DNA from: a virus | Length of the DNA: 64,000 nt | Strand: one strand, 5' to 3' | Virus record (IMG/VR): IMGVR_UViG_3300031851_002880 | Location: 23,459 to 87,458 of that record | Shown: positions 1-64,000 of the stretch, piece by piece | How positions within the stretch are numbered: position 1 is the first letter of the stretch | Layout: every line of letters starts with the position of its first letter | Made by a program: the position numbers and the translations under genes | Notes under the pieces: generated by a model | Databases searched by the model: none | What the model was told of the DNA's origin: nothing | Seen by the model: only the letters and a program-made list of their open reading frames with translations

Positions 1-1071
1 ATAAAAATATGCAATGTTACCTAACAAATTAAAACCATACCAACTTAGGAATAAACAAAACACTGTAACAAAAGGTACAATGTAAATTATGTTTTTAAGT
101 TTGTCTACTGTGTTATCCACACTAAACTGAAACCCGTTTTCCAACATCAAATAGTAAATTAATACTTCACTACCTGTAATCGGTATAGCCAAGATAAGCA
201 AAGGAAGCAATGAACTTAATGCGCCACTATTGTTCGCTGCCTCTGCGGCCGCTATGCTTTTCAGTATAGGCATACGAAAGAATCGTTTAACTATATTGGC
301 ACTAGCATAACTGCCAAGGATATTTGTTACACCAGGAATAAGACCGCACCAAAAACCTATAAAACTTCCTATAAGCGTTGGAATTGCTGTTCCTTTTCCT
401 ACTGCATACTTACTTATACGTTTAGGGGTGTCTACATTTAAATTATGAACCTTTGCAAGTTCAGGTACAATGTATAGACCAATCATTATACTTGCAAACG
501 GAATACCTAATGCAAGATAACTATTACCAAACGTAAGAAAACTATCGAATGTTATCGAATCTATTCCTACTTTAGCAAGAACACCACCTAGTAAGAATAG
601 TAGTAGAGTTGCTATTTTGTTTTGCTTTGTTAAAAACGTAATCATTAATATAGCAACTGCAATTATAATTGTTTGTATAATACTGTTATAGAACTTAAAT
701 AGATCTAAGACACGTGGTAATGCTAATATAAACACGGTTACAGCAAACATAACACCTACTGTACTGCTGATTGCGTTACTACTAACTGCTACACTGCCAA
801 AGCCTTTTCTAAATAGTCTATGCCCGTGTTTTGCTGTGCTTATAGCAGTAGCATCTCCCGGAATACCGTATAAGATTGCTGTAACGCTGTTTGTGTAGTT
901 CGATGTAATAAGGACGCTTACGTAGTACATCATTATGTTAACCGGTGCTGTTGACGCTAATAGAGGGTATAGCAACGCTGTTGCAATGAAAGGTCCTGCG
1001 CCTGGAATAATACCAAACACTGTTCCACTAACAATACCTATTACTGCCCACAATATTAGTTCTTCAATCAT
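1..1071 (-). CDS. TctA-type tripartite tricarboxylate transporter membrane subunit (partial)
   Basis: The 357 visible residues start at ATG 1071 and run off the left edge, so the C-terminus is missing; family members are usually about 500 residues. The protein is strongly hydrophobic and shows both halves of the TctA internal duplication. The first half has GIVSGTVFGIIPGAGP (about 12-27) followed by SVTAILYGIPGDATAIS. The second has GFWCGLIPGVTNILGS and then AAAEAANNSGALSSLLPLL, matching the family signatures around PGxGP and PEAANN. TctA is the large inner-membrane subunit that, with TctB and a periplasmic TctC receptor, imports carboxylates. No TctB or TctC is visible here. The start overlaps the end of the upstream radical SAM gene by 8 bases, so it belongs to the same transcript. 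Such a gene in a phage would be an auxiliary metabolic gene acting in the host membrane. The family assignment is firm; the substrate is unknown. Confidence 0.85.
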   Translation of the reverse strand, partial: MIEELILWAVIGIVSGTVFGIIPGAGPFIATALLYPLLASTAPVNIMMYYVSVLITSNYTNSVTAILYGIPGDATAISTAKHGHRLFRKGFGSVAVSSNAISSTVGVMFAVTVFILALPRVLDLFKFYNSIIQTIIIAVAILMITFLTKQNKIATLLLFLLGGVLAKVGIDSITFDSFLTFGNSYLALGIPFASIMIGLYIVPELAKVHNLNVDTPKRISKYAVGKGTAIPTLIGSFIGFWCGLIPGVTNILGSYASANIVKRFFRMPILKSIAAAEAANNSGALSSLLPLLILAIPITGSEVLIYYLMLENGFQFSVDNTVDKLKNIIYIVPFVTVFCLFLSWYGFNLLGNIAYFY

Positions 1072-2008
1072 ATTTTTCTACACTTCTATTAAGTTGAGTG
1101 TTAGGAGTAATCATATCTTTATCGTTATTTTTTATTTTTTTGCAATACTGTTTGCACACACTTGGACAAGTATTATAGTCTGTCAAGTAATTATTAAATG
1201 AATTAAAATAGTTTTCAAAGTTAATTATACTATTATCTTTAATATTAATCGGTGACCAAAATCCTTCTTCTTTATTATTATCTGCCCACCAACAGCAAGG
1301 ATAGTAATTGCCAAAAGCATCTATGTAATGCATATCTCCAGTCTTGCAGAAAGGACTAAGTGCTTCTTCATACTCTACTTTGGTGTTTGTAAACCATTCA
1401 GGATTGTCATACGATTTTATAATAGTTAACTTAGGATCTAAGAACCTTGTACGTTGTATCCTAAATTTATCAATACCAATTTTTTTTGCTAGATTTTTTG
1501 CTTCTTCTACTTGATGATAATTGTGTTCGAACACAATATACTTCCATTCTATTTTACACTTGCGTTTCTTTTTTGCAATCAGCTTAAACAGTTCTTGGAT
1601 CTTATTCCAATTACTATTAACCCGGTATAAATGGTTAGTGTCTTGTAGGCCATCAATACTTAATGTAATCTGAGAATTACTAGGCCATGTATCTAATACA
1701 CGCTCCCAAAATGGCAAACTTTGCATACCGTTAGTAGTTACATTTATATTCTGGGCGGCAAAAAAATGTTCACTAATATCATGAAACTGTGGATGATAAA
1801 CTGGATCGCCTAAGTTACCCTGAAAGAAAATATACTTAATTTCAGGAATTGTTTTTTTAGGAAAGAAGTCCTTTAAATGATCAATGTCGATGTCTAGCTT
1901 AGGATCTTTTACCATTGTATTGTAATGAATTGTCCGTAGACACGCCGGGCATGCCAATGGACAGCGCCGAGTTAATTCTAAATGCCATCCTACGTTATAA
2001 TTAACCAT
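1064..2008 (-). CDS. Radical SAM protein, HNxHQ paralogue family (copy 1)
   Basis: This 314-residue protein has the radical SAM cluster motif CPLACPAC at C16, C20 and C23. It is one of five paralogues in the window sharing the same landmarks: a GNLGDPVYHPQF segment, TNHLYR, and FEHNYHQVEEA. The C-terminal part carries further cysteines, including PCCWW and a final CPSVCKQYC, likely a SPASM or twitch-like auxiliary cluster site. Radical SAM enzymes reductively cleave S-adenosylmethionine to start radical chemistry; auxiliary clusters of this type usually go with peptide or small-molecule modification. The actual substrate cannot be read from the sequence. The ATG at 2008 overlaps the upstream oxygenase-like gene by 8 bases. 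Confidence 0.88.
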   Translation of the reverse strand: MVNYNVGWHLELTRRCPLACPACLRTIHYNTMVKDPKLDIDIDHLKDFFPKKTIPEIKYIFFQGNLGDPVYHPQFHDISEHFFAAQNINVTTNGMQSLPFWERVLDTWPSNSQITLSIDGLQDTNHLYRVNSNWNKIQELFKLIAKKKRKCKIEWKYIVFEHNYHQVEEAKNLAKKIGIDKFRIQRTRFLDPKLTIIKSYDNPEWFTNTKVEYEEALSPFCKTGDMHYIDAFGNYYPCCWWADNNKEEGFWSPINIKDNSIINFENYFNSFNNYLTDYNTCPSVCKQYCKKIKNNDKDMITPNTQLNRSVEKYD

Positions 2009-2663
2009 TAATAAGTTTTCTGTACTTGTCTGTTTGCTTTCCAGTAATCTTTAATATATTACGGGGCCATGGACCTGTGTTTGCTGTACTATGTGGAATG
2101 TTTGCCCAGTCAAACCAAATGATGTCCCCTGCTCTCCAAGGCGGTACGTAAGTATTGCCAAACTGTATAATGTGTCCTGGTGCCCAATCTTCTAGCATTA
2201 CAAACACTCTGCCCCATTCATCGTCTGTGGCTCTACTACTAGTTTGGTCTGTGCGTTCTTTACGCAATCCAGTAAGACTGTCAATGTGTAAGTGTAGCAT
2301 CATCCCTGTATGTTGCGTTTGTACATTAGTTTGTGCATTAGCAAGACCGATTTCTTCTGCAATGCTATGTAGTATAGGAGTTTCTTGTGTAGTTATCCAC
2401 TGTCTGTATACAACATAGTCTAAAGGAATGCCCCAGTCTTTACATAATAGTTCTTCATAATCGTAATTAAAACTATCGCCTTCAGGTGCTACCGGTGATG
2501 GCCAATAAAAGTCATATTGATTTGCATTTGCAATAGGTATTTCATCTTTCCAAGAAGGATACATGTTGGCTATTGTCTTAAAGCTCTTACCATGATCACT
2601 TTCACGAAATGGATTAAAGTCGTAGTTACTTTGCTCTACTGTTACTTCCCATCTGTTTTTCAT
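2001..2663 (-). CDS. Putative 2-oxoglutarate/Fe(II)-type oxygenase
   Basis: This 220-residue protein has the pattern of a double-stranded beta-helix iron oxygenase: LHLHID with H126 and D128 as an HxD pair, then AGDIIWFDWANIPHS with a distal H191, and R201 about ten residues later as a possible 2-oxoglutarate ligand. The spacing fits the 2OG-Fe(II) superfamily, whose members hydroxylate, desaturate or halogenate substrates. The assignment rests on these residues only; a non-oxygenase cupin remains possible. It starts four bases before the stop of the sulfotransferase-like gene and leads into a radical SAM gene. It is one of five HxD proteins between 2.0 and 8.6 kb. Confidence 0.65.
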   Translation of the reverse strand: MKNRWEVTVEQSNYDFNPFRESDHGKSFKTIANMYPSWKDEIPIANANQYDFYWPSPVAPEGDSFNYDYEELLCKDWGIPLDYVVYRQWITTQETPILHSIAEEIGLANAQTNVQTQHTGMMLHLHIDSLTGLRKERTDQTSSRATDDEWGRVFVMLEDWAPGHIIQFGNTYVPPWRAGDIIWFDWANIPHSTANTGPWPRNILKITGKQTDKYRKLING

Positions 2664-3280
2664 AATGCGTCTCTCAATTCTTTACACCAAGTGTTGACTT
2701 CTTGTATATTTGTTATATTGTAATCCGACTTTTGTTTTATAGGCAGACGTCCGTTGACTTTATAATTTTTTATATCATCGTAATACAAAATTTGTTCTAT
2801 ATTTGTAAAATAATTGTTTTTCATATCATTATATTTTACTATTTCGTCTGCTATTTCATTAAAACACGATTTAGGATAATTAAATTCTACAGTTTCTAGT
2901 TCTTGAGGTTTCCATACTGCCCATTTGTTTGTTTGTTTAGCAACACCCCAGCTAATTACTTGTTCAAATATATTATTTCTTTCAATAAGTGTTACTGGTT
3001 TATCTTTGACATATTTCCAAAATAAATCATCTACTTGAGCACTCATTGTAACCTTAACTATACTATTTTGATTTAACCATTTTAATCTTCGTTGTGTTTC
3101 TTTTTTTATAATATCCGGCGTTAAATTAGCAATACCAAGTTCTACACGCCAATCATAACCTGGTGTAAATGTTTCGCCTTGTTTTTGCACTATAGGCAAC
3201 GGATCATAAGCATATTCATTTAGAAACCAATTATAATAAAATGTTGTACCACTACGACTTGGACCGATTAGAATTTTCAT
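2660..3280 (-). CDS. Sulfotransferase-like P-loop protein
   Basis: This 206-residue protein opens with ILIGPSRSGTTF (residues 3-14), the 5'-phosphosulfate-binding loop typical of PAPS-dependent sulfotransferases. A second landmark is the segment LIERNNIFEQVISWGVAKQ (about 98-116), which matches the family pattern with an Arg and a downstream Ser contacting the 3'-phosphate. It is short for a sulfotransferase (usually 250 or more residues), so it may be a minimal form. It would transfer sulfate from PAPS to a hydroxyl or amine on a sugar, lipid or small molecule. It overlaps the upstream methyltransferase gene by 29 bases. A different P-loop transferase is the main alternative. Confidence 0.7.
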   Translation of the reverse strand: MKILIGPSRSGTTFYYNWFLNEYAYDPLPIVQKQGETFTPGYDWRVELGIANLTPDIIKKETQRRLKWLNQNSIVKVTMSAQVDDLFWKYVKDKPVTLIERNNIFEQVISWGVAKQTNKWAVWKPQELETVEFNYPKSCFNEIADEIVKYNDMKNNYFTNIEQILYYDDIKNYKVNGRLPIKQKSDYNITNIQEVNTWCKELRDAL

Positions 3281-4187
3281 GACTCATCTCCATAAATAAT
3301 CTCCACATAGGAGGTCTATATAAGTTGCAATGATCGTAATCTATTTTGTCAACTGACAACCCGACATGTTTTGCAAGTGTACTTGTTCCGTGTTCTGTAA
3401 TGTTAAAGTACCATGTGTACTTCCATTCTCTATCACAAAAAAAGTATGCTGAATTCTTTTGGGCATCATCTAAATCACCATGTAACCAAGTATGTGCGTG
3501 TATTGCATCAGGTTGGAATAGTTTGTAATAGTTATGATTATGGCTCCACAGTAACAATCCGTCTGGTGCTAAACATTCTTTTAATTTTTTCATGTTACGA
3601 TATTGTTCATCATAAGTATACCAATTCATACTGCCAAAACAAATAACAACGTCCCAAGTTTGTCCTTTAGGATCAAAGTCTGATTGCTTACACATAATGT
3701 CTGCTTCGGTCCTATATGGATCAACGCCAGTAACATTGTTTAAATGTTTTTTGTATTCGTTTACACCACAGCCCATATCAAGTATAGTTAAGTCTGGGCG
3801 TTCTTTTTGCATTGCTTGTAGTCTGTCTACAAGTGCTTGTCCTCGTATGTTCCACTTATTTGCAATAGGCTTGTGTTCAACATCTAATACTTCGCCAACT
3901 ACACCTGTGGTGCTTGTACCGTTTTCACCTACGAAGTAGTTGTGTTGATATTGCTTGTCAATTTCTTTTACAAAGTCGCCCATAGTTTTTCCATACCATT
4001 GATCAATTTGACCAAGATGAATTGGATGATGTGTATCTCTAACTTGCATTGAAAATTCTTGTTCACAAGCATCTATAAATTCTTGTGTAAAAGGTAGTTG
4101 ACTAATAACAGATTCCGGAGCAATGTTCCAACCGAACATTTCTTCAACCTTATTCCATATTAGTTTATTAAGTGGATTATTATACAT
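3252..4187 (-). CDS. Class I SAM-dependent methyltransferase
   Basis: This 311-residue protein has the Rossmann methyltransferase motif I, LTILDMGCGVNEY, at about 133-145, an acidic residue at the end of strand 2 (GVDPY, D156), and a motif IV/post-IV region WDVVICFGSMNWY followed by LAPDGLLLWSHNHNY. The first 130 residues match no domain I know. Methyl acceptor unknown. The resemblance to UbiE/MenG-like small-molecule methyltransferases is only at fold level. It overlaps the next gene (sulfotransferase-like) by 29 bases and starts 8 bases inside the upstream oxygenase-like gene, so the three are probably translated together. Confidence 0.8.
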   Translation of the reverse strand: MYNNPLNKLIWNKVEEMFGWNIAPESVISQLPFTQEFIDACEQEFSMQVRDTHHPIHLGQIDQWYGKTMGDFVKEIDKQYQHNYFVGENGTSTTGVVGEVLDVEHKPIANKWNIRGQALVDRLQAMQKERPDLTILDMGCGVNEYKKHLNNVTGVDPYRTEADIMCKQSDFDPKGQTWDVVICFGSMNWYTYDEQYRNMKKLKECLAPDGLLLWSHNHNYYKLFQPDAIHAHTWLHGDLDDAQKNSAYFFCDREWKYTWYFNITEHGTSTLAKHVGLSVDKIDYDHCNLYRPPMWRLFMEMSHENSNRSKS

Positions 4188-4941
4188 TTTCGTAATAGTA
4201 CCTTTCTATATGATCGATGCCTGCTTTTTTCCTAAATTCTTCTGTAAATATACCTTCGATCTTTAATCCAAAATTCCAATAAGGTAAACTTTCATGACTT
4301 CCGTGCCAATTCTGATGATTAAAGAAACCACTCATAGATTGTGCCTTATGTAGATTTTTTTCATCGTCCATAACGTACATTGTTTGTTCTGGATCCCAAT
4401 TAATCCAGGCAAATTCTTGCCTATGAGGATAGCATTCGTCCACAAGGTCGCAATCTCTGTGATAATTATTAGGTGCATTAGGACGTCTAATCAGTACAGC
4501 AAGTCGACCAATTTTTTCAAACACAGGTCCTTTTAAGGATTCTACCCACGCTTTATAATCATCCCACTCTTTAGGCAAATCTTTACGCCATGTTATGTTA
4601 TCCCAAACTTCGGCAGGTGTTTCTATACTATCATATACTATAGGAGAATTATTTTTTGAATCTGGCAAATAACCTTCATCATCTGTTAACATTAAAACAT
4701 AATAACTACAACGTGCCTTGCTCAATACTTCTATACTCCATGGATTATCGTGATGATATCCATTATTCTTTGCCCAATTTAAATCTTTGACACTGTTACC
4801 GTATTGATCTATTTGTCTTCCGTATACACCCCATCTAACTAAATCATAACTTTCTGCTAAGGCAGGAAGTGGATCTGGCATAGTATCTAAGGGCAGTAAA
4901 TGATCAAAAGATACTACCCATTCATTATTAATTGTTAACAT
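4180..4941 (-). CDS. Putative 2OG/Fe(II)-type oxygenase-like protein
   Basis: A longer reading frame begins at 5055, but the ATG at 4941 is preceded by GGAGG six bases upstream, leaves only a 14-base overlap with the upstream gene, and gives a 253-residue protein; I take it as the start. Residues H161 and D163 (NYHRDC) form an HxD pair, and H213 or H216 in the segment NHQNWHGSHE could be the distal ligand. The region LAVLIRRPNAPNNYHRD resembles the strand leading into the metal site in aspartyl/asparaginyl hydroxylase-like proteins. No clear 2-oxoglutarate-binding arginine is visible after the distal histidine, so function is less certain than for its neighbours. Confidence 0.55.
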   Translation of the reverse strand: MLTINNEWVVSFDHLLPLDTMPDPLPALAESYDLVRWGVYGRQIDQYGNSVKDLNWAKNNGYHHDNPWSIEVLSKARCSYYVLMLTDDEGYLPDSKNNSPIVYDSIETPAEVWDNITWRKDLPKEWDDYKAWVESLKGPVFEKIGRLAVLIRRPNAPNNYHRDCDLVDECYPHRQEFAWINWDPEQTMYVMDDEKNLHKAQSMSGFFNHQNWHGSHESLPYWNFGLKIEGIFTEEFRKKAGIDHIERYYYENV

Positions 4942-6739
4942 GTATTTCCTCCATTTTCCATCTATCATCAAATCTTCCAGCAATGTAGATAGTATTATAA
5001 TAATCTTCTTTATCTGTTTCTCTAGAATCGGAAAATGTCCAATTACCAGGTGCATAATTTTCTACCTGATATTCTATTTTTTGACTTGTTCCTTTCCACA
5101 TTGAGTAATAATCAATATCGATAAGTTCATGATATTGAGGGAAGCGTTCTTTCAAAACATCATGTATATTGTTCTTCAAATAATTAATATGTGATATTGC
5201 ATATTCAGGAAAGAAATAAAGCGGATCACTCATTATATTCCATCCATAATGGGTTTGGTTTTTGATTGCACTAAAATAATGATCTTTGCATTCTTGTTTG
5301 TGTTCATTAAACCAAGTTTTTGTTTGTAGGAATTTGTAACTTTCGTTTATCAAGGTAGATCTTTTTTCAATTCCTAGTGTGTGCAATGTGTTACAAGTAT
5401 TTTGTAAAATGCCATAAAAATATATCGGCTTATAAAAACTTTTTACTAAAAACAAACTTTCAAAAACATCATCTTCAGACATACTGCTTGTTGAAGTACA
5501 AATATTATCTGTAAATTTATCACCGTGATAGTGTTTTGTAAATCCTCGTATATTAGCCCAGTTTATTTCAAATTTTTCATTATATTCATTGCTACTAAAT
5601 TCTGCATTGTTTAACTTACTGAGTTGATTTATTTGAAACTTGTTAAAGGTATGCGGCAAGTCAATTAGTTCTTCCATACCGCCTTTAAAATTAGCGTATG
5701 TATCTCCTGGCATTGGAAAAACTAATTCTGTATACACAGCAATGTCTGATTCATTCATATCCTTGATAATATCACTCATTTCCTGTAATGTAAATGCATT
5801 AGTACGTTTTACATTATCAAGAGTTTGCTGATTTAAACTTTGTAAACTTAAACCAAATATACTATCTAGACCACCGTGTATAAGTTTCTTTGCACAACGT
5901 AGGACTCTATCACCCCTTGCCTTACTCCAGGTAGGCAAAAACTTACCTTTCCAATTATGTTTCTTTTTTAGATCAATTAAAGCATCAACAATTTCTTCAT
6001 CTCTATCGAAGATGCCAAAGTTTGCATCAGCTACATCAATTACTGTCACTCCATTTTTTACAATCCATTCTAATTCATCAAGAACACGGTGCATACCAAA
6101 TTTCTTTACTTTTGCATATGCTGTGCTGCCTATATCACAAAATGTGCAACTGTAAGGACATCCTCTGTTACTCTCAAATACACATCTAACAGTACGTGTT
6201 TCATCACGTTTGTTTTCTACTAAGTTGCCGAAAAACCCATTTAGATATGGACTAGGTACTTCTTCTAAATTAATAGTGTTACGCTTGCGATTGTAAAAAT
6301 CTTTTGTTATAATACCCTCAACTTCTAAAAAATCCTTGGTTTGTAAATTTGTTTTAAGCACATCAACTAATACTTCTTCTCCATAATACGGAATTAGTAT
6401 ATCGACATGATTGTGCTGTTGCATCCATTCTACAGAATACTTAGGTTCAGGACCTCCTACAATAACAAGACATTGAGGATATTTGTTTTTTATTTCTTTT
6501 AAGGCAATATTTGTACGTTCCCAATTCCAAATATAACAGCTACATAATATAACATCAGGATCAACTATTTCATCTATAACAGTTTCTGCATCTTCGTTTT
6601 CCCAAAATGTTTTTACCATTTTATAAGAATTGTTTATAGATTCAAATTGTTGGGCATAACTCCACAGTGTACCAATTGCTTGTGGCAAGGTAGCACTAGG
6701 ATACCAATTAGATAATTGAATTGCGTATACATTATTCAT
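4928..6739 (-). CDS. B12-binding-domain radical SAM protein (copy 1)
   Basis: The frame is open from 6811, but ATG 6739 gives a product starting MNNVYAIQLSNWYPS, similar to its paralogue, with an 8-base overlap onto the upstream gene. The 603 residues comprise an N-terminal cobalamin-binding-like Rossmann domain (about 1-130; DPDVILCSCYIWNW and LVIVGGPEPKYS) and a radical SAM domain with CPYSCTFC at C194, C198 and C201. The C-terminal 250 residues match no domain I know. Class B radical SAM enzymes of this layout often methylate unactivated carbons or rearrange rings using cobalamin, but the N-terminal domain lacks an obvious DxHxxG, so base-off B12 binding is not assured. Paralogue of the gene at 9054-10907. 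Confidence 0.85.
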   Translation of the reverse strand: MNNVYAIQLSNWYPSATLPQAIGTLWSYAQQFESINNSYKMVKTFWENEDAETVIDEIVDPDVILCSCYIWNWERTNIALKEIKNKYPQCLVIVGGPEPKYSVEWMQQHNHVDILIPYYGEEVLVDVLKTNLQTKDFLEVEGIITKDFYNRKRNTINLEEVPSPYLNGFFGNLVENKRDETRTVRCVFESNRGCPYSCTFCDIGSTAYAKVKKFGMHRVLDELEWIVKNGVTVIDVADANFGIFDRDEEIVDALIDLKKKHNWKGKFLPTWSKARGDRVLRCAKKLIHGGLDSIFGLSLQSLNQQTLDNVKRTNAFTLQEMSDIIKDMNESDIAVYTELVFPMPGDTYANFKGGMEELIDLPHTFNKFQINQLSKLNNAEFSSNEYNEKFEINWANIRGFTKHYHGDKFTDNICTSTSSMSEDDVFESLFLVKSFYKPIYFYGILQNTCNTLHTLGIEKRSTLINESYKFLQTKTWFNEHKQECKDHYFSAIKNQTHYGWNIMSDPLYFFPEYAISHINYLKNNIHDVLKERFPQYHELIDIDYYSMWKGTSQKIEYQVENYAPGNWTFSDSRETDKEDYYNTIYIAGRFDDRWKMEEIHVNN

Positions 6740-7268
6740 ACTTAAAGTTCTCTGTGTTTGTCCAAATAGTATTGTTGTCAATTTTTTTAAATAAGTTATC
6801 TGTCCAGTCAAATAAATCCATCATTAATACCCAACGAGGTGCAGTATCTTCACGTTTGCGTGGCACTGCATGTAACATACGTGTGTTGAATATAGTTGGC
6901 TTGTCCATTGTAAATTGTTCTACAGGATGATTAAATTGGTCATAATAATATTGCGGACTATTACTAAAGTCTCCTAGTAACGGAATTCCAAAATTTCCCC
7001 ATTTACGATGATCAATATGATTAACTAATCCACCAGGCTTTACACTACTCAAAAAGAAACTAGGACGTTTAAATTCTGCATTTAATCCTTGATATATTTC
7101 ATCTAATATAGGAAATTGTTCTATACTAATAGAAAGTTCTTGTACATTCCATTCTAACCCATTCTGGTCATAACCGTCTTTCCATTCAGTTGCTTTTGCA
7201 TAATCAATAATATCATTAAAGACAGATGGATCATATTGTAAATTTAATTTTCGGTGATACCAATTCAT
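6732..7268 (-). CDS. Putative 2OG/Fe(II)-type oxygenase (hydroxylase-like)
   Basis: The 178-residue protein contains VNHIDH, with H84 and D86 as the HxD pair, then NTRMLHAVPRKRED with a distal H133 and R145 twelve residues on. This layout fits small aspartyl/asparaginyl hydroxylase-like or phytanoyl hydroxylase-like 2OG oxygenases. The start codon shares one base with the stop of the upstream gene (TAATG), so translation is probably coupled. It is third in a row of three HxD proteins (7903-8544, 7268-7906, 6732-7268), transcribed just before a B12 radical SAM gene. The substrate is unknown. Confidence 0.65.
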   Translation of the reverse strand: MNWYHRKLNLQYDPSVFNDIIDYAKATEWKDGYDQNGLEWNVQELSISIEQFPILDEIYQGLNAEFKRPSFFLSSVKPGGLVNHIDHRKWGNFGIPLLGDFSNSPQYYYDQFNHPVEQFTMDKPTIFNTRMLHAVPRKREDTAPRWVLMMDLFDWTDNLFKKIDNNTIWTNTENFKYE

Positions 7269-7906
7269 TATTTCAACCTATACTGATTAATGATTGTTTC
7301 GAATAACTCTTCGTCAAACTTTAAACACATTACAATCATTATACAATCATCTTTCATACTAAACACACTATGGCGTTTACTAGCATTAAACCAATGTAGA
7401 CTTCCATTCTTTACTTCCATTAACTTATCTTCATACAAAAACTTCATTGTATACTTAGATGAGTTATTAACAAAACCAATTAGTCTAGTATCATCATAAT
7501 TATAATCTAATTTATTAATATCGTAATGTTCAGGAAAATATCCGCCAGCATTTAATTTTAAGAAATGACAACGCCCGAGCCAAGGCTTCCAAGGCTCAAT
7601 TACTTTTTGTAGTGTAGGCATTGTTTCATACACGCTTGTATATGTTTTAATATCTTGGTTTGTAATTTCTACATTATTATCTTTGTTATATTCATACAAA
7701 CTATCTAAGTCTGGAATACCACTAAGTCCACCATCTAAACTAGTAATACTAAGCCCCCAACGATTATTAGGCTTTCTTACGTTGTATGGTTTCCAGTCAT
7801 TATTATATGGCTTTAATTCTTCCATTATTTTGTTTGAATTAAACGACTCCATTTCGAGCCAATCGCCCATTGTGTGCAATCGGTTGTATGCTATATCGTA
7901 CTTCAT
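7268..7906 (-). CDS. Putative aspartyl/asparaginyl hydroxylase-like oxygenase
   Basis: This 212-residue protein has the segment CHFLKLNAGGYFPEHYD, with H127 and D129 as an HxD pair, then RLIGFVNNS and NASKRHSVFS with a distal H179. The glycine-rich approach to the first histidine and the NxxxRHSV ending are typical of the aspartyl/asparaginyl beta-hydroxylase branch of 2OG/Fe(II) enzymes. The N-terminal 100 residues match no domain I know. It overlaps the upstream oxygenase-like gene by four bases and shares one base with the next. Protein or peptide side-chain hydroxylation would be the usual reaction, but the family also contains small-molecule enzymes. Confidence 0.65.
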   Translation of the reverse strand: MKYDIAYNRLHTMGDWLEMESFNSNKIMEELKPYNNDWKPYNVRKPNNRWGLSITSLDGGLSGIPDLDSLYEYNKDNNVEITNQDIKTYTSVYETMPTLQKVIEPWKPWLGRCHFLKLNAGGYFPEHYDINKLDYNYDDTRLIGFVNNSSKYTMKFLYEDKLMEVKNGSLHWFNASKRHSVFSMKDDCIMIVMCLKFDEELFETIINQYRLK

Positions 7907-8544
7907 ATAAACTTTACCAATTTATTCTTGTCATTAACTTCCCAGTTAATAAGTGTTCCATCAGCAATACCTTGTAGGATATCTTCATACGAATGATGTC
8001 GCCAACAGCAACTTAATATTGCCCTATCAGGATCGCTTGTGTTTTGTACTCCATGTACTTTACTGCCTTTAAATAACCAAGGAGCAAATTCATTTGTAGA
8101 ATTGCTGTGTGCATATTCCATATTAAATATATGTGTTTCTCTATCGAAGTCATCATAAAAAGTTTGAGGACTTGTATCACCAAACTCGCCTCTAACTGCA
8201 AAGTTTAAAATTGCAAGTCTATTACGATCCTGATGCGGAGGCACTCCGCCAATTGGTGTTGCTGTATACAACATTGTGTCTGGCATGATAGGCACGTTAA
8301 ATAATTCTGCCAGTTCTTGATGAAACTGTGTCCATACATAGTTCTTACATTCTAGCCGTGGGTTGTTTTCATATGCTTCATGTACTGTCCAACGAACATG
8401 TCCACAATCAAATATGTACCAGTCATCTTGCTCAATACTATTAAGATGTTTTTCGACAAATGTACGATCGTACCATAGAGTTGGTAGTTCTACAGCATAT
8501 TCACTTGTCTTGTCCTGTAGCGTCAACTGTGTCTCTCGCTTCAT
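7903..8544 (-). CDS. Putative 2OG/Fe(II)-type oxygenase
   Basis: Two ATGs in tandem (8547 and 8544) follow an AAGG element; 8544 has the better spacing. The earlier ATG at 8559 lies upstream of this ribosome site and is less likely. The roughly 214-residue product has GGVPPHQDRNR with an HxD pair (about H104 and D106), KVHGVQNT with distal H164, and DRAILSCCWRH with R174 ten residues later, a complete facial triad plus 2-oxoglutarate arginine. It overlaps the upstream redoxin-like gene by about 44 bases, the largest overlap in the cluster. Confidence 0.7.
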   Translation of the reverse strand: MKRETQLTLQDKTSEYAVELPTLWYDRTFVEKHLNSIEQDDWYIFDCGHVRWTVHEAYENNPRLECKNYVWTQFHQELAELFNVPIMPDTMLYTATPIGGVPPHQDRNRLAILNFAVRGEFGDTSPQTFYDDFDRETHIFNMEYAHSNSTNEFAPWLFKGSKVHGVQNTSDPDRAILSCCWRHHSYEDILQGIADGTLINWEVNDKNKLVKFI

Positions 8545-9070
8545 CATTCCACCTTTCATATGTTTGTTTAATACTTTCTAAATATTGCATCATACTATCT
8601 GCATCGCTTACTTGAAAACATGTCATTGGGTTATGTGTAAAATCTTCATACTTTACAATTTTACAAATTAAGTTATCAATAATCATTGCGTATCTATGAC
8701 TACGATACTTTCCTAATCCTTCTTTAGTCATATCTTCAAGCATACCGATTGCTTCAGCCCATTCACCGGCTGGGTCTGGTAATGCTTGTATATTACTAAT
8801 GCCTTCTCGTTTTAACCAAGCACGTTGTACATATGTATCATCGACACTTGTTACCCATACTTCGTCAATGCCTAAGTCTTGTATTTGTTTGTAGCAAAAT
8901 TCATATGTACGTAATTGACTTGCCGCATACTCTACTAGGAACGGGCCTGGCACTGCAAATAATAATATCTTTTTGTTTGCAAATAATTCATGCGTGTCTA
9001 ACCATTTAGTATGAGGTCCTACTTTATGTAGAGTTTTTACATTTGGAATTTGATCAGCGATGCGTATCAT
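8501..9070 (-). CDS. Prx5-type redoxin-like protein lacking the peroxidatic cysteine
   Basis: This 189-residue protein follows the peroxiredoxin-5/AhpC-TSA pattern closely: KKILLFAVPGPFL at about 33-45, EVWVTSVDDTYVQRAW, then LPDPAGEWAEAIGM and RSHRYAMIIDN, and a C-terminal segment NPMTCFQVSDADSMMQYL. In Prx5 enzymes the loop after PGAF reads TPGC, the cysteine attacking peroxide. Here the equivalent position is Tyr48 (PGPFLVEYAA), so the usual peroxidatic cysteine is absent, while the cysteine near the C-terminus is kept. The protein is therefore unlikely to be an ordinary peroxidase and may be a binding or accessory protein. It lies between a B12 radical SAM gene and the oxygenase row. Confidence 0.7.
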   Translation of the reverse strand: MIRIADQIPNVKTLHKVGPHTKWLDTHELFANKKILLFAVPGPFLVEYAASQLRTYEFCYKQIQDLGIDEVWVTSVDDTYVQRAWLKREGISNIQALPDPAGEWAEAIGMLEDMTKEGLGKYRSHRYAMIIDNLICKIVKYEDFTHNPMTCFQVSDADSMMQYLESIKQTYERWNDEARDTVDATGQDK

Positions 9071-10907
9071 GTTCTACTACCTTGTGTTTTAAAAAGCATC
9101 GTTTGCTTTTTCTACCATACCAAAATATATGTTTAGCATGGTCTTCTAAATCTTTATACTGTTTTGTTTCTACTTCAACAGTAATATTAGCTTTGTCTAA
9201 TACACTAGTTGCAAAAAACTTAGGCCAATTATAATTAAATTTTAATGAAGTTACTGTCTTATTATGAGTATCGAGCATTAACTTATTATAGCACAATACT
9301 TCAGAAATGTCAACCCCCCATTGATTATATACAATATTTATAATTTCATCATGTACCAATTGTATATGGTTGTATAGCATTGCTGCTGTAGCACCATTGT
9401 CTTGAAAATGAAAGTCACCGGCTACTGGACGTCCCCAAGTTTCTTGCTCAAATAGACTTCGCCGCACACTTCCTGTATGCTTTAAGTATTCATTATGTAA
9501 TACTCCTACACCATCTTTACTGTGTTCAAACAAAACTTTGTAGTATTCAATTAAAGGAACACCAATTGTTCTATTTAAAAATTCAGCAGCTAGTTGACTC
9601 GCTCCGTGGTAATGATGAGGTATTACAATACCCTTTGCAAAAAAGTATGCATCAATCCATTCTTCGCTAGTCATTGTATTACTACTGTAACAAATATAAT
9701 CTATTTCGCCATCTGAGTCCTTAGGGTAAACGTTGCCGCCTGCTGGAGCCTGTGTTGGAGTATATTGAAGTCCGTACTTTTCTTTATAGTCCTTGTTAGC
9801 AAATGGCGTGTTAGGTACAATGCTTAACGGATGAACAGTAAGAGCATGGTCACTGCCTAACTCAAGTATTTTTCCTATGCCGCTTATCCAACTATTAAAA
9901 GTTTCTTCAGGCAAACCTAATATAAGTTCACAGTAGTTTTCAATATTATTTTTATTATATGTTTGAACTGTTTTTTCTAAATCAATATTTGCAATATTAG
10001 TACGCTTAATAGCATCGAGTGTTTTAGGATTCATACTTTGTAAAGCAATAGTCATACCTCGATTAATTTTTGCTTCGTGATTTAAGATGCGTCCTAATTC
10101 TAAAATACGATCCGGCTGTTGCTTTGCTGTTGCGTAATCTATGTTCCTAGGATATCCTGTAGCATTTTTATTCTTTGCTAGATGCTGTATAAATTGTATG
10201 TCACGTTCGAATATTCCAAGATTGCTATCTGCAAAATATAAAAATTCTATTTTATTATTGCTTACCCAGTCTAGTTCACTTAGTACACGGTCATGATTAA
10301 ATTTTGCAATCTTGTTATAATACAATGCTTCTTGGTCACAGAACGTACAACGATAAGGGCATCCGCGGTTAGTTTCAATAATAGCACTATATTGTTTATT
10401 AGGCTTCATAAGGCTATTCATTAGCCCGCTTAAATACGGACTAGGAATATCTTCTATAAGTTTATCTGGCTTAGGTGCTGTGTAACTATCTACAGTCATT
10501 ATACCAGGCGCTGTTAAATTACCTTTAAGTAATTCTGCAAATATGCGTTCGCCTGCGTATGTAACAATTACATCACAGATATCTCTGTTTTGTTTAAGCC
10601 AAGACTGTCTGTAAGGAACTTGTGGACCTCCCATAACAATCATACAATTAGGATATTTTTGTTTTATTGCCCTAGCAAGTTCTTGACTAACAGTCCAGTT
10701 CCATACATATGTGCTTAGTGCTACTACGTCTGGATCTATAATTTGTTCTACGTAGTTTTCAACAGTGTCACGTTCAAATAATATACTTCCTAATTCCCAG
10801 CCATCTACATTTGCATTGCAGTATTCCCAAACATACGCAACACTGAGAGGTAGAAATGTTGCTTCCGCAATAACATTATTGATCTGTGTTAGGTATATCT
10901 TTTTCAT
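9054..10907 (-). CDS. B12-binding-domain radical SAM protein (copy 2)
   Basis: The frame is open from 10937, but ATG 10907 (MKKIYLTQ) reduces the overlap with the upstream gene to 32 bases and aligns with the paralogue at 4928-6739. The 617 residues show an N-terminal cobalamin-binding-like domain (DPDVVALSTYVWNW, then MIVMGGPQVPYR at 89-100) and a radical SAM domain with CPYRCTFC at C183, C187 and C190. Shared landmarks with copy 1 include PSPYLSG before the cluster motif and FADSNLGIFERD after it. Radical methylation or another cobalamin-assisted reaction is the family expectation; the substrate is unknown. Confidence 0.85.
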   Translation of the reverse strand: MKKIYLTQINNVIAEATFLPLSVAYVWEYCNANVDGWELGSILFERDTVENYVEQIIDPDVVALSTYVWNWTVSQELARAIKQKYPNCMIVMGGPQVPYRQSWLKQNRDICDVIVTYAGERIFAELLKGNLTAPGIMTVDSYTAPKPDKLIEDIPSPYLSGLMNSLMKPNKQYSAIIETNRGCPYRCTFCDQEALYYNKIAKFNHDRVLSELDWVSNNKIEFLYFADSNLGIFERDIQFIQHLAKNKNATGYPRNIDYATAKQQPDRILELGRILNHEAKINRGMTIALQSMNPKTLDAIKRTNIANIDLEKTVQTYNKNNIENYCELILGLPEETFNSWISGIGKILELGSDHALTVHPLSIVPNTPFANKDYKEKYGLQYTPTQAPAGGNVYPKDSDGEIDYICYSSNTMTSEEWIDAYFFAKGIVIPHHYHGASQLAAEFLNRTIGVPLIEYYKVLFEHSKDGVGVLHNEYLKHTGSVRRSLFEQETWGRPVAGDFHFQDNGATAAMLYNHIQLVHDEIINIVYNQWGVDISEVLCYNKLMLDTHNKTVTSLKFNYNWPKFFATSVLDKANITVEVETKQYKDLEDHAKHIFWYGRKSKRCFLKHKVVEHDTHR

Positions 10908-12015
10908 ATTTTCTCTTAGGAATCTTTGAGTCGGCACTACTTACGCAACTTTTAGTAATACAAGTTTTAGGTGTCTTAAACAGTTCAAAACCTGTTTCGA
11001 TGTTGCCAAGCGGTGCATCATGACAAGAATAACTCCTTTTTATCGAACCGTCAGGCTCGCGTATTATAAGTCCGCTGTAACCGGCATTGCAAGCCCATCC
11101 TTCAAAATTGTTGAAATTAAAGGCATTAAAGCGTTCTGCTTGGTCCATATACCACTTTTTACCTTTAGAGTCTTTTAACTCTACTTGCATATGCCAAGGA
11201 ATACTTGTATCTAATTTTCCCTCTACTCCTTGAGGTATTTGGAAGTTTGGCTTCGGACGCTCTGTCCATATCCTTTTGTTTTCTGTGTATGCCCGCTGTG
11301 GCATTCCGTTCCACAACCGCTCCAAGTCTTCTGGTTTGTAACCTTCAACAATTTTAGAAGCAGTAGGGTCTGATTGTGGTTTAAGAGTAACGTTGATACC
11401 TTGTTCGTGAAAGAACAATGCATTCTCCCAATCACGTTCAAACCATTCTGGTACCATAACTTGATTAATTGTAACTTGTACATCATGCTCCTGACAGAAG
11501 ATTAACTTATCTGCAAAGTCCTGCATCTTCTCTTTACTGTTTACGTGTTCTGTGTGCAGACTTGCTGTAATACTTGCTCTATGAAATGGCTTTACTGCTT
11601 CAACATACTTTTCAAACCAAGCCATATTGCGACTACAGTTTGACGTCATGTGTACACTGGTATAGTTAGTGTTGTCTACGTCATCAGCCAGATGCTGTAG
11701 AATGTCCAAGTACCCAGGATGAAAAGTAGGCTCACCGCCACTAAGACTAAAATGATAACTATTAAATCCGTTTTCACGTGCCTGTCGCTTTATTTCGTCG
11801 ATTGTTTTGAGACATAGTTCTGTAGGTCTATGATCTTTGCGGTCGCTTCTTGCGTAGGGCCAACAGTAACTACATTTGTAGTTACAGAATCTTCCAAGCA
11901 GCCAGCTGACAGTAAACAAGTCTCTATATAAGAGTGTCCTTTGTCCGACGCTAACAATGTCGTCAAACGGGATCTTTGTAAAGTCATAATTGCTCCATTT
12001 TAAATCTTCACTCAT
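10876..12015 (-). CDS. Radical SAM protein with SPASM-like C-terminus (CNYKCSYC type)
   Basis: This 379-residue protein has CNYKCSYC at C44, C48 and C51, SLSGGEPTFHPG as the strand-2 GGE motif that contacts SAM, and a C-terminal cysteine set (GWACNAGYSG, SYSCHDAPLGNI, TCITKSCVSS) that could bind one or two auxiliary iron-sulfur clusters. It closely resembles the gene at 14731-15900 in its N-terminal WLLGRFCNYKCSYC block. It is the first gene after the 36-base gap holding a TATAAT promoter; the ATG lies six bases after the -10 box and has no nearby ribosome-binding site, so a leaderless transcript is possible. Substrate unknown. Confidence 0.88.
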   Translation of the reverse strand: MSEDLKWSNYDFTKIPFDDIVSVGQRTLLYRDLFTVSWLLGRFCNYKCSYCWPYARSDRKDHRPTELCLKTIDEIKRQARENGFNSYHFSLSGGEPTFHPGYLDILQHLADDVDNTNYTSVHMTSNCSRNMAWFEKYVEAVKPFHRASITASLHTEHVNSKEKMQDFADKLIFCQEHDVQVTINQVMVPEWFERDWENALFFHEQGINVTLKPQSDPTASKIVEGYKPEDLERLWNGMPQRAYTENKRIWTERPKPNFQIPQGVEGKLDTSIPWHMQVELKDSKGKKWYMDQAERFNAFNFNNFEGWACNAGYSGLIIREPDGSIKRSYSCHDAPLGNIETGFELFKTPKTCITKSCVSSADSKIPKRKYEKDIPNTDQ

Positions 12016-12021
12016 GACTAC

Positions 12022-12049
12022 ATTATAACACCTTTTAAAAAATAATCAA
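12022..12049 (-). promoter_or_regulatory. Putative sigma70-like promoter for the 12015 gene, leaderless type
   Basis: On the minus strand, TTGATT (12044-12049) lies 16 bases upstream of a perfect TATAAT (12022-12027). Six bases separate the -10 box from the ATG at 12015, so transcription would begin at or next to the start codon. It sits in one of only three gaps over 10 bases in the accessory cluster. Reading by eye; no transcription data. Confidence 0.5.
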
Positions 12050-12052
12050 CCT

Positions 12053-12727
12053 TTAAATATATCGGCCAAAACCCCAAAATCTTTCTTTACAAAACCAACA
12101 GTTGTCGCAATGGGAACTAAAGTCCGTAGTAAAGTCTTCACAACTTCTAGTCAACGGAAATAATGTTTCCATAACTCCAAGTGTTTCGTATAGTTCTGCT
12201 ACGCCTTTTTTGTCTATGTTTGTTAAGTGTTTCCAAGAATAATTATTAAGCACAGGAAAATTCTTTCCATTTCTATTATCGCACGGTCCGTTAATTAGGT
12301 TACCCTTTTCGTTTCTAAAAGTATCTATTATATCTAAGGGTGGATTAGCAGTAATACCAGAATAATTTTTTTGTATGTTTTCTTTGTCAGAGGCTTCCTT
12401 GAACAATTTCGTTTGTGCATTTATATAATCATCGTTAGTATTCATTACGTCTACATTGTTTATATAATGTTTTCCAAAAATATGTTCTCCAAAAGTATCT
12501 TTATAAAAATTTATTATACGGGGAGCAAACACTCCTTGATAAGGTTTCTTAGGATGATTAGTAGTTAATGGAATAATCTTGATATCAGGTCTTTCTTCAG
12601 CTACATATTTAGATAGCATGTACCCAACAATAGCACTGTCAGCGCCGCCGGATATTTTTAAAGATACTACCTTTACGTCATTAGGTTCTTCAATATTAAT
12701 ATCTTGTTGACTATTTTTAAATATCAT
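12053..12727 (-). CDS. QueC-like PP-loop ATPase
   Basis: The 224-residue protein has the PP-loop motif SLKISGGADSAIVG (SGGxDS at 26-31), which binds ATP for substrate adenylation, and a C-terminal four-cysteine site, C196, C207, C210 and C213 (SCEDF then HCDNCWFCKERFWGFG). That pairing matches QueC/ExsB, which makes the nitrile of preQ0 and binds zinc through a similar CxnCxxCxxC tail. However, no QueD, QueE or FolE neighbour is visible, so 7-deazaguanine synthesis is not supported by context. The protein more likely activates a carboxyl for amide or nitrile formation in the cluster's pathway. The ATG overlaps the upstream radical SAM stop by four bases. Confidence 0.75.
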   Translation of the reverse strand: MIFKNSQQDINIEEPNDVKVVSLKISGGADSAIVGYMLSKYVAEERPDIKIIPLTTNHPKKPYQGVFAPRIINFYKDTFGEHIFGKHYINNVDVMNTNDDYINAQTKLFKEASDKENIQKNYSGITANPPLDIIDTFRNEKGNLINGPCDNRNGKNFPVLNNYSWKHLTNIDKKGVAELYETLGVMETLFPLTRSCEDFTTDFSSHCDNCWFCKERFWGFGRYI

Positions 12728-13665
12728 AACTGTTCCTTTATAAATTTATCACGTTTGTTTTCTTTACATACTTGCTCGCAACGTGGTATTCTATTATCCG
12801 ATGTCCAACTTTCTTTAATGTCTGTCCAAACTTTTCCGTTAATTGCTTGCTCAACACTTACATTTGTTAAATTAATATCTGACATATAATTCTGTTGTTC
12901 TAATATATCTTCAAATTTATCTTTGTGTTTTCTGCTAACTGGATATTCTAACATTTTTGCATTAAGATGACAACAGGGTATTACATTACCCATGTGATTT
13001 ACAAAAATACGTTTTTGATTAGCATACTTGCAACTAATGCAATTAGACTCTTGTGTTTCAACTTTTTTATGTTTTACTCCGCCTGTGTCTTTTCTATGAC
13101 TAATAATAGTTTTAAATTCTTTAAAGCCTTCTTGCTTTGCTTTTTCCCTTGCTTCTTCTAGTTGATGTTCATTATGCTCAAAACTAATAAACTGCCAGTT
13201 TGCTTTTCCGCCAGCAGCAATAAATGCTCTATAATTTTGTTCTACTTTTTTAAAACTAGAACCTTCTCTGTATACTTCTGACAGTTCGTCACTGCCGTCA
13301 ATTCCCCAAACAACTTTGTGATTACTAGGAAGTATACCTGCTAGTTCAGTCCACCATTTTGTAGTCCGTAAACTTCCATTAGTAGCAATGTTAATATGGC
13401 AGTTCCAATCAGCAAAGTGTTTTATAATTTCATGAAATTGTGGATGACTACACGGCTCATCAACACTACCACAAAAATTAATAATTTTGATATTAGGAAA
13501 CATTTCTTTTTGAAATCTCTCTTTAATAGTGTCGAGATCTAAATAAGTTTTGTTTAATATGTCATCGGCATAATCAGACAATACACGAAAACAGCCTTTG
13601 CATTTTATATTACAAAAACTTGTAAGTTCTATATCAATCCATTCTAATGTATCAGTTGTCCACAT
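12724..13665 (-). CDS. Radical SAM protein, HNxHQ paralogue family (copy 2)
   Basis: The 313-residue protein has CNIKCKGC at C18, C22 and C25 and the family landmarks NFCGSVDEPCSHPQF and FEHNEHQLEEA. The TNHLYR block is altered to LSEVYR, so this is the most divergent of the five copies. Its C-terminal cysteines (CISCKYAN, VIPCCHLN, CEQVCKEN) match the auxiliary pattern of the other copies. The start shares a base with the stop of the N-terminal-twitch gene upstream (TAATG), and its end overlaps the PP-loop gene, suggesting the three act in one step series. Function beyond radical SAM chemistry is not known. Confidence 0.87.
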   Translation of the reverse strand: MWTTDTLEWIDIELTSFCNIKCKGCFRVLSDYADDILNKTYLDLDTIKERFQKEMFPNIKIINFCGSVDEPCSHPQFHEIIKHFADWNCHINIATNGSLRTTKWWTELAGILPSNHKVVWGIDGSDELSEVYREGSSFKKVEQNYRAFIAAGGKANWQFISFEHNEHQLEEAREKAKQEGFKEFKTIISHRKDTGGVKHKKVETQESNCISCKYANQKRIFVNHMGNVIPCCHLNAKMLEYPVSRKHKDKFEDILEQQNYMSDINLTNVSVEQAINGKVWTDIKESWTSDNRIPRCEQVCKENKRDKFIKEQL

Positions 13666-14741
13666 TATTCAAAACACCACGGTATAATTTTTTTGCTGTC
13701 AGTGCCTCTTGCACTATCTAACTCTAGTAAATATTGTTGCATCTTAAGATTTAGTTGTTCATTAAATTTATAATCAGAATAAAACTTTCTTAGTTCAGGC
13801 ACTTTAGTTTGTTCTAGGACACGTTCAACTATATGCGGCTTTAGTGCATTTACTTGTAATTGATTAGGCCTAGTTAATTTATGAATATCGTATTTTCCGT
13901 TCCACTTTTTTTGAATATTGTTAACTAATGTATCAATATTAGGTAAGTTCATTGCTTGTACAGTAATATTAAAAAATAATTTCTCGCAATTTAAGTCAAC
14001 AAGTTCTTGCGTATTTTTTAAGAATTCGTCGTGTTTAGTTGGAAAACGTATAAGATCGTTAACATCACTCCAACCATCGCAACTGATACTAAATTCTAGG
14101 TGATTAAATTTAGATAATATTTCTAAAAACTTTGGAGTATTACTTACTCCGTTAGTTTGAATACATAAAATAGTATTATTACGATTCCACTCATGCTTAG
14201 ATAAATTCTTAATAAATTTCTGTACATCTTTCATATAAAAAGGTTCGCCGCCAGCAATGTAAATAGATATAGCTTTGTCTATACAATTTTCATATATCCA
14301 ATCCCAATCAATTTCGTCTCTTGCTTTTCGATTGTCTTCATTTAAAACTTTGCCATTGTATTTTTTAAAGATGTCAATATCTTCATACCATTTACTACTG
14401 TTCCAAGGAGTACACATTGCACACTTTAAATTGCAAAGACTGCCGGGTCGTATGTCCCAGTGAGTAATTCCTGTGTTGCCTCTTTCAAGGCTAATTATAC
14501 GTTTGCTAGATTTTCCTGATGATTCTTTTAAAATGCAATCTATACACTCAGGACGTTTCCAGTCTCCTTTAAATCCTTCTTTAATTTTATTAATTGCTGG
14601 ATTATCTATTAAATCTTCAATGTTAGGAACTGTTCCGCTTTTGTGCTTGTCTTTATACAAGCAACACGGAGATACTATATAACCGCTTGAATGTCTTTCA
14701 ACGTATAAACTAGTTGTACCTTCTAAACAATTATATGTCAC
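13665..14741 (-). CDS. Radical SAM protein with N-terminal twitch-like region (copy 1, short C-tail)
   Basis: The start is GTG at 14741, six bases after a clear AGGAG. The 358-residue protein carries N-terminal cysteines C26-C27 and C66/C69 (PECIDC), then the cluster motif CNLKCAMC at C103, C107 and C110 and AGGEPF. This order, with auxiliary cysteines before the radical SAM core, is the layout of N-terminal-twitch radical SAM proteins. Unlike the other five copies here, it lacks the conserved NFxxxFPE tail and ends in IIPWCFE. It overlaps the SPASM-like gene upstream by 11 bases. Confidence 0.85.
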   Translation of the reverse strand: MTYNCLEGTTSLYVERHSSGYIVSPCCLYKDKHKSGTVPNIEDLIDNPAINKIKEGFKGDWKRPECIDCILKESSGKSSKRIISLERGNTGITHWDIRPGSLCNLKCAMCTPWNSSKWYEDIDIFKKYNGKVLNEDNRKARDEIDWDWIYENCIDKAISIYIAGGEPFYMKDVQKFIKNLSKHEWNRNNTILCIQTNGVSNTPKFLEILSKFNHLEFSISCDGWSDVNDLIRFPTKHDEFLKNTQELVDLNCEKLFFNITVQAMNLPNIDTLVNNIQKKWNGKYDIHKLTRPNQLQVNALKPHIVERVLEQTKVPELRKFYSDYKFNEQLNLKMQQYLLELDSARGTDSKKIIPWCFE

Positions 14742-15900
14742 TTAGAACTCCTACATCAATATGTTCTGTAACTACTTCTTTATAGCGTTCGCTGTACATA
14801 CTTTTTGGTGCGCACAATCCACACCCGCATGTTTGTTTAGGACATATTATAGTAGTCATTTTTTTATTTTCTAATTTATTTCTTAAATCTTTAAGTATAA
14901 TATTACCTTGGCTTAGTTTGCCAATAGCACCTCTTGTACCGTCAAATTTTGCTTGGCATGTTTGATGGTGAAATACTTGATCAGTTTGTTGTTCAATATG
15001 TAAGAAGAACCAGTTTACACTACAACTCCATCCTTTGAAATCTCTTTTGTTAACAAACTGACTAGTAATAGATTCAGTCTTATTGCTTAAACACATATTA
15101 CGCATACCGCAACAAGGACGTCCAATAGTCATTCCTAATTTATCAGATTCGCTTTTCTTTTCGCCTGCTGCACTTAATACTTTTGATACTTCTTTTTCTT
15201 TGTTTAACTTTTTAGTATTATTGTTCCAATAGTTTTTCATGTAGTCTAATTGTTCAGGTGAATACTTATGTGCAAAAGATGGCTTGCTATCTGCTTCTTC
15301 GCCTATAACTCTAGGAACATATTTTACATCGTTCTCTTGTAGGAATTCACACAAGTCTTTACACTCGTCAAAATGTTGTGCATGAAACATAACATTAACA
15401 TTAATCCTAAAGTTACCGTTATCTTCAGCTTTTTTAAACTGTAGTATTCTGTCTCTAACTTGATCTTTTAATTTTTGATTACTTTCGGCATGATAACTTA
15501 CTGTAACATGTGATAAATTATCAATAACAGCTTGTGCCATTTTTTGACTCATTGCACCATTAGTAGTAAGTGTCAATGCATTTTGCCATCTGTCTTTGTA
15601 CTTTTCATCATATGCTTCTTTTAGATATTTTACAAAAGGAATGAAGTTAGGATTTACAGTAGGCTCACCGCCTGTGAAACTAATACTAGCACGATCTTCT
15701 TTTCTATATTGCATATACAAGTCAATGTAACTGTAAACAAAATTTACACTACTTTTTAGTTCATCGAGACTAGCATGAGGACTAAAATTATCATGCCTAG
15801 TTACAGGACAATATGTGCAGTCGTAATTACACCGTCTGCCTAAATCCCAAGTAATTTGAAATACTTTACCCGATAGTAAATTTATTGTATCAAAGTCCAT
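14731..15900 (-). CDS. Radical SAM protein with SPASM-like C-terminus (CNYDCTYC type)
   Basis: I use ATG 15900 rather than the adjacent TTG at 15903. The roughly 389-residue protein has CNYDCTYC at C24, C28 and C31, SFTGGEPTVNPNFIPF as the GGE motif, and a cysteine-rich C-terminal half (RPCCGMRNMC, GWSCSVNW, CPKQTCGCGLC). The last cluster is unusually dense and could hold an auxiliary iron-sulfur cluster. It is a paralogue of the gene at 10876-12015. It overlaps its neighbours by 11 bases at each end. No substrate can be inferred. Confidence 0.87.
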   Translation of the reverse strand: MDFDTINLLSGKVFQITWDLGRRCNYDCTYCPVTRHDNFSPHASLDELKSSVNFVYSYIDLYMQYRKEDRASISFTGGEPTVNPNFIPFVKYLKEAYDEKYKDRWQNALTLTTNGAMSQKMAQAVIDNLSHVTVSYHAESNQKLKDQVRDRILQFKKAEDNGNFRINVNVMFHAQHFDECKDLCEFLQENDVKYVPRVIGEEADSKPSFAHKYSPEQLDYMKNYWNNNTKKLNKEKEVSKVLSAAGEKKSESDKLGMTIGRPCCGMRNMCLSNKTESITSQFVNKRDFKGWSCSVNWFFLHIEQQTDQVFHHQTCQAKFDGTRGAIGKLSQGNIILKDLRNKLENKKMTTIICPKQTCGCGLCAPKSMYSERYKEVVTEHIDVGVLSDI

Positions 15901-17296
15901 CAAATATATCTTTCATCTCAGGAAATGTTTCTTCAAATGTTATACCACGCTGTGTGTCACATCTACTAAGGAATTCTTTCATCTCTGGAAGTCGTTGGCT
16001 CCAATCTTCACTTTCCATAAAGTTAAGGATGCCATTTAATCTTTTGATACCATATTCAGCTTGCATAAAGTCTTCTTTAGTAATCTTACCTTTATGCCAA
16101 CTTGGAACTCCAAGTTCCCAGTTTTCTTCCCACCATGGATACCATGCTTCGTATTTTGCTCTACATTTTTCTTTAAAGTCTGCAGGCAAGCTCTTTACAT
16201 TTAAATGTGCTGGCCAGTATACAAAGTGCTGACTAATGCCGCCTGCACCAAATGGCCACATGTTAATTTTCTTAAACTTCTGCTCCAACTTCCATTGTAT
16301 AAAGTCTGGCAAGTAGTATACGTTTAGTGCTTGCACTGCACACGCAATAGTTACTTCAACATTATCACTTGTTTCATTATCTAATCTATGAAACGTGTTT
16401 ACTTGGTTTTTCCAATTGCTAGGATAACGAATGTAGTCATTCATTTCTTTAATGCTGTCTATACTATAATGGAAACGTACTAATTTAAATTCTTTCCATA
16501 GGTCAAATAAATCATCGCGCCATTCAACTCCGTTTGAATTATAACGTAGTTCTAAGTCTTTAGCGTAGCCCATTTTGATTGCGTGTTCAAGTATTTCATA
16601 GTGTTCTTCAATAATAAGACTTTCGCCGCCTGCAAAATAAATTTGCTGCATACTAGGCATTTGTTCATAGAACTGTTTCCAAAATGTAGGATTCTGTTTA
16701 TGCCAATTATAACTACTACCGTTAGTGCTGCCTTTGTTATCCCACTGCATAATTTCTTTGAGACTTTTGTTTTCAACAGCAGGAAAGATTGCTTTCCAGT
16801 CTTTGATCCAACCTGAGCTGTCATGTGGACTACACATAACACATGCTAACTGACACTTAGTACCAAAGCGCAAATCAATGTATGCTAAGTTAGGAGGAAC
16901 ACTACCATCTTCGTTTGTTTCTTGCAATACCTTATCCACATCAACACGCTGACTCCAGTAGTGTGTTTCCCACATACGCTTGCTGCGATGTCCAGCTGCT
17001 TCTTCTTTATAACATTTTAAACAACTAGGAGGTTTCTCACCAGCTAACATTTGTTTACGTACATTCTTCATATAGTCGCTATTCCATGCTGTTTGAAAAT
17101 CACTTACGTTTAAGTTGTTAGGACGTCCTTCGTCATCTTTAAGAATGCCTACTTGGCCGCCGTGTTCTTTATCATTAGTTGGACCAACTGAACTAGCGTT
17201 TGCTGTACAGCATACTCGCATACTGCCGTCTGGTCTTGTGCTTAGATGTACCCACGGTAGTAGGCAAAATGTTTCTGATGGTAATTTATTTGTCAT
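15890..17296 (-). CDS. Radical SAM protein with N-terminal twitch-like region (copy 2)
   Basis: The 468-residue protein starts with FCLLPWVHLSTRPDG and has C11, C29-C30 and C92/C95 (SCLKC) before the radical SAM motif CQLACVMC at C148, C152 and C155. FAGGESL is the SAM-contacting segment, and YIRYPSNW is a landmark shared with the other copies. The C-terminus ends RGITFEETFPEMKDIF, the conserved tail of this family. At 468 residues, with the two tandem copies at 33235 and 34673, it is among the longer members. It overlaps the neighbouring genes by about 11 bases at both ends. Confidence 0.87.
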   Translation of the reverse strand: MTNKLPSETFCLLPWVHLSTRPDGSMRVCCTANASSVGPTNDKEHGGQVGILKDDEGRPNNLNVSDFQTAWNSDYMKNVRKQMLAGEKPPSCLKCYKEEAAGHRSKRMWETHYWSQRVDVDKVLQETNEDGSVPPNLAYIDLRFGTKCQLACVMCSPHDSSGWIKDWKAIFPAVENKSLKEIMQWDNKGSTNGSSYNWHKQNPTFWKQFYEQMPSMQQIYFAGGESLIIEEHYEILEHAIKMGYAKDLELRYNSNGVEWRDDLFDLWKEFKLVRFHYSIDSIKEMNDYIRYPSNWKNQVNTFHRLDNETSDNVEVTIACAVQALNVYYLPDFIQWKLEQKFKKINMWPFGAGGISQHFVYWPAHLNVKSLPADFKEKCRAKYEAWYPWWEENWELGVPSWHKGKITKEDFMQAEYGIKRLNGILNFMESEDWSQRLPEMKEFLSRCDTQRGITFEETFPEMKDIFDGL

Positions 17297-18284
17297 TTAG
17301 TTTCTCAAATCGGTGTGTTGCAACTTTATTTTGTTTACAATTTTCTGTGCATTTCGAAAATTTTTCGTTCATGATAGCAGTATATAAGTTACTATACCAG
17401 TCACTGTTGTAGATATCTTGTATACTATTTGATCCGTTTAACCTGTGTTGGTTAGGACTATAAAATTTACTATAATCTTTTAGATTTTTAAATCCGAACT
17501 TAGTTCCCCACCAGCAGCAAGGAAGAACATAACCGTGGTATGTAATATATACACCATGGCCGTCTATACTTCTAGTAAGACATTTTGGTGCCATTATTGA
17601 TGAAATTATCTTTGGTGTTACTTTCTTATCAATATTGTGTTTTGTTTTGCCAACATTAGGTCTAGGACTTCCTATAAACTTTACTTTAGAAAATCCTTCA
17701 CTAGTTGCATAATCTTCAACTAGATGTGCTTGATGTTCATTGTGTGCAAAATATATAAATTGCCAAACTGCGTCTCCGCCGTGTGCTATGTATGTTCTAT
17801 AATTTTCTTGTACTCTATCCCAAACAACATTTATCCTATAAAGATGATTAGTATCTTCAAAGCCATCAAGGCCCCATGTTACATTGAGACGGTTGTTTGA
17901 TTCTGCAGATATTTGTCCTAGCTCTTTCCAAAATTCTTTATTGCGTGTTCCGCCGTTGGTAGAAATAGATATCCTAGGTTTCGTAGGAAATAGATCATCA
18001 CTAGATAGAATCCACTTTACAATTTCAATTAGATCAGGATTAGTTGTTGCTTCGTCGTAGTTACCGCACATATGTATATGTGTTAAACTTGACCAAGTGT
18101 CTTTATCAAACCAACTTTTAAATTGTTCTAAACTTATGTACGTATCATTTAATGTAATAGGATACATCTCATCTTTCCACTTATCGACCTTTGACCTTGC
18201 ACAAGCCGGACAAGCAGCATTACAATAGTTAGACATTTCAATTTGAACTTTAACTTGATCTTTAACTAAAACTTTCCAACTCAT
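17286..18284 (-). CDS. Radical SAM protein, HNxHQ paralogue family (copy 3)
   Basis: The 332-residue protein has CNAACPAC at C21, C25 and C28, MCGNYDEATTNPDL, the landmark DTNHLYRINVVWDRVQENY, and FAHNEHQAHLVEDYA. The C-terminal part has VLPCCWWG and CTENCKQN. It starts four bases before the stop of copy 4 (ATGA overlap) and shares the family's order of motifs along its whole length, so a tandem duplication is likely. Radical SAM activity is well supported; the reaction is unknown. Confidence 0.88.
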   Translation of the reverse strand: MSWKVLVKDQVKVQIEMSNYCNAACPACARSKVDKWKDEMYPITLNDTYISLEQFKSWFDKDTWSSLTHIHMCGNYDEATTNPDLIEIVKWILSSDDLFPTKPRISISTNGGTRNKEFWKELGQISAESNNRLNVTWGLDGFEDTNHLYRINVVWDRVQENYRTYIAHGGDAVWQFIYFAHNEHQAHLVEDYATSEGFSKVKFIGSPRPNVGKTKHNIDKKVTPKIISSIMAPKCLTRSIDGHGVYITYHGYVLPCCWWGTKFGFKNLKDYSKFYSPNQHRLNGSNSIQDIYNSDWYSNLYTAIMNEKFSKCTENCKQNKVATHRFEKLNDK

Positions 18285-19330
18285 TTTTGTTCTACTATTT
18301 CGTTTTGATATGCTTTATTGTATGCGCATGTTCTTATACAACGCTCTATATGTTTATTGTGTTTAGGGTTCCAGCTTTCCTCAAGTACATTCATATAGTA
18401 AGGTTGTTGCATAACTTCTTCTATAGATTGTGTTTTTAAACTATTCCAGCTGTCAGGATAATCACTAAGTTTTTCTGATATATTGTCTATATCTTTAAAT
18501 GCGCTATCCCATAAAAAACAACACGGCCACATTTGTTGTTGTGCATTAATAAATATTTCACCTTCGTGTACATACTTACATGAAATTGTATTAATGATAC
18601 TATTGTCAACTTCATTATTAGCAATTAGTTTATCTAACTTGTAAACTTCATCTTTACGTTTATGTTCGTTCTTACCTGTAGTAGTAATTACTTTTGTTTC
18701 TTTATTATTTTTCTTACCAATACGAGATATCCATTGATGATAACTGTTACGCATTCCTGTGCGAGTAGCAAATTTAAATCCTAAACGTTTAGCATGTTGT
18801 TTTGCTATATCAAGTTCATATTCGTTATGATCAAAAACAATAAAGACCCATTGTGCTCTGTGAGTATATTCTCCAACTGTTTCACAAAATGCATTTATAT
18901 TTCTTTCAAGAACACTCCATTTAGTGTTTACTCTATAAATATGATTTGTTTCTTTATGACCGTCAATACACCATTGCACGAAAAACTTTTGACGATACTG
19001 GTTTGCTAGTTTACCTATTCTACGCCACATGTCTGCTGTACCTACAGCACCGTTTGTACTAATGCTTGCTTTTCCGCCATGTTGTAATATGTATTCTACC
19101 ATATCAGCAAACTGAGGATGTATTGCTGGATCGCCTAATACACCACAAAATTTAAATTCTTTATCTGCTATATGATTAGTAGTAGGAAATATTCTCTGCA
19201 GATCTTGCAGTGAAAAACTGTTTATTCTCAGCAAATCATTCCAAATTGTTCTAGCACAACCTGGACAGGCTGCATTGCAATCGCTGGTAATTTCTAGTTC
19301 AATTTTTTTAACATCATTAATTGTAAGCAT
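18281..19330 (-). CDS. Radical SAM protein, HNxHQ paralogue family (copy 4)
   Basis: The 349-residue protein has CNAACPGC at C18, C22 and C25, FCGVLGDPAIHPQFADM, ETNHIYRVNTKWSVLERNI and FDHNEYELDIAKQHA. The C-terminal cysteines (ISCKYVHEG, WPCCFLWD, CIRTCAYN) match the other copies. An eight-base gap separates it from copy 5. It lies in a run of three HNxHQ genes (17286-20403) that is followed by a twitch-type gene. Confidence 0.88.
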   Translation of the reverse strand: MLTINDVKKIELEITSDCNAACPGCARTIWNDLLRINSFSLQDLQRIFPTTNHIADKEFKFCGVLGDPAIHPQFADMVEYILQHGGKASISTNGAVGTADMWRRIGKLANQYRQKFFVQWCIDGHKETNHIYRVNTKWSVLERNINAFCETVGEYTHRAQWVFIVFDHNEYELDIAKQHAKRLGFKFATRTGMRNSYHQWISRIGKKNNKETKVITTTGKNEHKRKDEVYKLDKLIANNEVDNSIINTISCKYVHEGEIFINAQQQMWPCCFLWDSAFKDIDNISEKLSDYPDSWNSLKTQSIEEVMQQPYYMNVLEESWNPKHNKHIERCIRTCAYNKAYQNEIVEQK

Positions 19331-19338
19331 AACTGTAC

Positions 19339-20403
19339 TTATTTGAACTGTTCAGCAAAAGGATCAAACTCGGCACCGCATTTCATTGCACATACTTTTA
19401 ACTTGCCATCACCACAACTGGGCTTTGACCAACTTTCTTGTATTCGATCAAATGTTCCTGTAGCAAATACTGCCTCTAGGCCGTTTCGAGCATTAAGTGC
19501 TTCTTTATCAATAAAGTCCCATATCTGTTCTACTTTAGGATCCTTGTGCCACCATTTGTACATACGTCCAGCAGTCCAACAGCATGGCATTGCTAGACCC
19601 TCTGCTGTTATGAATAAGCTATTATCTTTCTTTACTTTACAAATGATAGGGGCTGCATCATAGTAAGCGTCCATAGTACCGTACTTGTTTATAATTACAT
19701 CTTGTTTGCTAAGAGCTTTATTTTGATATTTTGCATCTGGTTTTTTAAGTTCTGCTGACTTGTTACCTTTACGATCTACTGCTTGATGAGATTCTTTCTT
19801 TTTTGAATCTTGTGTAATAAAGCGTCCAGTCTTTTTCTTCATAAACTTTTCGCAGCCCCATTCGTTAGCAAGTGCTTCCGCTTCTTCAACTTGGTGTTGA
19901 TTGTGTTCAAAAATTAAAAAGTCCCAACGTGCTCTGCCACCTGCTGCAATAAACGCTCGCATGTTGCGTTCTACATTATCCCATACAACTCCTTGGCGAT
20001 ATAAATGATTAGTGTCACGCAAACCGTCCACACTAAATATGACGGAGCCCATCCTTCCAAAAACTTCAGCCAGCTGTCTCCACCACTTTTCATTTTTTGC
20101 CCCTGCGTTTGTATTCATACTTAGCCACATATTAGGATTGTGTAATCTAAAATATTGAAATATTTCTAATGTGTCTTTAGCAACGATAGGATCTCCCAAG
20201 TTGCCACACATATACATTGTATCTAATTGTGCAATAAATTCTTTTGTAAAAATATTTTTGCAATCGTCTAATGATAGTTCATCTAAATTAATGTGCGGAT
20301 TTAATCCTTCGCCGTTCATATTACGGTCACACATTGGACAATTGGCTTGGCAGTTTTGTGTAACCTCAAGGTGTATTGTTTTTATATCTTCGTATCTATA
20401 CAT
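19339..20403 (-). CDS. Radical SAM protein, HNxHQ paralogue family (copy 5)
   Basis: The 354-residue protein has CQANCPMC at C18, C22 and C25, MCGNLGDPIVAKDTLEI, DTNHLYRQGVVWDNVERNM and FEHNQHQVEEAEALA, plus MPCCWTAG and CAMKCGAEF near the end. It is the first of the three tandem HNxHQ genes on the transcript and overlaps the 74-residue gene upstream by eight bases. Its segment between 200 and 245 is lysine-rich and longer than in copy 1. Confidence 0.88.
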   Translation of the reverse strand: MYRYEDIKTIHLEVTQNCQANCPMCDRNMNGEGLNPHINLDELSLDDCKNIFTKEFIAQLDTMYMCGNLGDPIVAKDTLEIFQYFRLHNPNMWLSMNTNAGAKNEKWWRQLAEVFGRMGSVIFSVDGLRDTNHLYRQGVVWDNVERNMRAFIAAGGRARWDFLIFEHNQHQVEEAEALANEWGCEKFMKKKTGRFITQDSKKKESHQAVDRKGNKSAELKKPDAKYQNKALSKQDVIINKYGTMDAYYDAAPIICKVKKDNSLFITAEGLAMPCCWTAGRMYKWWHKDPKVEQIWDFIDKEALNARNGLEAVFATGTFDRIQESWSKPSCGDGKLKVCAMKCGAEFDPFAEQFK

Positions 20404-20620
20404 CCATTATCAACTTTACATCTTTACCAGGACCAACTTTACTAGGCAGGTTGCCGTACTGTTCAACATACCATTCGATTACAGCCTTGTACCAGTTTTG
20501 ACTGTTATGATGTGCTACTTTATTGAACTGCCAAATATTATTATTGGTTGCTTGCATTGTACTCAATGCCCTAGCACTCTCTGTTTGCAGTTCTCTTACA
20601 CTTAGTTCATTTATATCCAA
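20396..20620 (-). CDS. Small hypothetical protein (74 aa), TTG start
   Basis: This frame opens immediately after a stop codon, so TTG 20620 is the earliest possible start; a GAGG lies about ten bases upstream. The next in-frame ATG would leave only 53 residues. I recognise no domain. The product has no cysteine, is rich in Asn and Gln near its middle (TMQATNNNIWQFNK), contains a Trp/Tyr-rich helix (WYKAVIEWYVEQYG) and ends in a charged tail. It overlaps both neighbours and directly precedes seven radical SAM genes, so it could be a carrier, adaptor or modified peptide, but that is conjecture. Confidence 0.6.
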   Translation of the reverse strand: MDINELSVRELQTESARALSTMQATNNNIWQFNKVAHHNSQNWYKAVIEWYVEQYGNLPSKVGPGKDVKLIMDV

Positions 20621-21521
20621 TTAACATAAACCTCTTGTACTTGGGCAGTTCTAGTTCACCTGCATATAACGGACCTGTCATACGTGCCATGTTGCCAAAC
20701 TCTTTGATGTCTTTAACACAATTAACATGTTCTTCTACTTCATAATAATTATTACTTTGTAGAACTACTAATTTATCGTTTGGTATTAGATCATACCATT
20801 CTGAAAAGTTTTCTATGTGTTCGCAACTTGTGTTTATAATAGTATTAGGACTATCTGTAATTGGATAGCTCATTCTATTGTTTGCGTTACTCCAATACTG
20901 CCATGTATGCTCATTATAATCAATATCCATTATATCTTGTGTAATACTTTTAAATCGCCATTGATCTACAAACCAAGGCTTGTTAAATACTTCAGCAATA
21001 TCTACACAGCTAGGATCAATGTCGAAAGATCTAACTTTATCTACTTTAATGTTACTCTCAAATAACATTGTAGCTAGTGTAGCGTACCAACCTGCACACA
21101 AGAATACTGTGCCTAAATCAACCTTAAGTTTTCTAAGTTCTTTTACTAACCACAGTTTACTTTGTAATTGCCCTCTAGAAAAACAATCGTCCCAAATATT
21201 TGTTTCATTAACAAAAAAACTTTTGAATGCTGCTATAAATTGAGTGTCAGCGTAACAATCTAGGGTGGGCCAAAGTTTCCATGTATTGTCTTCTAGTACA
21301 AGTTTCCTTAAATCATCGTTGTTACACAATCTAAAGATACTATGCAAATTTTGTTCTAGCACTGCTTTACGTAATTCTTCAATATCTCCAGATACATGAT
21401 TAGGCATTAGTCTAAATATACTGCTGATATCTTGGTCAATATATGCTCTACGTAGATCTGCTAATTTGCTATTAGTAGGATACAGTAGTTCAAACCTATC
21501 TAATAACTCATGTGTCTTCAT
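20607..21521 (-). CDS. Methyltransferase-like Rossmann protein with short N-terminal repeats
   Basis: ATG 21521 is chosen because AGGAG lies seven bases upstream; a longer frame from 21551 has no such site. Of 304 residues, the first 80 hold three related segments: LRRAYIDQDISSIFRLMP, LRKAVLEQNLHSIFRLCN and LRKLVLEDNT. The middle has DLGTVFLCAGWYATLATML and VRSFDIDPSCVDIAEVF, resembling motifs I and II of class I methyltransferases, with a later NTSCEHIENFSEW. The glycine-rich loop is unusual (LCAGWYA rather than GxGxG), so SAM binding is plausible but not certain. The overlap with its upstream neighbour is 14 bases. Confidence 0.6.
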   Translation of the reverse strand: MKTHELLDRFELLYPTNSKLADLRRAYIDQDISSIFRLMPNHVSGDIEELRKAVLEQNLHSIFRLCNNDDLRKLVLEDNTWKLWPTLDCYADTQFIAAFKSFFVNETNIWDDCFSRGQLQSKLWLVKELRKLKVDLGTVFLCAGWYATLATMLFESNIKVDKVRSFDIDPSCVDIAEVFNKPWFVDQWRFKSITQDIMDIDYNEHTWQYWSNANNRMSYPITDSPNTIINTSCEHIENFSEWYDLIPNDKLVVLQSNNYYEVEEHVNCVKDIKEFGNMARMTGPLYAGELELPKYKRFMLIGYK

Positions 21522-23145
21522 TAAACTTCTCCTGAAGCCAATCAAAGTCATTTATTTTTTTAAGTGCTTCACTATTGCCTTGGCTTGCTGTTCCGTAAGC
21601 AGACCCTTGTCTAGCGCCTTTGATAGCCCATTCTCCGTAAGGACGCTCTTTCCCCACTGTCGTCCAGGTAAGTAAACGGTCATCTGTTTCTTCATTCTTT
21701 TGCCTATCAATTACTTTACTAGAAAGTTTACAACATTCTCTAAATGCACCTTTCCAGGTGCTATATGGATCTGTGTTAAAATTAGTTATACAACTAATAT
21801 CCGGCATTGCTTTAAACTTTTCTGATATACTAGTTGTCATATCAGGCTTACTAGTATCCATGTTAAGCGTAAGCTCTCTTGGCAATAGCTTTACGCCGCC
21901 GTATCCGTATACTAGATCGTTTATAGGATTTATACTACGCCATACATGTACAAAGCCTTCTTGTCCTTTATAACGGAAATCAAAACTATCTACTATTGTA
22001 GCATCGCCGTCTACAACAAAAAATAAGTCAGTAGTACACAATTTAGCTGCTTCAATGTGTGCTTGATGTATGCCTTTGACTCCGTGTATACGTTGCGCTC
22101 TTGGAAAACGTTCTTTCAAGTTTTCCCAGTTTTCATCAGCATTAGGTTCATTATAACTTATAAACACAATATCATAATCTTTAACTTTAGGATAACTTGC
22201 TACTGTTGCATGTTCTTTGCGCTGAGACACAAATCTATAGTCAAACTCTTTTTGTGTAATAGGATTATGTTTACTGCATAACACAATGCCATCAAAGTGA
22301 TCTCCATTTAAGAACACATGATTTATTGTTCTGTCGTATTCGTTATCATGTGAAAAATACATATCAAATTTGAATGCCTTTTCAACTTGTACTCTTTCAG
22401 GTACCATCCAAAACATTTCTGTCTTGCTCATCTTTAGTGCTTTGAGATAGTCTACATATGTAACAACTTCAAACTTTTCGTATTCGCAAGGTCCACTTGC
22501 TGTTATTTCCCACTCTTTTCTGTTTACAATAAACTTGTAATCTACTTGCTTTTTGTTAAGCTGCTTATGTATTGAACATAGGAAGACACCATTATATAAT
22601 TCTTTACCTTCAACACTATGCACAAACGCATGATTTTCTCGCCTATCATAACTGTTATGATGACTAAAGTAAAATCCAAGATCAAAGCTAGGATTAATTG
22701 TCAAGTTTCTGCTTACTACCCAAAATAGTTCTGTAGTAGTTTGTTCAAATGCACGTTCGTATTCTTCAAATGTGTCTACATAGAAAAAATCGTACTGCTT
22801 GGGTACACTTATTTGTATGTCAACTTCTTTTTTGTTTACAAAAAATCTATGCTGTAGTTCCTTTTCTCTTATTTCTAAACGCTTTGGAAATAAGTTAATA
22901 CCATCGTAATGTTCGCCGTTTTTAAAAAGATGAACGTATTCATTACTCCATGCATCAGGTACATAGTCAAAATCAAAATCGTCAAGTACTATTACGTCAC
23001 TAGGTATGTACCAAAAGAATTTGGTAAAGGCTCTTTTTTGTGCTTGTTTAAAGCCGTCGCACTTTTTTACAGTAGGAAATTTAGATTTAAGTGTTTCATA
23101 CTGTTCTGCATTTTTGTCATTTAGTTGATAGAATATATCATACAT
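21508..23145 (-). CDS. Repeat-containing glycosyltransferase-like protein
   Basis: This 545-residue protein consists of about four tandem units of roughly 100-120 residues, each with an FFW, LFW, MFW or LFF core (TKFFWYIP, TELFWVVS, TEMFWMVP, TDLFFVVDGD) and a following DG[IV] strand. The last unit (about 324-400) matches the N-terminus of the protein at 36043-36969 (YDIVFISYNEPNADENW versus YDIIYLSYDEPNAEKNY) and ends in VVDGDA (D379-D381), a likely metal/sugar-nucleotide DxD. The ATG is five bases from a TATAAT box and has no ribosome-binding site, so it may be leaderless. Glycosyltransfer is inferred only from the DxD unit; the three earlier units look like degenerate copies. Confidence 0.65.
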   Translation of the reverse strand: MYDIFYQLNDKNAEQYETLKSKFPTVKKCDGFKQAQKRAFTKFFWYIPSDVIVLDDFDFDYVPDAWSNEYVHLFKNGEHYDGINLFPKRLEIREKELQHRFFVNKKEVDIQISVPKQYDFFYVDTFEEYERAFEQTTTELFWVVSRNLTINPSFDLGFYFSHHNSYDRRENHAFVHSVEGKELYNGVFLCSIHKQLNKKQVDYKFIVNRKEWEITASGPCEYEKFEVVTYVDYLKALKMSKTEMFWMVPERVQVEKAFKFDMYFSHDNEYDRTINHVFLNGDHFDGIVLCSKHNPITQKEFDYRFVSQRKEHATVASYPKVKDYDIVFISYNEPNADENWENLKERFPRAQRIHGVKGIHQAHIEAAKLCTTDLFFVVDGDATIVDSFDFRYKGQEGFVHVWRSINPINDLVYGYGGVKLLPRELTLNMDTSKPDMTTSISEKFKAMPDISCITNFNTDPYSTWKGAFRECCKLSSKVIDRQKNEETDDRLLTWTTVGKERPYGEWAIKGARQGSAYGTASQGNSEALKKINDFDWLQEKFNEDT

Positions 23146-23150
23146 ATCTT

Positions 23151-23179
23151 ATTATAACACAGATCATTTCATATGTCTA
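23151..23179 (-). promoter_or_regulatory. Putative sigma70-like promoter for the 23145 gene, leaderless type
   Basis: On the minus strand, TAGACA (23174-23179) is 17 bases upstream of a perfect TATAAT (23151-23156). Only five bases separate the -10 box from ATG 23145, and no ribosome-binding site lies between. The -35 element overlaps the end of the upstream dehydrogenase gene. The arrangement repeats that at 12022-12049. Confidence 0.55.
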
Positions 23180-24297
23180 GTATTTCCGTAAGAAACATGT
23201 TGATTTGATCCTTCGTAACTGCGCCACGGATCAAATACAATATAGTTACCTTCTGGTAACTTATCATTTTCATGTACTCTAACAACAACACTAGGAGTTT
23301 CATTTACTACCCAACCGCCTAGTTTTCTTACATAGTGTTGTACAAGTAAACTATAACTACCGTCTACATATTCAACATCAGGTTTGTAACTATCGCTACT
23401 AAACTGTATTTTGTTTCCGTACTTTAATATTTCAATAGCCATATTTTTTGCTTGTATTTCTCTAGCATTCATTACACTATCAAATATGTCGTAGCCTAGA
23501 TTTAGTTTATCTGCCATGTAGCGCAAAGCTATATTATCTCTTGGATGACATGCGCCGCCATCGCCCATTCCTGCTTTCATATAGCTTGGCCCCATAATAC
23601 GCTGTGTACTATCACGTAATGCTCCTGTCACAACATCAACATTAATGTTGCCTTGCTTTTGTGCAACATCTTGTACCATATTTACTAGTCCAATTTTTGT
23701 GCTAATAAAGGTATTGTAGAATACTTTGATACATTCACATTCGTCCCAAGTACCAATAACGTAGCGAGGATCATTTTCCATTATAGATTTATAAAAATCA
23801 ACAAGTTGTTTTGCATCACCTGTTTCGGTACCATCTTCTGTACCTATCATTACCATTTCAGGATTAACCATATCCCAAGCAACTGTTCCCATAGCAATCA
23901 AATAAGGATTGTATACAAAGCGTGTGTTAGTTACTAGCGGTATAAACTCTCTACGCACTGTGCCAGGTAACACTGTGCTTATTAATACAAGTAATTGATC
24001 TTTTGTCATATGCTTGTTTGCTTCAGCAATTACTTCTTTAACAATGTCGTATTGAAAATCTTTTGGCTCTAGATGTGCCGTTGGTGCTCTGCCATCGTAG
24101 TCTGGATCATGAGGTGTTGGTACAGCAACAAATACAATATCAGCACCATTAATTGCACCTTGGATTGTAGGGAACTGTGCTACATTATTATTGCCTCGTT
24201 TAGCAATATCATATCCAGTTACATTGTGTCCTTTTTCTGCAATAACTTCTGCACAAGGCAGTCCAAGTTTCCCTAACCCGATAAATGCTATATTCAT
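23164..24297 (-). CDS. UDP-glucose/GDP-mannose dehydrogenase family protein
   Basis: The 377-residue enzyme has the NAD-binding fold IAFIGLGKLGLP (GxGxxG at 7-12) with an acidic end of strand 2 (D30), VAVPTPHDPDYDG, ISTVLPGTVRREF, and the catalytic segment GDGGACHPRDNIAL with C250, where the family consensus is GGSCFPKD. K201 with N206 (STKIGLVN) is the usual Lys/Asn pair. Such enzymes oxidise a nucleotide sugar twice to the uronic acid. Its presence points to a charged sugar in the cluster's product. The ATG shares a base with the upstream stop (TAATG), with AAGGT before it. Confidence 0.85.
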   Translation of the reverse strand: MNIAFIGLGKLGLPCAEVIAEKGHNVTGYDIAKRGNNNVAQFPTIQGAINGADIVFVAVPTPHDPDYDGRAPTAHLEPKDFQYDIVKEVIAEANKHMTKDQLLVLISTVLPGTVRREFIPLVTNTRFVYNPYLIAMGTVAWDMVNPEMVMIGTEDGTETGDAKQLVDFYKSIMENDPRYVIGTWDECECIKVFYNTFISTKIGLVNMVQDVAQKQGNINVDVVTGALRDSTQRIMGPSYMKAGMGDGGACHPRDNIALRYMADKLNLGYDIFDSVMNAREIQAKNMAIEILKYGNKIQFSSDSYKPDVEYVDGSYSLLVQHYVRKLGGWVVNETPSVVVRVHENDKLPEGNYIVFDPWRSYEGSNQHVSYGNTRHMK

Positions 24298-25286
24298 TAA
24301 AATTTTACCTTATCTATAAATTGTCTATTCTTTACTGCTGCTCTCTGCAACATCTTTACATTATGTTCTAAGCGTGGCTTTAAACTAATTAATAGTTCTT
24401 TCAAATCTTTACGTTGCTTTAAGTTTTGTACTACATTACAAATCCATTTAATTCTATCAGTATGCCATTGGTGTTTATATCCAGTGCCAAACAAATCGTC
24501 AAATGTATCAATGCCCCAACTATGGAGTATCTTATAAACGTTATCATCACCTAGCACAACAAACGGACGCATACCTATAATAGGCTTAAACACCTTTTCA
24601 CTAACAAATACATTAGTATGTATCGTAGTTTCGCTGACAATGTTGAGAAAGTGAGAATTCCAATTGCTGCGTAATCCTAAACTAGTAATATCATTTGTAA
24701 TGCCGCCGGCATCACCTGCTACGCTTTCGTCACCTTCTTTATTGACTACATCACTTTTAAGTGTTATCGGAACTTCTAGTCCATGATAGTCCCATGGATT
24801 CTCAAACTTTCCTAAACTTAGATATCCACAGTCCTGTAAACCTCTTGTTATTAAATGCTTTACTAAAAATATTCTATGCTCATGCGGCTTTCTATTTAGA
24901 CACATATAAACTTTAGTAATATCATTATTTTCCATATCCATTACATCAGCAGTTTCATACTTGTACCAGTTGTCATGTATAAAGTCTAGCCAAAAACTCC
25001 AATAATGATCTCCATCATAGTTTCCAAAGCGTACAACATTAGGATGCTTATCTATTGCTTCGTTTGCTTTTGTTCTGCATTTTCTGTTTTCCCAATCCGG
25101 ACCACTATAACAAACTATTTTTTTAGGATTAGATGCAAGTAATTCTTTAAGGTCATTGTCTTTTTCTATCCAAGTAGAATTTATAAATGAAACGCCTGGT
25201 CCACATTTTGATAATAGCTGTTGCTTAATTTTTTTGTCGTGCTGACCTATAATTGTGGTTGAGTCAAAACCTTTATCATAATGCAT
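24297..25286 (-). CDS. GT10-like glycosyltransferase-type protein (copy 1)
   Basis: This 329-residue protein shares two landmarks with the genes at 25276-26595 and 27395-28375: MCLNRKPHEHRIFLVKHL at about 128-145 and SETTIHTNVFVSEKVFKPI at 218-235, followed by GMRPFVVLG. The latter resembles the ExxYxTEKIFxxL nucleotide-sugar site in GT10 (fucosyltransferase) and exostosin-like GT-B folds. I infer a glycosyltransferase, but catalytic function is not proven. It overlaps the upstream copy by 11 bases, consistent with tandem duplication. Confidence 0.6.
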   Translation of the reverse strand: MHYDKGFDSTTIIGQHDKKIKQQLLSKCGPGVSFINSTWIEKDNDLKELLASNPKKIVCYSGPDWENRKCRTKANEAIDKHPNVVRFGNYDGDHYWSFWLDFIHDNWYKYETADVMDMENNDITKVYMCLNRKPHEHRIFLVKHLITRGLQDCGYLSLGKFENPWDYHGLEVPITLKSDVVNKEGDESVAGDAGGITNDITSLGLRSNWNSHFLNIVSETTIHTNVFVSEKVFKPIIGMRPFVVLGDDNVYKILHSWGIDTFDDLFGTGYKHQWHTDRIKWICNVVQNLKQRKDLKELLISLKPRLEHNVKMLQRAAVKNRQFIDKVKF

Positions 25287-26595
25287 GAGTATTCTCCAGC
25301 CAAGTCATTACATTTACCCACTTTTGCTTTCCTTTATGTTCAAAGAAAACATTTCGATTGTGTACACATTTGTCTTTTATGTATTGACTTCCTAATATGT
25401 GATCTTTATTGCCGTCGACAATATTTTGTACATTTCTCAAAAGCAAATCACTCCTTTGTCTTATGTCAGTAATTTTGTCATACTCCTCATCAAATAATTC
25501 AGGAAATGTTTCATATCCATAGTGACGTAGAAAGTGTAGTGTGTTTACTTGGCTTGCAACTAAGAAAGGATGAAAATTAACAATTGGCTGATAAATTTTT
25601 TCTGTTATGAAAAGTACGTCTTCTACATTTACAGGTTCGTATGTTGTTTCTGTAACAAAAGAAAAATCACTATCTAAATAATGATGATTAATTAATGCAC
25701 GTTGATTGTATCCTTGTTCTATTTCAGTTCCGTCATAATCAATAATGTAAGGAGCATCTTGTAGGAACATGTTTAATGGCTGTTCAAGGCTTTTGTGATG
25801 TTCTTCATTTAAACAATATTTGTCAATACTTTCATACATTGCATCAGTATGAAATCTATCTACATGAGGTTCAAAATATCTATTCAACCAACTGTAATAA
25901 CTATGTCTTAGTAAATCACGTTTATAAAATTCCGCTGCAAAGAATACACGTTGATGTCTTGGATTGGCATTCTTAAATATAAACCGTTTGCTTTTTGGAG
26001 CATCGTAGTTTAGAAACGTGTCTACATCTAATGGCTTATCGTCCATTTGTGTAATTTCCATATTATACGTTGCTTCAAAACTGTCCATACCATATACGTT
26101 AATTTCACTGTAGCCTTTTCTCTTTCGCCAAGCTGCAAAATTTTTCTGTATGTTTATATCACCAAACACAAGAAAAACTTTATGTGCAGGTATTGCTAAG
26201 TCTTTAACACAGAAATCAATAATTTCCATAAACCTTGGCATAGTTAAACTAAAGCCTTCATTTGGAAACCATAATAGTAACTTTAGTTTACTATCTAAAT
26301 CACGTATTAGATTCAATGGCTCTTCATCAATATGTTCAAATACATTACGATATACAAATGCATGGTCAATCCAATCAATTTCAATATGATAGAAAGCTGG
26401 CTGTCCTACATAGTCCTTAGGAGTAGTACGCTGAACAGGTATATCTAGATAGTCACATACTTCTGTAATAAACTTTGGCTTTACACTCTTAAATTGATTG
26501 TACTTATATGCTTCTCTAGTACGCAACTCTTTAGGAACACCATTTGGTATCCATTTCTCGCCAACAACTCCGGATTGGTAATACAGCGTTATCAT
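25276..26595 (-). CDS. GT10-like glycosyltransferase-type protein (copy 2)
   Basis: The 439-residue protein is the longest of three related proteins. Landmarks are FKNANPRHQRVFFAAEFYK in the middle and ETTYEPVNVEDVLFITEKIY (the ITEKIYQP site) followed by NFHPFLVAS. About 170 N-terminal residues, including LRDLDSKLKLLLWFPNEG, have no counterpart in the shorter copies and might form the acceptor-binding half of a GT-B fold. Glycosyltransfer is inferred from the ITEKIYQP site and from sugar-related neighbours. It overlaps the upstream SGNH gene by four bases. Confidence 0.6.
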   Translation of the reverse strand: MITLYYQSGVVGEKWIPNGVPKELRTREAYKYNQFKSVKPKFITEVCDYLDIPVQRTTPKDYVGQPAFYHIEIDWIDHAFVYRNVFEHIDEEPLNLIRDLDSKLKLLLWFPNEGFSLTMPRFMEIIDFCVKDLAIPAHKVFLVFGDINIQKNFAAWRKRKGYSEINVYGMDSFEATYNMEITQMDDKPLDVDTFLNYDAPKSKRFIFKNANPRHQRVFFAAEFYKRDLLRHSYYSWLNRYFEPHVDRFHTDAMYESIDKYCLNEEHHKSLEQPLNMFLQDAPYIIDYDGTEIEQGYNQRALINHHYLDSDFSFVTETTYEPVNVEDVLFITEKIYQPIVNFHPFLVASQVNTLHFLRHYGYETFPELFDEEYDKITDIRQRSDLLLRNVQNIVDGNKDHILGSQYIKDKCVHNRNVFFEHKGKQKWVNVMTWLENTHAL

Positions 26596-27404
26596 GTGTA
26601 TGCTCCTTTAAAGTGTGGTAGCCAAAAGTTTTGTACAAAATCTTCGTGTGCTTCGTAACTAGGATGATTATCGTATCCATCGTCCCATGTGTTTAGATTA
26701 TTGAGTGTATACTCTCGAAGCCCGCCGTCTTCATTGTCTGTAAACAAAAACTTATTCCAATGTATTTCATCTTGTAAAGTTACAAACTGATCAGCACACC
26801 ATGTTTTGTATTCTTTTACAAATGCTCTGAATGTAGTAAATCTATATTCCCAACCTTTAAGTTCGCACATCTGTTGAACAAGCAAAATATTCGAAAGTGT
26901 TTGATGCCACATAGCATTTTGATTCCACATAAACTTTGAGTAAGATCTAAATGCATCTACATACTGTATGTCAATATCAAAGTTATTGCTCCACCTTGTT
27001 TTTTCACTAACGTTACCGCCATTCAATAACCAATAATTTCCTGTTATTTTTTGAATGTCACCGTTTGCACTTGTTAGTGCATATACTCCGGGATTCATAT
27101 CGTTATTAGATTCAGTATTGTTTTGGAATAACATATCTACATAAGGTGTTTCTGTTTCATGTAGTGGAAATTCGCTTCTAGTAGGAGAACTCCACATGAT
27201 GCTTATGTCAGGCGTGAATCCTTCTCGTTCTGCTTTCAATGCACAGTCAATTACAGCACTTGCAATAAATTTATTGCCGGCTCCGCTTTTACTTACATTC
27301 CGAGAATTGTTATAGTTAAGTAAATCACGTTGGATAACTCTTGCCCAGCTATTATGCATGTCTGTAAAGCTACATCCTCCGAATATATGAAATTTTACAG
27401 CCAT
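26592..27404 (-). CDS. SGNH/GDSL-type hydrolase-like protein
   Basis: The 270-residue protein has the SGNH blocks: FGGCSFTDM at 8-16 (nucleophile S12), SKSGAGNKFI at 39-48 (Gly of block II and N44), SIMWSSPTRSEF, and GYDNHPSYEAHEDF near the end, with the catalytic Asp/His pair. SGNH enzymes hydrolyse or transfer acyl groups on sugars, lipids or peptidoglycan. Acylation or deacylation of a glycan would fit the neighbours. A second SGNH protein is encoded at 31354-32055. The ATG overlaps the upstream gene by ten bases. Confidence 0.7.
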   Translation of the reverse strand: MAVKFHIFGGCSFTDMHNSWARVIQRDLLNYNNSRNVSKSGAGNKFIASAVIDCALKAEREGFTPDISIMWSSPTRSEFPLHETETPYVDMLFQNNTESNNDMNPGVYALTSANGDIQKITGNYWLLNGGNVSEKTRWSNNFDIDIQYVDAFRSYSKFMWNQNAMWHQTLSNILLVQQMCELKGWEYRFTTFRAFVKEYKTWCADQFVTLQDEIHWNKFLFTDNEDGGLREYTLNNLNTWDDGYDNHPSYEAHEDFVQNFWLPHFKGAYT

Positions 27405-28375
27405 GTTTGTATTTCCTCATTTGATATCTTCATTTGTAAAAATCGTTGCTGATTATACTTTAGTCTTTGTTGTATATCATTTTTATCTATTGAATCTATG
27501 CTATTAAGATATTTACTTAGACTGTGTATTGCACTGTTGAATCTTGATACATCTTCGTGAATTGTATCGTATGTGTTGTCTAGTATATCGTCAAATGTAT
27601 CATATCCTTGTTGCCTTAAGAATTCTAATAAATTAGGCTGTCCTATATACAATGCTAGATGGCAGTTTGCAATAGGCTTCCAAGTTTTTTCTGTTATAAA
27701 TAATCCTCGACTAGCTTCAGGATACGTTTCAGTTACTAAACTAATACTTGTTTCTTCATATATCCATTTATTATGTAATCTATCATTTTTGTGTATCTCG
27801 CCATTTGATCTATCAACAACTAGATGACGATGGCTGTTACGCATGTGGTCAATTTCTGGTGTATCTTTTTTGTATATTTCTTTAAATGTATCGTAGTGAT
27901 AATTGTTATCAAGCTGGTTATACCTATTTAGGAAACTTACTAATCCAGTATCATACAACCCTGTGTCGTATAACATTTGTAGGGTATAGTAACGATGCCA
28001 GTCAGGCCTTCCATTCAAGCACAAAAACTTTTTAGCAAATGTATTTTGATTATTTGTTTGTACTCCTAATTCCTTTATATGTGTAAGATAGTCGTATGCC
28101 CAGTAATTAAAGAATATGCCTTTAGACATATTTGCGTTACAGTGAATTACTTTGCCAAAGTTGTTGAAGTAATCAATATCTATATATGCAGGATCTCCTT
28201 CAGTATGAAATATTACTAGCGGAGTATCTTTGTCATATTCTATATTACCTTTGCCTTCTATATGCTCACATATCTGCAGATTGCCATTAAAGTCTGAATA
28301 TTTTTCAATGACAGAACCTAGTCTATTAGTATCAAGACACTCAAATGTACCTTTTGCTAAAGTAATTTTTGCCAT
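27395..28375 (-). CDS. GT10-like glycosyltransferase-type protein (copy 3)
   Basis: This 326-residue copy has CLNGRPDWHRYYTLQMLYD and a C-terminal ETYPEASRGLFITEKTWKPI followed by CHLALYIGQPNLLEFLRQ, the same order as in copies 1 and 2. The Glu-Lys pair in the ITEKTWKP site is invariant among the three. Function as a glycosyltransferase is inferred by that site. It overlaps the radical SAM gene upstream by 19 bases. Confidence 0.6.
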   Translation of the reverse strand: MAKITLAKGTFECLDTNRLGSVIEKYSDFNGNLQICEHIEGKGNIEYDKDTPLVIFHTEGDPAYIDIDYFNNFGKVIHCNANMSKGIFFNYWAYDYLTHIKELGVQTNNQNTFAKKFLCLNGRPDWHRYYTLQMLYDTGLYDTGLVSFLNRYNQLDNNYHYDTFKEIYKKDTPEIDHMRNSHRHLVVDRSNGEIHKNDRLHNKWIYEETSISLVTETYPEASRGLFITEKTWKPIANCHLALYIGQPNLLEFLRQQGYDTFDDILDNTYDTIHEDVSRFNSAIHSLSKYLNSIDSIDKNDIQQRLKYNQQRFLQMKISNEEIQTWL

Positions 28376-29214
28376 AAACTTACACTTTCAAATCCGTTTT
28401 GCGTGCCGCTAGTATTACATCCTTTACACGCTGCTAAACTACTTCGGTTACCTTTGTCTAATTTTTTTCTAACTTCAACAAATTGTTCACTATTCCATAA
28501 TTCACTAAATGCTGTATTGTTAATATTTCCAAATGGTTGTTGTTTCCTACTCCAATCGTTACAGCATAACCGGACTTGTCCGTCCCAGTCTATAAATGCT
28601 TTGTAAAATGGTAACCAACAAGGCCTAAATACAGTTTCTTCTTTTGATACTAGTCCTCCTCGGTTATTGTAATTGTATTGTTCAATCAAATCCGGACTAC
28701 CAGTATCGTGATGATTTCGTATACGATAACTTATGTTACAATCTTGCAATAGATCTTGCACTTTGTTGTACTGTTCATTGCCATCATAACAATCAACAAT
28801 AAGCATACTAAGTCCTGCATCAGATAATTGTGTGTGAGTTAATTGGCCTGACAAGAGTCTATCGCCGTTAGTAATAATTTCTGTGTAGTATACAGAAAAT
28901 ATCTTTATAAGTTCAAGTATCTGTGGATTGAGAGTAGGTTCGCCAAATCCTGTTATATGTATGTCGCCAGTATAATTTGCTGCTTGCAATCCTTTGACAA
29001 GATTGTTTGCTGTGTCTAATGTCATTTGTAAATTTTGATTAGGATATACCGCAGGATTACTACGTGGACAAAAACTGCACGTTCTATTACATAACTCAGT
29101 AGGATTAACTTCAACAACTCCTAAGCCTAGTAGTAAAGGATTACCAATGTTAGCTTTTAGATATCTGTTGTTCCTATAACTAATATGGTCTTGGACATTA
29201 AAATTTTGAGACAT
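28357..29214 (-). CDS. Radical SAM protein with SPASM domain
   Basis: The frame is open from 29250, but ATG 29214 (MSQNFNVQ) gives a normal 17-base overlap with the upstream gene. The 285-residue protein has CNRTCSFC at C42, C46 and C49, GFGEPTLNPQILELI as the SAM-contacting segment, and a C-terminal SPASM region: CWLPFYKAFIDWDGQVRLCC, then FGNINNTAFSELWNS and ACKGCNTSG. This is the classical single radical SAM/SPASM layout of peptide-modifying and sulfatase-maturing-type enzymes, unlike the other architectures in the cluster. The substrate is unknown. Confidence 0.88.
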   Translation of the reverse strand: MSQNFNVQDHISYRNNRYLKANIGNPLLLGLGVVEVNPTELCNRTCSFCPRSNPAVYPNQNLQMTLDTANNLVKGLQAANYTGDIHITGFGEPTLNPQILELIKIFSVYYTEIITNGDRLLSGQLTHTQLSDAGLSMLIVDCYDGNEQYNKVQDLLQDCNISYRIRNHHDTGSPDLIEQYNYNNRGGLVSKEETVFRPCWLPFYKAFIDWDGQVRLCCNDWSRKQQPFGNINNTAFSELWNSEQFVEVRKKLDKGNRSSLAACKGCNTSGTQNGFESVSLWQKLL

Positions 29215-30244
29215 AACTATCAGGAATAATAAGTTTATTACTCCAATCAATTCCTTTTCGATTTGCAGGATGCTCGTTGTTTATAATCACAATACTTTTG
29301 TCTTTTGTATGTGTTACACACTTTTGCGGGTCAACAAATAATAATAGTTCAAATATATCACCTAAGAATTCTTTTTCTATATGTATACTAATACCACTAT
29401 ACGCACACTTGCTTGGCAATTCTTCCATTGGTAAGTTGCATTGTAGTAAATCAAATTTATTAAATAGCCCTTTAGTACGATCAAAGAATTTAAAGTTTAA
29501 CATGTCCGTATGCACTTTGCAGTCAGTTGGATTGTTTACTACCATAGGCAAACTTCTAAACACTAAATCACTCCATTGATCTAATTTAATTTGTGTAAAG
29601 CCTTCAAAGTTTGTTGGCATAAGTTTTTCGGGCCAAGCGTCAGAACCTAAAAATTCGTATGTAAAGTCTTTGGTTGTTTTACCAGTATCTACACTGTTAA
29701 CAAATAAACGTTCCTCAACTTCTGTTCTAAACAATATTGTATCGCTACTCAGTAAACTTTTGCGCAATGTTTCTTCATCAGTTATTACAACACCTTTATC
29801 ACGTAGTTCTTTAAATGCATTTTGTTCTTTATGTACAGTAAGCATTAAAGGCATTGTCTTACAATTAAGAAACTTTGCTGCTACACACCTATTGGTTCCG
29901 GGATGAACCATATATGTTCCATCGTCCATATGATTTACTGCCTTGACACTATTCTTCCATCCGGTCTGACAATAGCTTTGTACTAACCAAAGTATTTTTT
30001 CAAAATGATGTACAACTATGTTTTCACCGCCCATTGGTGTAATTAATGCTTTAACTGAAAAATCTTCAACTACACTTTTTGCAATACTCTTATCACCATG
30101 CGGATTTTCTAACAGCCAATCATGTAATCTATCTTCGTCAAACTTTAGCCACCAACGTAATGTCTCCATTGGTGCTTCAAATAATATTACAACGTGGTCA
30201 TCAAACCAATCTTTATCAAAGAAATCTTTACCTTGAGTAGACAT
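29198..30244 (-). CDS. Conserved-looking hypothetical protein with a weak ParB-like segment
   Basis: I do not recognise a family with confidence for this 348-residue protein. One segment, YMVHPGTNRCVAAKFL followed by MPLMLTVHK (about 110-140), resembles the G-x-R-xxAA core of ParB/sulfiredoxin-like nucleotide-binding proteins, but the resemblance is short. The rest has no clear motif, no signal peptide and no membrane segment. A one-base gap separates it from the upstream twitch-type radical SAM gene, and it overlaps the SPASM gene downstream by 17 bases. Confidence 0.6.
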   Translation of the reverse strand: MSTQGKDFFDKDWFDDHVVILFEAPMETLRWWLKFDEDRLHDWLLENPHGDKSIAKSVVEDFSVKALITPMGGENIVVHHFEKILWLVQSYCQTGWKNSVKAVNHMDDGTYMVHPGTNRCVAAKFLNCKTMPLMLTVHKEQNAFKELRDKGVVITDEETLRKSLLSSDTILFRTEVEERLFVNSVDTGKTTKDFTYEFLGSDAWPEKLMPTNFEGFTQIKLDQWSDLVFRSLPMVVNNPTDCKVHTDMLNFKFFDRTKGLFNKFDLLQCNLPMEELPSKCAYSGISIHIEKEFLGDIFELLLFVDPQKCVTHTKDKSIVIINNEHPANRKGIDWSNKLIIPDSYVSKF

Positions 30245-30245
30245 A

Positions 30246-31361
30246 TTACTCTCCTAATAATAGTGTGTTTAGTTCAGGAAATACTTGTGCAAAATTTTCT
30301 TCCCTGTGTTTATCTAATATATGCGTATATTTAAAGAAACTATCAATTGCTCCGTTGCAATTAGACATTTGATCTGCAAATGGTTTGAATTTATCATTGC
30401 TAAGTTTATCTTTAATTACTTGATGTGCATGTTGAGGTATTGCTTGCACATTATAGTGCTTAGGCCCATGTAGTGCGTTTAAGAACAACCGGTCTTCAGG
30501 AAGACCAAGTGTGTTAAACCATTGTTGAAATTCTGGCAAATATAATATATTAAAAATATTTACAGTGTGGCAAATACTTGTGTGCAAGAACGGTTGTTCA
30601 TTTGCAAAACGCAGATTACTTTCAGCTTCTTTCCAAACTGCTGGATGACGTTGGTATTCAAACTGTTTGCCTGTGCCGTCAATACTAAACATAAGTTCAA
30701 CCCATTTAAATTCTTTCCAAAGATCTAACATTTTTTGTGTGGGCTTTATTGTAGTATTAGTATTATAGTGTAAACTAATTTTATGTGCATGACCTCTTTC
30801 TACACACTTTTCTAATAATTCAAAATGTTTCTTAATTAATAAAGGTTCACCGCCTGTGAAATCTAGCCATTCAATATACTCAATTACTCTTTCAAGGTCA
30901 CGCCAAATAGGACTATTATCTTCTATCCAGTAACTTTTAAGGTTAGGATTAAGAACTTCTCCGTATAATAATTTTTCATCTTCGGCCCATTTGAAACTGC
31001 TAAAGCTACTACATATTCTGCACTTTAAATTACACACTGTTCCTAGCTTTAGATCATAATAGATAGGCGGACCTAGTTTTCCAATCCTATGAAACATATG
31101 TTCAAAGCGTTCATTATCTGCTTGACGTTTACTACGTATACCCTGCGATTCGTTTTTCCAACATTGGTTACAACCAGCAGGTTTCTTTCCTGCTAAGAAA
31201 TCTTTGCGCAATGTTTTCATTTCTTCACTAGACCAGATTTTGCTTAGACCGTCTGTGCCAAAGTGTCCTACAGGCGGGCCTTCATATAAGCAACAAGGCT
31301 TTGCATTGCCTACTGCATCAGCTTCAATATGTATCCAAGGATTTATACAAATATCACTCAA
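30246..31361 (-). CDS. Radical SAM protein with N-terminal twitch-like region (copy 3), TTG start
   Basis: The start codon is TTG at 31361, five bases after a strong AGGAG; no ATG is nearby. The 371-residue product begins MSDICINPWIHIEADAVGN, with C5, C23-C24 and C64/C67 (GCNQC) before the radical SAM motif CNLKCRIC at C110, C114 and C117, then FTGGEPLLI and FEYQRHPAVW. It ends REENFAQVFPELNTLL, the tail shared by most copies. It overlaps the upstream SGNH gene by eight bases. Confidence 0.87.
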   Translation of the reverse strand: MSDICINPWIHIEADAVGNAKPCCLYEGPPVGHFGTDGLSKIWSSEEMKTLRKDFLAGKKPAGCNQCWKNESQGIRSKRQADNERFEHMFHRIGKLGPPIYYDLKLGTVCNLKCRICSSFSSFKWAEDEKLLYGEVLNPNLKSYWIEDNSPIWRDLERVIEYIEWLDFTGGEPLLIKKHFELLEKCVERGHAHKISLHYNTNTTIKPTQKMLDLWKEFKWVELMFSIDGTGKQFEYQRHPAVWKEAESNLRFANEQPFLHTSICHTVNIFNILYLPEFQQWFNTLGLPEDRLFLNALHGPKHYNVQAIPQHAHQVIKDKLSNDKFKPFADQMSNCNGAIDSFFKYTHILDKHREENFAQVFPELNTLLLGE

Positions 31362-32055
31362 TTGCGCTCCTAACCATAGGGTATATATATTCGTCTGCTA
31401 CAAGTTTGTGTCCTTGAGGTGATATATGATAACCATTGTCAATGTAATGATTATTATCTAAAAAGTTGTGTACACTATCTTGATGTACCGGTACTGGTAG
31501 TACTTTTTCTACATCTATAGGCGTTGGTACCCACGGAAAGAATATAATCTTGTCACCAAAGTTTTCTATATAAGATTTAAGCATATCTAGTTGACACATT
31601 AATTGTTCGGTAGCCAATGTACTAAATGTATGATTTTCGTATAAGAATTTTGTAGTAGTGTCAATATCACTTTTCTTACTTAAACTATTAGAGTATTCAC
31701 CTACAGTAATCTTGTGTGTCTTTTCTTCTGTTATTCCCCAAAGGCGTGTATGCTTGCCTTCTCGTGTCCATACTGGTTGTTCTAGATTGTCATGAAATCG
31801 GTTGTCTAGAAAATTTTTCTTACCACTAATAGATATTTGCATTCTATCAAATGTAGTTAACTGAAACAAAACAACTTTTGGTTTATACTTTTGGTAAAGT
31901 CTATATGCTGAGTATACTGCATACGCATTGTCTATGCCGGCATGTCCGCCATTTATAACTGTTGTTCCGCACTTGTCTTGTAGATAAGCCGAAAAAGTTT
32001 CATTTGATTCTACACCAGTACCAAACGTCCAGCTGCATCCAATAGTAAGTATCAT
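31354..32055 (-). CDS. SGNH/GDSL-type hydrolase-like protein
   Basis: The 233-residue protein starts MILTIGCSWTFGTG with nucleophile S8, has INGGHAGIDNAYA (block II Gly37 and block III N43), and ends with NGYHISPQGHKLVADEY, where H210 is the likely catalytic histidine. No signal peptide is seen, so the enzyme would act in the cytoplasm. An acyl transfer or hydrolysis on a glycan or lipid intermediate is the likely role. It sits between two twitch-type radical SAM genes, overlapping each by four to eight bases. Confidence 0.75.
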   Translation of the reverse strand: MILTIGCSWTFGTGVESNETFSAYLQDKCGTTVINGGHAGIDNAYAVYSAYRLYQKYKPKVVLFQLTTFDRMQISISGKKNFLDNRFHDNLEQPVWTREGKHTRLWGITEEKTHKITVGEYSNSLSKKSDIDTTTKFLYENHTFSTLATEQLMCQLDMLKSYIENFGDKIIFFPWVPTPIDVEKVLPVPVHQDSVHNFLDNNHYIDNGYHISPQGHKLVADEYIYPMVRSAIE

Positions 32056-33242
32056 TTTACCAAGTCCTGTAATTCAGGAAATGTTTCTGCAAAATTTTCA
32101 TTCCTAATTATGTCTACCATTTCTATGTTTTTCTTAAACTCTAGTATTAGATGAGATGTATCTGCATCATTCATAAATTTTGCAACTGATAAGAATCCAC
32201 GCTCAACTCTTTCTTCGCCCCATCTCTTACACTTTTCTGCCATATCTGTATATTTTTTAGTTAATTCTTTTTTCATGCTTGCAGGTAGTATTTGTAAACT
32301 TAGATGCTCAGGATGATGGACAATGTTAATATGAAAGTCTCTTGGGTGTCCTATAAAGTTATCTTCTAATGCCCATTCGTAGAAATCTGTCATATGAAAT
32401 GCATTTTGTACACTAACTGTAAAGTTAATAAAAAAGTTTATATCAGGTGCTTTTTGTATTATTGCTTTTCTATTAGCAACAATCTTATTCCAGTCAGTGC
32501 CTTTACGTATATATTCTGCTCTTGCGCCGTAGCCATCTATACTTGCTCCTACATGTACGTTATCAAATCTAGGCCAAATGTCAAGAACATCAAGTTTTTT
32601 GTATCTTAACTGGCTAAGATTAGTATTATAACGAATGATAGTATCGTACTTTTGCATTTCATCTAGTTTATTTAAGATACGGTAATGTTCTTCCATTAGT
32701 AATGGCTCGCCGCCAGCAAAATAAATATCTTCTACTTTATCAAATAACGGTTCTATTTGATTCCACATGTTAATATTTTTACCTGGGTCAGGTAAGTCAT
32801 TAGGTAATTGACCCCACATCTTTTTTTGATCTTCGTACCAACCTGTACTTAACTGTGGACCGCAACTTCTGCAACGCATATTACATATATTAGAAAATCT
32901 AAAGTCCCAGTAGTGTATACTTAAATCGTCTAAACTTCCGTCAGCATTTGTTGTTTGTAATAGATCCATATGATGTGAAAAAGTCTCATTCATATGTGTA
33001 CGCAAACTTGTTCCGCCGTTTGATTCATTAATAAAGCAACGTTTACAACTTGCCGGTTGTTCATTGTTAAGAAACTGTGTACGTAGCTTTTTCATATCCT
33101 TGCCATTCCAAATTTCAGCAAGAGTATTTTCATTTAGATTACCGACTGAATCTTCCATTGCTGTTAAGCAACAAGGATATACATCGTTGTTAGGCCATGT
33201 ATGTAAATGTATCCACGGTGATATGCATTTGTTGTCAGTCAT
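32052..33242 (-). CDS. Radical SAM protein with N-terminal twitch-like region (copy 4)
   Basis: The 396-residue protein begins MTDNKCISPWIHLHTWPNND with C6, C24-C25 and C66/C69 (SCKRC) ahead of the radical SAM motif CNMRCRSC at C120, C124 and C127. FAGGEPLLMEEHYRIL is the SAM-contacting segment, and YIRKGTDWNKI is shared with its relatives. It ends RNENFAETFPELQDLV. The ATG is eight bases inside the next-upstream gene. Confidence 0.88.
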   Translation of the reverse strand: MTDNKCISPWIHLHTWPNNDVYPCCLTAMEDSVGNLNENTLAEIWNGKDMKKLRTQFLNNEQPASCKRCFINESNGGTSLRTHMNETFSHHMDLLQTTNADGSLDDLSIHYWDFRFSNICNMRCRSCGPQLSTGWYEDQKKMWGQLPNDLPDPGKNINMWNQIEPLFDKVEDIYFAGGEPLLMEEHYRILNKLDEMQKYDTIIRYNTNLSQLRYKKLDVLDIWPRFDNVHVGASIDGYGARAEYIRKGTDWNKIVANRKAIIQKAPDINFFINFTVSVQNAFHMTDFYEWALEDNFIGHPRDFHINIVHHPEHLSLQILPASMKKELTKKYTDMAEKCKRWGEERVERGFLSVAKFMNDADTSHLILEFKKNIEMVDIIRNENFAETFPELQDLVK

Positions 33243-34680
33243 ATGTTGCTAGAGGCTCATCAATATTTTTTGGATCTGGCTTTAGTATCCAACCTTCTTT
33301 TTCTGCAAGTTCCATAATACTTGCATCAGTGTCTGGAATACTTTCAACCCAGTCTGTTAGTATTTTAGGAAATACACTTAGGCTTTTGTTCCTACGTACA
33401 TCATATTGCTGATAGAAAGTTTTAAAGTCACGCCACAACGTAGCAGGGTTACTTGTACGCCTATGCGGAGCATCTACTGTAACTAGGTAATCTATCAAAC
33501 GTTCAATACTTGCCTTTTCAAACTCGTGCCATAATTCTTTGTCTTTGTTTGCTGCATACCAAGTAGATAAATTTTTGTGGAGTTCATCTTTAATATGGTT
33601 AGGTAAAGCAAGTGGTGACTGAAAGCTAGGAAATCTCAAAAGGTTAACACTTACACTTGGCCATTTACTTCCTGTTGTTTCTTTCAATTCATATATTTGA
33701 TCTAAGAAATCTGTAATACTAAACAAGCATAAACTATTAATAGTCATCATTACATGTAGATTTGCATTTGCTTCTGACAATATACGCTTTACATTGTTTA
33801 ACCATTGTTCATAAACTAGCCCGTCACGTATATATTCTGCTTGAGCACCTACAGCTTCACAACTTGTATAAATTTCAAAGTTCTTAATACCATGCGACTT
33901 TTGTATAAGTTTATCTATTATATCATTCTTAGCAATTAGATTACTATTAATTGCAAAACGCATCTTGCTATTTTGTGCTTCAAACCAATCAAACAATTTC
34001 CAAGTGTTATGGCTCATTAAAGGCTCGCCGCCTGTAATGCGTAGTTCTTCTAAACTACTGCTAAGTCCGTTTTCCCACCATTTCCAAAATGCTTGAATGT
34101 AAGGATTATCGTCATCATCTTTGTAAGGTTGTGTCCAACTGCCGTCTTGTCTAAATGCACCAGCACCATCACTTACTAAGTTTGTGTACTCGCCATTCTT
34201 TTTAATATCTTTAGCCCATGTGGTTGAGAAACTTGCATTACAATAACTACATGCTAAGTTACACGTTCTGTCAAACGCAATTTCAAAAGTTTTGAGGTGA
34301 ACATTTTCTGTGTAGTTCATATCGTATGCACGTTGTAATTCGTCGTCATCATAGATAATAGTTTTAAAGACTCTGTCACTAACAGCATCTTTTTTCATAT
34401 CTTCCATTTTCCAACAATACTCACACTCACGTGGTCGTTGTCCAACTTGCATTTGCTTACGCATTTCTTTTTTGTGCTTTGTGTTGTGTATAGCAGTAAA
34501 GTCTGCTTCAACTTCTTCAAGCGGTATTTTGTGTGCCGGCGGGTGATGACAACTTGTAGTAGTGCCGCTACCTAACCATGTAGTTGCATTATACCATTTA
34601 GCACCACAGAAGCTAGGACTTTTAGCGTTAATAACTCTGTCTCTATACTCTGTTAAACTTTCGTCGGGTTTCTTAGGCAT
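33235..34680 (-). CDS. Radical SAM protein with N-terminal twitch-like region (copy 5, HHPP type)
   Basis: The 481-residue protein starts after a GAGGA ribosome site and has C25, C44 (SCHHPPAHKIP) and C86/C89 (ECEYC) before CNLACSYC at C140, C144 and C147, then RITGGEPLM. EYIRDGLVYEQWLNNVKRI aligns with the same block in copy 6, immediately upstream. The C-terminal RNKSLSVFPKI is a weakened version of the family tail. The HHPP block with a shortened cysteine spacing sets copies 5 and 6 apart as a recent tandem pair. Confidence 0.87.
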   Translation of the reverse strand: MPKKPDESLTEYRDRVINAKSPSFCGAKWYNATTWLGSGTTTSCHHPPAHKIPLEEVEADFTAIHNTKHKKEMRKQMQVGQRPRECEYCWKMEDMKKDAVSDRVFKTIIYDDDELQRAYDMNYTENVHLKTFEIAFDRTCNLACSYCNASFSTTWAKDIKKNGEYTNLVSDGAGAFRQDGSWTQPYKDDDDNPYIQAFWKWWENGLSSSLEELRITGGEPLMSHNTWKLFDWFEAQNSKMRFAINSNLIAKNDIIDKLIQKSHGIKNFEIYTSCEAVGAQAEYIRDGLVYEQWLNNVKRILSEANANLHVMMTINSLCLFSITDFLDQIYELKETTGSKWPSVSVNLLRFPSFQSPLALPNHIKDELHKNLSTWYAANKDKELWHEFEKASIERLIDYLVTVDAPHRRTSNPATLWRDFKTFYQQYDVRRNKSLSVFPKILTDWVESIPDTDASIMELAEKEGWILKPDPKNIDEPLATYD

Positions 34681-36046
34681 TCCAGTCCTCTAATATTTCT
34701 CTATATTCAGGAAACACTTTCCTAAAGTTTTTTCTTCTACGTTTATCGTATGCTTGTATGTATCTTACAAAATCCTGTCTATGTTCAATAGCTGGCTCAG
34801 AATTACGTAAATAATCACAGAACCTTTTTATTTGATCCCACTCTTCTAAATAAAGTCTAGCAAACTTATCTGGGCTATGATACTTTAACCAACTTTCACA
34901 GGTAGACTCAATTGCACTTGCATATAGTTCTCTATCCTCAGTATCTAAGAGTGTGCATTGTAAATGCGGTGGCCACCGCATAATGTTTATGCTTAGAGGT
35001 ATCCTATTATATTCAAACGCTTTGTTATACTTTTTTCTAAAGTCCATTACTACGTTAATAAATTTCTCAAATGTTGGCAATGCTAATATGTTTATAGTTG
35101 TCATCATTGCTACTGAACTGTCAGTTTGGTCTAATACTTGTTCTACGTTTGTTATCCATTGTGCATAGTCTAACCCATCACGCGAGTATTCTGCTTGCTC
35201 ACCAATACTTTCTAAACTTGTGTACACATCTATTTTTTTGACTTTACCTTTTAGTTTGTTAATTGACTCTATCAACTTTGTTATTAGTTTATCAGGAACA
35301 CACAAGTTTGTGTTTATTGCTATTTCTAAATTAGGCTGTGGATTTTCTACTAGCATGTCTAGAAGTTTCCATGTTTCTTTACTCATTGTAGGTTCGCCGC
35401 CAGTAATACGCAACACCTTTAAATGAGGTAACGCATCAGGAAACCATTTCCAAAAGGCCTTAACGTAAGGATTTACTTCACTGTTAAGGTAAGGAAACTT
35501 TTGTGTCTTTTTGAGATAACTTAGATCATGTGATCCGTGCTTTGTAGGATAAGATCCGTTTTGCTGTATATCTTCCATCCACTTACTGCTAATTTCAGGT
35601 GAACAGTATGAACATGCAAAGTTACATGCATTAGAAAAACTTACTTCTAAGTAACTTGGATATGTATTTTCATTAGGATTTGATTTTGCAATTTCATCAA
35701 ATCTATCCCATGCCCAATAGTCGGCTGTCTTATAGTGTCTGTCACTAAAGTAATTTTTATCTAAGTCTTCTATGTTCCAACAGTAATCACACTCTTTTGG
35801 ACGTTCTCCGTTCAGCATCATTTCACGCTGTTTCTTTTTGTGTTTACTATTGTGTAGTGCATGTGGATTACCCATTATTTCACTAATAGGTATTTTATGA
35901 GGAGCAGGATGGTGACAACTATGATTATATCCGTTTTGCAAGTATAATGTAGTTTGTAACCACTTAGCTGTACAGAAACTACAACTTACAGAATTTATCT
36001 GTTTCCGTTTCTGCTCAAGTAATTCGATGCGCTTTTCATTACTCAT
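34673..36046 (-). CDS. Radical SAM protein with N-terminal twitch-like region (copy 6, HHPP type)
   Basis: The 457-residue protein has C22, C25, C44 (SCHHPAPHKIP) and C86/C89 (ECDYC), then CNFACSYC at C141, C145 and C148, RITGGEPTMSKETW and EYSRDGLDYAQWI. It ends RRRKNFRKVFPEYREIL. It is clearly the sister of copy 5 along its whole length. It overlaps the glycosyltransferase-like gene upstream by four bases, linking radical chemistry to the sugar genes on the transcript. Confidence 0.87.
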   Translation of the reverse strand: MSNEKRIELLEQKRKQINSVSCSFCTAKWLQTTLYLQNGYNHSCHHPAPHKIPISEIMGNPHALHNSKHKKKQREMMLNGERPKECDYCWNIEDLDKNYFSDRHYKTADYWAWDRFDEIAKSNPNENTYPSYLEVSFSNACNFACSYCSPEISSKWMEDIQQNGSYPTKHGSHDLSYLKKTQKFPYLNSEVNPYVKAFWKWFPDALPHLKVLRITGGEPTMSKETWKLLDMLVENPQPNLEIAINTNLCVPDKLITKLIESINKLKGKVKKIDVYTSLESIGEQAEYSRDGLDYAQWITNVEQVLDQTDSSVAMMTTINILALPTFEKFINVVMDFRKKYNKAFEYNRIPLSINIMRWPPHLQCTLLDTEDRELYASAIESTCESWLKYHSPDKFARLYLEEWDQIKRFCDYLRNSEPAIEHRQDFVRYIQAYDKRRRKNFRKVFPEYREILEDWNA

Positions 36047-36969
36047 TCAGGATCAATCACAAACTGTTGCTTTGGGTTTCTACTTGGGTTTTGGTATACC
36101 GTCTTAAAGAACTTGCTCTGTTGAGCGTCTAAGGGCTCAACAGCAATAGGAATATTTAATTCTTTTATTAATTTAGTTCCGAGTTCTGTAGAATAATACT
36201 CAATGTCTTCTTGTACTAATTTACCTTTTTCTTCCCACATAGCGTTTAGATATTCAAAGTCACGCACTTGTACATAATCCCAGTCAGTACACATTGTTTG
36301 GTACAGCCCTTCTCTAGCACCGTATATAGCCCAAGCACCGTTTCGTACATCAGAACCTAGCATTAACCAAATCCATAATCTATGCAAATTCTTCCAATGA
36401 CCTTTTAGAAATTGTTCTTGTGTAGGCTTTACACCTTGATCTAGTGCCATCTTAACACCTTCTCTAAATCCTGCACGCCATGCTTGTTGTGGTGTTTCGT
36501 TATTATATACATAACTGTAACAACTATTTTGTTGTATATACTTTAAGTCCCAACAAAAGTCTACTTGTGCATGTGGATTATCTGGATCTGCATTTTCGTG
36601 TGTTTTCATATCTAATACATACTGCTTTGGCCAACACTTTAGTCCGCCATTACCATACATAAGTCCATTAATAACATTTTTGCCGCACCAACTAATTACA
36701 CTATGTTCCAAATCGGCGTGAGCGTCAAAGTCAATTTCTTGTACAAGGAACTCTGGGTTAATTTGATTGTCACCATCAACTGTAATAAATCTGTCAGTTT
36801 CACTTAATTTTGCACATGCTTTGTGTGCAGCGTCACTACCTTTTACTCCATGTACACGTTTAGCCCAAGGAATCTTACTACACAAGTCCGCATAGTTCTT
36901 TTCAGCGTTAGGCTCGTCATAAGACAAATAGATTATATCATAATCAATAACTTTAAATTTATTACTCAT
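36043..36969 (-). CDS. DGD-motif glycosyltransferase-like protein
   Basis: The 308-residue protein begins with YDIIYLSYDEPNAEKNY and ends that domain with FITVDGDNQI (D65-D67), a likely DxD metal and sugar-nucleotide site of a GT-A fold. Later landmarks are GNGGLKCWPK, TPQQAWRAGFREG and GAWAIYGAREG; related segments occur in the last unit of the 545-residue protein at 21508-23145 (YGGVKLLPR, GEWAIKGARQG). Start and end overlap neighbouring genes by 8 and 4 bases. Activity and acceptor are inferred only. Confidence 0.65.
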   Translation of the reverse strand: MSNKFKVIDYDIIYLSYDEPNAEKNYADLCSKIPWAKRVHGVKGSDAAHKACAKLSETDRFITVDGDNQINPEFLVQEIDFDAHADLEHSVISWCGKNVINGLMYGNGGLKCWPKQYVLDMKTHENADPDNPHAQVDFCWDLKYIQQNSCYSYVYNNETPQQAWRAGFREGVKMALDQGVKPTQEQFLKGHWKNLHRLWIWLMLGSDVRNGAWAIYGAREGLYQTMCTDWDYVQVRDFEYLNAMWEEKGKLVQEDIEYYSTELGTKLIKELNIPIAVEPLDAQQSKFFKTVYQNPSRNPKQQFVIDPE

Positions 36970-37579
36970 TAATTACCTCATGCTTATATGTTTCAAAATA
37001 CTTTGCAGTATAAACGCTTACAACATTATTTTTAAATTCAAACTTTGATTCAAATGGAAAATTAAATTCATCTGTTTTAATTAAATCATTTACTGAAAGA
37101 CGTAATGACCTTAATAGAATATTAGGATCGTACTTTTCTGTAATACTAAAGAATATATTACTATTAATATTTACTGCTTCTGAATTCAAAAATTCACGCA
37201 AAGACTTACTTACTTTAATTGTCCAACTTTGTTTAATATTATCTTGGAAAATAATTAAATCACAATCACCGTCAACAAACATAGGTACTTCATAAAGTGT
37301 ATTGTATACGTGATCATTTTCAGTTTCTAAGTCGCCTCTTTCTCTAAGTGTGTATTCTTTAAGGCCAATGTCAAAAACAACTTTGTATTCATTCATTGTC
37401 TTTGTGCCAGACATGATCTCTGTTATACTATTTGCATCTACTTCAATATAAGAATTATCATCGTTACCTTTTTTGCCTACTCTAATAAGTTCTCCAGTAT
37501 CTGTGTCAAATTCTACAAAAGTTTTTGTTGGTACTTGTAGCCCTTGAATCATATCTAAGAATGTATTTGTTTCAGACAT
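36962..37579 (-). CDS. Hypothetical protein
   Basis: I do not recognise this 205-residue protein. It is acidic, with a strand-rich look (FVEFDTDTGELIRVGKK near residue 21, then EYKVVFDIGLKEYTLRE), no signal peptide and no membrane segment. The region NIFFSITEKYDPNILLRSL resembles nothing known to me. It lies between two types of glycosyltransferase genes and overlaps both by eight bases. It could be a virion component expressed with the accessory genes or an accessory subunit. Confidence 0.6.
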   Translation of the reverse strand: MSETNTFLDMIQGLQVPTKTFVEFDTDTGELIRVGKKGNDDNSYIEVDANSITEIMSGTKTMNEYKVVFDIGLKEYTLRERGDLETENDHVYNTLYEVPMFVDGDCDLIIFQDNIKQSWTIKVSKSLREFLNSEAVNINSNIFFSITEKYDPNILLRSLRLSVNDLIKTDEFNFPFESKFEFKNNVVSVYTAKYFETYKHEVINE

Positions 37580-38417
37580 CTAATAACTCCTCGTATCTCT
37601 TTATAACAGCGCCTTCTATAAAGTCTTTTTCTGTGTAATGTAAAATACCTGTTTGTATGTGATTACCTAACTTTAAATTACAATCTTTATCCATATAAAC
37701 ACTGATTCTGTTTTGCCATTTGTTTATTGCTTCGTGCCAATCTTGTATTCTTGGCTTCATATGTGTAAAACTTGGAAACTTTACTCTTGTATTCGTAATT
37801 TCAGAGTCACAATCTAAAATCTTAGATACAATAGCTGCACTTACATCAATACTACAACGCTTAGGATAATGTTCTTTAACATATTGCCCGTAGAATAATT
37901 CCCAATTATTAACTACAAGTTCTAACCAAGTATAAAACTTATGAGAAAACTCACATTTCTTAAAGTAATGCAATCCTGAGTACAAGTTAGGCAATTCATT
38001 TGCAGTAAATGCTTTGCGATAATAATCACTAGTAACTAAATCACCTCTATACGTGTAAACATTACTTACAAAGTACATTTCATAGTTTTCTAAAAACTTT
38101 ACCCATGAGTCAATATCTTGCAACACTAACATATCTGTATCTAACACCAACGTTCTTGTATAAGGAGATACATGATATATTTTCCAGCGATTTGATATTT
38201 TCCAATTTTCTTTTTCTGCACTGTCAGTCCATGGTATTTCAATAATGTTATCAAAAAATCTTTGATACTGTGCAGGTACTTCGTCATTAGTGATAAGACT
38301 AACAGGAATACCAGGATTAGTTTTTGCAATACTCATTGCTGTAACACATGCTTGCTGAACATAGTCGTCAACATCATTATTTTGCGCAAGCATTACAATA
38401 CCAAAATTATCTTCCAT
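37572..38417 (-). CDS. GT-A (GT8-like) glycosyltransferase, copy 1
   Basis: ATG 38417 is chosen over 38435 because AAGGAGA lies about six bases upstream. The 281-residue protein has the start IVMLAQNNDVDDYVQQA, a central TLVLDTDMLVL (D93 and D95 as DxD), and a later HYFKKCEF and HTETW-less C-terminus ending HYTEKDFIEGAV. The layout fits GT8-like retaining glycosyltransferases that use a nucleotide sugar and a metal ion. It shares its order of motifs with the next-upstream gene, so the two are tandem duplicates. Confidence 0.75.
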   Translation of the reverse strand: MEDNFGIVMLAQNNDVDDYVQQACVTAMSIAKTNPGIPVSLITNDEVPAQYQRFFDNIIEIPWTDSAEKENWKISNRWKIYHVSPYTRTLVLDTDMLVLQDIDSWVKFLENYEMYFVSNVYTYRGDLVTSDYYRKAFTANELPNLYSGLHYFKKCEFSHKFYTWLELVVNNWELFYGQYVKEHYPKRCSIDVSAAIVSKILDCDSEITNTRVKFPSFTHMKPRIQDWHEAINKWQNRISVYMDKDCNLKLGNHIQTGILHYTEKDFIEGAVIKRYEELLDV

Positions 38418-39264
38418 TGGATGTCTCCTTGTCAATTTGTCTTACAAGACTAAATTTATTCATTACGTGAATACTTTGTCCTCTAGTTCGAAGTGCTGTG
38501 TATTCTCCTATATGTTTTTCTTTTTCAACTAAGAAAAGCATGTTGTCATTATCTAAATCCCACAATATATCTTTATCTAAAGTGTACAATAGTTTTCCAG
38601 GCAAAGGTGTTACAAAGCCACCTTGCTGAAATCCATTCATCATGTGTATTGCTATACTAAATGCAAAGTCATTTCTAAACATTTTGCTAGGTATTTGATA
38701 AACTCTTCTGTAGTGATCATATTCATCTTGTATATGTGCAACTAAATCAAAAAATCTTTCGTTAATACTTGTTTTTTTGAAGTATACAACAGTAGCCCAA
38801 TAAAAATCTACACTACTATCACTTACATACTTAAATTCTCTTGGATTTCTAATGTTAGATATGTCTATGCTATCTCGATATATTGAAAAGTCATTTACAC
38901 TACCAAATACATTTTTAAGTAAAGAGTTAGACACTACATAATCAGTGTCCATAAGTATTGTTTCATTATACGGAGAGAATCTGTATGCATTAAATCTATC
39001 TAAATTTTTGAAATGCGCACGTTGGCTACTCATTGCGCCATCGTTGAATGTTCTGCCGTTGTCTTTAATCCAAGGTTCAATTGGAATAACCTGATCAAAT
39101 ACTGCTGTATCAAATTCACGTTCTAAATAATGGATAGAATCTGTTACTAGAGTCGTTGGCACGCCTAAGTATTGCTTTACACGTTTAGCTAAGAAATATG
39201 CTTGTTTGATATAATCAATTTGATCATTATTTCTAGCAAATAATAGTACGCCTTTGCTACTCAT
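38407..39264 (-). CDS. GT-A (GT8-like) glycosyltransferase, copy 2
   Basis: The 285-residue protein has GVLLFARNNDQIDYIKQA at its start and ETILMDTDYVV (D106 and D108 as DxD), then VVYFKKTS and a C-terminal RGQSIHVMNKFSL. It resembles copy 1 in length and motif order, although the sequences have diverged clearly. A sugar transfer in the host cytoplasm is the likely role. The ATG overlaps the 116-residue gene upstream by eight bases. Confidence 0.72.
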   Translation of the reverse strand: MSSKGVLLFARNNDQIDYIKQAYFLAKRVKQYLGVPTTLVTDSIHYLEREFDTAVFDQVIPIEPWIKDNGRTFNDGAMSSQRAHFKNLDRFNAYRFSPYNETILMDTDYVVSNSLLKNVFGSVNDFSIYRDSIDISNIRNPREFKYVSDSSVDFYWATVVYFKKTSINERFFDLVAHIQDEYDHYRRVYQIPSKMFRNDFAFSIAIHMMNGFQQGGFVTPLPGKLLYTLDKDILWDLDNDNMLFLVEKEKHIGEYTALRTRGQSIHVMNKFSLVRQIDKETSNGR

Positions 39265-39607
39265 AGTCTACTAAATTTTCCACTGACCTATTTGACTTTA
39301 TTTTTTCATATTCTGCAAAATAATTATTTGAAGCAGTAAAGTAAACATCTAAAATGTCGTCATAGAATGATTCTAAACTTAGAATGTTTGTAGGTATATC
39401 GTTGTCATCTGTAAGCACTGCTTCTTCAAGACCCTTTTCAACTAATAGACCTACAAATGTAATCAGTTCTTTAGTAACAGAAAATTGACATCCGTTTGTA
39501 TAGTACAATAAATCTTCAAAATATTTTTCTTTAAGTAATCTTTTTTGGTTATTCATAGTAACCATGAAGTTACTAAAGTCCAATGCTTTTTCTAGACGTT
39601 CATCCAT
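39257..39607 (-). CDS. Small hypothetical protein (116 aa), first gene of the accessory operon
   Basis: I cannot assign this protein. It is predicted helical and acidic (KALDFSNFMVTMNNQKRLL, then SFYDDILDVYFTASNNYF). The ATG at 39607 is preceded by GGAGAG. It is the first gene after a clear sigma70-type promoter (39631-39659) and overlaps the glycosyltransferase gene downstream by eight bases, so it leads the polycistron. It could be a small regulator or a structural accessory protein. Confidence 0.65.
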   Translation of the reverse strand: MDERLEKALDFSNFMVTMNNQKRLLKEKYFEDLLYYTNGCQFSVTKELITFVGLLVEKGLEEAVLTDDNDIPTNILSLESFYDDILDVYFTASNNYFAEYEKIKSNRSVENLVDYE

Positions 39608-39630
39608 AAGGCTCTCCGAGTTATTATAAT

Positions 39631-39659
39631 AGTATATAATACTTTTTGGATTTTGTCAA
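39631..39659 (-). promoter_or_regulatory. Strong sigma70-like promoter of the accessory operon
   Basis: On the minus strand, a perfect TTGACA (39654-39659) is followed after 17 bases by TATACT (39631-39636, five of six to TATAAT). A normal leader with GGAGAG follows before ATG 39607. It lies in the 63-base gap between the tail genes and the accessory cluster and would transcribe the cluster with host-type polymerase, probably earlier than the late genes. Confidence 0.75.
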
Positions 39660-39670
39660 GAAGAACCTGA

Positions 39671-40882
39671 CTAGATAGTTTGTAAAATTGTACCTGTTAC
39701 AGGTGAAATATCAACAGTAGTATAATCTACTTCATCTATTGTAAATGTACCAGATGGACGGAATAGTTGAACACTAGAATTTAATGTTCCAGTAACATCT
39801 TCGTCAATATCAAAGAATGGTGCTTGTGATGGAGGGCTATCAAGATCTTGGAAACGTACTCTAAATCTTATTTCAGTGTTGCTTATTTCTCTTACATAGA
39901 TATCCCAGTCATTATCTACATAATCACTACCTGAATAATTAGCAAGTAAAGTGTACCCTGCACTAAGACCTATATAATTGCCTTTATTAGCTTGTATTGT
40001 TGCAGAACCTGATGTTGTTGTTGCTGATCTGCCAAAAGTAACTATCCCAGCTGTGGATAATAACGAGCGCCAGTCATTTGTCTTTAGTCCTGAACCACCA
40101 GTTATACTAGAAAATATTCTAATCTCGCCGCCAGCATTAAAAAATCCTTGACGTTCGTTTGCGTTTTGCCAGTTTACACTAAACTCGTGTGTAAGTGTGC
40201 CGTTCCAATTTGTAAATCTTTGTCTTGATATTGTAGAACCTGTACCGTCACGTAGATCATCTAAATCGTACTGACCAGCTCCTTGAGCAAATAAGTTTGC
40301 TTCAATCTGTGTCATTAAAGATTCTAATTGTCCAAGTATAGTATCGTCAACTATGTCAACTTGTGCTGTCGGTGTAAAGTCTGCAAGAGGATTAGTACCT
40401 GTTTGATGTACTCTAGCTGCCATAATATCAAGGTAAAGATTAAACCACTGTGTTGCTGTTATTCTATCACCACGTACTTCACGCAATCTATGAGTACCTA
40501 CTGTTCCGCTTACAGCAACAGCAATTTTAGAGCTGTTATTAATTGCAGCAGTAGTGTGTAATGTAAATGTATTTGCACCTGTTCGATTTACATAATAGTA
40601 GTCTTCGTTATTAAGGCCGTAAATATCTTGATTTCCGCGGTTATCGTATAATACTAAATCCCCGTCTATTAATCCGTGATTATTTATTGTTATAACACTA
40701 GAATTACTTATAGAACTTGCTACAGCCCAGTTTACATTTCTATAATTGATAGCAGTTACGTTTCCGCTTCTAATAGGCTGTGCATACCCTGTTGTACTAG
40801 ATGGCAGTGTTGGATTGCCATAAACCGAGGCAATTCTATTTTGCAAATTATTGAATCGTGTTGCTAGTACTGATGTAGGCAT
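39671..40882 (-). CDS. Phage appendage/tail-fibre-like structural protein (copy 1)
   Basis: The 403-residue protein begins MPTSVLATRFNNLQNRIASV and shares FFNAGGEIRIFSSITGG and GLKTNDWRSLLSTAGIVTF with the protein at 40923-41852, showing that the two are paralogues. An insert of about 110 residues near the N-terminus (VITINNHGLIDGDLVLYDN, TFTLHTTAA) is absent from the shorter copy. The composition is that of a beta-rich virion surface protein. Position just after the tail fibre genes and behind a late promoter box supports a structural role. I infer an appendage or fibre component. Confidence 0.7.
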   Translation of the reverse strand: MPTSVLATRFNNLQNRIASVYGNPTLPSSTTGYAQPIRSGNVTAINYRNVNWAVASSISNSSVITINNHGLIDGDLVLYDNRGNQDIYGLNNEDYYYVNRTGANTFTLHTTAAINNSSKIAVAVSGTVGTHRLREVRGDRITATQWFNLYLDIMAARVHQTGTNPLADFTPTAQVDIVDDTILGQLESLMTQIEANLFAQGAGQYDLDDLRDGTGSTISRQRFTNWNGTLTHEFSVNWQNANERQGFFNAGGEIRIFSSITGGSGLKTNDWRSLLSTAGIVTFGRSATTTSGSATIQANKGNYIGLSAGYTLLANYSGSDYVDNDWDIYVREISNTEIRFRVRFQDLDSPPSQAPFFDIDEDVTGTLNSSVQLFRPSGTFTIDEVDYTTVDISPVTGTILQTI

Positions 40883-40909
40883 GCGAGCTCCGTAACTGTA
40901 TCACATAAC

Positions 40910-40917
40910 TATTTATG
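40910..40917 (-). promoter_or_regulatory. T4-type late promoter box (CATAAATA)
   Basis: CATAAATA on the minus strand, 27 bases before ATG 40882, matches the T4 late consensus TATAAATA at seven of eight positions. It lies in a 40-base gap in front of a structural gene. No -35 element is expected for this promoter class. Confidence 0.7.
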
Positions 40918-40922
40918 CGTAG

Positions 40923-41852
40923 TTAAAGTATGATAGAATTAAACAGATTTGGTGCTTCTACTTCAACGCTTGGACCTGTTGCTCGGTATACTTGTATAAT
41001 GCTTTTTAATATTCCGTCAACACTTTCATCAACACCGCCAGCAATACCTCCTGGAGGTACTGGTAATATAGGACTATCACCAGTGTCTTCGTCTCTATAT
41101 GATATTAAAAACTTAATTACACTGTTATTTTGCTTTTTAGCAGCAATAGTATATCTGTTTTCAGCATATGCTGCATTTACGTCACTACCTACTTTTTGGT
41201 AAATTAATTGATATGTTGTAGTTAAATCATAGAATCCAACACCATATGCTTGTCCAGATCCTGAAGATGCTGTAGTATTATATTTAAACTGTACTGTGCC
41301 TGCATTGTTAAGAATTACACGCCAATCATCTGTCTTTAATTCTGAGCCACCTGATAATGTACTGTAGAAACGTAATTGTCCGCCACTATTAAAGAAGTGC
41401 CTTGCTCCATCTGCATTTTCAAATGTTACTTCGACTTCGTGTTGTAAATTGCCACTCCAACCTGTTTCTCTTGTGCTAGTTACACCTGCTGTTAAACTTG
41501 CTTGTGAGTCATTGATCTGAAATCTGTCAGCTTCAATGTTTAGCATTAAACTTTCAAAAGCACTTACTGCTTTAGCTACATAAGGCGAAGTATCATCGTC
41601 AATAATTAAATCTGCAACATTTATTGATTGTATTTGAGTAGGAACTATACCTGTCTGATGGGTTCTTGCTCTACTCATATCTAAGTACAACCCTTGCATG
41701 TCGGCTGCTGTAACTGTTGCACTTGCAAGTGCTTGATCACTTGCTAGTGTTTGGCCGTAACCGTCGGAACCACTACCATTACCTTGTATTGTTGCAATAC
41801 GAGATTGTAAGTTGTTGAACCTTGCTGCTGTAATTAGATCACCGACTGCCAT
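40923..41852 (-). CDS. Phage appendage/tail-fibre-like structural protein (copy 2)
   Basis: The 309-residue protein begins MAVGDLITAARFNNLQSRIA and has FFNSGGQLRFYSTLSGGSEL and LKTDDWRVILNNAGTVQF, matching copy 1. It lacks copy 1's insert near the N-terminus. The ATG follows an AAGGAAAA ribosome site, nine bases after the upstream tail-fibre gene. Its role as part of the virion is inferred from this context. Confidence 0.7.
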   Translation of the reverse strand: MAVGDLITAARFNNLQSRIATIQGNGSGSDGYGQTLASDQALASATVTAADMQGLYLDMSRARTHQTGIVPTQIQSINVADLIIDDDTSPYVAKAVSAFESLMLNIEADRFQINDSQASLTAGVTSTRETGWSGNLQHEVEVTFENADGARHFFNSGGQLRFYSTLSGGSELKTDDWRVILNNAGTVQFKYNTTASSGSGQAYGVGFYDLTTTYQLIYQKVGSDVNAAYAENRYTIAAKKQNNSVIKFLISYRDEDTGDSPILPVPPGGIAGGVDESVDGILKSIIQVYRATGPSVEVEAPNLFNSIIL

Positions 41853-41861
41853 AACTTTTCC

Positions 41862-43361
41862 TTATACCTTAAGTACGCATTCTACTAGCTTTTCACCTTC
41901 GTCACTATTGCTTTCTAATGCAATACCAACTAATGCTGTTGCTGCAATAGTTGAACAAACACCATCTTCCCAAGCATACACAGGTTGTCCTTTTGAAACT
42001 GGTCCAGATACTCTTACTGGAACACGCCCTTTAAGACCAATTGCTTGACCGTCTGCTTCACTGTTCATTAAGTATGCTGGTTTTTCTGAAATAACACCTA
42101 TACACATATTACTTGCACTTGCTGCTTTTGTTTCAGCTTCTCCGCCTACTGCCATTGCTGTACCTACTGGATATTCTTCGTCAGTTGTATACTTTTCTGC
42201 AAGGTCAGCATATTGTGCTTCAGTTGCTCTACCTTCAAATGTTACTGCTCTAAGTTTGTTGTCTGATGTTCTTATAGCTATTGTACCGTTTGGCGCTGCT
42301 GCTGGACTTTGTGCTGAACTTGCAGAAATATAATTTCCACCTTCGCCTCTAAGTGTATCAGCTTTTGTTGCTACTCCTACAAAACTTGTTGCATAAACAT
42401 TTGCCCATCGTAGTGATTCACTACCAAGGTTCTTTGTATTATCTACAGCTGGAACCATTCCATCTGATACTATTGAAAGAACATGCTGTGTTGTACTTGT
42501 ACCATCATTTACTTTGAAAGCAATTTTACTATTTGCACCAACAGTATGTTCTATAATACCTGCGCCTTGTAACGAACCTGCCGCTGTTTCAACACGAATT
42601 TTTAGATCTAAACTGTCGCCTAATGCAATTCCGTTGTCTTTTTGGAAATTAACTACTTCAGTAAATACTGTAGCCGAGCCTGGTGCTGCAATAACATATT
42701 GACTTGCGTCAACACCGCCTAATTTCAATGCGTTTGTAGATGTTCCCCAAAATCTGTGATCACCTGTTGTTATGCCAGTGTCAGGGGTATTGACAAGCGT
42801 GATGCCTTTTTTGATTTTGGCAAATCCTGAAATTGGATTTGAATCTGAAAGTTGAAATGCTGTAGCACTATGTATTGTAATTACTTCGTCGGAAATAATA
42901 CCTTCAATAATTGTATGTGGCCCGCCAACAGTATCAAGAACTTGACGACTACGCATTTGGGTAACACCTTCGCCTGCATTCTGTGGTCCAATTAATATAA
43001 AGTTTGTGCCATCAAACACATATAGTTGTTTGTTTGATACGTCCCACCAAAAGTCACCTTGTGTTAGTCCTGTTGGTTGTGCTGCTTCAACTTCTGAGCC
43101 ACCTGTTGTACGCCATTTATTTCCATCGTAAAACTTTAATTTGTTAATAGTACTATCGTACCAAAGCTGCCCACTAATTGCACGTGGTGGAGGATTAGCT
43201 CCACTAAAGTTTTCTAACAAAAACAACATGTTTTCGTTTTGAATTTCACCATATCCTGCATAGTTTTTGCCGATGAATTTTAGATCAGTTGTTGTATCAA
43301 CTGTACCATCTTCAACTATTGTTAGGATAGTGTTATTATATCTATCTATTTGATAAGCCAT
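41862..43361 (-). CDS. Tail-fibre-like protein with shared repeat module and S74-like C-terminus
   Basis: The 499-residue protein starts with the module found in the two upstream genes (NMLFLLENFSGANPPPRAIS, GQLWYDSTINKLKFYDGNKW, GDFWWDVSNKQLYVFDG). The C-terminal half has RWANVYATSFVG, then ADLAEKYTTDEEYPVGTAM, a segment typical of fibre C-termini that act in folding or host contact. It probably forms a trimeric fibre. A late box (43386-43393) lies in front of it, with no strong Shine-Dalgarno sequence visible. Confidence 0.75.
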   Translation of the reverse strand: MAYQIDRYNNTILTIVEDGTVDTTTDLKFIGKNYAGYGEIQNENMLFLLENFSGANPPPRAISGQLWYDSTINKLKFYDGNKWRTTGGSEVEAAQPTGLTQGDFWWDVSNKQLYVFDGTNFILIGPQNAGEGVTQMRSRQVLDTVGGPHTIIEGIISDEVITIHSATAFQLSDSNPISGFAKIKKGITLVNTPDTGITTGDHRFWGTSTNALKLGGVDASQYVIAAPGSATVFTEVVNFQKDNGIALGDSLDLKIRVETAAGSLQGAGIIEHTVGANSKIAFKVNDGTSTTQHVLSIVSDGMVPAVDNTKNLGSESLRWANVYATSFVGVATKADTLRGEGGNYISASSAQSPAAAPNGTIAIRTSDNKLRAVTFEGRATEAQYADLAEKYTTDEEYPVGTAMAVGGEAETKAASASNMCIGVISEKPAYLMNSEADGQAIGLKGRVPVRVSGPVSKGQPVYAWEDGVCSTIAATALVGIALESNSDEGEKLVECVLKV

Positions 43362-43385
43362 TTGTTACCCCTAATGCTTTAATAT

Positions 43386-43393
43386 TATTTATC
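43386..43393 (-). promoter_or_regulatory. T4-type late promoter box (GATAAATA)
   Basis: GATAAATA on the minus strand lies 24 bases before ATG 43361 in the 39-base gap between two fibre genes. Seven of eight positions match TATAAATA. It resembles the boxes at 40910 and 48185. Confidence 0.7.
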
Positions 43394-43400
43394 GTAATTT

Positions 43401-45467
43401 TTATATTCCTGGATCAAGGTTTACAACTGTGAGTGGATCCCAAGTGTTTACCCCGCCAGCTTCAACACAAGTGTAGCGTTTTAACCCTCGGCTAATTGTA
43501 ATACTAACTGTACCACTAGCAGGGAAAAATGCAACGTCTTGCATTACTGATTCGTTTTGTGTTCCGTTGCTGTCAACAGCAACAAATGATATGTTTTTAA
43601 CTGCATCAACATCAATGTTTTCAGCAGTAGATGCTGCCGCTGTAGTTGTTGAAATAAATGCAAATGATCCAGCAATCTTTTTAGCTGATGGAAACATTGC
43701 TTCTAAATGATTGCATATATCACTATCATCTAATCCAGTAATATCTAAACTAAACACAATTGGCTGTGTTTCTATTTCATAGTCTACATAACCTTTAGTT
43801 GCAACTGTGTCATCTTTATCTTCTATCGATTCGTCATTTTGTGCAATTGCTCTGTTTTTAGATATCGGAGTTGCTACTCCTGTAATCTTTGCCTTTGATG
43901 CTTGATTTATTCTACCTGGATCTGTTGCTGGATTAGGATTTGGTATATCAACACCCATTGAAGTTGGATATTTAAATGATTCCGGACTACTAAAGAAATT
44001 GTAGTTAGGTTCATTTGTACCAGGTCCTGTAACAACAAATCCTGGATTGCTTAATAACATAGTACCGTAACTATCAACTCTTAGACTTTGTCCGTTTGAT
44101 GTAATTGTATTACCATTTAAATTTAAATTATCAACATTTAGGAATTGTAGTGTACCAATTCTAATTAGTCCTTCAGCAAATCTAATATCATTTTCTAATC
44201 TGTCTGCACTAAGTTTGTCTGCACCGTTAATTTTATATGACTTGCCAGTAACTAAATCAAAGTGTTCTGTGCTTGTCCATGCATCAGTTGCTGACTTCCA
44301 CGTAAGTGATTTATTTGATGTTTCAGCAAGTAATATTAGGCCGCCATCGTCCATCTGTGCATCTGGAAGCGGCGCACTATCTTCGCCTCTACCTAGTTCA
44401 ATATTTTTGTCTTCTACACGCAATGTACTCACATCAACAATAGTTGAATCGCCTCTTACTGTAAGACTACCTTCAATAATAACATCTTTAGGAGTATTTG
44501 CATATATTGCATCACTTCCGCCAATATGTAACATTGCTTCTGGGTTACTATTAAATATACCAACTCTGTTATTTCTAGAGTCAATATATATTGAATCAAC
44601 TGTTAAGTCTAACGAACTACTTTTTGTTCTTAATGTTAAATCACTATCTGTAACTTGGTTTTCAATAAAGTAGTTTCCGCCTAATATTTTGTGCGCTACG
44701 TTCGGAGCAGTACCTAAGATTAAACCACCTTGATTGTTAATTGTAATTGTACCTTGAGCAACAGCATCAACTTCTGAAGGAAGGAACTGTTCAACTGTAC
44801 GTACATCACCATCAGCTGTAAGCAAAGCGTTTGACGAAGTAGCTGTTCCGTGGAATTTAAAGTTTGTTTGGTCAACAACATTAAAGCCTTCTTTGATAAT
44901 ACCATTTGGATTATCTACTGTTACTAACTGAGCAATACGTTGTGAATACTGTGGAGTAAATTCAAGATTACTAAACACTCCAACTAATTCACTTGCAACA
45001 AATAATTTTGCTACAGGACGTGAGCGAGACTGTTCATCAATAATTGTATCAATTCTAAATCCACTTTCACCTTGTAGTGAACTATATTGCGGACCAGCAA
45101 GTGTTAAGTCTGTACCGTCATAGAAATATAATTGGTTATTTAGGTTATCAATCCATAAGTCTCCGGCAACCATTGTAGGTGCTGTAGCTTGTACAAACGG
45201 GCCGCCTGATGCTTTCCAAACTGTACCGTCATAAACTTTTAATCTTTGTTCAGCTGTATCCCACCAAAGTTGCCCGTCCAATGGATTCGAAGGCGCCGCT
45301 GTGTTAGCAAAATTTTCTAACATCTTAATAAAGTTTTCGTTAATAAATTCACCAAAACCTTCGTAGTTTCTTCCGACCAGTATTAAATTTGTGGACTGAT
45401 TATCAATCTGTCCGTCAATTAAGTCTACTAGTAATGTGCCGTCGGTTTTATTTAATTTATAACTCAT
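43401..45467 (-). CDS. Tail-fibre-like protein with shared repeat module
   Basis: The 688-residue protein begins with the module (MLENFANTAAPSNPLDGQLW, LKVYDGTVWKASGG, GDLWIDNLNNQLYFYDG) seen in the neighbouring fibre genes. The middle is rich in beta-strand repeats such as LHIGGSDAIYAN and TVRGDSTIVDVSTLRVEDKN, with a late TVATKGYVDYEIETQP segment of the kind found in phage fibres. The role is a virion fibre or fibre-associated protein. It follows the upstream gene's stop by five bases. Confidence 0.75.
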   Translation of the reverse strand: MSYKLNKTDGTLLVDLIDGQIDNQSTNLILVGRNYEGFGEFINENFIKMLENFANTAAPSNPLDGQLWWDTAEQRLKVYDGTVWKASGGPFVQATAPTMVAGDLWIDNLNNQLYFYDGTDLTLAGPQYSSLQGESGFRIDTIIDEQSRSRPVAKLFVASELVGVFSNLEFTPQYSQRIAQLVTVDNPNGIIKEGFNVVDQTNFKFHGTATSSNALLTADGDVRTVEQFLPSEVDAVAQGTITINNQGGLILGTAPNVAHKILGGNYFIENQVTDSDLTLRTKSSSLDLTVDSIYIDSRNNRVGIFNSNPEAMLHIGGSDAIYANTPKDVIIEGSLTVRGDSTIVDVSTLRVEDKNIELGRGEDSAPLPDAQMDDGGLILLAETSNKSLTWKSATDAWTSTEHFDLVTGKSYKINGADKLSADRLENDIRFAEGLIRIGTLQFLNVDNLNLNGNTITSNGQSLRVDSYGTMLLSNPGFVVTGPGTNEPNYNFFSSPESFKYPTSMGVDIPNPNPATDPGRINQASKAKITGVATPISKNRAIAQNDESIEDKDDTVATKGYVDYEIETQPIVFSLDITGLDDSDICNHLEAMFPSAKKIAGSFAFISTTTAAASTAENIDVDAVKNISFVAVDSNGTQNESVMQDVAFFPASGTVSITISRGLKRYTCVEAGGVNTWDPLTVVNLDPGI

Positions 45468-45472
45468 CTTTA

Positions 45473-47548
45473 TTATCCAGTGTATATAATGTAATTGATT
45501 GCCAAATATGGATTCATTGTATCAATTGGTGTACCTAATGTACCTGTTGTTTTAACGCCGCCACTTGACGGTAATGCTTGTCCTGCTAGTGTACCTGTAG
45601 GAGCATCATATTGAATAGCCTGGTCATCATCTGGTACACCTGCATTATCACGTACCGCATAATACTGCGCATTGTCTGCGCCGCGCATATCATGTTCGTG
45701 TTCTGGTAAGTTGTCAATACCTACTGTAATAGTTTCACTACCTGCTGAGTTACCAATTGCTTGCGCACCTGTACCAGTAACTCTACCTGCTGACGGAACG
45801 TCTCCCATATTATCAAGTCCTAGTGGGAATCTACCTCTAAAGTCTGGCAATGCAAAAAGATTAACACCGCTATCTGATAATTGATCAGGATCTTTAAAGT
45901 TAAATCCTATTGACAGGAATAATTCACTAAATTCTGATTTTCTAATTTCTTGACCATTACAAAATAACCATCCTGTCGGAAGTGCTGATCCACCAAACGG
46001 TACAATTGTACCTGCTGGAATAAGTGGAATAGTTTTTAAGAAATTTTGCTTACTAATTCTATATAAGCCTTGTGCATCGCCGGATGTTTTGTTAATAAGA
46101 ATTTCATCGCCGGGGTTTCCGTTTGCTAAACTTTCTTTATTACTAATAAACGAATTACTAATTGAAGTTACAAACGTTTTTGTGCCTTCGCCAGTTTTGC
46201 CATCAAATGCAAAACTTGTAGCACTTACATCTCCAGACATTGCAAATTGTGTAGCACTCGAAAGTCTATCTGCTGATCCTGCTTTACCTGATACTGTACC
46301 TGAAACATTACCTTGTAAATTACCAAAGAAATTGTTTGAATATATTTGATCATATCTATTTAGGTTATTACCTACATTGCGTGTTCCGTTACCGTCAGGT
46401 ATAATGTTTCCTGTAGACAAAATTCCGCCAATATCAAGGTTTGCGCCTACATATGCATTTAACGCAACTCCCAATCCGCCTTTTGTAATAATACTACCTG
46501 TACCAATACTTGAAGAATTAGTTGTACTTTCAACTTTTAACTTACCTGTATTTTCTGCATCGCCAGGAGTACTTGCAATTTGTATGTTTCCTCTAACATC
46601 TAATGCTTCGTCCGGCGCAGTATTATTAATGCCTACAAAACCGTCGCTGTCAATACGCACTACAGTATTTGTTTCTGCGCCAGAACGCACTCTAATATCA
46701 ATGTTTGATCCTGAAGTATTGTGCTGAATAATGCCAGCTTCGCCTTCAACTTGTAAACTTAACTGTCCGCCTTCACCAATTTGTATACCTTGGTTACTTT
46801 TAATTCTCATCTGGCTATCTGTTGTACTCGGAGCATCACCTCTTAAGAAGTTGTTTGCACTAACTGTTTCAATACCGTTTGCTACTAAAGGACTGTTTGT
46901 TACTTTAAGAGCTGCTGCTTTTGACGACAGTCCTATAAATTGATAGTCATCTGTTTGATTTGGGTTTGCTAAGTTAATACCCTTTGATACACTATCAAAA
47001 CCAAATATCTGTGTTTTTAAACTAAATGCAGAGTCGCTTATAATAGCAACTGTTGTATCTCTAATATCAATTTTTAAGACTGTGTAGTCTATATTATCCT
47101 GACCTACTAGTGTTACAGGTGTTGCTCCTGTTACAAGACCATCAGAGTAACTTGGACCAACTAATATCCAGTTAGAACCTGTATACAAGTATAGTTGTTG
47201 GTTATCAATATCAACCCAAAGGTCACCTGCATTTGAATTACTAGCAGCAGGTTCAGCTGCACTTTTCTTTAAGCCAGAAGCTGAAATCCATAATGTTCCG
47301 TCATAAATTTTTAGCTGATCAACACCTTCTGTTGTGTCATACCAAAGCTGTCCTTCTACTGGTCTATCAGGTGCTGTGTTATTTGCAAAATTTTCTAGTA
47401 ATCTTAACAAATCTTCAGCAATTGCTGCGCCGTAGTTTGTTGTAAATCTTCCTGGCAGTTGTAAAGAAGTATCTTGGTTGATCGTGTTGTCTTCAACCGA
47501 TATAACACCTTTGTTTGCTTCGTCTGTGTATCTTACTGTATATGCCAT
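45473..47548 (-). CDS. Tail-fibre protein with tail-collar domain
   Basis: The 691-residue protein carries the shared N-terminal module (DLLRLLENFANNTAPDRPVE, GQLWYDTTEGVDQLKIYDG) and a C-terminal phage tail-collar domain at about 505-580: AGTIVPFGGSALPTGWLFCN, then FALPDFRGRFPLGLDN. The end resembles short tail fibre and collar proteins that contact the host surface. An AGGAG ribosome site precedes the ATG. Its position and the domain make a host-recognition role likely. Confidence 0.85.
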   Translation of the reverse strand: MAYTVRYTDEANKGVISVEDNTINQDTSLQLPGRFTTNYGAAIAEDLLRLLENFANNTAPDRPVEGQLWYDTTEGVDQLKIYDGTLWISASGLKKSAAEPAASNSNAGDLWVDIDNQQLYLYTGSNWILVGPSYSDGLVTGATPVTLVGQDNIDYTVLKIDIRDTTVAIISDSAFSLKTQIFGFDSVSKGINLANPNQTDDYQFIGLSSKAAALKVTNSPLVANGIETVSANNFLRGDAPSTTDSQMRIKSNQGIQIGEGGQLSLQVEGEAGIIQHNTSGSNIDIRVRSGAETNTVVRIDSDGFVGINNTAPDEALDVRGNIQIASTPGDAENTGKLKVESTTNSSSIGTGSIITKGGLGVALNAYVGANLDIGGILSTGNIIPDGNGTRNVGNNLNRYDQIYSNNFFGNLQGNVSGTVSGKAGSADRLSSATQFAMSGDVSATSFAFDGKTGEGTKTFVTSISNSFISNKESLANGNPGDEILINKTSGDAQGLYRISKQNFLKTIPLIPAGTIVPFGGSALPTGWLFCNGQEIRKSEFSELFLSIGFNFKDPDQLSDSGVNLFALPDFRGRFPLGLDNMGDVPSAGRVTGTGAQAIGNSAGSETITVGIDNLPEHEHDMRGADNAQYYAVRDNAGVPDDDQAIQYDAPTGTLAGQALPSSGGVKTTGTLGTPIDTMNPYLAINYIIYTG

Positions 47549-47558
47549 TTAATGCTCC

Positions 47559-48164
47559 TTATACACCTGACAAGCTCTGAATTCTAACTGTATAATCAAT
47601 TTGAATTAATCTGTTTAAAGATTTTTGTACTGGGTGGAAAATAACGTGTGTCAAAAGTCTACCCGAGCCACTAGTGTCATAACTACGTAATCCTAGTTCG
47701 TCAAATATATAATTGTTAGTTAAGTCATTAGCTGTATCAAATGCATCTTGTCCATTAGGCTCACCATAATCAAGTAAACAACTTACAATTACATCTGTAT
47801 AATTTGTTCCGCTAACATGTCTTGTTTCTAATTTATTTCTAGCAGGGTCTGTATTGTTAACTGACCTATCGTCTACTACCTTTGTGTATGTTTGGTTATA
47901 TAGACTTGCATTTGTGCCTGTACTATTTGGAGTCAAGTAAGTAATAATGCCTGTAGGATCTACACTAGTACCACCGTTACCAAAACTCATTTCATACACA
48001 AAACCTTCACCTGCATTAGTAATACTTTCAGCAAGTGCTATACTCATATTTTCGTAATGAATAGCATTACGCTTGTCCACAATAACTTTGCCTGATTCTG
48101 GATCAGATATTTTAATGTGTCCCTGTAATAGTACACCGTTTTGTTCGTTTATATTATCAGTCAT
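47559..48164 (-). CDS. Phage virion structural protein (putative)
   Basis: The 201-residue protein has landmarks NGVLLQGHIKISDPESGKVI near the start and FVYEMSFGNGGTSVDPTG, followed by LLTHVIFHPVQKSLNRLIQ at the end. I know similar small virion proteins next to fibre genes in marine T4-like phages, but cannot name a function. It lies between the giant virion gene and the collar fibre gene, after a late promoter box. Confidence 0.7.
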   Translation of the reverse strand: MTDNINEQNGVLLQGHIKISDPESGKVIVDKRNAIHYENMSIALAESITNAGEGFVYEMSFGNGGTSVDPTGIITYLTPNSTGTNASLYNQTYTKVVDDRSVNNTDPARNKLETRHVSGTNYTDVIVSCLLDYGEPNGQDAFDTANDLTNNYIFDELGLRSYDTSGSGRLLTHVIFHPVQKSLNRLIQIDYTVRIQSLSGV

Positions 48165-48184
48165 TTTTTTTGTTTCCTACAATG

Positions 48185-48192
48185 TATTTATT
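48185..48192 (-). promoter_or_regulatory. T4-type late promoter box (AATAAATA) overlapping a stop codon
   Basis: AATAAATA on the minus strand overlaps the TAA stop (48188-48190) of the giant structural gene and lies about 20 bases before ATG 48164. Seven of eight positions match the T4 late consensus. It would start a separate late message for the fibre genes. Confidence 0.68.
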
Positions 48193-51100
48193 CAATAAAG
48201 TTTATGCTGCCACTACGCAAGAAATTAGCAATATTATTATCACTATTAGCTAGTGATGTGTCTGGATCATTCCAAACTTTGCCTTGTTTTCTTATTATAT
48301 GTACCTGTACGTTAGCAGGTGGAATATAATTTCCGTAAATTCCTGTGTCAGGATCGGCTATATTTAATGTTAGTATGTTTCCAACTACGCTAAATTCTGG
48401 CGGTAATATAATGTCGCCTTCGTTACTATCTAATGCAGTAGTTGGATTGAAAGATAATTGAGATGTTTTTCTCAATCTACGTCCTTGATAAAATACTTCA
48501 AAAAATTCTACTGCACTAACTTCTAAGTCATGTGCTGCATTATACACTTGTACGCTGTTGTCTGGATCAAAGTCTAAATCAATAACTTTAGTTGACCCGT
48601 CAGTTGTATGTATTCTTGTAATAGTTTCATCTTTGTATGGTATTGACTTGTTTGGACCTTGGTCATATACTGAAGTACCACTTGTAATTGATTCATTTAC
48701 ACTTGTACCTAATGTTCCTCTGCGCAATTGACGTAAGGTGTTATCTTCTTTAACAAGATATTCTATACGTTCTTTATTAATCCAAATTATGCCAGGTATA
48801 TTTTTGCCTTTGTTTGGTTCAGGTAATGCGCTACCGTCAGCTACTTCAATCCTTAAATCATAATAATTTAAGTTTTGTGTAAGTGTTGTAGTTGCTTGAT
48901 CAATACGCTTAAAGTGTGTTCTGTTTAGCATGTCTTTAAACTGCCTATATGCAAATCGTTCTGTAGCAATCGGAGCAGAGAAACTTAATACATCAATAAC
49001 ATCATCTGGGTTTAATTTTTGCTCTATTCTAACTTTTGTTCTGTCATCTGTAACATGATAATCTAAACTAGGTATTAGCAATTCTCCGTTTACACTTATC
49101 CAAACATATTGTGCATCTATTACAGGTTTGCGTAATAGAATTTCACCTGTTGATAGTCTATGATATGTAGAATACTCTTTAGATCCTGCTGTAAGTAAAC
49201 TTCTAGCAGCAACTTCATAATTTATACGCTCAGAATTTAGTATATCATGATTAGTAAATGTAATTAATTCTATACCAACATCATATCCTGGTGTATCTGC
49301 AAATGTAATAACATTGTTTGTTATTGTGTACTCACCGTCACCTACAATATAAACTTCTAGTATATCACCTGGTTTTCCAACTCCCGGTTGTAATTCAATA
49401 ATACTGTTACTACTATCAAATACCCATTGATTAGGGAAAGTAATTGCTTTGCCGTTGATAAATGGTTTAACATTGTTTTCAACGTTCGAAATACTACCGC
49501 TCGGTTTTTGGAATAATTCTAATTGATATTGACGTTGTCTATCTTGTGGAATTGTAAATTCTGCATTATAACCCGGATTCAATACTTTATTGCCTACTTT
49601 TACAAGCATCTTGTATTCTAATGGTGTTTGATATAATGGTGTAGAAGGTAATGTAAACGATACTGTGCTGCCATCACCTATTAGACTTGATCTTGCCATT
49701 TGACTTACATTAATAATAGTGTCATCTGCAAATATTACATAATCAATTAATGCACCTGTATCAGGTTCAGATTCAAAACGTATTACAGTGTTACCGCCAA
49801 AGTTTGGAAAACTGTCATCGGCTTCTATTAGAATTATATCTTGCTTTATGCCATTTATTGTAACATATGCTGACATACTTTCTTGATACTTAACAGCAGT
49901 TAAATAATCAGCAGTGTCGCCTGTTGCAACAAAACGTCCTGTATCGAGTACATTTTGTTGTCCAGTTCCTACTGCAACAACACTTAATACTTGATTAACT
50001 GCTAAGTTTGCACTATCAAGTACTAATTTATTATTTGTCCAATCAATAGTATATTCACTTGGGCTTAACAATGTATTATCAAGTTTTACAAGAATAGAAT
50101 CAACACTTGCTGGAATAATCTTAAGATCAAACTCAGTATCGTTAGCACCCAACACAAATGTTTGTGCATATATCATGCCTTGACCGCCAGTTTCTCTTTC
50201 GTATACTTGTATGTCTAAACTATCAATTAACTGTCCTGGAACTAACTCTTCTGTACCTTTTGATGTTGTTGGGGTAACAAATCCATCACCGTCTATAATA
50301 ATTTCTTCTGCTGCAATACCTTTTGCAGTTGAATATGCTAAGTCGCCGCCGCTTAATGCAGTGTCAAAGCTAAGATCATCTGGTTCAAAACTTCCGTCAC
50401 TAGTTTCTTTTCTTATAATGATACTATCACCATCTTTTACAGTAATGCCTAGTTCATCTAACTCAATTATATCAGTAGTACCATCGCCGATAAGTGTTTC
50501 TATCCATGGTCCGTCGTATGTTGTATCTGAACTATCAGGACTAGCACCATCTATTCTTGTATATTCTGTTTCGCCAAGAAGTCTTACATAAACATTGTAG
50601 TTAGTTGCTGCTTCTAATGGCTGTCCTAGCTTTATACTAATAGTAGATCCATCAAATATAAACACTTCATCTTCAAATGTATTAATATATGAGTCCCAAG
50701 TTGTTGAGTACCAAGAATCACTATCCCATCCACTTGGACCAGTAAATTCAAAACTACGTATCTGAACACCACCATAATCAATGCCGTCCATTAATTGGTT
50801 AAGTTCTTTACCTAACATTCCTGAAGTAGGATTATAGAAAAAGTTTACTCTATCTTGTGCATGTAACATGTCAACACTTTTTTCGTATTCGACAGTTATT
50901 ACTGCTAAGTTACTAGGTGGTGTAGTGAAGTCAATTACGCCTTGTAATCTTGTATACGACTTATCATTATTTTCTTTATTGTAATATGTATATTCACTTC
51001 TTAATGCTTCTTCACCATCTACGCTAATTTTAACTTTTGTAGAATCATTTGCAATTGGCCATTCTAAGTTATATAATGTCTTGAATCCTGTTCCAGTAAA

Positions 51101-54100
51101 TGTTTCTGTAGTATCAAGATCCATTATATACATACTGCCTGACGTTCTGTCAAACTTAACTTTCATTAATGCAGTTCTAATTAAACTATTACCAATTATT
51201 ACACTTGCACTAGCTTCAATACCGCCTGATGCTTGCGAACCTTGTATTGTAATAGTTGGAGCAGATATATAGCCACTTCCTGGATTAGTAACTTCAATTT
51301 TAGTAATTGCACCACGTCCGAGGTATGCTTGTGCTGTTGCACCAGAACCGCCTCCACCTTCAATTATTATTTTAGGTGTAAATGTATACTTACTTCCTGG
51401 ATTAGCAATTTCAATTGATGTAATTTCATATCCAACATTATCAGTAAAGTCCTTACGAGGAAATTCGTTAATTTTAGTATCATTAGAAACTACAACATCA
51501 TCAACTACCTTTATAATTGGAACTGTTATCTTTTTAGAAACAGTATCATAATATGCAGGAACATCAAAGTCACTAATTTTACTATTTGACTCGTCAATTG
51601 CTTCATAGTTACTTACAAATTCTCGTATAGATGTTTTAAATGGTTTTGCTTCTTCAATATATGCTTCATAACTAGGTAATGTATCGTTATTAAATGTAAT
51701 ATCCTGCTGTAGAACTCCTAAGTTATGTTTTACTTTTACAAAACTTGTCTTAAATGCCCAGTCAACATATAGTTGCTCAGAAAATACATAACGTAAACTT
51801 GCAAACCATAAGTTGTTGTATTCAACTTCTAATTCATCAACAAATATATTATCTCTAATAGTGTTTAGAATAATTCTTAATTCTTGTACAGGCTGATTAT
51901 CATAGAAATAACTGTCAAAACTTCTTACATCATAACCTAAACTATTGTTTAATAAATCATAAAGTGAATTATCAAAGATAATAGTACCGCTTTGTCTACC
52001 AATTGTTTCATAATTTATTGTAAAGTCTTCTGTATCTTCGTTTGCAACTTTTCTAAGTAACAGCCAACCGCCTGTTCCTACAGAACTAATCTTAACAATA
52101 TCGCCAATTCTGTTTTCCAAGCCGTAAAGTTCATATGTTCCTTGTAGACTATAATCAATATCAGTAAATTCATTATACCCGTTAGCATACCAATCTGCGT
52201 ATGACCAAAATAAAGACGTATCAAATTCTTGTACACGTTTTCTAAACCATTCTTTAGAAGAATTATCCCAATCATATATTGCCCACTTGCCATATACAGT
52301 TGAATCTGTAATTACAAGTACCGATAATTTTCTAACAAGTAATCGTGTTGCATTAGTGTAATTTTCACCTTGATTGATAACTTCTACACTAGTAACTTGA
52401 CCTAAATTATTAATAAACGTTTGTATTTCTGCACCAGTACCTTGTCCTACTATCTCTACAGTAGGACCTTTTCTAATAGTATCAGTCTCAGGATTAAAGT
52501 TAATATCTTTATATCCTCTTCCTGGCTCTGTAATTTCAACTGATCTAATTGCACCGTTTGAAATAACTGGTGTAAGCTGTGCTTGTACAATTTTACTTGT
52601 ACCTATAAACCGCAATTCTTCAACTGTGTCAATTTCAAAGTCATATAAATTTGTAAATTTGCTTGGTATTGACTGTGAAGATGTTAATGGTGATAAATCA
52701 AAATCATCAACAATTAGTTTTTCTGCTAATACTAAGTTTACTCTTTCAATAACTTGCTTTAGTGCTTCAGTTTTGTTTACAAACATACCTTGACGGGGAC
52801 TAAATCTGTTACCATACTTTAATTTAACTGGTAAATTAGGATCTGGTACTTGACGCATTTGAGCATCATAACCAACTAAGCTATCAAACCACTTTTGTTC
52901 AATTTCTGGATTTAGTTTGCTTGTTTCTAAACCGTCACTCATAATTTGATACTGTGTATGAACGTTTTGCTCTCTATCATTATTAGCAAGCCATCTAACA
53001 TTTAGTACAATATCTTTATCATTTAATAAACTGTCACAGTTATGAACAATAAATCTGTCTTGTGCCAATAGTGCTACATGCTTATAACCATTTCCTGCAG
53101 GATTTTGTATTAAATTTCCTATATCTAGAACTGATAGCTTTCTATTCGTTGAATTTTTTGGGACATCTTTTTTACGTGTTACCCAAAAGTAGAACTTACT
53201 ACCAAAAGTCTGTGTTGCTGAATCATAATTAACAACTTGTGTATACTGTGCATCCGAATAAACTGTTTGCCCTGTTATGCCTGCTTGATATCCGATCTCA
53301 GTTTCACTTAATTCGTCCCACTTAGCTGGTGAATAATCACTTTCTACCCATTCATGTACTGAAACCAAGTAGTCTGGCATCAATTTATTGAAGTTGTTTT
53401 TTTGGAATGTTATATCGCCTTGGTAAGCATTTACAAATTTACTTAAACTAATATCATACCATACACTACCAACATAGTTTGCGCCCCATGGATCGCCTTC
53501 ATCAAACATTCCTTCAAGTGGAGTAACATTATAACGTGCTGGATCGTAAGGTACTTTGTAATCAATTTCTTGTTCAGCAGGACCAGGCAGTTTGCCCTGT
53601 ATAATGTCAACATAATCTAAATCTAGTACCTTTTGATTAGTACGTTTGTTGTATAGGAACATTCCTTCTATCAATTTGATATCAACTGCATCTACTGGAC
53701 TACGTAATATGTTCCAAGCCGACTTGTCAAATGGTTTTCTATAGTCAATTATTTCGCCTTGGTAAGTATCTTTCTCTATTCTTGGCATACCAACATATGT
53801 ATGGTTGTCATTTATAACAAGTACTTCACCAAATGCTTGTGTCTCGCCTGTGTAGTTAAATCTTTCTGCAAATACAAAACTATCATTTAAGTTTTCAAAT
53901 ACATATACAACTCCACTATTAACCAACACGTTATTAAACGTTGTAAATCCTGAATCATATGTAGTTGTTGGTTCAGTATTACCTACTATCGTTCCATCAA
54001 ATGTAGTCGGCGATGTAATGTCACCATTTTTGCTTGTAATTACAATTTCATTTTTAGAAAAGTCAATGTTAAATCCAAATAATTCTGACTGTTCGTTATT

Positions 54101-57100
54101 TGGACTTATCAGTGTTTGAGAAAGTTCAAACACACCTGCTGCATTTTCTTTGTATACTAGTACTCGACCTTGATCAATATTAATACTATCATTATACGGT
54201 TCGCTTACTGCAAAGAATTTGCCGTCATCACTAACTGCAATATCATGATATATACCGTCTTTGGTTAATGTATCTTCAAGCAATTGCTTAAACATATATT
54301 TTGAGCCGTCTAATTTATAAATGCCAATTGTAGCAATAGTATCATCAACTGTAAAGTTAGTAATATAGATTCCTTCAGCATACTCGTCAAGTGCTAAGTA
54401 TTCCCAAGTACTATCAGCTGTGTCGGCTGCTAGAGTTGCATCACGCACAGTTTCATCATTAAACAATGTTGAACTAATTCTAAATGTTGTGTCGCTTAGA
54501 ATACTATGAACATAATATGTTTGGTTTTCGGCTAGTGGTGACTGAGCAGCAGCATTAGATGAATCAAGTTCATTTGGTATTCTAACTCTAACCGGCATAC
54601 CAATATAAAGCCATGCTGTTGAATCAATTGTAATAGTATCAGCATCAGTATCAATTGACTCTACTTTAGCTTCAACTGAATGTTCATTTAGTACTACTAA
54701 TAGTTTTCCGTCTTTGCTTAGATCAAAACTCTTTGCAAATTGTGTTAATGGCCATTTAGATTCAAATAACATTTGTGATTCGTATAGTGTGTTATTAGTT
54801 TCTGTTGGTAAGTAACCTAAATAATCTTCGCCACTTGTAACTATTTCCCAATCGTTAGTGCTAAATGGCTGTGTGCCATCTACTTTAGTTTTTGCTTTAT
54901 AAAGTTTTAGTGTACTATCGTCATCTGGATCAGCATATTTTACAAGTTCTCCTGGTGCATAATCTAGTACAGGATCGTTTTGGAACAATCCTCTATAATC
55001 ATCGTCCTTGCCGTATCTCCAACTTATTCTATTCCAGTAAGTAGTATTTCCTATGTCAATTACAGGTTCAAGTTGAGGTACATCTCTTTTTGCTTCATAA
55101 AACTCTCCCTGATACTCAACTATTACACCTTGTTCAAATGTATTAAGAGGTCCCCATTCGCCAAAATAGTTATCGGCTTTGTCAATAGGTACTCCGTGCT
55201 TAATAATTTCAAGTTGTCCGGTTCCTAATGTACTAGAAACAAGCAATGTATAATCTAAGCCTGATTGTACTAGTTTAAGTTTTGTACCGTACCCTCTATT
55301 ATCACTAGCTCTTTCACTAACAAAACTATCTACGTATCTAAATCCTGAAGTGCCATTAAATTTAAAGATACTTATTGTACCTTCATTGACATTCTGTACT
55401 TGACCAAATTCGTCAACTGGTATACTATAAACTTGTGTATAATCTCTATTAAATGCATCTGGGTAGTTTGCAGGAACTTGTGCTCCTTGTTGAGCTACTG
55501 CATCATAGAACCAATATTCTTCGTCTACAATTTTGCTGTACTGCCAACTTGGATCTTCAGCAGCTGGTGGCAATGATACTAATGGTAAATTACCTTCAGC
55601 ATTTTCAAAGACCATTAATCCGCCAATTTGATCAGTACCCATAGCAACATCTTGAAGCACACTATCAATTTTGCCCATTACTCTTCCAGGCTGTCCTGGG
55701 AATAACGTAGCATCAGGTTCTCTGCGAATTTCATATCTACCAATATTGTTTAACTGTGACCAGTCGCCTGATATATTTTTAAGATAAACTCTTACTTTGT
55801 TAAAGTCTCTTTGATATAATACAACTTCAGCTCGGCTTGTGGTTCTAGTACTTAAACTTAGGCCGCCAAAGCCGTCAAACGGTGTTTGTACATCTGTAAT
55901 AATTGAGCCAACTAACGGTTCATATGGTAAATCGTTTTGGAATTCTGTAAATTCAAAATCAATAAATCCATCCCAAATATCTGTTATTGTATGTTTTTTA
56001 TTTAATTGTTCAAAAGTAAAGCCTGCAGAAGCAACGTCAATAATATAGTTGTCAAGATCATATAATTGTAATCTAACTTTAACATTGTTTCCTGTATTAG
56101 GATCTACTAATACATTTCCATTTATATCAGTAATTTTATTTTGATACTGTTTACTCATTCTTACTACAAATTTATCTGTAGCAAATGTAGCAGGAGTAGC
56201 TAAGTTTCCATTATCACCTAAATATGTAAGGTTAATAATTTGTCCAGCTTGCTGCTGTTGACCTGTATAACTTCCTATACTACTAATTAAATTTTGTAAG
56301 TTAAAGTATTCAAAAATATTTCTATTATCACTTTGTCGCTTAACATCATTATATATTAAACCTGTACCAGTTTCAATCCATGTAGAACCATTTTCATAAA
56401 CTTTACTTACTGTTTTTTCAGCATCCGAATAAACATTAACTAACCAAAAACCAGATAGTCCATCAATTACATTATCTGCAAGTATATTATATGTTCCCAT
56501 TATGTCGGCATCATTTACATATAAATCACCAAATGCATCAAACACACCGTTGACATTAATTAGGTACATTACAACACTATCATCTTGTGTTTCAATGTAA
56601 TAAACTTCGCCGCTGCCTGTTGGAGTAGTAACTGAATTTCCTATCTGTGGTAATATCGTAAACGTATCAACGTATATTACTAAGTCAACTTTTTGTACAA
56701 TAGTATGAGTATCAGTAATATCTTCGTATGTAAGTGTTCCGCTATCACCGTCCCAAGGTAATGTTAAATCTAAAGTAGGATTACTTCTAGAAAATCTGTT
56801 CCAAGTAAGACCTACACTGTCGCCCGGCTCTGTTGCAAGATATGCTGTCTTCGGAGCTCTAATTAAGAAGTGATCAGTTGGTTTATCAGTAAGACCAGGA
56901 TTACCAGTAAGTAGTAAACTGATTAAACTACTATCAGCATCATCTTGACCTGCAATATCTGTATAACTGTTAAATGTATTAAATTCAACACTAGGTTGTT
57001 GAGGTATAATAGTTCTATTGGCTTTGTATAATCCTTCTCTAAACGAAATTACATCATTTTTACTATATTCTTGTGTTGGTACAAAATCACCTTGAAATCT

Positions 57101-60100
57101 TGTTCTTATTTCTGCTGCGTCTGGAGTACCTACTGCTAAGAAATTGCCGTCTGGTGAAATTGCTATATCACTACCAAAGTTAATATCACGCTGTGTTACA
57201 ACAAAACTATCAAAAATACCATTATTACCTAATAATGTTTCGATTGTTCCGTTGACTGAAATCAAGTCAGCACCTTCTACATTTAGCTGTCCTCGGACAT
57301 TTTCTAAATAAACTGTGTTACCAGATGTTGTTTGTGATATAGTAGCTGTGCAATTTCCTTGTTTAAATTTGTGTCCTGCAACTACATTTACTGACTGTGA
57401 TAATGTAAGCACTGCATCGTTGACTCTAATATTATCTGGTGGTAAAATAGTCTGTGTTAATACTAAGTTATTAGTTTCTACTGATCTTCTATAGTAATGA
57501 ACTTTGCCATCATTATCATCAGATGCAGATACCATTAAGTTTCTATTGTCGTCACTAACTGAAAGAGCTACACCGTATTTTTGAAAGTTATCTGTAGGAG
57601 TTGCAGGATTAAAAATAACCTGTTGTTCTACATAATTCTCAGTATTTTGAATTACACTCCAACTCTTATCTAATTTGTCAATCCAAACTTTTTGGTTTTC
57701 ATCTTTATAACTTTCGATAAGAGTATTCAATTCATTTATATCTTTTACTCGTACGCTTCTAAATCTAGCAACTAGATAGTTTACATTTTCTATTGCTGAT
57801 ACCACAACGCCTTCTGGTACTTGTAGTACCATTGTGTCTACACTTACTTCTGAAACATACAAAAAGTTTAGAAGATTTGATGATGCTGCGCCATATATAC
57901 CAACTACATCACCTTTCTTTATATCGCCGCCTACAAATTTTGTAGTATTAACTCTAATAAAAGGAGTTATAGATCCAGCAATTTCGTCAGCACCTTCGTC
58001 TTCTGGTGTTATGCTATTAACGTTGTAAGGTGTATCAACTAACTGGTACACATTCCAATCTTTATCAAAACTAATATTATCATCAGTTACCCAAACATAA
58101 TCGCCAACAGTAATTTGCGGAGTTTGAATTTTAAGTAGATCGTCTTTGGTCCTAACTCTAAACTTTATATCTTCAGTTCTAACATAACCAGCTGACTGAA
58201 TATATTCTTTTACATCATCAATTTTAGGAAATACTTTTGATTGATATTCAGAATCTCTTGAATATACTTCGTATGGCTGTATTTCAATTGCTGTGTCAGA
58301 TCTTGTAGGATTCTTAATATCTACTAGTTCAATTGGTTGAGGAGTAATTCTAAATTTAGATTCGTCTAAAATAAAGTCTACATCTTTATACTTAGAAGTA
58401 GCACCATATTGTCCTAATTGCACAGCCCATTCTTCAAAGAACTCTAAACTATCTTTTTCAGCATAATTTAAAGCGTCAAATAATTTACTAAGTGCATTAA
58501 CAGTACCCTTATCCTGTATCATACCTTGATAGAATTTGTATTGACTTACGTCATCATTTATAATATTAGCAAGATAATTTCTTGGTTGATAACCTATAAG
58601 ATGTTGTGCGAGTTTTTGTTGCTCAATATCAAAGTTGTCACTATCGAGATCATAAAAGTCTGCAAATTGATTAATTTTATAATCAAAGTTTACCATTAAT
58701 TGGGACTCTGGCTTTTCTGCAAGTTTTTGCCAACTAGATGTTTGAAAGAACTGACTTCCTGGAGTGTTTAATAATGCTACATAATAAAACTCTTTATATT
58801 TTACAACATCGCCAATTATATAATCTTTATAACTATCCCATACTGTGATATTTGTGTCATCGTAAATAAACCCTGGCACATCCATTCCGCCAGTCCATTC
58901 GTCACTTCTGTATCCTATAACTTTAATACGTTCTTGCCTATATCCAGTTGCTGGATGAAAGATTGTATCTCCAAACTGTGTTGTGTTATCTAGCAAGCAT
59001 ACATGCTCTTTTTGTACTAATGGTAGTTGTGCTTGATATATACCTTGATCAGTATTCTTAAGAATCATTCCAAAACTATTTTGTTGTCTAATAGTATGAT
59101 CAAACTCTTTCTTAATTTGGCGTGCATCAGCATCTAATATACTGTAAGGATAAAAGTTATCAAATATATTATCTATTACTGCGTAGTCTTTCTTAAACTG
59201 TAATACATTTGCTGCTGGACTTAAACTAATTGCTGTGCCTGCTGCCCAGTTTTGTGTTGTCCAGAATAAAAATTCTTTACATGTGTATGTCCAGTCATCA
59301 ATATCATCTGTATTGGCATTAAAGGTGTCAAAAACAAATCCTTGATCTTCTAAGTATTTTCCGTACCCTAGAAGAAAATCTACAACCTCTTGACTTGTTC
59401 TAAATTGCGTTCCGTAATTTAATCTTTTTATTTTTTTACTAAATGTTTTTCTAATAATTGCACGTTTGCCGCCTTCAACTGGAACTTCTGGCATTGAAAC
59501 TAAATTATCAGTTGTAAATACTGTTGTGCTTTCAAATGCTGTTGTTGCTCTATAATAACGGCCTGCATTTTCTATAACAGCACCTTCTGAAAATCTTCTA
59601 TTCGGTGTCCAAGATTCAAAAGTTTCACTGATGCCGCCGACAGTAATTGTTCTATCTACTGTAGACTCAATATGAGGGTGATATGAAAAGTAAGGAGTAT
59701 CAAATGCATATCCTCTTATAATAAATCCGCTGGATTGTTTTTCGACTGTTACACCACTGTATATTTGGTTTTCTAAAGGTGAACTTGTATTAAATATTAT
59801 TTGGTAATTTTCTTCTGGAACAAAAACATTGCCTTGATTATACGGTGTTCGTGAATCCAATACTAACTTAAATTTAGACTTGTCAGTAAATCCACCAATC
59901 TTAAATCCAAGTTGATTTGTTAGCGTTGTTAATTCATCTTTATATTCTTGATATATTGAACTTACGTTAGCACTTATATAATTGTATAGATAATTAATCA
60001 ATCCGCTTGTTATAACTCTTTCAGTACCATTATAAGAGTTAGGAAATTGTATGTCTGCTAATGTAATAAATTTACCTGTAGTAGAATAAACATGTTGTCC

Positions 60101-63100
60101 TGCAAGGTTTGGGGTAATTCTAGAAAGATCAAAACATCTACCAAACATTTCGTTAGGTTTATTTAGAACTAATCCAGATATAATAGCAAACGGATATTCA
60201 CTACTACGTCTCCAAGCATTTTCAACTGGTGATACATCACCAAATTTAAACTTGTTTCTTGTATTTCTTGAAACATAATTTTTTGCAAAGTTTGCTTTTA
60301 AGGGTGAAGCTATATTACCAGCAGAATCAACTGGAATATGCTTTAATAAATTAGGACGAGCATATCTTACATCACGTCTAGTATTAGCAGGATCTTTAAT
60401 TAGTCCTTCTGAAATATCTTCCCAAAGAATTAAGTTATCGCCTGTGTACGGAGCCTTGCCATATGTATCTTCCCACCAAGTAGGTTTCACTGTGATACCG
60501 AGCATTTCCCAAGGATGTGTATGCGGACGATCAGTGTCGTATGCTTTTCTATATACGCCGCGCCAAAAACCCGGAAGTTCTTCACCATTAGGAGCATTCA
60601 TATAAGAGTAGTTAAACGTTAATTGATTACCTCTATCGTAGAATGAGTTATCTGTATAATCTGCATCAACTAACTGTTGCCATTCAACAAAACTACTTAA
60701 TAATGAATTATTAAAGTCATCATACTTAATACCAGTGTTTCTATAATATCCAGGAATATAATCGTGTATATTAAATATTTCTTGGTTGTACTCGAACTTA
60801 ATATTATTAAAGATTCTTTTTTCAAGTTCTAATAACAAGTTATCTCTATAATCATTAAATGCAACAACTATAGACCCGTCATGTCCTTGTATAACTTTAG
60901 TTTCTTCTTGATAAGTGTTGTCTACAAAAATAGCCGGTTCATATTTTGGATACAATCCTAACTTAGTAGGTGTTGCCGGAATAAAGGATCCGTCAGTTGA
61001 TTCCCATTCAACTATTTCAATCTCATCGCCAACATTTTGTTCTGCCACAATTAGTACAAAACCTTCAGTACTAAAGCTGTAGTCAATGCCATTAGCTAAT
61101 AACAAACCATTTAAGTATACTTGTACAGATTTACTAGACAAAGCTGAAGCATCAAATGCTGATGTTAATTGATAATAAGGATTTCTTGAATCAAGTACAG
61201 AGTTTCTAATAACATTGTTTGCTCCAGTAGGAACCATATCACTAAAGTAATAAGGCATATTAGGAGTTTTATCTTTGTTTAATTCTTTTAATATTAAGTC
61301 AACATGTGTCCTTGTCGGACCATCATAACCTAATGTTTCTGCTGTTTGTAGAAATACTCTTTTAAATTTTGCATAATCATTTTTTGATTGCTTTAAAGAT
61401 TTTACAATGTTAAAGTTTTTATTAGTTATATGATATCCTGCTAGATTCATAGGAGCAGTATGCTTTACAAATCTTTTACCGTATCTATTAATATTTTTTA
61501 TATCACGTAAATTACTTGGACCTGGATATATACCTGAAAACGCATTTATATCTTCTACCATAGAATCTACATGATCAATAACTTCGCCTAATGTAAACTG
61601 AGCTATATCATCGTTGCTCGGGTTTCTTTCTAAATTAATTGGAAAATCGTAATGTCCGTTTTCATTTTTATCAGCTGTTGTCTTTACCCTTAATTCTACC
61701 ACATCGTTTTCTAGTAAGTCTGTTAGAAAACGTACAAATACTCGGCCGTTAATTCTATCTAATTCATAATCTAAAAGATTACTCTTTAATTGTTTATTAA
61801 CATAAACTGCAACACGCAAGTCAGTAACATTTACTGCATTATCTACAACATCTACTTCAAAATTATTCTGTTGATCTATTGTAGATACATATTGTCTAAT
61901 AATTTTCTGTACCATTTTAGTAGGTTTTGATTCCCAACCATTTTGGTAACTATATTCTTTATTATTATTATATTTTTTGAGGAATGATGTGTCAGTCTTT
62001 ACAGTATAGAAGCCAGCAGCATCTTGATAAACAAATGTATCAGTAAGAAGATTAAAGTTAAATAATATATCTCCTGAATTTTCAATTGATTGATATTCTA
62101 ATGGAAATCCTAACTCACTATCTGCTGTTCCTTCACCTTGTGAATAACTGAATAATTTAGTACCTGTAAAATTACTTGCTTCGTATGTTGTAGTATCTGA
62201 ATAACTTACTTCGTTTGCATCAAACAAATCAAACGTTGGATTTGTGTTTACTCCAGCTTTTGTTTGTGACGCTTTCCATTGTGAATTATCATAGTAAAAT
62301 AAACTACCTGCAAATTCAACACCTTGTGTAATAAGCACTGTCTGTAAATCTTGAGGTATAGTGTCAGCTGTTTCGATTAAAGTTATTTGGCGTCTATTAT
62401 TAGTTGTTACAAATTTTACTTCATAAATTTTTCCGCTAACAAGTATATCAGTATCAGCTGCAAATAGTACACGCATGCCTTCTGCTAATGCAACACCATC
62501 AACACTATAACCTAATGATCCTTCAATTATTGAAAATACATCTGTTGTATAGTTGTCAATTAAGTCAATATCTTTTTTAGCAAATACTCCGCTATTGTGC
62601 AACTTTAATCCTGGTTCAAATTCAATAATAGGTCTTTTTGCTCTAGCACTTTGATCTATATTGCTTGGTTGATTATTTCTTGATGCTGCATAATCAATAA
62701 CATCTTTGTGGAACCATCTATTGTATCTTGCCCAAGGATTTTTATCAGGACTAGCTCTGTTTATAATAATGTAATCTTTAGTACCTGCATAACTACTTTG
62801 GTTTGCAAAAGGTAATCTATCGAATCCTTCGCTATCAAACAAGACAGCTTTTTCAGAAGCATAAGCAGCAGGAATAATTAAGTCTTTATCTCTAACTAAT
62901 GTTATTTGGCTTCCGACTCCTTCAACATAATATGTTCCTTCACTATATGTATTTGGAGTAACTTTTCCTAAGAATTCAACTTTAAGACCGTTTGTAAATT
63001 TAACACCATTAGAACTTGTGTATTCTTTTTTTCCAATAATTTCTGCATCTATATTAATTGCTGTATTTTCTTCAATATCAAAAATTCTTACTTGGCCACT

Positions 63101-64000
63101 AGTATTCAAATCATTCTTACTAATATAGAATAAGAAGTCAGGAGCATTTAGCGGAATAGTAAATTCTATTACTCCGCTTTCAATATATACATTTGCAATT
63201 TCTGTACCTTCTTCATCAAATCTAGCTATTCCATTAGGATATAATTCACTAATGTTTTCATCATCGCCAATTTCAATGCCGCCTTCACGCGGCTGTACAA
63301 TAAATTCTCCAAGATCATATGCTTCGCCATACAATGTAGCATCAAATAATCCTTCTCCTCTAACACCTTCTCTTGTTGCTGTTATTACAGAGTTGCCAGG
63401 TGTAAATGATCTTGATATTGCAAATGCCATTGGGTGGCCCGGTGTATCAATTTCAAACCTATATGTTTGACCTCTATATAATACAAGATTTGGATTAGCA
63501 GTTAGTCCGTCCGGAGTAAACAAAAATGCAGTATCTTCTCCGGCAGTAGTTAAGCCTACTGAGTATGTACTTGTAACTGATTGAGATTGTCCTAAAACTT
63601 CAACTGTTTGTGGACCAGTTGGTAACCAATAGTATTCTCTAAAGTTTACAAATTTATCCCAATCAATATGCGGGTTCCATGGATGGTAATCTTGAGCATA
63701 AGTTGCTGAATGATTAATAGTGTTGCCGCCAAATACACCTATTTGGTTTGTAATATCATTATAATCTTTGTAAAAATTAACAGTGCCTAATTCATCCTTT
63801 TGAACTATAGCTGGTTCAAATTGGTAGTCTGTTCTTTGCTTAGATACGTCAGGAACATAATTATCTCCTGGTGCAAATGCTTTTGCTGTTGTTCTTCCAT
63901 AATAAGATGTAAGTTTTTCAGCTACGCCAGGTTGTATTAACTGATCTAAAGTTGCTTGTAAAAAGTTTACGTTTGCTGTTGTTCTAAAGTAACGAGGTAA
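48188..64000 (-). CDS. Giant phage virion structural protein (partial, at least 5270 aa)
   Basis: The frame stays open to the right edge, so the N-terminus lies outside; 5270 residues are visible. The first visible stretch (PRYFRTTANVNFLQATLDQL) resembles the N-terminal region of very large structural proteins in marine T4-like phages. Several WD/FG-GAP-like beta-propeller blades occur (SPDGNFLAVGTPD, SKDGKLLVVLNEH, SDDGKFFAVSEPYND; about residues 2150-2280 and 3090-3390). Five or so WxxxxxYxxGxxVxYxGxxYxA segments resembling carbohydrate-binding modules lie at about 1460-1490, 1720-1750, 2300-2335, 2945-2980 and 3010-3055. A second motif, NPGSGY with nearby glycine-rich strands, repeats at about 3817-3890 and 4194-4257. 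This suggests a modular surface fibre or tail-associated protein that binds glycans. Confidence 0.75.
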   Translation of the reverse strand, partial: LPRYFRTTANVNFLQATLDQLIQPGVAEKLTSYYGRTTAKAFAPGDNYVPDVSKQRTDYQFEPAIVQKDELGTVNFYKDYNDITNQIGVFGGNTINHSATYAQDYHPWNPHIDWDKFVNFREYYWLPTGPQTVEVLGQSQSVTSTYSVGLTTAGEDTAFLFTPDGLTANPNLVLYRGQTYRFEIDTPGHPMAFAISRSFTPGNSVITATREGVRGEGLFDATLYGEAYDLGEFIVQPREGGIEIGDDENISELYPNGIARFDEEGTEIANVYIESGVIEFTIPLNAPDFLFYISKNDLNTSGQVRIFDIEENTAINIDAEIIGKKEYTSSNGVKFTNGLKVEFLGKVTPNTYSEGTYYVEGVGSQITLVRDKDLIIPAAYASEKAVLFDSEGFDRLPFANQSSYAGTKDYIIINRASPDKNPWARYNRWFHKDVIDYAASRNNQPSNIDQSARAKRPIIEFEPGLKLHNSGVFAKKDIDLIDNYTTDVFSIIEGSLGYSVDGVALAEGMRVLFAADTDILVSGKIYEVKFVTTNNRRQITLIETADTIPQDLQTVLITQGVEFAGSLFYYDNSQWKASQTKAGVNTNPTFDLFDANEVSYSDTTTYEASNFTGTKLFSYSQGEGTADSELGFPLEYQSIENSGDILFNFNLLTDTFVYQDAAGFYTVKTDTSFLKKYNNNKEYSYQNGWESKPTKMVQKIIRQYVSTIDQQNNFEVDVVDNAVNVTDLRVAVYVNKQLKSNLLDYELDRINGRVFVRFLTDLLENDVVELRVKTTADKNENGHYDFPINLERNPSNDDIAQFTLGEVIDHVDSMVEDINAFSGIYPGPSNLRDIKNINRYGKRFVKHTAPMNLAGYHITNKNFNIVKSLKQSKNDYAKFKRVFLQTAETLGYDGPTRTHVDLILKELNKDKTPNMPYYFSDMVPTGANNVIRNSVLDSRNPYYQLTSAFDASALSSKSVQVYLNGLLLANGIDYSFSTEGFVLIVAEQNVGDEIEIVEWESTDGSFIPATPTKLGLYPKYEPAIFVDNTYQEETKVIQGHDGSIVVAFNDYRDNLLLELEKRIFNNIKFEYNQEIFNIHDYIPGYYRNTGIKYDDFNNSLLSSFVEWQQLVDADYTDNSFYDRGNQLTFNYSYMNAPNGEELPGFWRGVYRKAYDTDRPHTHPWEMLGITVKPTWWEDTYGKAPYTGDNLILWEDISEGLIKDPANTRRDVRYARPNLLKHIPVDSAGNIASPLKANFAKNYVSRNTRNKFKFGDVSPVENAWRRSSEYPFAIISGLVLNKPNEMFGRCFDLSRITPNLAGQHVYSTTGKFITLADIQFPNSYNGTERVITSGLINYLYNYISANVSSIYQEYKDELTTLTNQLGFKIGGFTDKSKFKLVLDSRTPYNQGNVFVPEENYQIIFNTSSPLENQIYSGVTVEKQSSGFIIRGYAFDTPYFSYHPHIESTVDRTITVGGISETFESWTPNRRFSEGAVIENAGRYYRATTAFESTTVFTTDNLVSMPEVPVEGGKRAIIRKTFSKKIKRLNYGTQFRTSQEVVDFLLGYGKYLEDQGFVFDTFNANTDDIDDWTYTCKEFLFWTTQNWAAGTAISLSPAANVLQFKKDYAVIDNIFDNFYPYSILDADARQIKKEFDHTIRQQNSFGMILKNTDQGIYQAQLPLVQKEHVCLLDNTTQFGDTIFHPATGYRQERIKVIGYRSDEWTGGMDVPGFIYDDTNITVWDSYKDYIIGDVVKYKEFYYVALLNTPGSQFFQTSSWQKLAEKPESQLMVNFDYKINQFADFYDLDSDNFDIEQQKLAQHLIGYQPRNYLANIINDDVSQYKFYQGMIQDKGTVNALSKLFDALNYAEKDSLEFFEEWAVQLGQYGATSKYKDVDFILDESKFRITPQPIELVDIKNPTRSDTAIEIQPYEVYSRDSEYQSKVFPKIDDVKEYIQSAGYVRTEDIKFRVRTKDDLLKIQTPQITVGDYVWVTDDNISFDKDWNVYQLVDTPYNVNSITPEDEGADEIAGSITPFIRVNTTKFVGGDIKKGDVVGIYGAASSNLLNFLYVSEVSVDTMVLQVPEGVVVSAIENVNYLVARFRSVRVKDINELNTLIESYKDENQKVWIDKLDKSWSVIQNTENYVEQQVIFNPATPTDNFQKYGVALSVSDDNRNLMVSASDDNDGKVHYYRRSVETNNLVLTQTILPPDNIRVNDAVLTLSQSVNVVAGHKFKQGNCTATISQTTSGNTVYLENVRGQLNVEGADLISVNGTIETLLGNNGIFDSFVVTQRDINFGSDIAISPDGNFLAVGTPDAAEIRTRFQGDFVPTQEYSKNDVISFREGLYKANRTIIPQQPSVEFNTFNSYTDIAGQDDADSSLISLLLTGNPGLTDKPTDHFLIRAPKTAYLATEPGDSVGLTWNRFSRSNPTLDLTLPWDGDSGTLTYEDITDTHTIVQKVDLVIYVDTFTILPQIGNSVTTPTGSGEVYYIETQDDSVVMYLINVNGVFDAFGDLYVNDADIMGTYNILADNVIDGLSGFWLVNVYSDAEKTVSKVYENGSTWIETGTGLIYNDVKRQSDNRNIFEYFNLQNLISSIGSYTGQQQQAGQIINLTYLGDNGNLATPATFATDKFVVRMSKQYQNKITDINGNVLVDPNTGNNVKVRLQLYDLDNYIIDVASAGFTFEQLNKKHTITDIWDGFIDFEFTEFQNDLPYEPLVGSIITDVQTPFDGFGGLSLSTRTTSRAEVVLYQRDFNKVRVYLKNISGDWSQLNNIGRYEIRREPDATLFPGQPGRVMGKIDSVLQDVAMGTDQIGGLMVFENAEGNLPLVSLPPAAEDPSWQYSKIVDEEYWFYDAVAQQGAQVPANYPDAFNRDYTQVYSIPVDEFGQVQNVNEGTISIFKFNGTSGFRYVDSFVSERASDNRGYGTKLKLVQSGLDYTLLVSSTLGTGQLEIIKHGVPIDKADNYFGEWGPLNTFEQGVIVEYQGEFYEAKRDVPQLEPVIDIGNTTYWNRISWRYGKDDDYRGLFQNDPVLDYAPGELVKYADPDDDSTLKLYKAKTKVDGTQPFSTNDWEIVTSGEDYLGYLPTETNNTLYESQMLFESKWPLTQFAKSFDLSKDGKLLVVLNEHSVEAKVESIDTDADTITIDSTAWLYIGMPVRVRIPNELDSSNAAAQSPLAENQTYYVHSILSDTTFRISSTLFNDETVRDATLAADTADSTWEYLALDEYAEGIYITNFTVDDTIATIGIYKLDGSKYMFKQLLEDTLTKDGIYHDIAVSDDGKFFAVSEPYNDSINIDQGRVLVYKENAAGVFELSQTLISPNNEQSELFGFNIDFSKNEIVITSKNGDITSPTTFDGTIVGNTEPTTTYDSGFTTFNNVLVNSGVVYVFENLNDSFVFAERFNYTGETQAFGEVLVINDNHTYVGMPRIEKDTYQGEIIDYRKPFDKSAWNILRSPVDAVDIKLIEGMFLYNKRTNQKVLDLDYVDIIQGKLPGPAEQEIDYKVPYDPARYNVTPLEGMFDEGDPWGANYVGSVWYDISLSKFVNAYQGDITFQKNNFNKLMPDYLVSVHEWVESDYSPAKWDELSETEIGYQAGITGQTVYSDAQYTQVVNYDSATQTFGSKFYFWVTRKKDVPKNSTNRKLSVLDIGNLIQNPAGNGYKHVALLAQDRFIVHNCDSLLNDKDIVLNVRWLANNDREQNVHTQYQIMSDGLETSKLNPEIEQKWFDSLVGYDAQMRQVPDPNLPVKLKYGNRFSPRQGMFVNKTEALKQVIERVNLVLAEKLIVDDFDLSPLTSSQSIPSKFTNLYDFEIDTVEELRFIGTSKIVQAQLTPVISNGAIRSVEITEPGRGYKDINFNPETDTIRKGPTVEIVGQGTGAEIQTFINNLGQVTSVEVINQGENYTNATRLLVRKLSVLVITDSTVYGKWAIYDWDNSSKEWFRKRVQEFDTSLFWSYADWYANGYNEFTDIDYSLQGTYELYGLENRIGDIVKISSVGTGGWLLLRKVANEDTEDFTINYETIGRQSGTIIFDNSLYDLLNNSLGYDVRSFDSYFYDNQPVQELRIILNTIRDNIFVDELEVEYNNLWFASLRYVFSEQLYVDWAFKTSFVKVKHNLGVLQQDITFNNDTLPSYEAYIEEAKPFKTSIREFVSNYEAIDESNSKISDFDVPAYYDTVSKKITVPIIKVVDDVVVSNDTKINEFPRKDFTDNVGYEITSIEIANPGSKYTFTPKIIIEGGGGSGATAQAYLGRGAITKIEVTNPGSGYISAPTITIQGSQASGGIEASASVIIGNSLIRTALMKVKFDRTSGSMYIMDLDTTETFTGTGFKTLYNLEWPIANDSTKVKISVDGEEALRSEYTYYNKENNDKSYTRLQGVIDFTTPPSNLAVITVEYEKSVDMLHAQDRVNFFYNPTSGMLGKELNQLMDGIDYGGVQIRSFEFTGPSGWDSDSWYSTTWDSYINTFEDEVFIFDGSTISIKLGQPLEAATNYNVYVRLLGETEYTRIDGASPDSSDTTYDGPWIETLIGDGTTDIIELDELGITVKDGDSIIIRKETSDGSFEPDDLSFDTALSGGDLAYSTAKGIAAEEIIIDGDGFVTPTTSKGTEELVPGQLIDSLDIQVYERETGGQGMIYAQTFVLGANDTEFDLKIIPASVDSILVKLDNTLLSPSEYTIDWTNNKLVLDSANLAVNQVLSVVAVGTGQQNVLDTGRFVATGDTADYLTAVKYQESMSAYVTINGIKQDIILIEADDSFPNFGGNTVIRFESEPDTGALIDYVIFADDTIINVSQMARSSLIGDGSTVSFTLPSTPLYQTPLEYKMLVKVGNKVLNPGYNAEFTIPQDRQRQYQLELFQKPSGSISNVENNVKPFINGKAITFPNQWVFDSSNSIIELQPGVGKPGDILEVYIVGDGEYTITNNVITFADTPGYDVGIELITFTNHDILNSERINYEVAARSLLTAGSKEYSTYHRLSTGEILLRKPVIDAQYVWISVNGELLIPSLDYHVTDDRTKVRIEQKLNPDDVIDVLSFSAPIATERFAYRQFKDMLNRTHFKRIDQATTTLTQNLNYYDLRIEVADGSALPEPNKGKNIPGIIWINKERIEYLVKEDNTLRQLRRGTLGTSVNESITSGTSVYDQGPNKSIPYKDETITRIHTTDGSTKVIDLDFDPDNSVQVYNAAHDLEVSAVEFFEVFYQGRRLRKTSQLSFNPTTALDSNEGDIILPPEFSVVGNILTLNIADPDTGIYGNYIPPANVQVHIIRKQGKVWNDPDTSLANSDNNIANFLRSGSINFIE

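What the first reader, a model, noticed from the sequence alone, without database searches (positions are those of the whole stretch)
1064..36046. Sixteen radical SAM enzymes in 35 kb of phage-like DNA
Sixteen proteins with a CxxxCxxC radical SAM motif lie between 1064 and 36046, all on one strand and almost all overlapping. They fall into at least five architectures (HNxHQ short type, N-terminal twitch type, B12-binding type, SPASM-like CNYxCxYC type, classical SPASM). Each gene costs a phage genome space, so the number and diversity imply a multistep radical pathway or a set of enzymes each acting on a different target. I know of no described phage system with this many. The product is unknown.
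Basis: partly seen in the sequence, partly recalled or inferred. Interest (0 to 1): 0.92.

Follow-up and report, generated by a model that had tools for sequence, protein, structure and literature searches.

The report
Phage surface-tailoring island rich in radical enzymes
A marine T4-like phage carries, right after its tail-fibre genes, a swappable block of about 39 genes with 16 radical-SAM enzymes and at least seven sugar-attaching enzymes, probably for altering surface sugars or proteins; similar but smaller blocks were already known in other phages, and what they make is still unknown.

Summary
Sixteen radical SAM (rSAM) proteins with intact CX3CX2C motifs lie on the minus strand at 1064-36046, in five families: 6 N-twitch, 5 'HN', 2 CNY, 2 B12-type, 1 SPASM. 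The record is an 87-kb fragment of a T4-like virus. It is not a bacterial chimera: the same gene order recurs in independent virus records, which carry up to 18 rSAM genes.

'No described phage system with this many' is largely wrong. Campylobacter phages CP220 and CPt10 carry 11 and 12, a T4-like ocean genome 12, Aeromonas phage 332-Vera 8, and rSAM cassettes are reported in pelagimyophage host-recognition islands.

New here: the rSAMs are ancient paralogues (about 20-38% identity), under purifying selection, inside a ~39-gene island between the tail fibres and a TctA/TctC-like pair. The island has seven glycosyltransferases, a UDP-sugar dehydrogenase and oxygenase-like genes. Tail-fibre genes have late-type promoters; the island's first gene has a consensus sigma-70 promoter, recurrent in relatives, suggesting its own, probably early, transcription. 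Unrelated cultured phages (Phosso, Atu_ph07, SURPRISE13) put other rSAM cassettes beside tail-fibre or virion-structural genes.

Best reading (0.4): swappable enzymes remodelling the infected cell's surface glycans. Main rival (0.27): modification of the phage's own tail fibres.

The parts
48188..63523 (-). giant virion protein (>=5111 aa, runs towards the contig end), landmark upstream of the tail fibres; VrlC-like by position
   Evidence: ORF; distant tblastn matches to 'virion structural protein' of T4-related phages and to many cyanophages
47559..48164 (-). conserved 201-aa virion-region protein, late-type promoter motif 27 nt upstream
   Evidence: phrog_11259 E=3e-71; 56% identical to the gene at the same place in Sinorhizobium phage Phosso; motif
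41862..47548 (-). three paralogous tail-fibre-like proteins (45473-47548, 43401-45467, 41862-43361)
   Evidence: paralogy and homologues in 53-58 contigs; homologue at the same place in Phosso
39671..41852 (-). two small paralogous fibre-like proteins (40923-41852, 39671-40882)
40909..40917 (-). late-type promoter motif CATAAATA, 34 nt upstream of gene 39671-40882; similar motifs at 43392 and 48191
   Evidence: TAAATA 15-50 nt upstream of 50/109 tail-fibre genes against 7/475 other cassette genes in relatives
39631..39659 (-). sigma-70 consensus promoter TTGACA-17-TATACT heading the island
   Evidence: 11/12 match; >=10/12 in 17/36 orthologous sites against 19/584 other sites, Fisher p=6e-14
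39257..39607 (-). first gene of the island, 116 aa, unknown
   Evidence: homologues in 54 contigs; followed by the GT8-like gene in 48/48 contigs with sequence to judge
37572..39264 (-). two GT8-family glycosyltransferases (38407-39264, 37572-38435)
   Evidence: profile matches glycogenin, E=3e-7
36962..37579 (-). 205-aa protein, unknown, always followed by the GT-A gene in relatives
   Evidence: 29/29
36043..36969 (-). GT-A fold glycosyltransferase-like (paralogue of 21508-23145)
   Evidence: AlphaFold pLDDT 85; Foldseek matches are nearly all GT-A glycosyl- or nucleotidyltransferases, best E=4e-4, low TM
34673..36046 (-). rSAM 1, N-twitch family
   Evidence: PF04055 35 bits; NF033640 331 bits
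33235..34680 (-). rSAM 2, N-twitch family
   Evidence: PF04055; CNLACSYC, GGEP
32052..33242 (-). rSAM 3, N-twitch family
   Evidence: NF033640 411 bits
31354..32055 (-). SGNH/GDSL-like (GCSW motif only)
   Evidence: sequence motif; no Pfam hit
30246..31361 (-). rSAM 4, N-twitch family
   Evidence: PF04055 + N-terminal SPASM
29198..30244 (-). unknown 348-aa protein, always beside rSAM 5
   Evidence: 7/7 adjacency
28357..29250 (-). rSAM 5, classical rSAM/SPASM
   Evidence: PF04055 + PF13186 56 bits
24297..28375 (-). three GT-B fold glycosyltransferase-like paralogues (27395-28375, 25276-26595, 24297-25286) and an SGNH-like gene (26592-27404)
   Evidence: AlphaFold pLDDT 90 for 27395-28375; Foldseek hits GT-B enzymes such as alpha-1,3-fucosyltransferase and exostosin, best E=6e-4, low TM
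23164..24297 (-). UDP-glucose/GDP-mannose 6-dehydrogenase
   Evidence: PF03721 E=1e-19, PF00984 E=5e-16
21508..23145 (-). GT-A-like protein, larger paralogue of 36043-36969
   Evidence: 36% identity
20607..21551 (-). methyltransferase-like protein (by eye, no Pfam hit)
   Evidence: homologues in 34 contigs
20396..20620 (-). conserved small ORF, 74 aa, TTG start, overlapping both neighbours
   Evidence: found in 7 contigs, conserved along its whole length; no match in cultured phages
17286..20403 (-). rSAM 6-8, 'HN' family (19339-20403, 18281-19330, 17286-18284)
   Evidence: PF04055; alignment A2 with invariant CX3CX2C and C-terminal PCC...CxxxC
15890..17296 (-). rSAM 9, N-twitch family
   Evidence: PF04055 + N-terminal SPASM
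14731..15903 (-). rSAM 10, CNY type
   Evidence: PF04055 43 bits
13665..14741 (-). rSAM 11, N-twitch family
   Evidence: PF04055 50 bits; NF033640 191 bits
12724..13665 (-). rSAM 12, 'HN' family with SPASM
   Evidence: PF04055, PF13186
12053..12727 (-). PP-loop ATPase, QueC-like C-terminus (weak)
   Evidence: PF06508 18 bits, below cut-off; homologues beside rSAMs in Bdellovibrionota islands
10876..12015 (-). rSAM 13, CNY type
   Evidence: PF04055 52 bits; 63% identical in Halobacteriovoraceae locus L199
9054..10937 (-). rSAM 14, B12-binding
   Evidence: PF02310, PF04055; nearest family KedN5 194 bits, cut-off 700
8501..9070 (-). redoxin-like
   Evidence: PF08534 E=1e-15
6732..8559 (-). three 2OG-Fe(II)-oxygenase-like proteins (7903-8559, 7268-7906, 6732-7268), each with HxD...H
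   Evidence: profile of 7268-7906 matches a beta-hydroxylase, E=8e-4; the other two by motif only
4928..6811 (-). rSAM 15, B12-binding (true start probably downstream of the TTG)
   Evidence: PF02310, PF04055
4180..5055 (-). oxygenase-like (HRD...H by eye), start uncertain
   Evidence: motif only
3252..4187 (-). SAM-dependent methyltransferase
   Evidence: PF13489 E=3e-8
2660..3280 (-). sulfotransferase-like P-loop (PSRSGTT), motif only
   Evidence: sequence; no Pfam hit
2001..2663 (-). 2OG-oxygenase-like (HID...H), motif only
   Evidence: sequence
1064..2008 (-). rSAM 16, 'HN' family; distal end of the island
   Evidence: PF04055 23 bits; phrog_21308 E=9e-26
1..1071 (-). TctA-like membrane protein (continues outside the window), distal boundary of the island
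   Evidence: L004:8238-9530 (by eye); similar TctA-like and TctC-like genes end the cassette in G046

Best explanation
The block 1064-39607 is an accessory island in the adsorption region of a marine T4-like virus. It is inserted between the tail-fibre genes and a TctA/TctC-like pair. Shown: 39 genes on one strand plus a small ORF, with its own sigma-70-type promoter motif, seven glycosyltransferase-like proteins, a UDP-sugar 6-dehydrogenase, a methyltransferase, five oxygenase-like proteins (four by motif only), and 16 rSAM enzymes of five families. Inferred: it is transcribed early by host RNA polymerase. The glycosyltransferases build or extend glycans on the host envelope from nucleotide sugars, including a uronate from the dehydrogenase. 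The rSAM and oxygenase enzymes then individually tailor sugar or peptide positions, for example by epimerisation, dehydrogenation, decarboxylation or C-methylation. The infected cell surface becomes unrecognisable to competing phages or stops adsorbing progeny. The enzymes are swapped as modules because the surfaces and competitors keep changing, which is why so many different ones accumulate.
For: Glycosyltransferases: GT8 by profile, GT-A and GT-B folds by AlphaFold/Foldseek; UDP-glucose dehydrogenase. The 'HN' rSAM profile's best solved relative is the sugar-nucleoside enzyme cytosylglucuronate decarboxylase BlsE, E=4e-9, and the N-terminal N-twitch domain matches BtrN, an aminoglycoside enzyme by general knowledge. 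A sigma-70 promoter motif heads the island in 17/36 relatives against 19/584 elsewhere, while tail-fibre genes have late motifs. Tail fibres stay 95-100% identical between window and sister G002 while genes 4180-10937 are replaced by 38-85% homologues. Purifying selection. The same co-occurrence (GTs and rSAM cassettes) and a host-surface role for the GTs were proposed for pelagimyophage islands (PMC7029224). CP220's rSAM module also has two sugar-transferase-like genes.
Against: No substrate is known for any of the enzymes. In 13/36 relatives the island head has a late-type motif instead. The rSAM cassettes of Phosso, Atu_ph07 and SURPRISE13 show no annotated or Pfam-detected glycosyltransferase. 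The N-twitch core's best solved match is the peptide enzyme SkfB. The Pfam tally of cellular neighbours shows only a slight excess of sugar genes (GT2 4/123; not among the 25 commonest families in the control). 'Early' rests on promoter consensus alone, and the 36 promoter sites are related by descent.
Confidence: 0.4

Rival explanations
1. The island modifies the phage's own adsorption apparatus. Glycosyltransferases, oxygenases and rSAM enzymes put glycans and unusual residues on the tail fibres or the giant virion protein, giving chemical diversity to receptor binding.
For: The position next to tail-fibre or virion-structural genes recurs in unrelated phages: Phosso and Atu_ph07 (T4-like; giant protein, tail fibre, cupin-like gene in Phosso, rSAMs), SURPRISE13 (other lineage; virion protein, cupin, rSAMs, 2OG oxygenases); 332-Vera has 8 rSAM among tail-fibre genes. 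Those cassettes look like protein-modifying sets without glycosyltransferases. rSAM/SPASM and aspartyl-hydroxylase-like enzymes are typical protein modifiers (general knowledge). Late motif at the island head in 13/36 relatives.
Against: In the window's own lineage the island has a sigma-70-type promoter motif separate from the late tail-fibre promoters. Cassette modules change while the tail fibres stay nearly identical. Multi-rSAM islands of the same families exist in Bdellovibrionota contigs with no tail genes seen nearby.
Confidence: 0.27
2. The island is a recombination hot-spot whose genes have separate, unrelated benefits; there is no single pathway or product.
For: Gene order breaks into modules with adjacency near 1 inside and low between; counts vary from 0-4 in relatives chosen by capsid gene to 18 in others; a TctA/TctC-like pair sits at the end.
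Against: The content is strongly biased to one enzyme superfamily plus glycosyltransferases and oxygenases. The core order is stable in tens of records. The HN / N-twitch / CNY trio recurs in L199 in a Halobacteriovoraceae contig (41-63% identity).
Confidence: 0.13
3. The island makes a small molecule or a ribosomal peptide natural product.
For: B12-rSAM proteins nearest to the KedN5 methyltransferase family; rSAM/SPASM, methyltransferase and oxygenase mix; one conserved small ORF, 74 aa, between a methyltransferase-like gene and an rSAM.
Against: No leader/core-like peptide elsewhere: almost no intergenic space, and the 74-aa ORF is conserved along its whole length. No peptidase, exporter or immunity gene recognised by Pfam in the scanned part. 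NCBIfam peptide-maturase models are not met.
Confidence: 0.1
4. General metabolic help at low oxygen, as suggested for CP220 (PMC2853527).
For: Authors' suggestion.
Against: The window virus has no mark of an anaerobic setting: it carries five oxygenase-like genes (four by motif only), and no rSAM gene scanned matched a metabolic equivalog at its cut-off.
Confidence: 0.05

Closest known systems
Interchangeable rSAM module of Campylobacter phages CP220/CPt10 (PMC2853527)
   Same: Cluster of five rSAM genes with sugar-transferase-like genes near baseplate genes (gp5/PAAR); replaced as a block between related phages; 11-12 rSAM per genome.
   Different: Fewer genes; includes an amidinotransferase; the rSAM found related to the window is only about 25% identical over 75%; no comparably large GT8/GT-B set annotated.
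Host recognition cluster (HRC) of pelagimyophages (PMC7029224)
   Same: Hypervariable island beside tail fibres, with glycosyltransferases and 'radical SAM' gene cassettes.
   Different: The capsid protein of the sister record is nearest to jumbo T4-likes (Vibrio 2.275.O 71%, Phosso 69%), not pelagimyophages; the gp14 flank was not found in the record.
T4-like ocean genome TARA_ERS488813_N000010 with 12 rSAM genes (PMC5332604)
   Same: Marine T4-like virus with many rSAM genes.
   Different: Noted as Fe-S metabolism (with iron-sulphur assembly genes); arrangement not compared here.
rSAM cassettes of Phosso, Atu_ph07 and phiKZ-like Burkholderia phages
   Same: Placed beside tail-fibre or virion-structural genes; rSAM plus cupin and 2OG genes.
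   Different: The rSAMs compared (Phosso) have no close homologue in the window; no glycosyltransferases recognised.
Multi-rSAM loci in Bdellovibrionota MAGs (L184, L189, L195, L203)
   Same: Same N-twitch family throughout, with HN, B12 and QueC-like genes in L184/L195 and CNY in L184/L189/L203, up to 12 rSAM in 21 kb.
   Different: In bacterial MAG contigs (up to 937 kb), genes on both strands, no tail-fibre homologues seen.

Membership tests
Radical SAM superfamily | Radical_SAM domain with CX3CX2C | tested here: met
   16/16; four below the Pfam cut-off but with intact motif
N-twitch rSAM (NF033640) | score over the curated cut-off (170 bits) | tested here: met
   13665 (191), 32052 (411), 34673 (331) met; 15890, 30246, 33235 grouped by sequence only
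KedN5 B12-rSAM C-methyltransferases (NF033712) | score over cut-off 700 | tested here: not met
   194-195 bits; nearest family, not a member
T4-like myoviruses | gp23-type major capsid protein | tested here: met
   Not on this fragment; present in sister records G001 and G002, which share 95-100% identical tail-fibre genes
T4-like myoviruses | late promoter motif (N)ATAAATA | tested here: met
   27-40 nt upstream of three tail-region genes and three left-arm genes
Pelagimyophage host recognition cluster | lies between VrlC and gp14 | tested here: inconclusive
   A giant virion protein is at one side, VrlC identity not proven; gp14 not identified in the record
Pelagimyophage host recognition cluster | virus belongs to the pelagimyophages | tested here: not met
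   gp23 of G002 closest to jumbo T4-like phages
CP220-like interchangeable rSAM module | several rSAM genes replaced en bloc between close relatives | tested here: met
   Genes 4180-10937 (two rSAM among them) replaced by 38-85% homologues in G002 between flanks of 95.7% and 99.7%
CP220-like interchangeable rSAM module | amidinotransferase in the module | tested here: not met
   None among the Pfam hits of the island
RiPP gene cluster | short precursor peptide with leader and variable core beside the maturase | tested here: not met
   Only one conserved small ORF, uniformly conserved

The most novel reading that the evidence does not exclude
The island is a dedicated viral system for radical tailoring of surface structures: many rSAM enzymes, each swappable, write a changing chemical code on glycans or proteins of the infected cell (or of the virion) as part of competition between phages for hosts. 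Unrelated phage lineages and predatory bacteria would use variants of the same system.
Probability: 0.25. Interest if true: 0.85.

Novelty: new member of a known kind. Interest (0 to 1): 0.55.

Why it matters
Phages with many rSAM genes have been called 'highly unusual' since 2010 without an explanation. This case shows that such cassettes recur beside tail-fibre or virion-structural genes in several unrelated phage lineages, that the enzymes are old, selected and individually exchangeable, and that in this lineage the block has its own sigma-70-type promoter motif. That turns an oddity into a testable question: are they acting on the host surface or on the virion? Cultured phages with such cassettes exist on laboratory hosts (S. 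meliloti phage Phosso, A. tumefaciens C58 phage Atu_ph07). If the surface reading is right, marine viruses hold a large untapped set of sugar- or protein-modifying radical enzymes: 50 N-twitch groups under 42% identity were seen in this small sample.

Tried and rejected
Bacterial-island chimera: rejected (sister records, repeated gene order). Recent tandem duplication as source of the number: rejected (paralogues about 20-38% identical, six separate N-twitch clades). RiPP precursor scan: only one conserved small ORF. Genome-contig scan with a single protein found nothing; the first alignment was too diverse; the second gave 78 bacterial loci, of which L155, L161, L191, L192 and L197 look like phage contigs binned in MAGs and were left out of the tally. 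Pfam tally of cellular neighbours against a far-flank control was nearly uninformative. PHROGs gave no name to nine of ten non-rSAM proteins scanned from 25276-48164; one PHROG batch failed on a wrong coordinate. A late-only expression model was dropped after the sigma-70 site was found. 332-Vera is not in the local collection. Gene-order fractions come from loci mostly chosen by one rSAM gene, so counts far from it are biased; fractions were therefore computed only where at least 3 kb of sequence followed. The sigma-70 site was picked from a scan of the window before it was tested in relatives.


Full report
Observation. The window is bases 23459-87458 of an 87,458-bp linear virus record. PF04055 gives 16 matches, all minus strand; per-protein scans agree. 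All 16 have intact CX3CX2C. By sequence they form five families: N-twitch (6), 'HN' type (5), CNY type (2), B12-binding (2), SPASM (1). In an alignment of 15 N-twitch proteins the N-terminal cysteines (C6, C24, C25, C66, C69), CX3CX2C and GGE are invariant. In the HN family CX3CX2C and a C-terminal PCC...CxxxC are invariant. A 17th, QueE-like protein lies outside the window.

Not chimeric, not duplicated. Three sister records (G001, G002, G003) carry the same genes at 92-100% identity over most of the block; G001 and G002 carry gp23, the T4-type capsid gene. Paralogues in the window are about 20-38% identical while each has its own orthologues elsewhere. The six N-twitch proteins sit in six exclusive clades spanning 5-43 contigs, five with support of 0.93 or more; the sixth (13665) has 0.33. 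dN/dS against the nearest orthologue below 97.5% identity is 0.02-0.36 for 15 of the 16; dS could not be computed for one, and several dS values are saturated. So these are old, selected, distinct enzymes.

Island anatomy. Reading along the minus strand: giant virion protein (48188-63523), 201-aa protein, five fibre-like genes (39671-47548), then 39 genes from 39257-39607 to 1064-2008, then a TctA/TctC-like pair (L004:7455-9530). Two proteins are GT8 (profile against glycogenin, E=3e-7). Two are GT-A-like and three GT-B-like by AlphaFold and Foldseek on one member of each group. The models are confident (pLDDT 85 and 90), but the Foldseek TM-scores are low, so only the fold class is claimed. 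There is a UDP-sugar 6-dehydrogenase, a methyltransferase, a redoxin, a beta-hydroxylase-like 2OG enzyme and four more with HxD...H by eye. HN rSAMs are nearest in the PDB to BlsE. The N-twitch core is nearest to SkfB, and its N-terminal domain matches the auxiliary-cluster domain of BtrN.

Modules. In relatives, gene adjacency is near 1.0 inside blocks (39257>38407>37572; 36962>36043; 31354>30246; 29198>28357>27395; 17286>15890) and 0.1-0.5 at many junctions between them. Between the window and G002 the genes 4180-10937 are replaced by homologues of 38-85% identity, next to genes of 95.7% on one side and 99.7% on the other, while the tail fibres stay 95-100% identical. G046 holds 18 rSAM genes in 49.5 kb between the same landmarks: the fibres and GT8 pair on one side, TctA/TctC-like genes on the other. 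Relatives chosen by capsid gene instead have 0-4 rSAM, so a high count is not a fixed trait of the clade.

Promoters. (N)ATAAATA, the T4-type late motif, lies 27-34 nt upstream of three tail-region genes in the window and 36-40 nt upstream of three left-arm genes. In relatives, 50/109 tail-fibre genes have TAAATA 15-50 nt upstream against 7/475 of the remaining cassette genes. The first island gene instead has a sigma-70-type promoter (>=10/12) in 17/36 distinct sites, against 19/584 elsewhere (Fisher p=6e-14). In another 13/36 it has a late-type motif, and no site has both. In the window it is TTGACA-17-TATACT. Caveats: the sites are related by descent, so the p-value overstates independence; the site was noticed in the window first; and consensus is not expression. 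The plain inference is that the island is its own transcription unit, early-type in this lineage.

Elsewhere. The same place beside the tail fibre holds rSAM cassettes in Sinorhizobium phage Phosso, where the 201-aa protein is 56% identical and the fibre is homologous but the rSAMs are not close, and in Agrobacterium phage Atu_ph07. Burkholderia phage SURPRISE13 has rSAM, cupin and 2OG genes next to virion structural genes. One Phosso rSAM is 54-56% identical to those of Burkholderia phages FLC6, FLC8 and SURPRISE13, which suggests exchange between lineages. Bacterial N-twitch relatives are mostly single genes, but some Bdellovibrionota contigs have up to 12 rSAM of the same families in 21 kb.

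Prior art. CP220 (11) and CPt10 (12) with an interchangeable five-rSAM module (PMC2853527; CP220 recounted); TARA_ERS488813_N000010 with 12 (PMC5332604); pelagimyophage HRC with rSAM cassettes and glycosyltransferases (PMC7029224); 332-Vera with 8 in the tail-fibre cluster (PMC12390700); rSAM enriched in Tasman Sea viromes (PMC7150976). The kind is therefore known; this is an unusually large, well-resolved member.

Mechanism. Glycosyltransferases, a uronate source, sugar-enzyme-like rSAMs, an early-type promoter, and cassette change without fibre change favour host-surface glycan remodelling (0.4). The placement beside virion genes and glycosyltransferase-free cassettes in other phages favour virion modification (0.27). 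The two cannot be separated by sequence alone. Shown: genes, families, selection, modular exchange, promoter motifs. Inferred: timing, substrates, benefit.

Noticed in passing
20396-20620 (-): Conserved 74-aa ORF with TTG start, overlapping the end of a methyltransferase-like gene and the start of an HN rSAM gene; in 7 contigs, no match in cultured phages.
   Followed up: partly
L004:7455-9530 and window 1-1071: TctA-like and TctC-like genes (tripartite transporter without an evident TctB) end the island; similar genes end the cassette in G046. Assignment by eye.
   Followed up: partly
L003:1438-9630 (left arm of the record): GTP cyclohydrolase (phrog_2197) and QueE-like rSAM (phrog_2076), plus a protein with a TGT/DpdA-like GDSGGFQ motif not confirmed by PHROGs: possible 7-deazaguanine DNA modification. 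The QueE-like protein reads GCNFRCMNFG, so the third cysteine of CX3CX2C is missing.
   Followed up: partly
9285-9313 (-): Perfect 12/12 sigma-70 consensus with TG extension inside gene 9054-10937, about 215 nt upstream of gene 8501-9070: possible internal promoter.
   Followed up: no
L184, L189, L195, L203: Bdellovibrionota contigs with 8-12 rSAM genes of the same families and, in L184/L195, QueC-like genes, in 13-21 kb; function unknown.
   Followed up: partly
L155, L161, L191, L192, L197: Contigs filed under bacterial MAGs in the GTDB collection that look like phage contigs related to this virus.
   Followed up: no
L188:5462-6538 and L134:17246-18307: Amidinotransferase-like genes among rSAM genes both in a Bdellovibrionia contig (by eye) and in Campylobacter phage CP220 (annotated).
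   Followed up: no
L304, L306: Cultured phages Phosso and Atu_ph07 carry rSAM cassettes just downstream of the tail-fibre gene: tractable models.
   Followed up: yes
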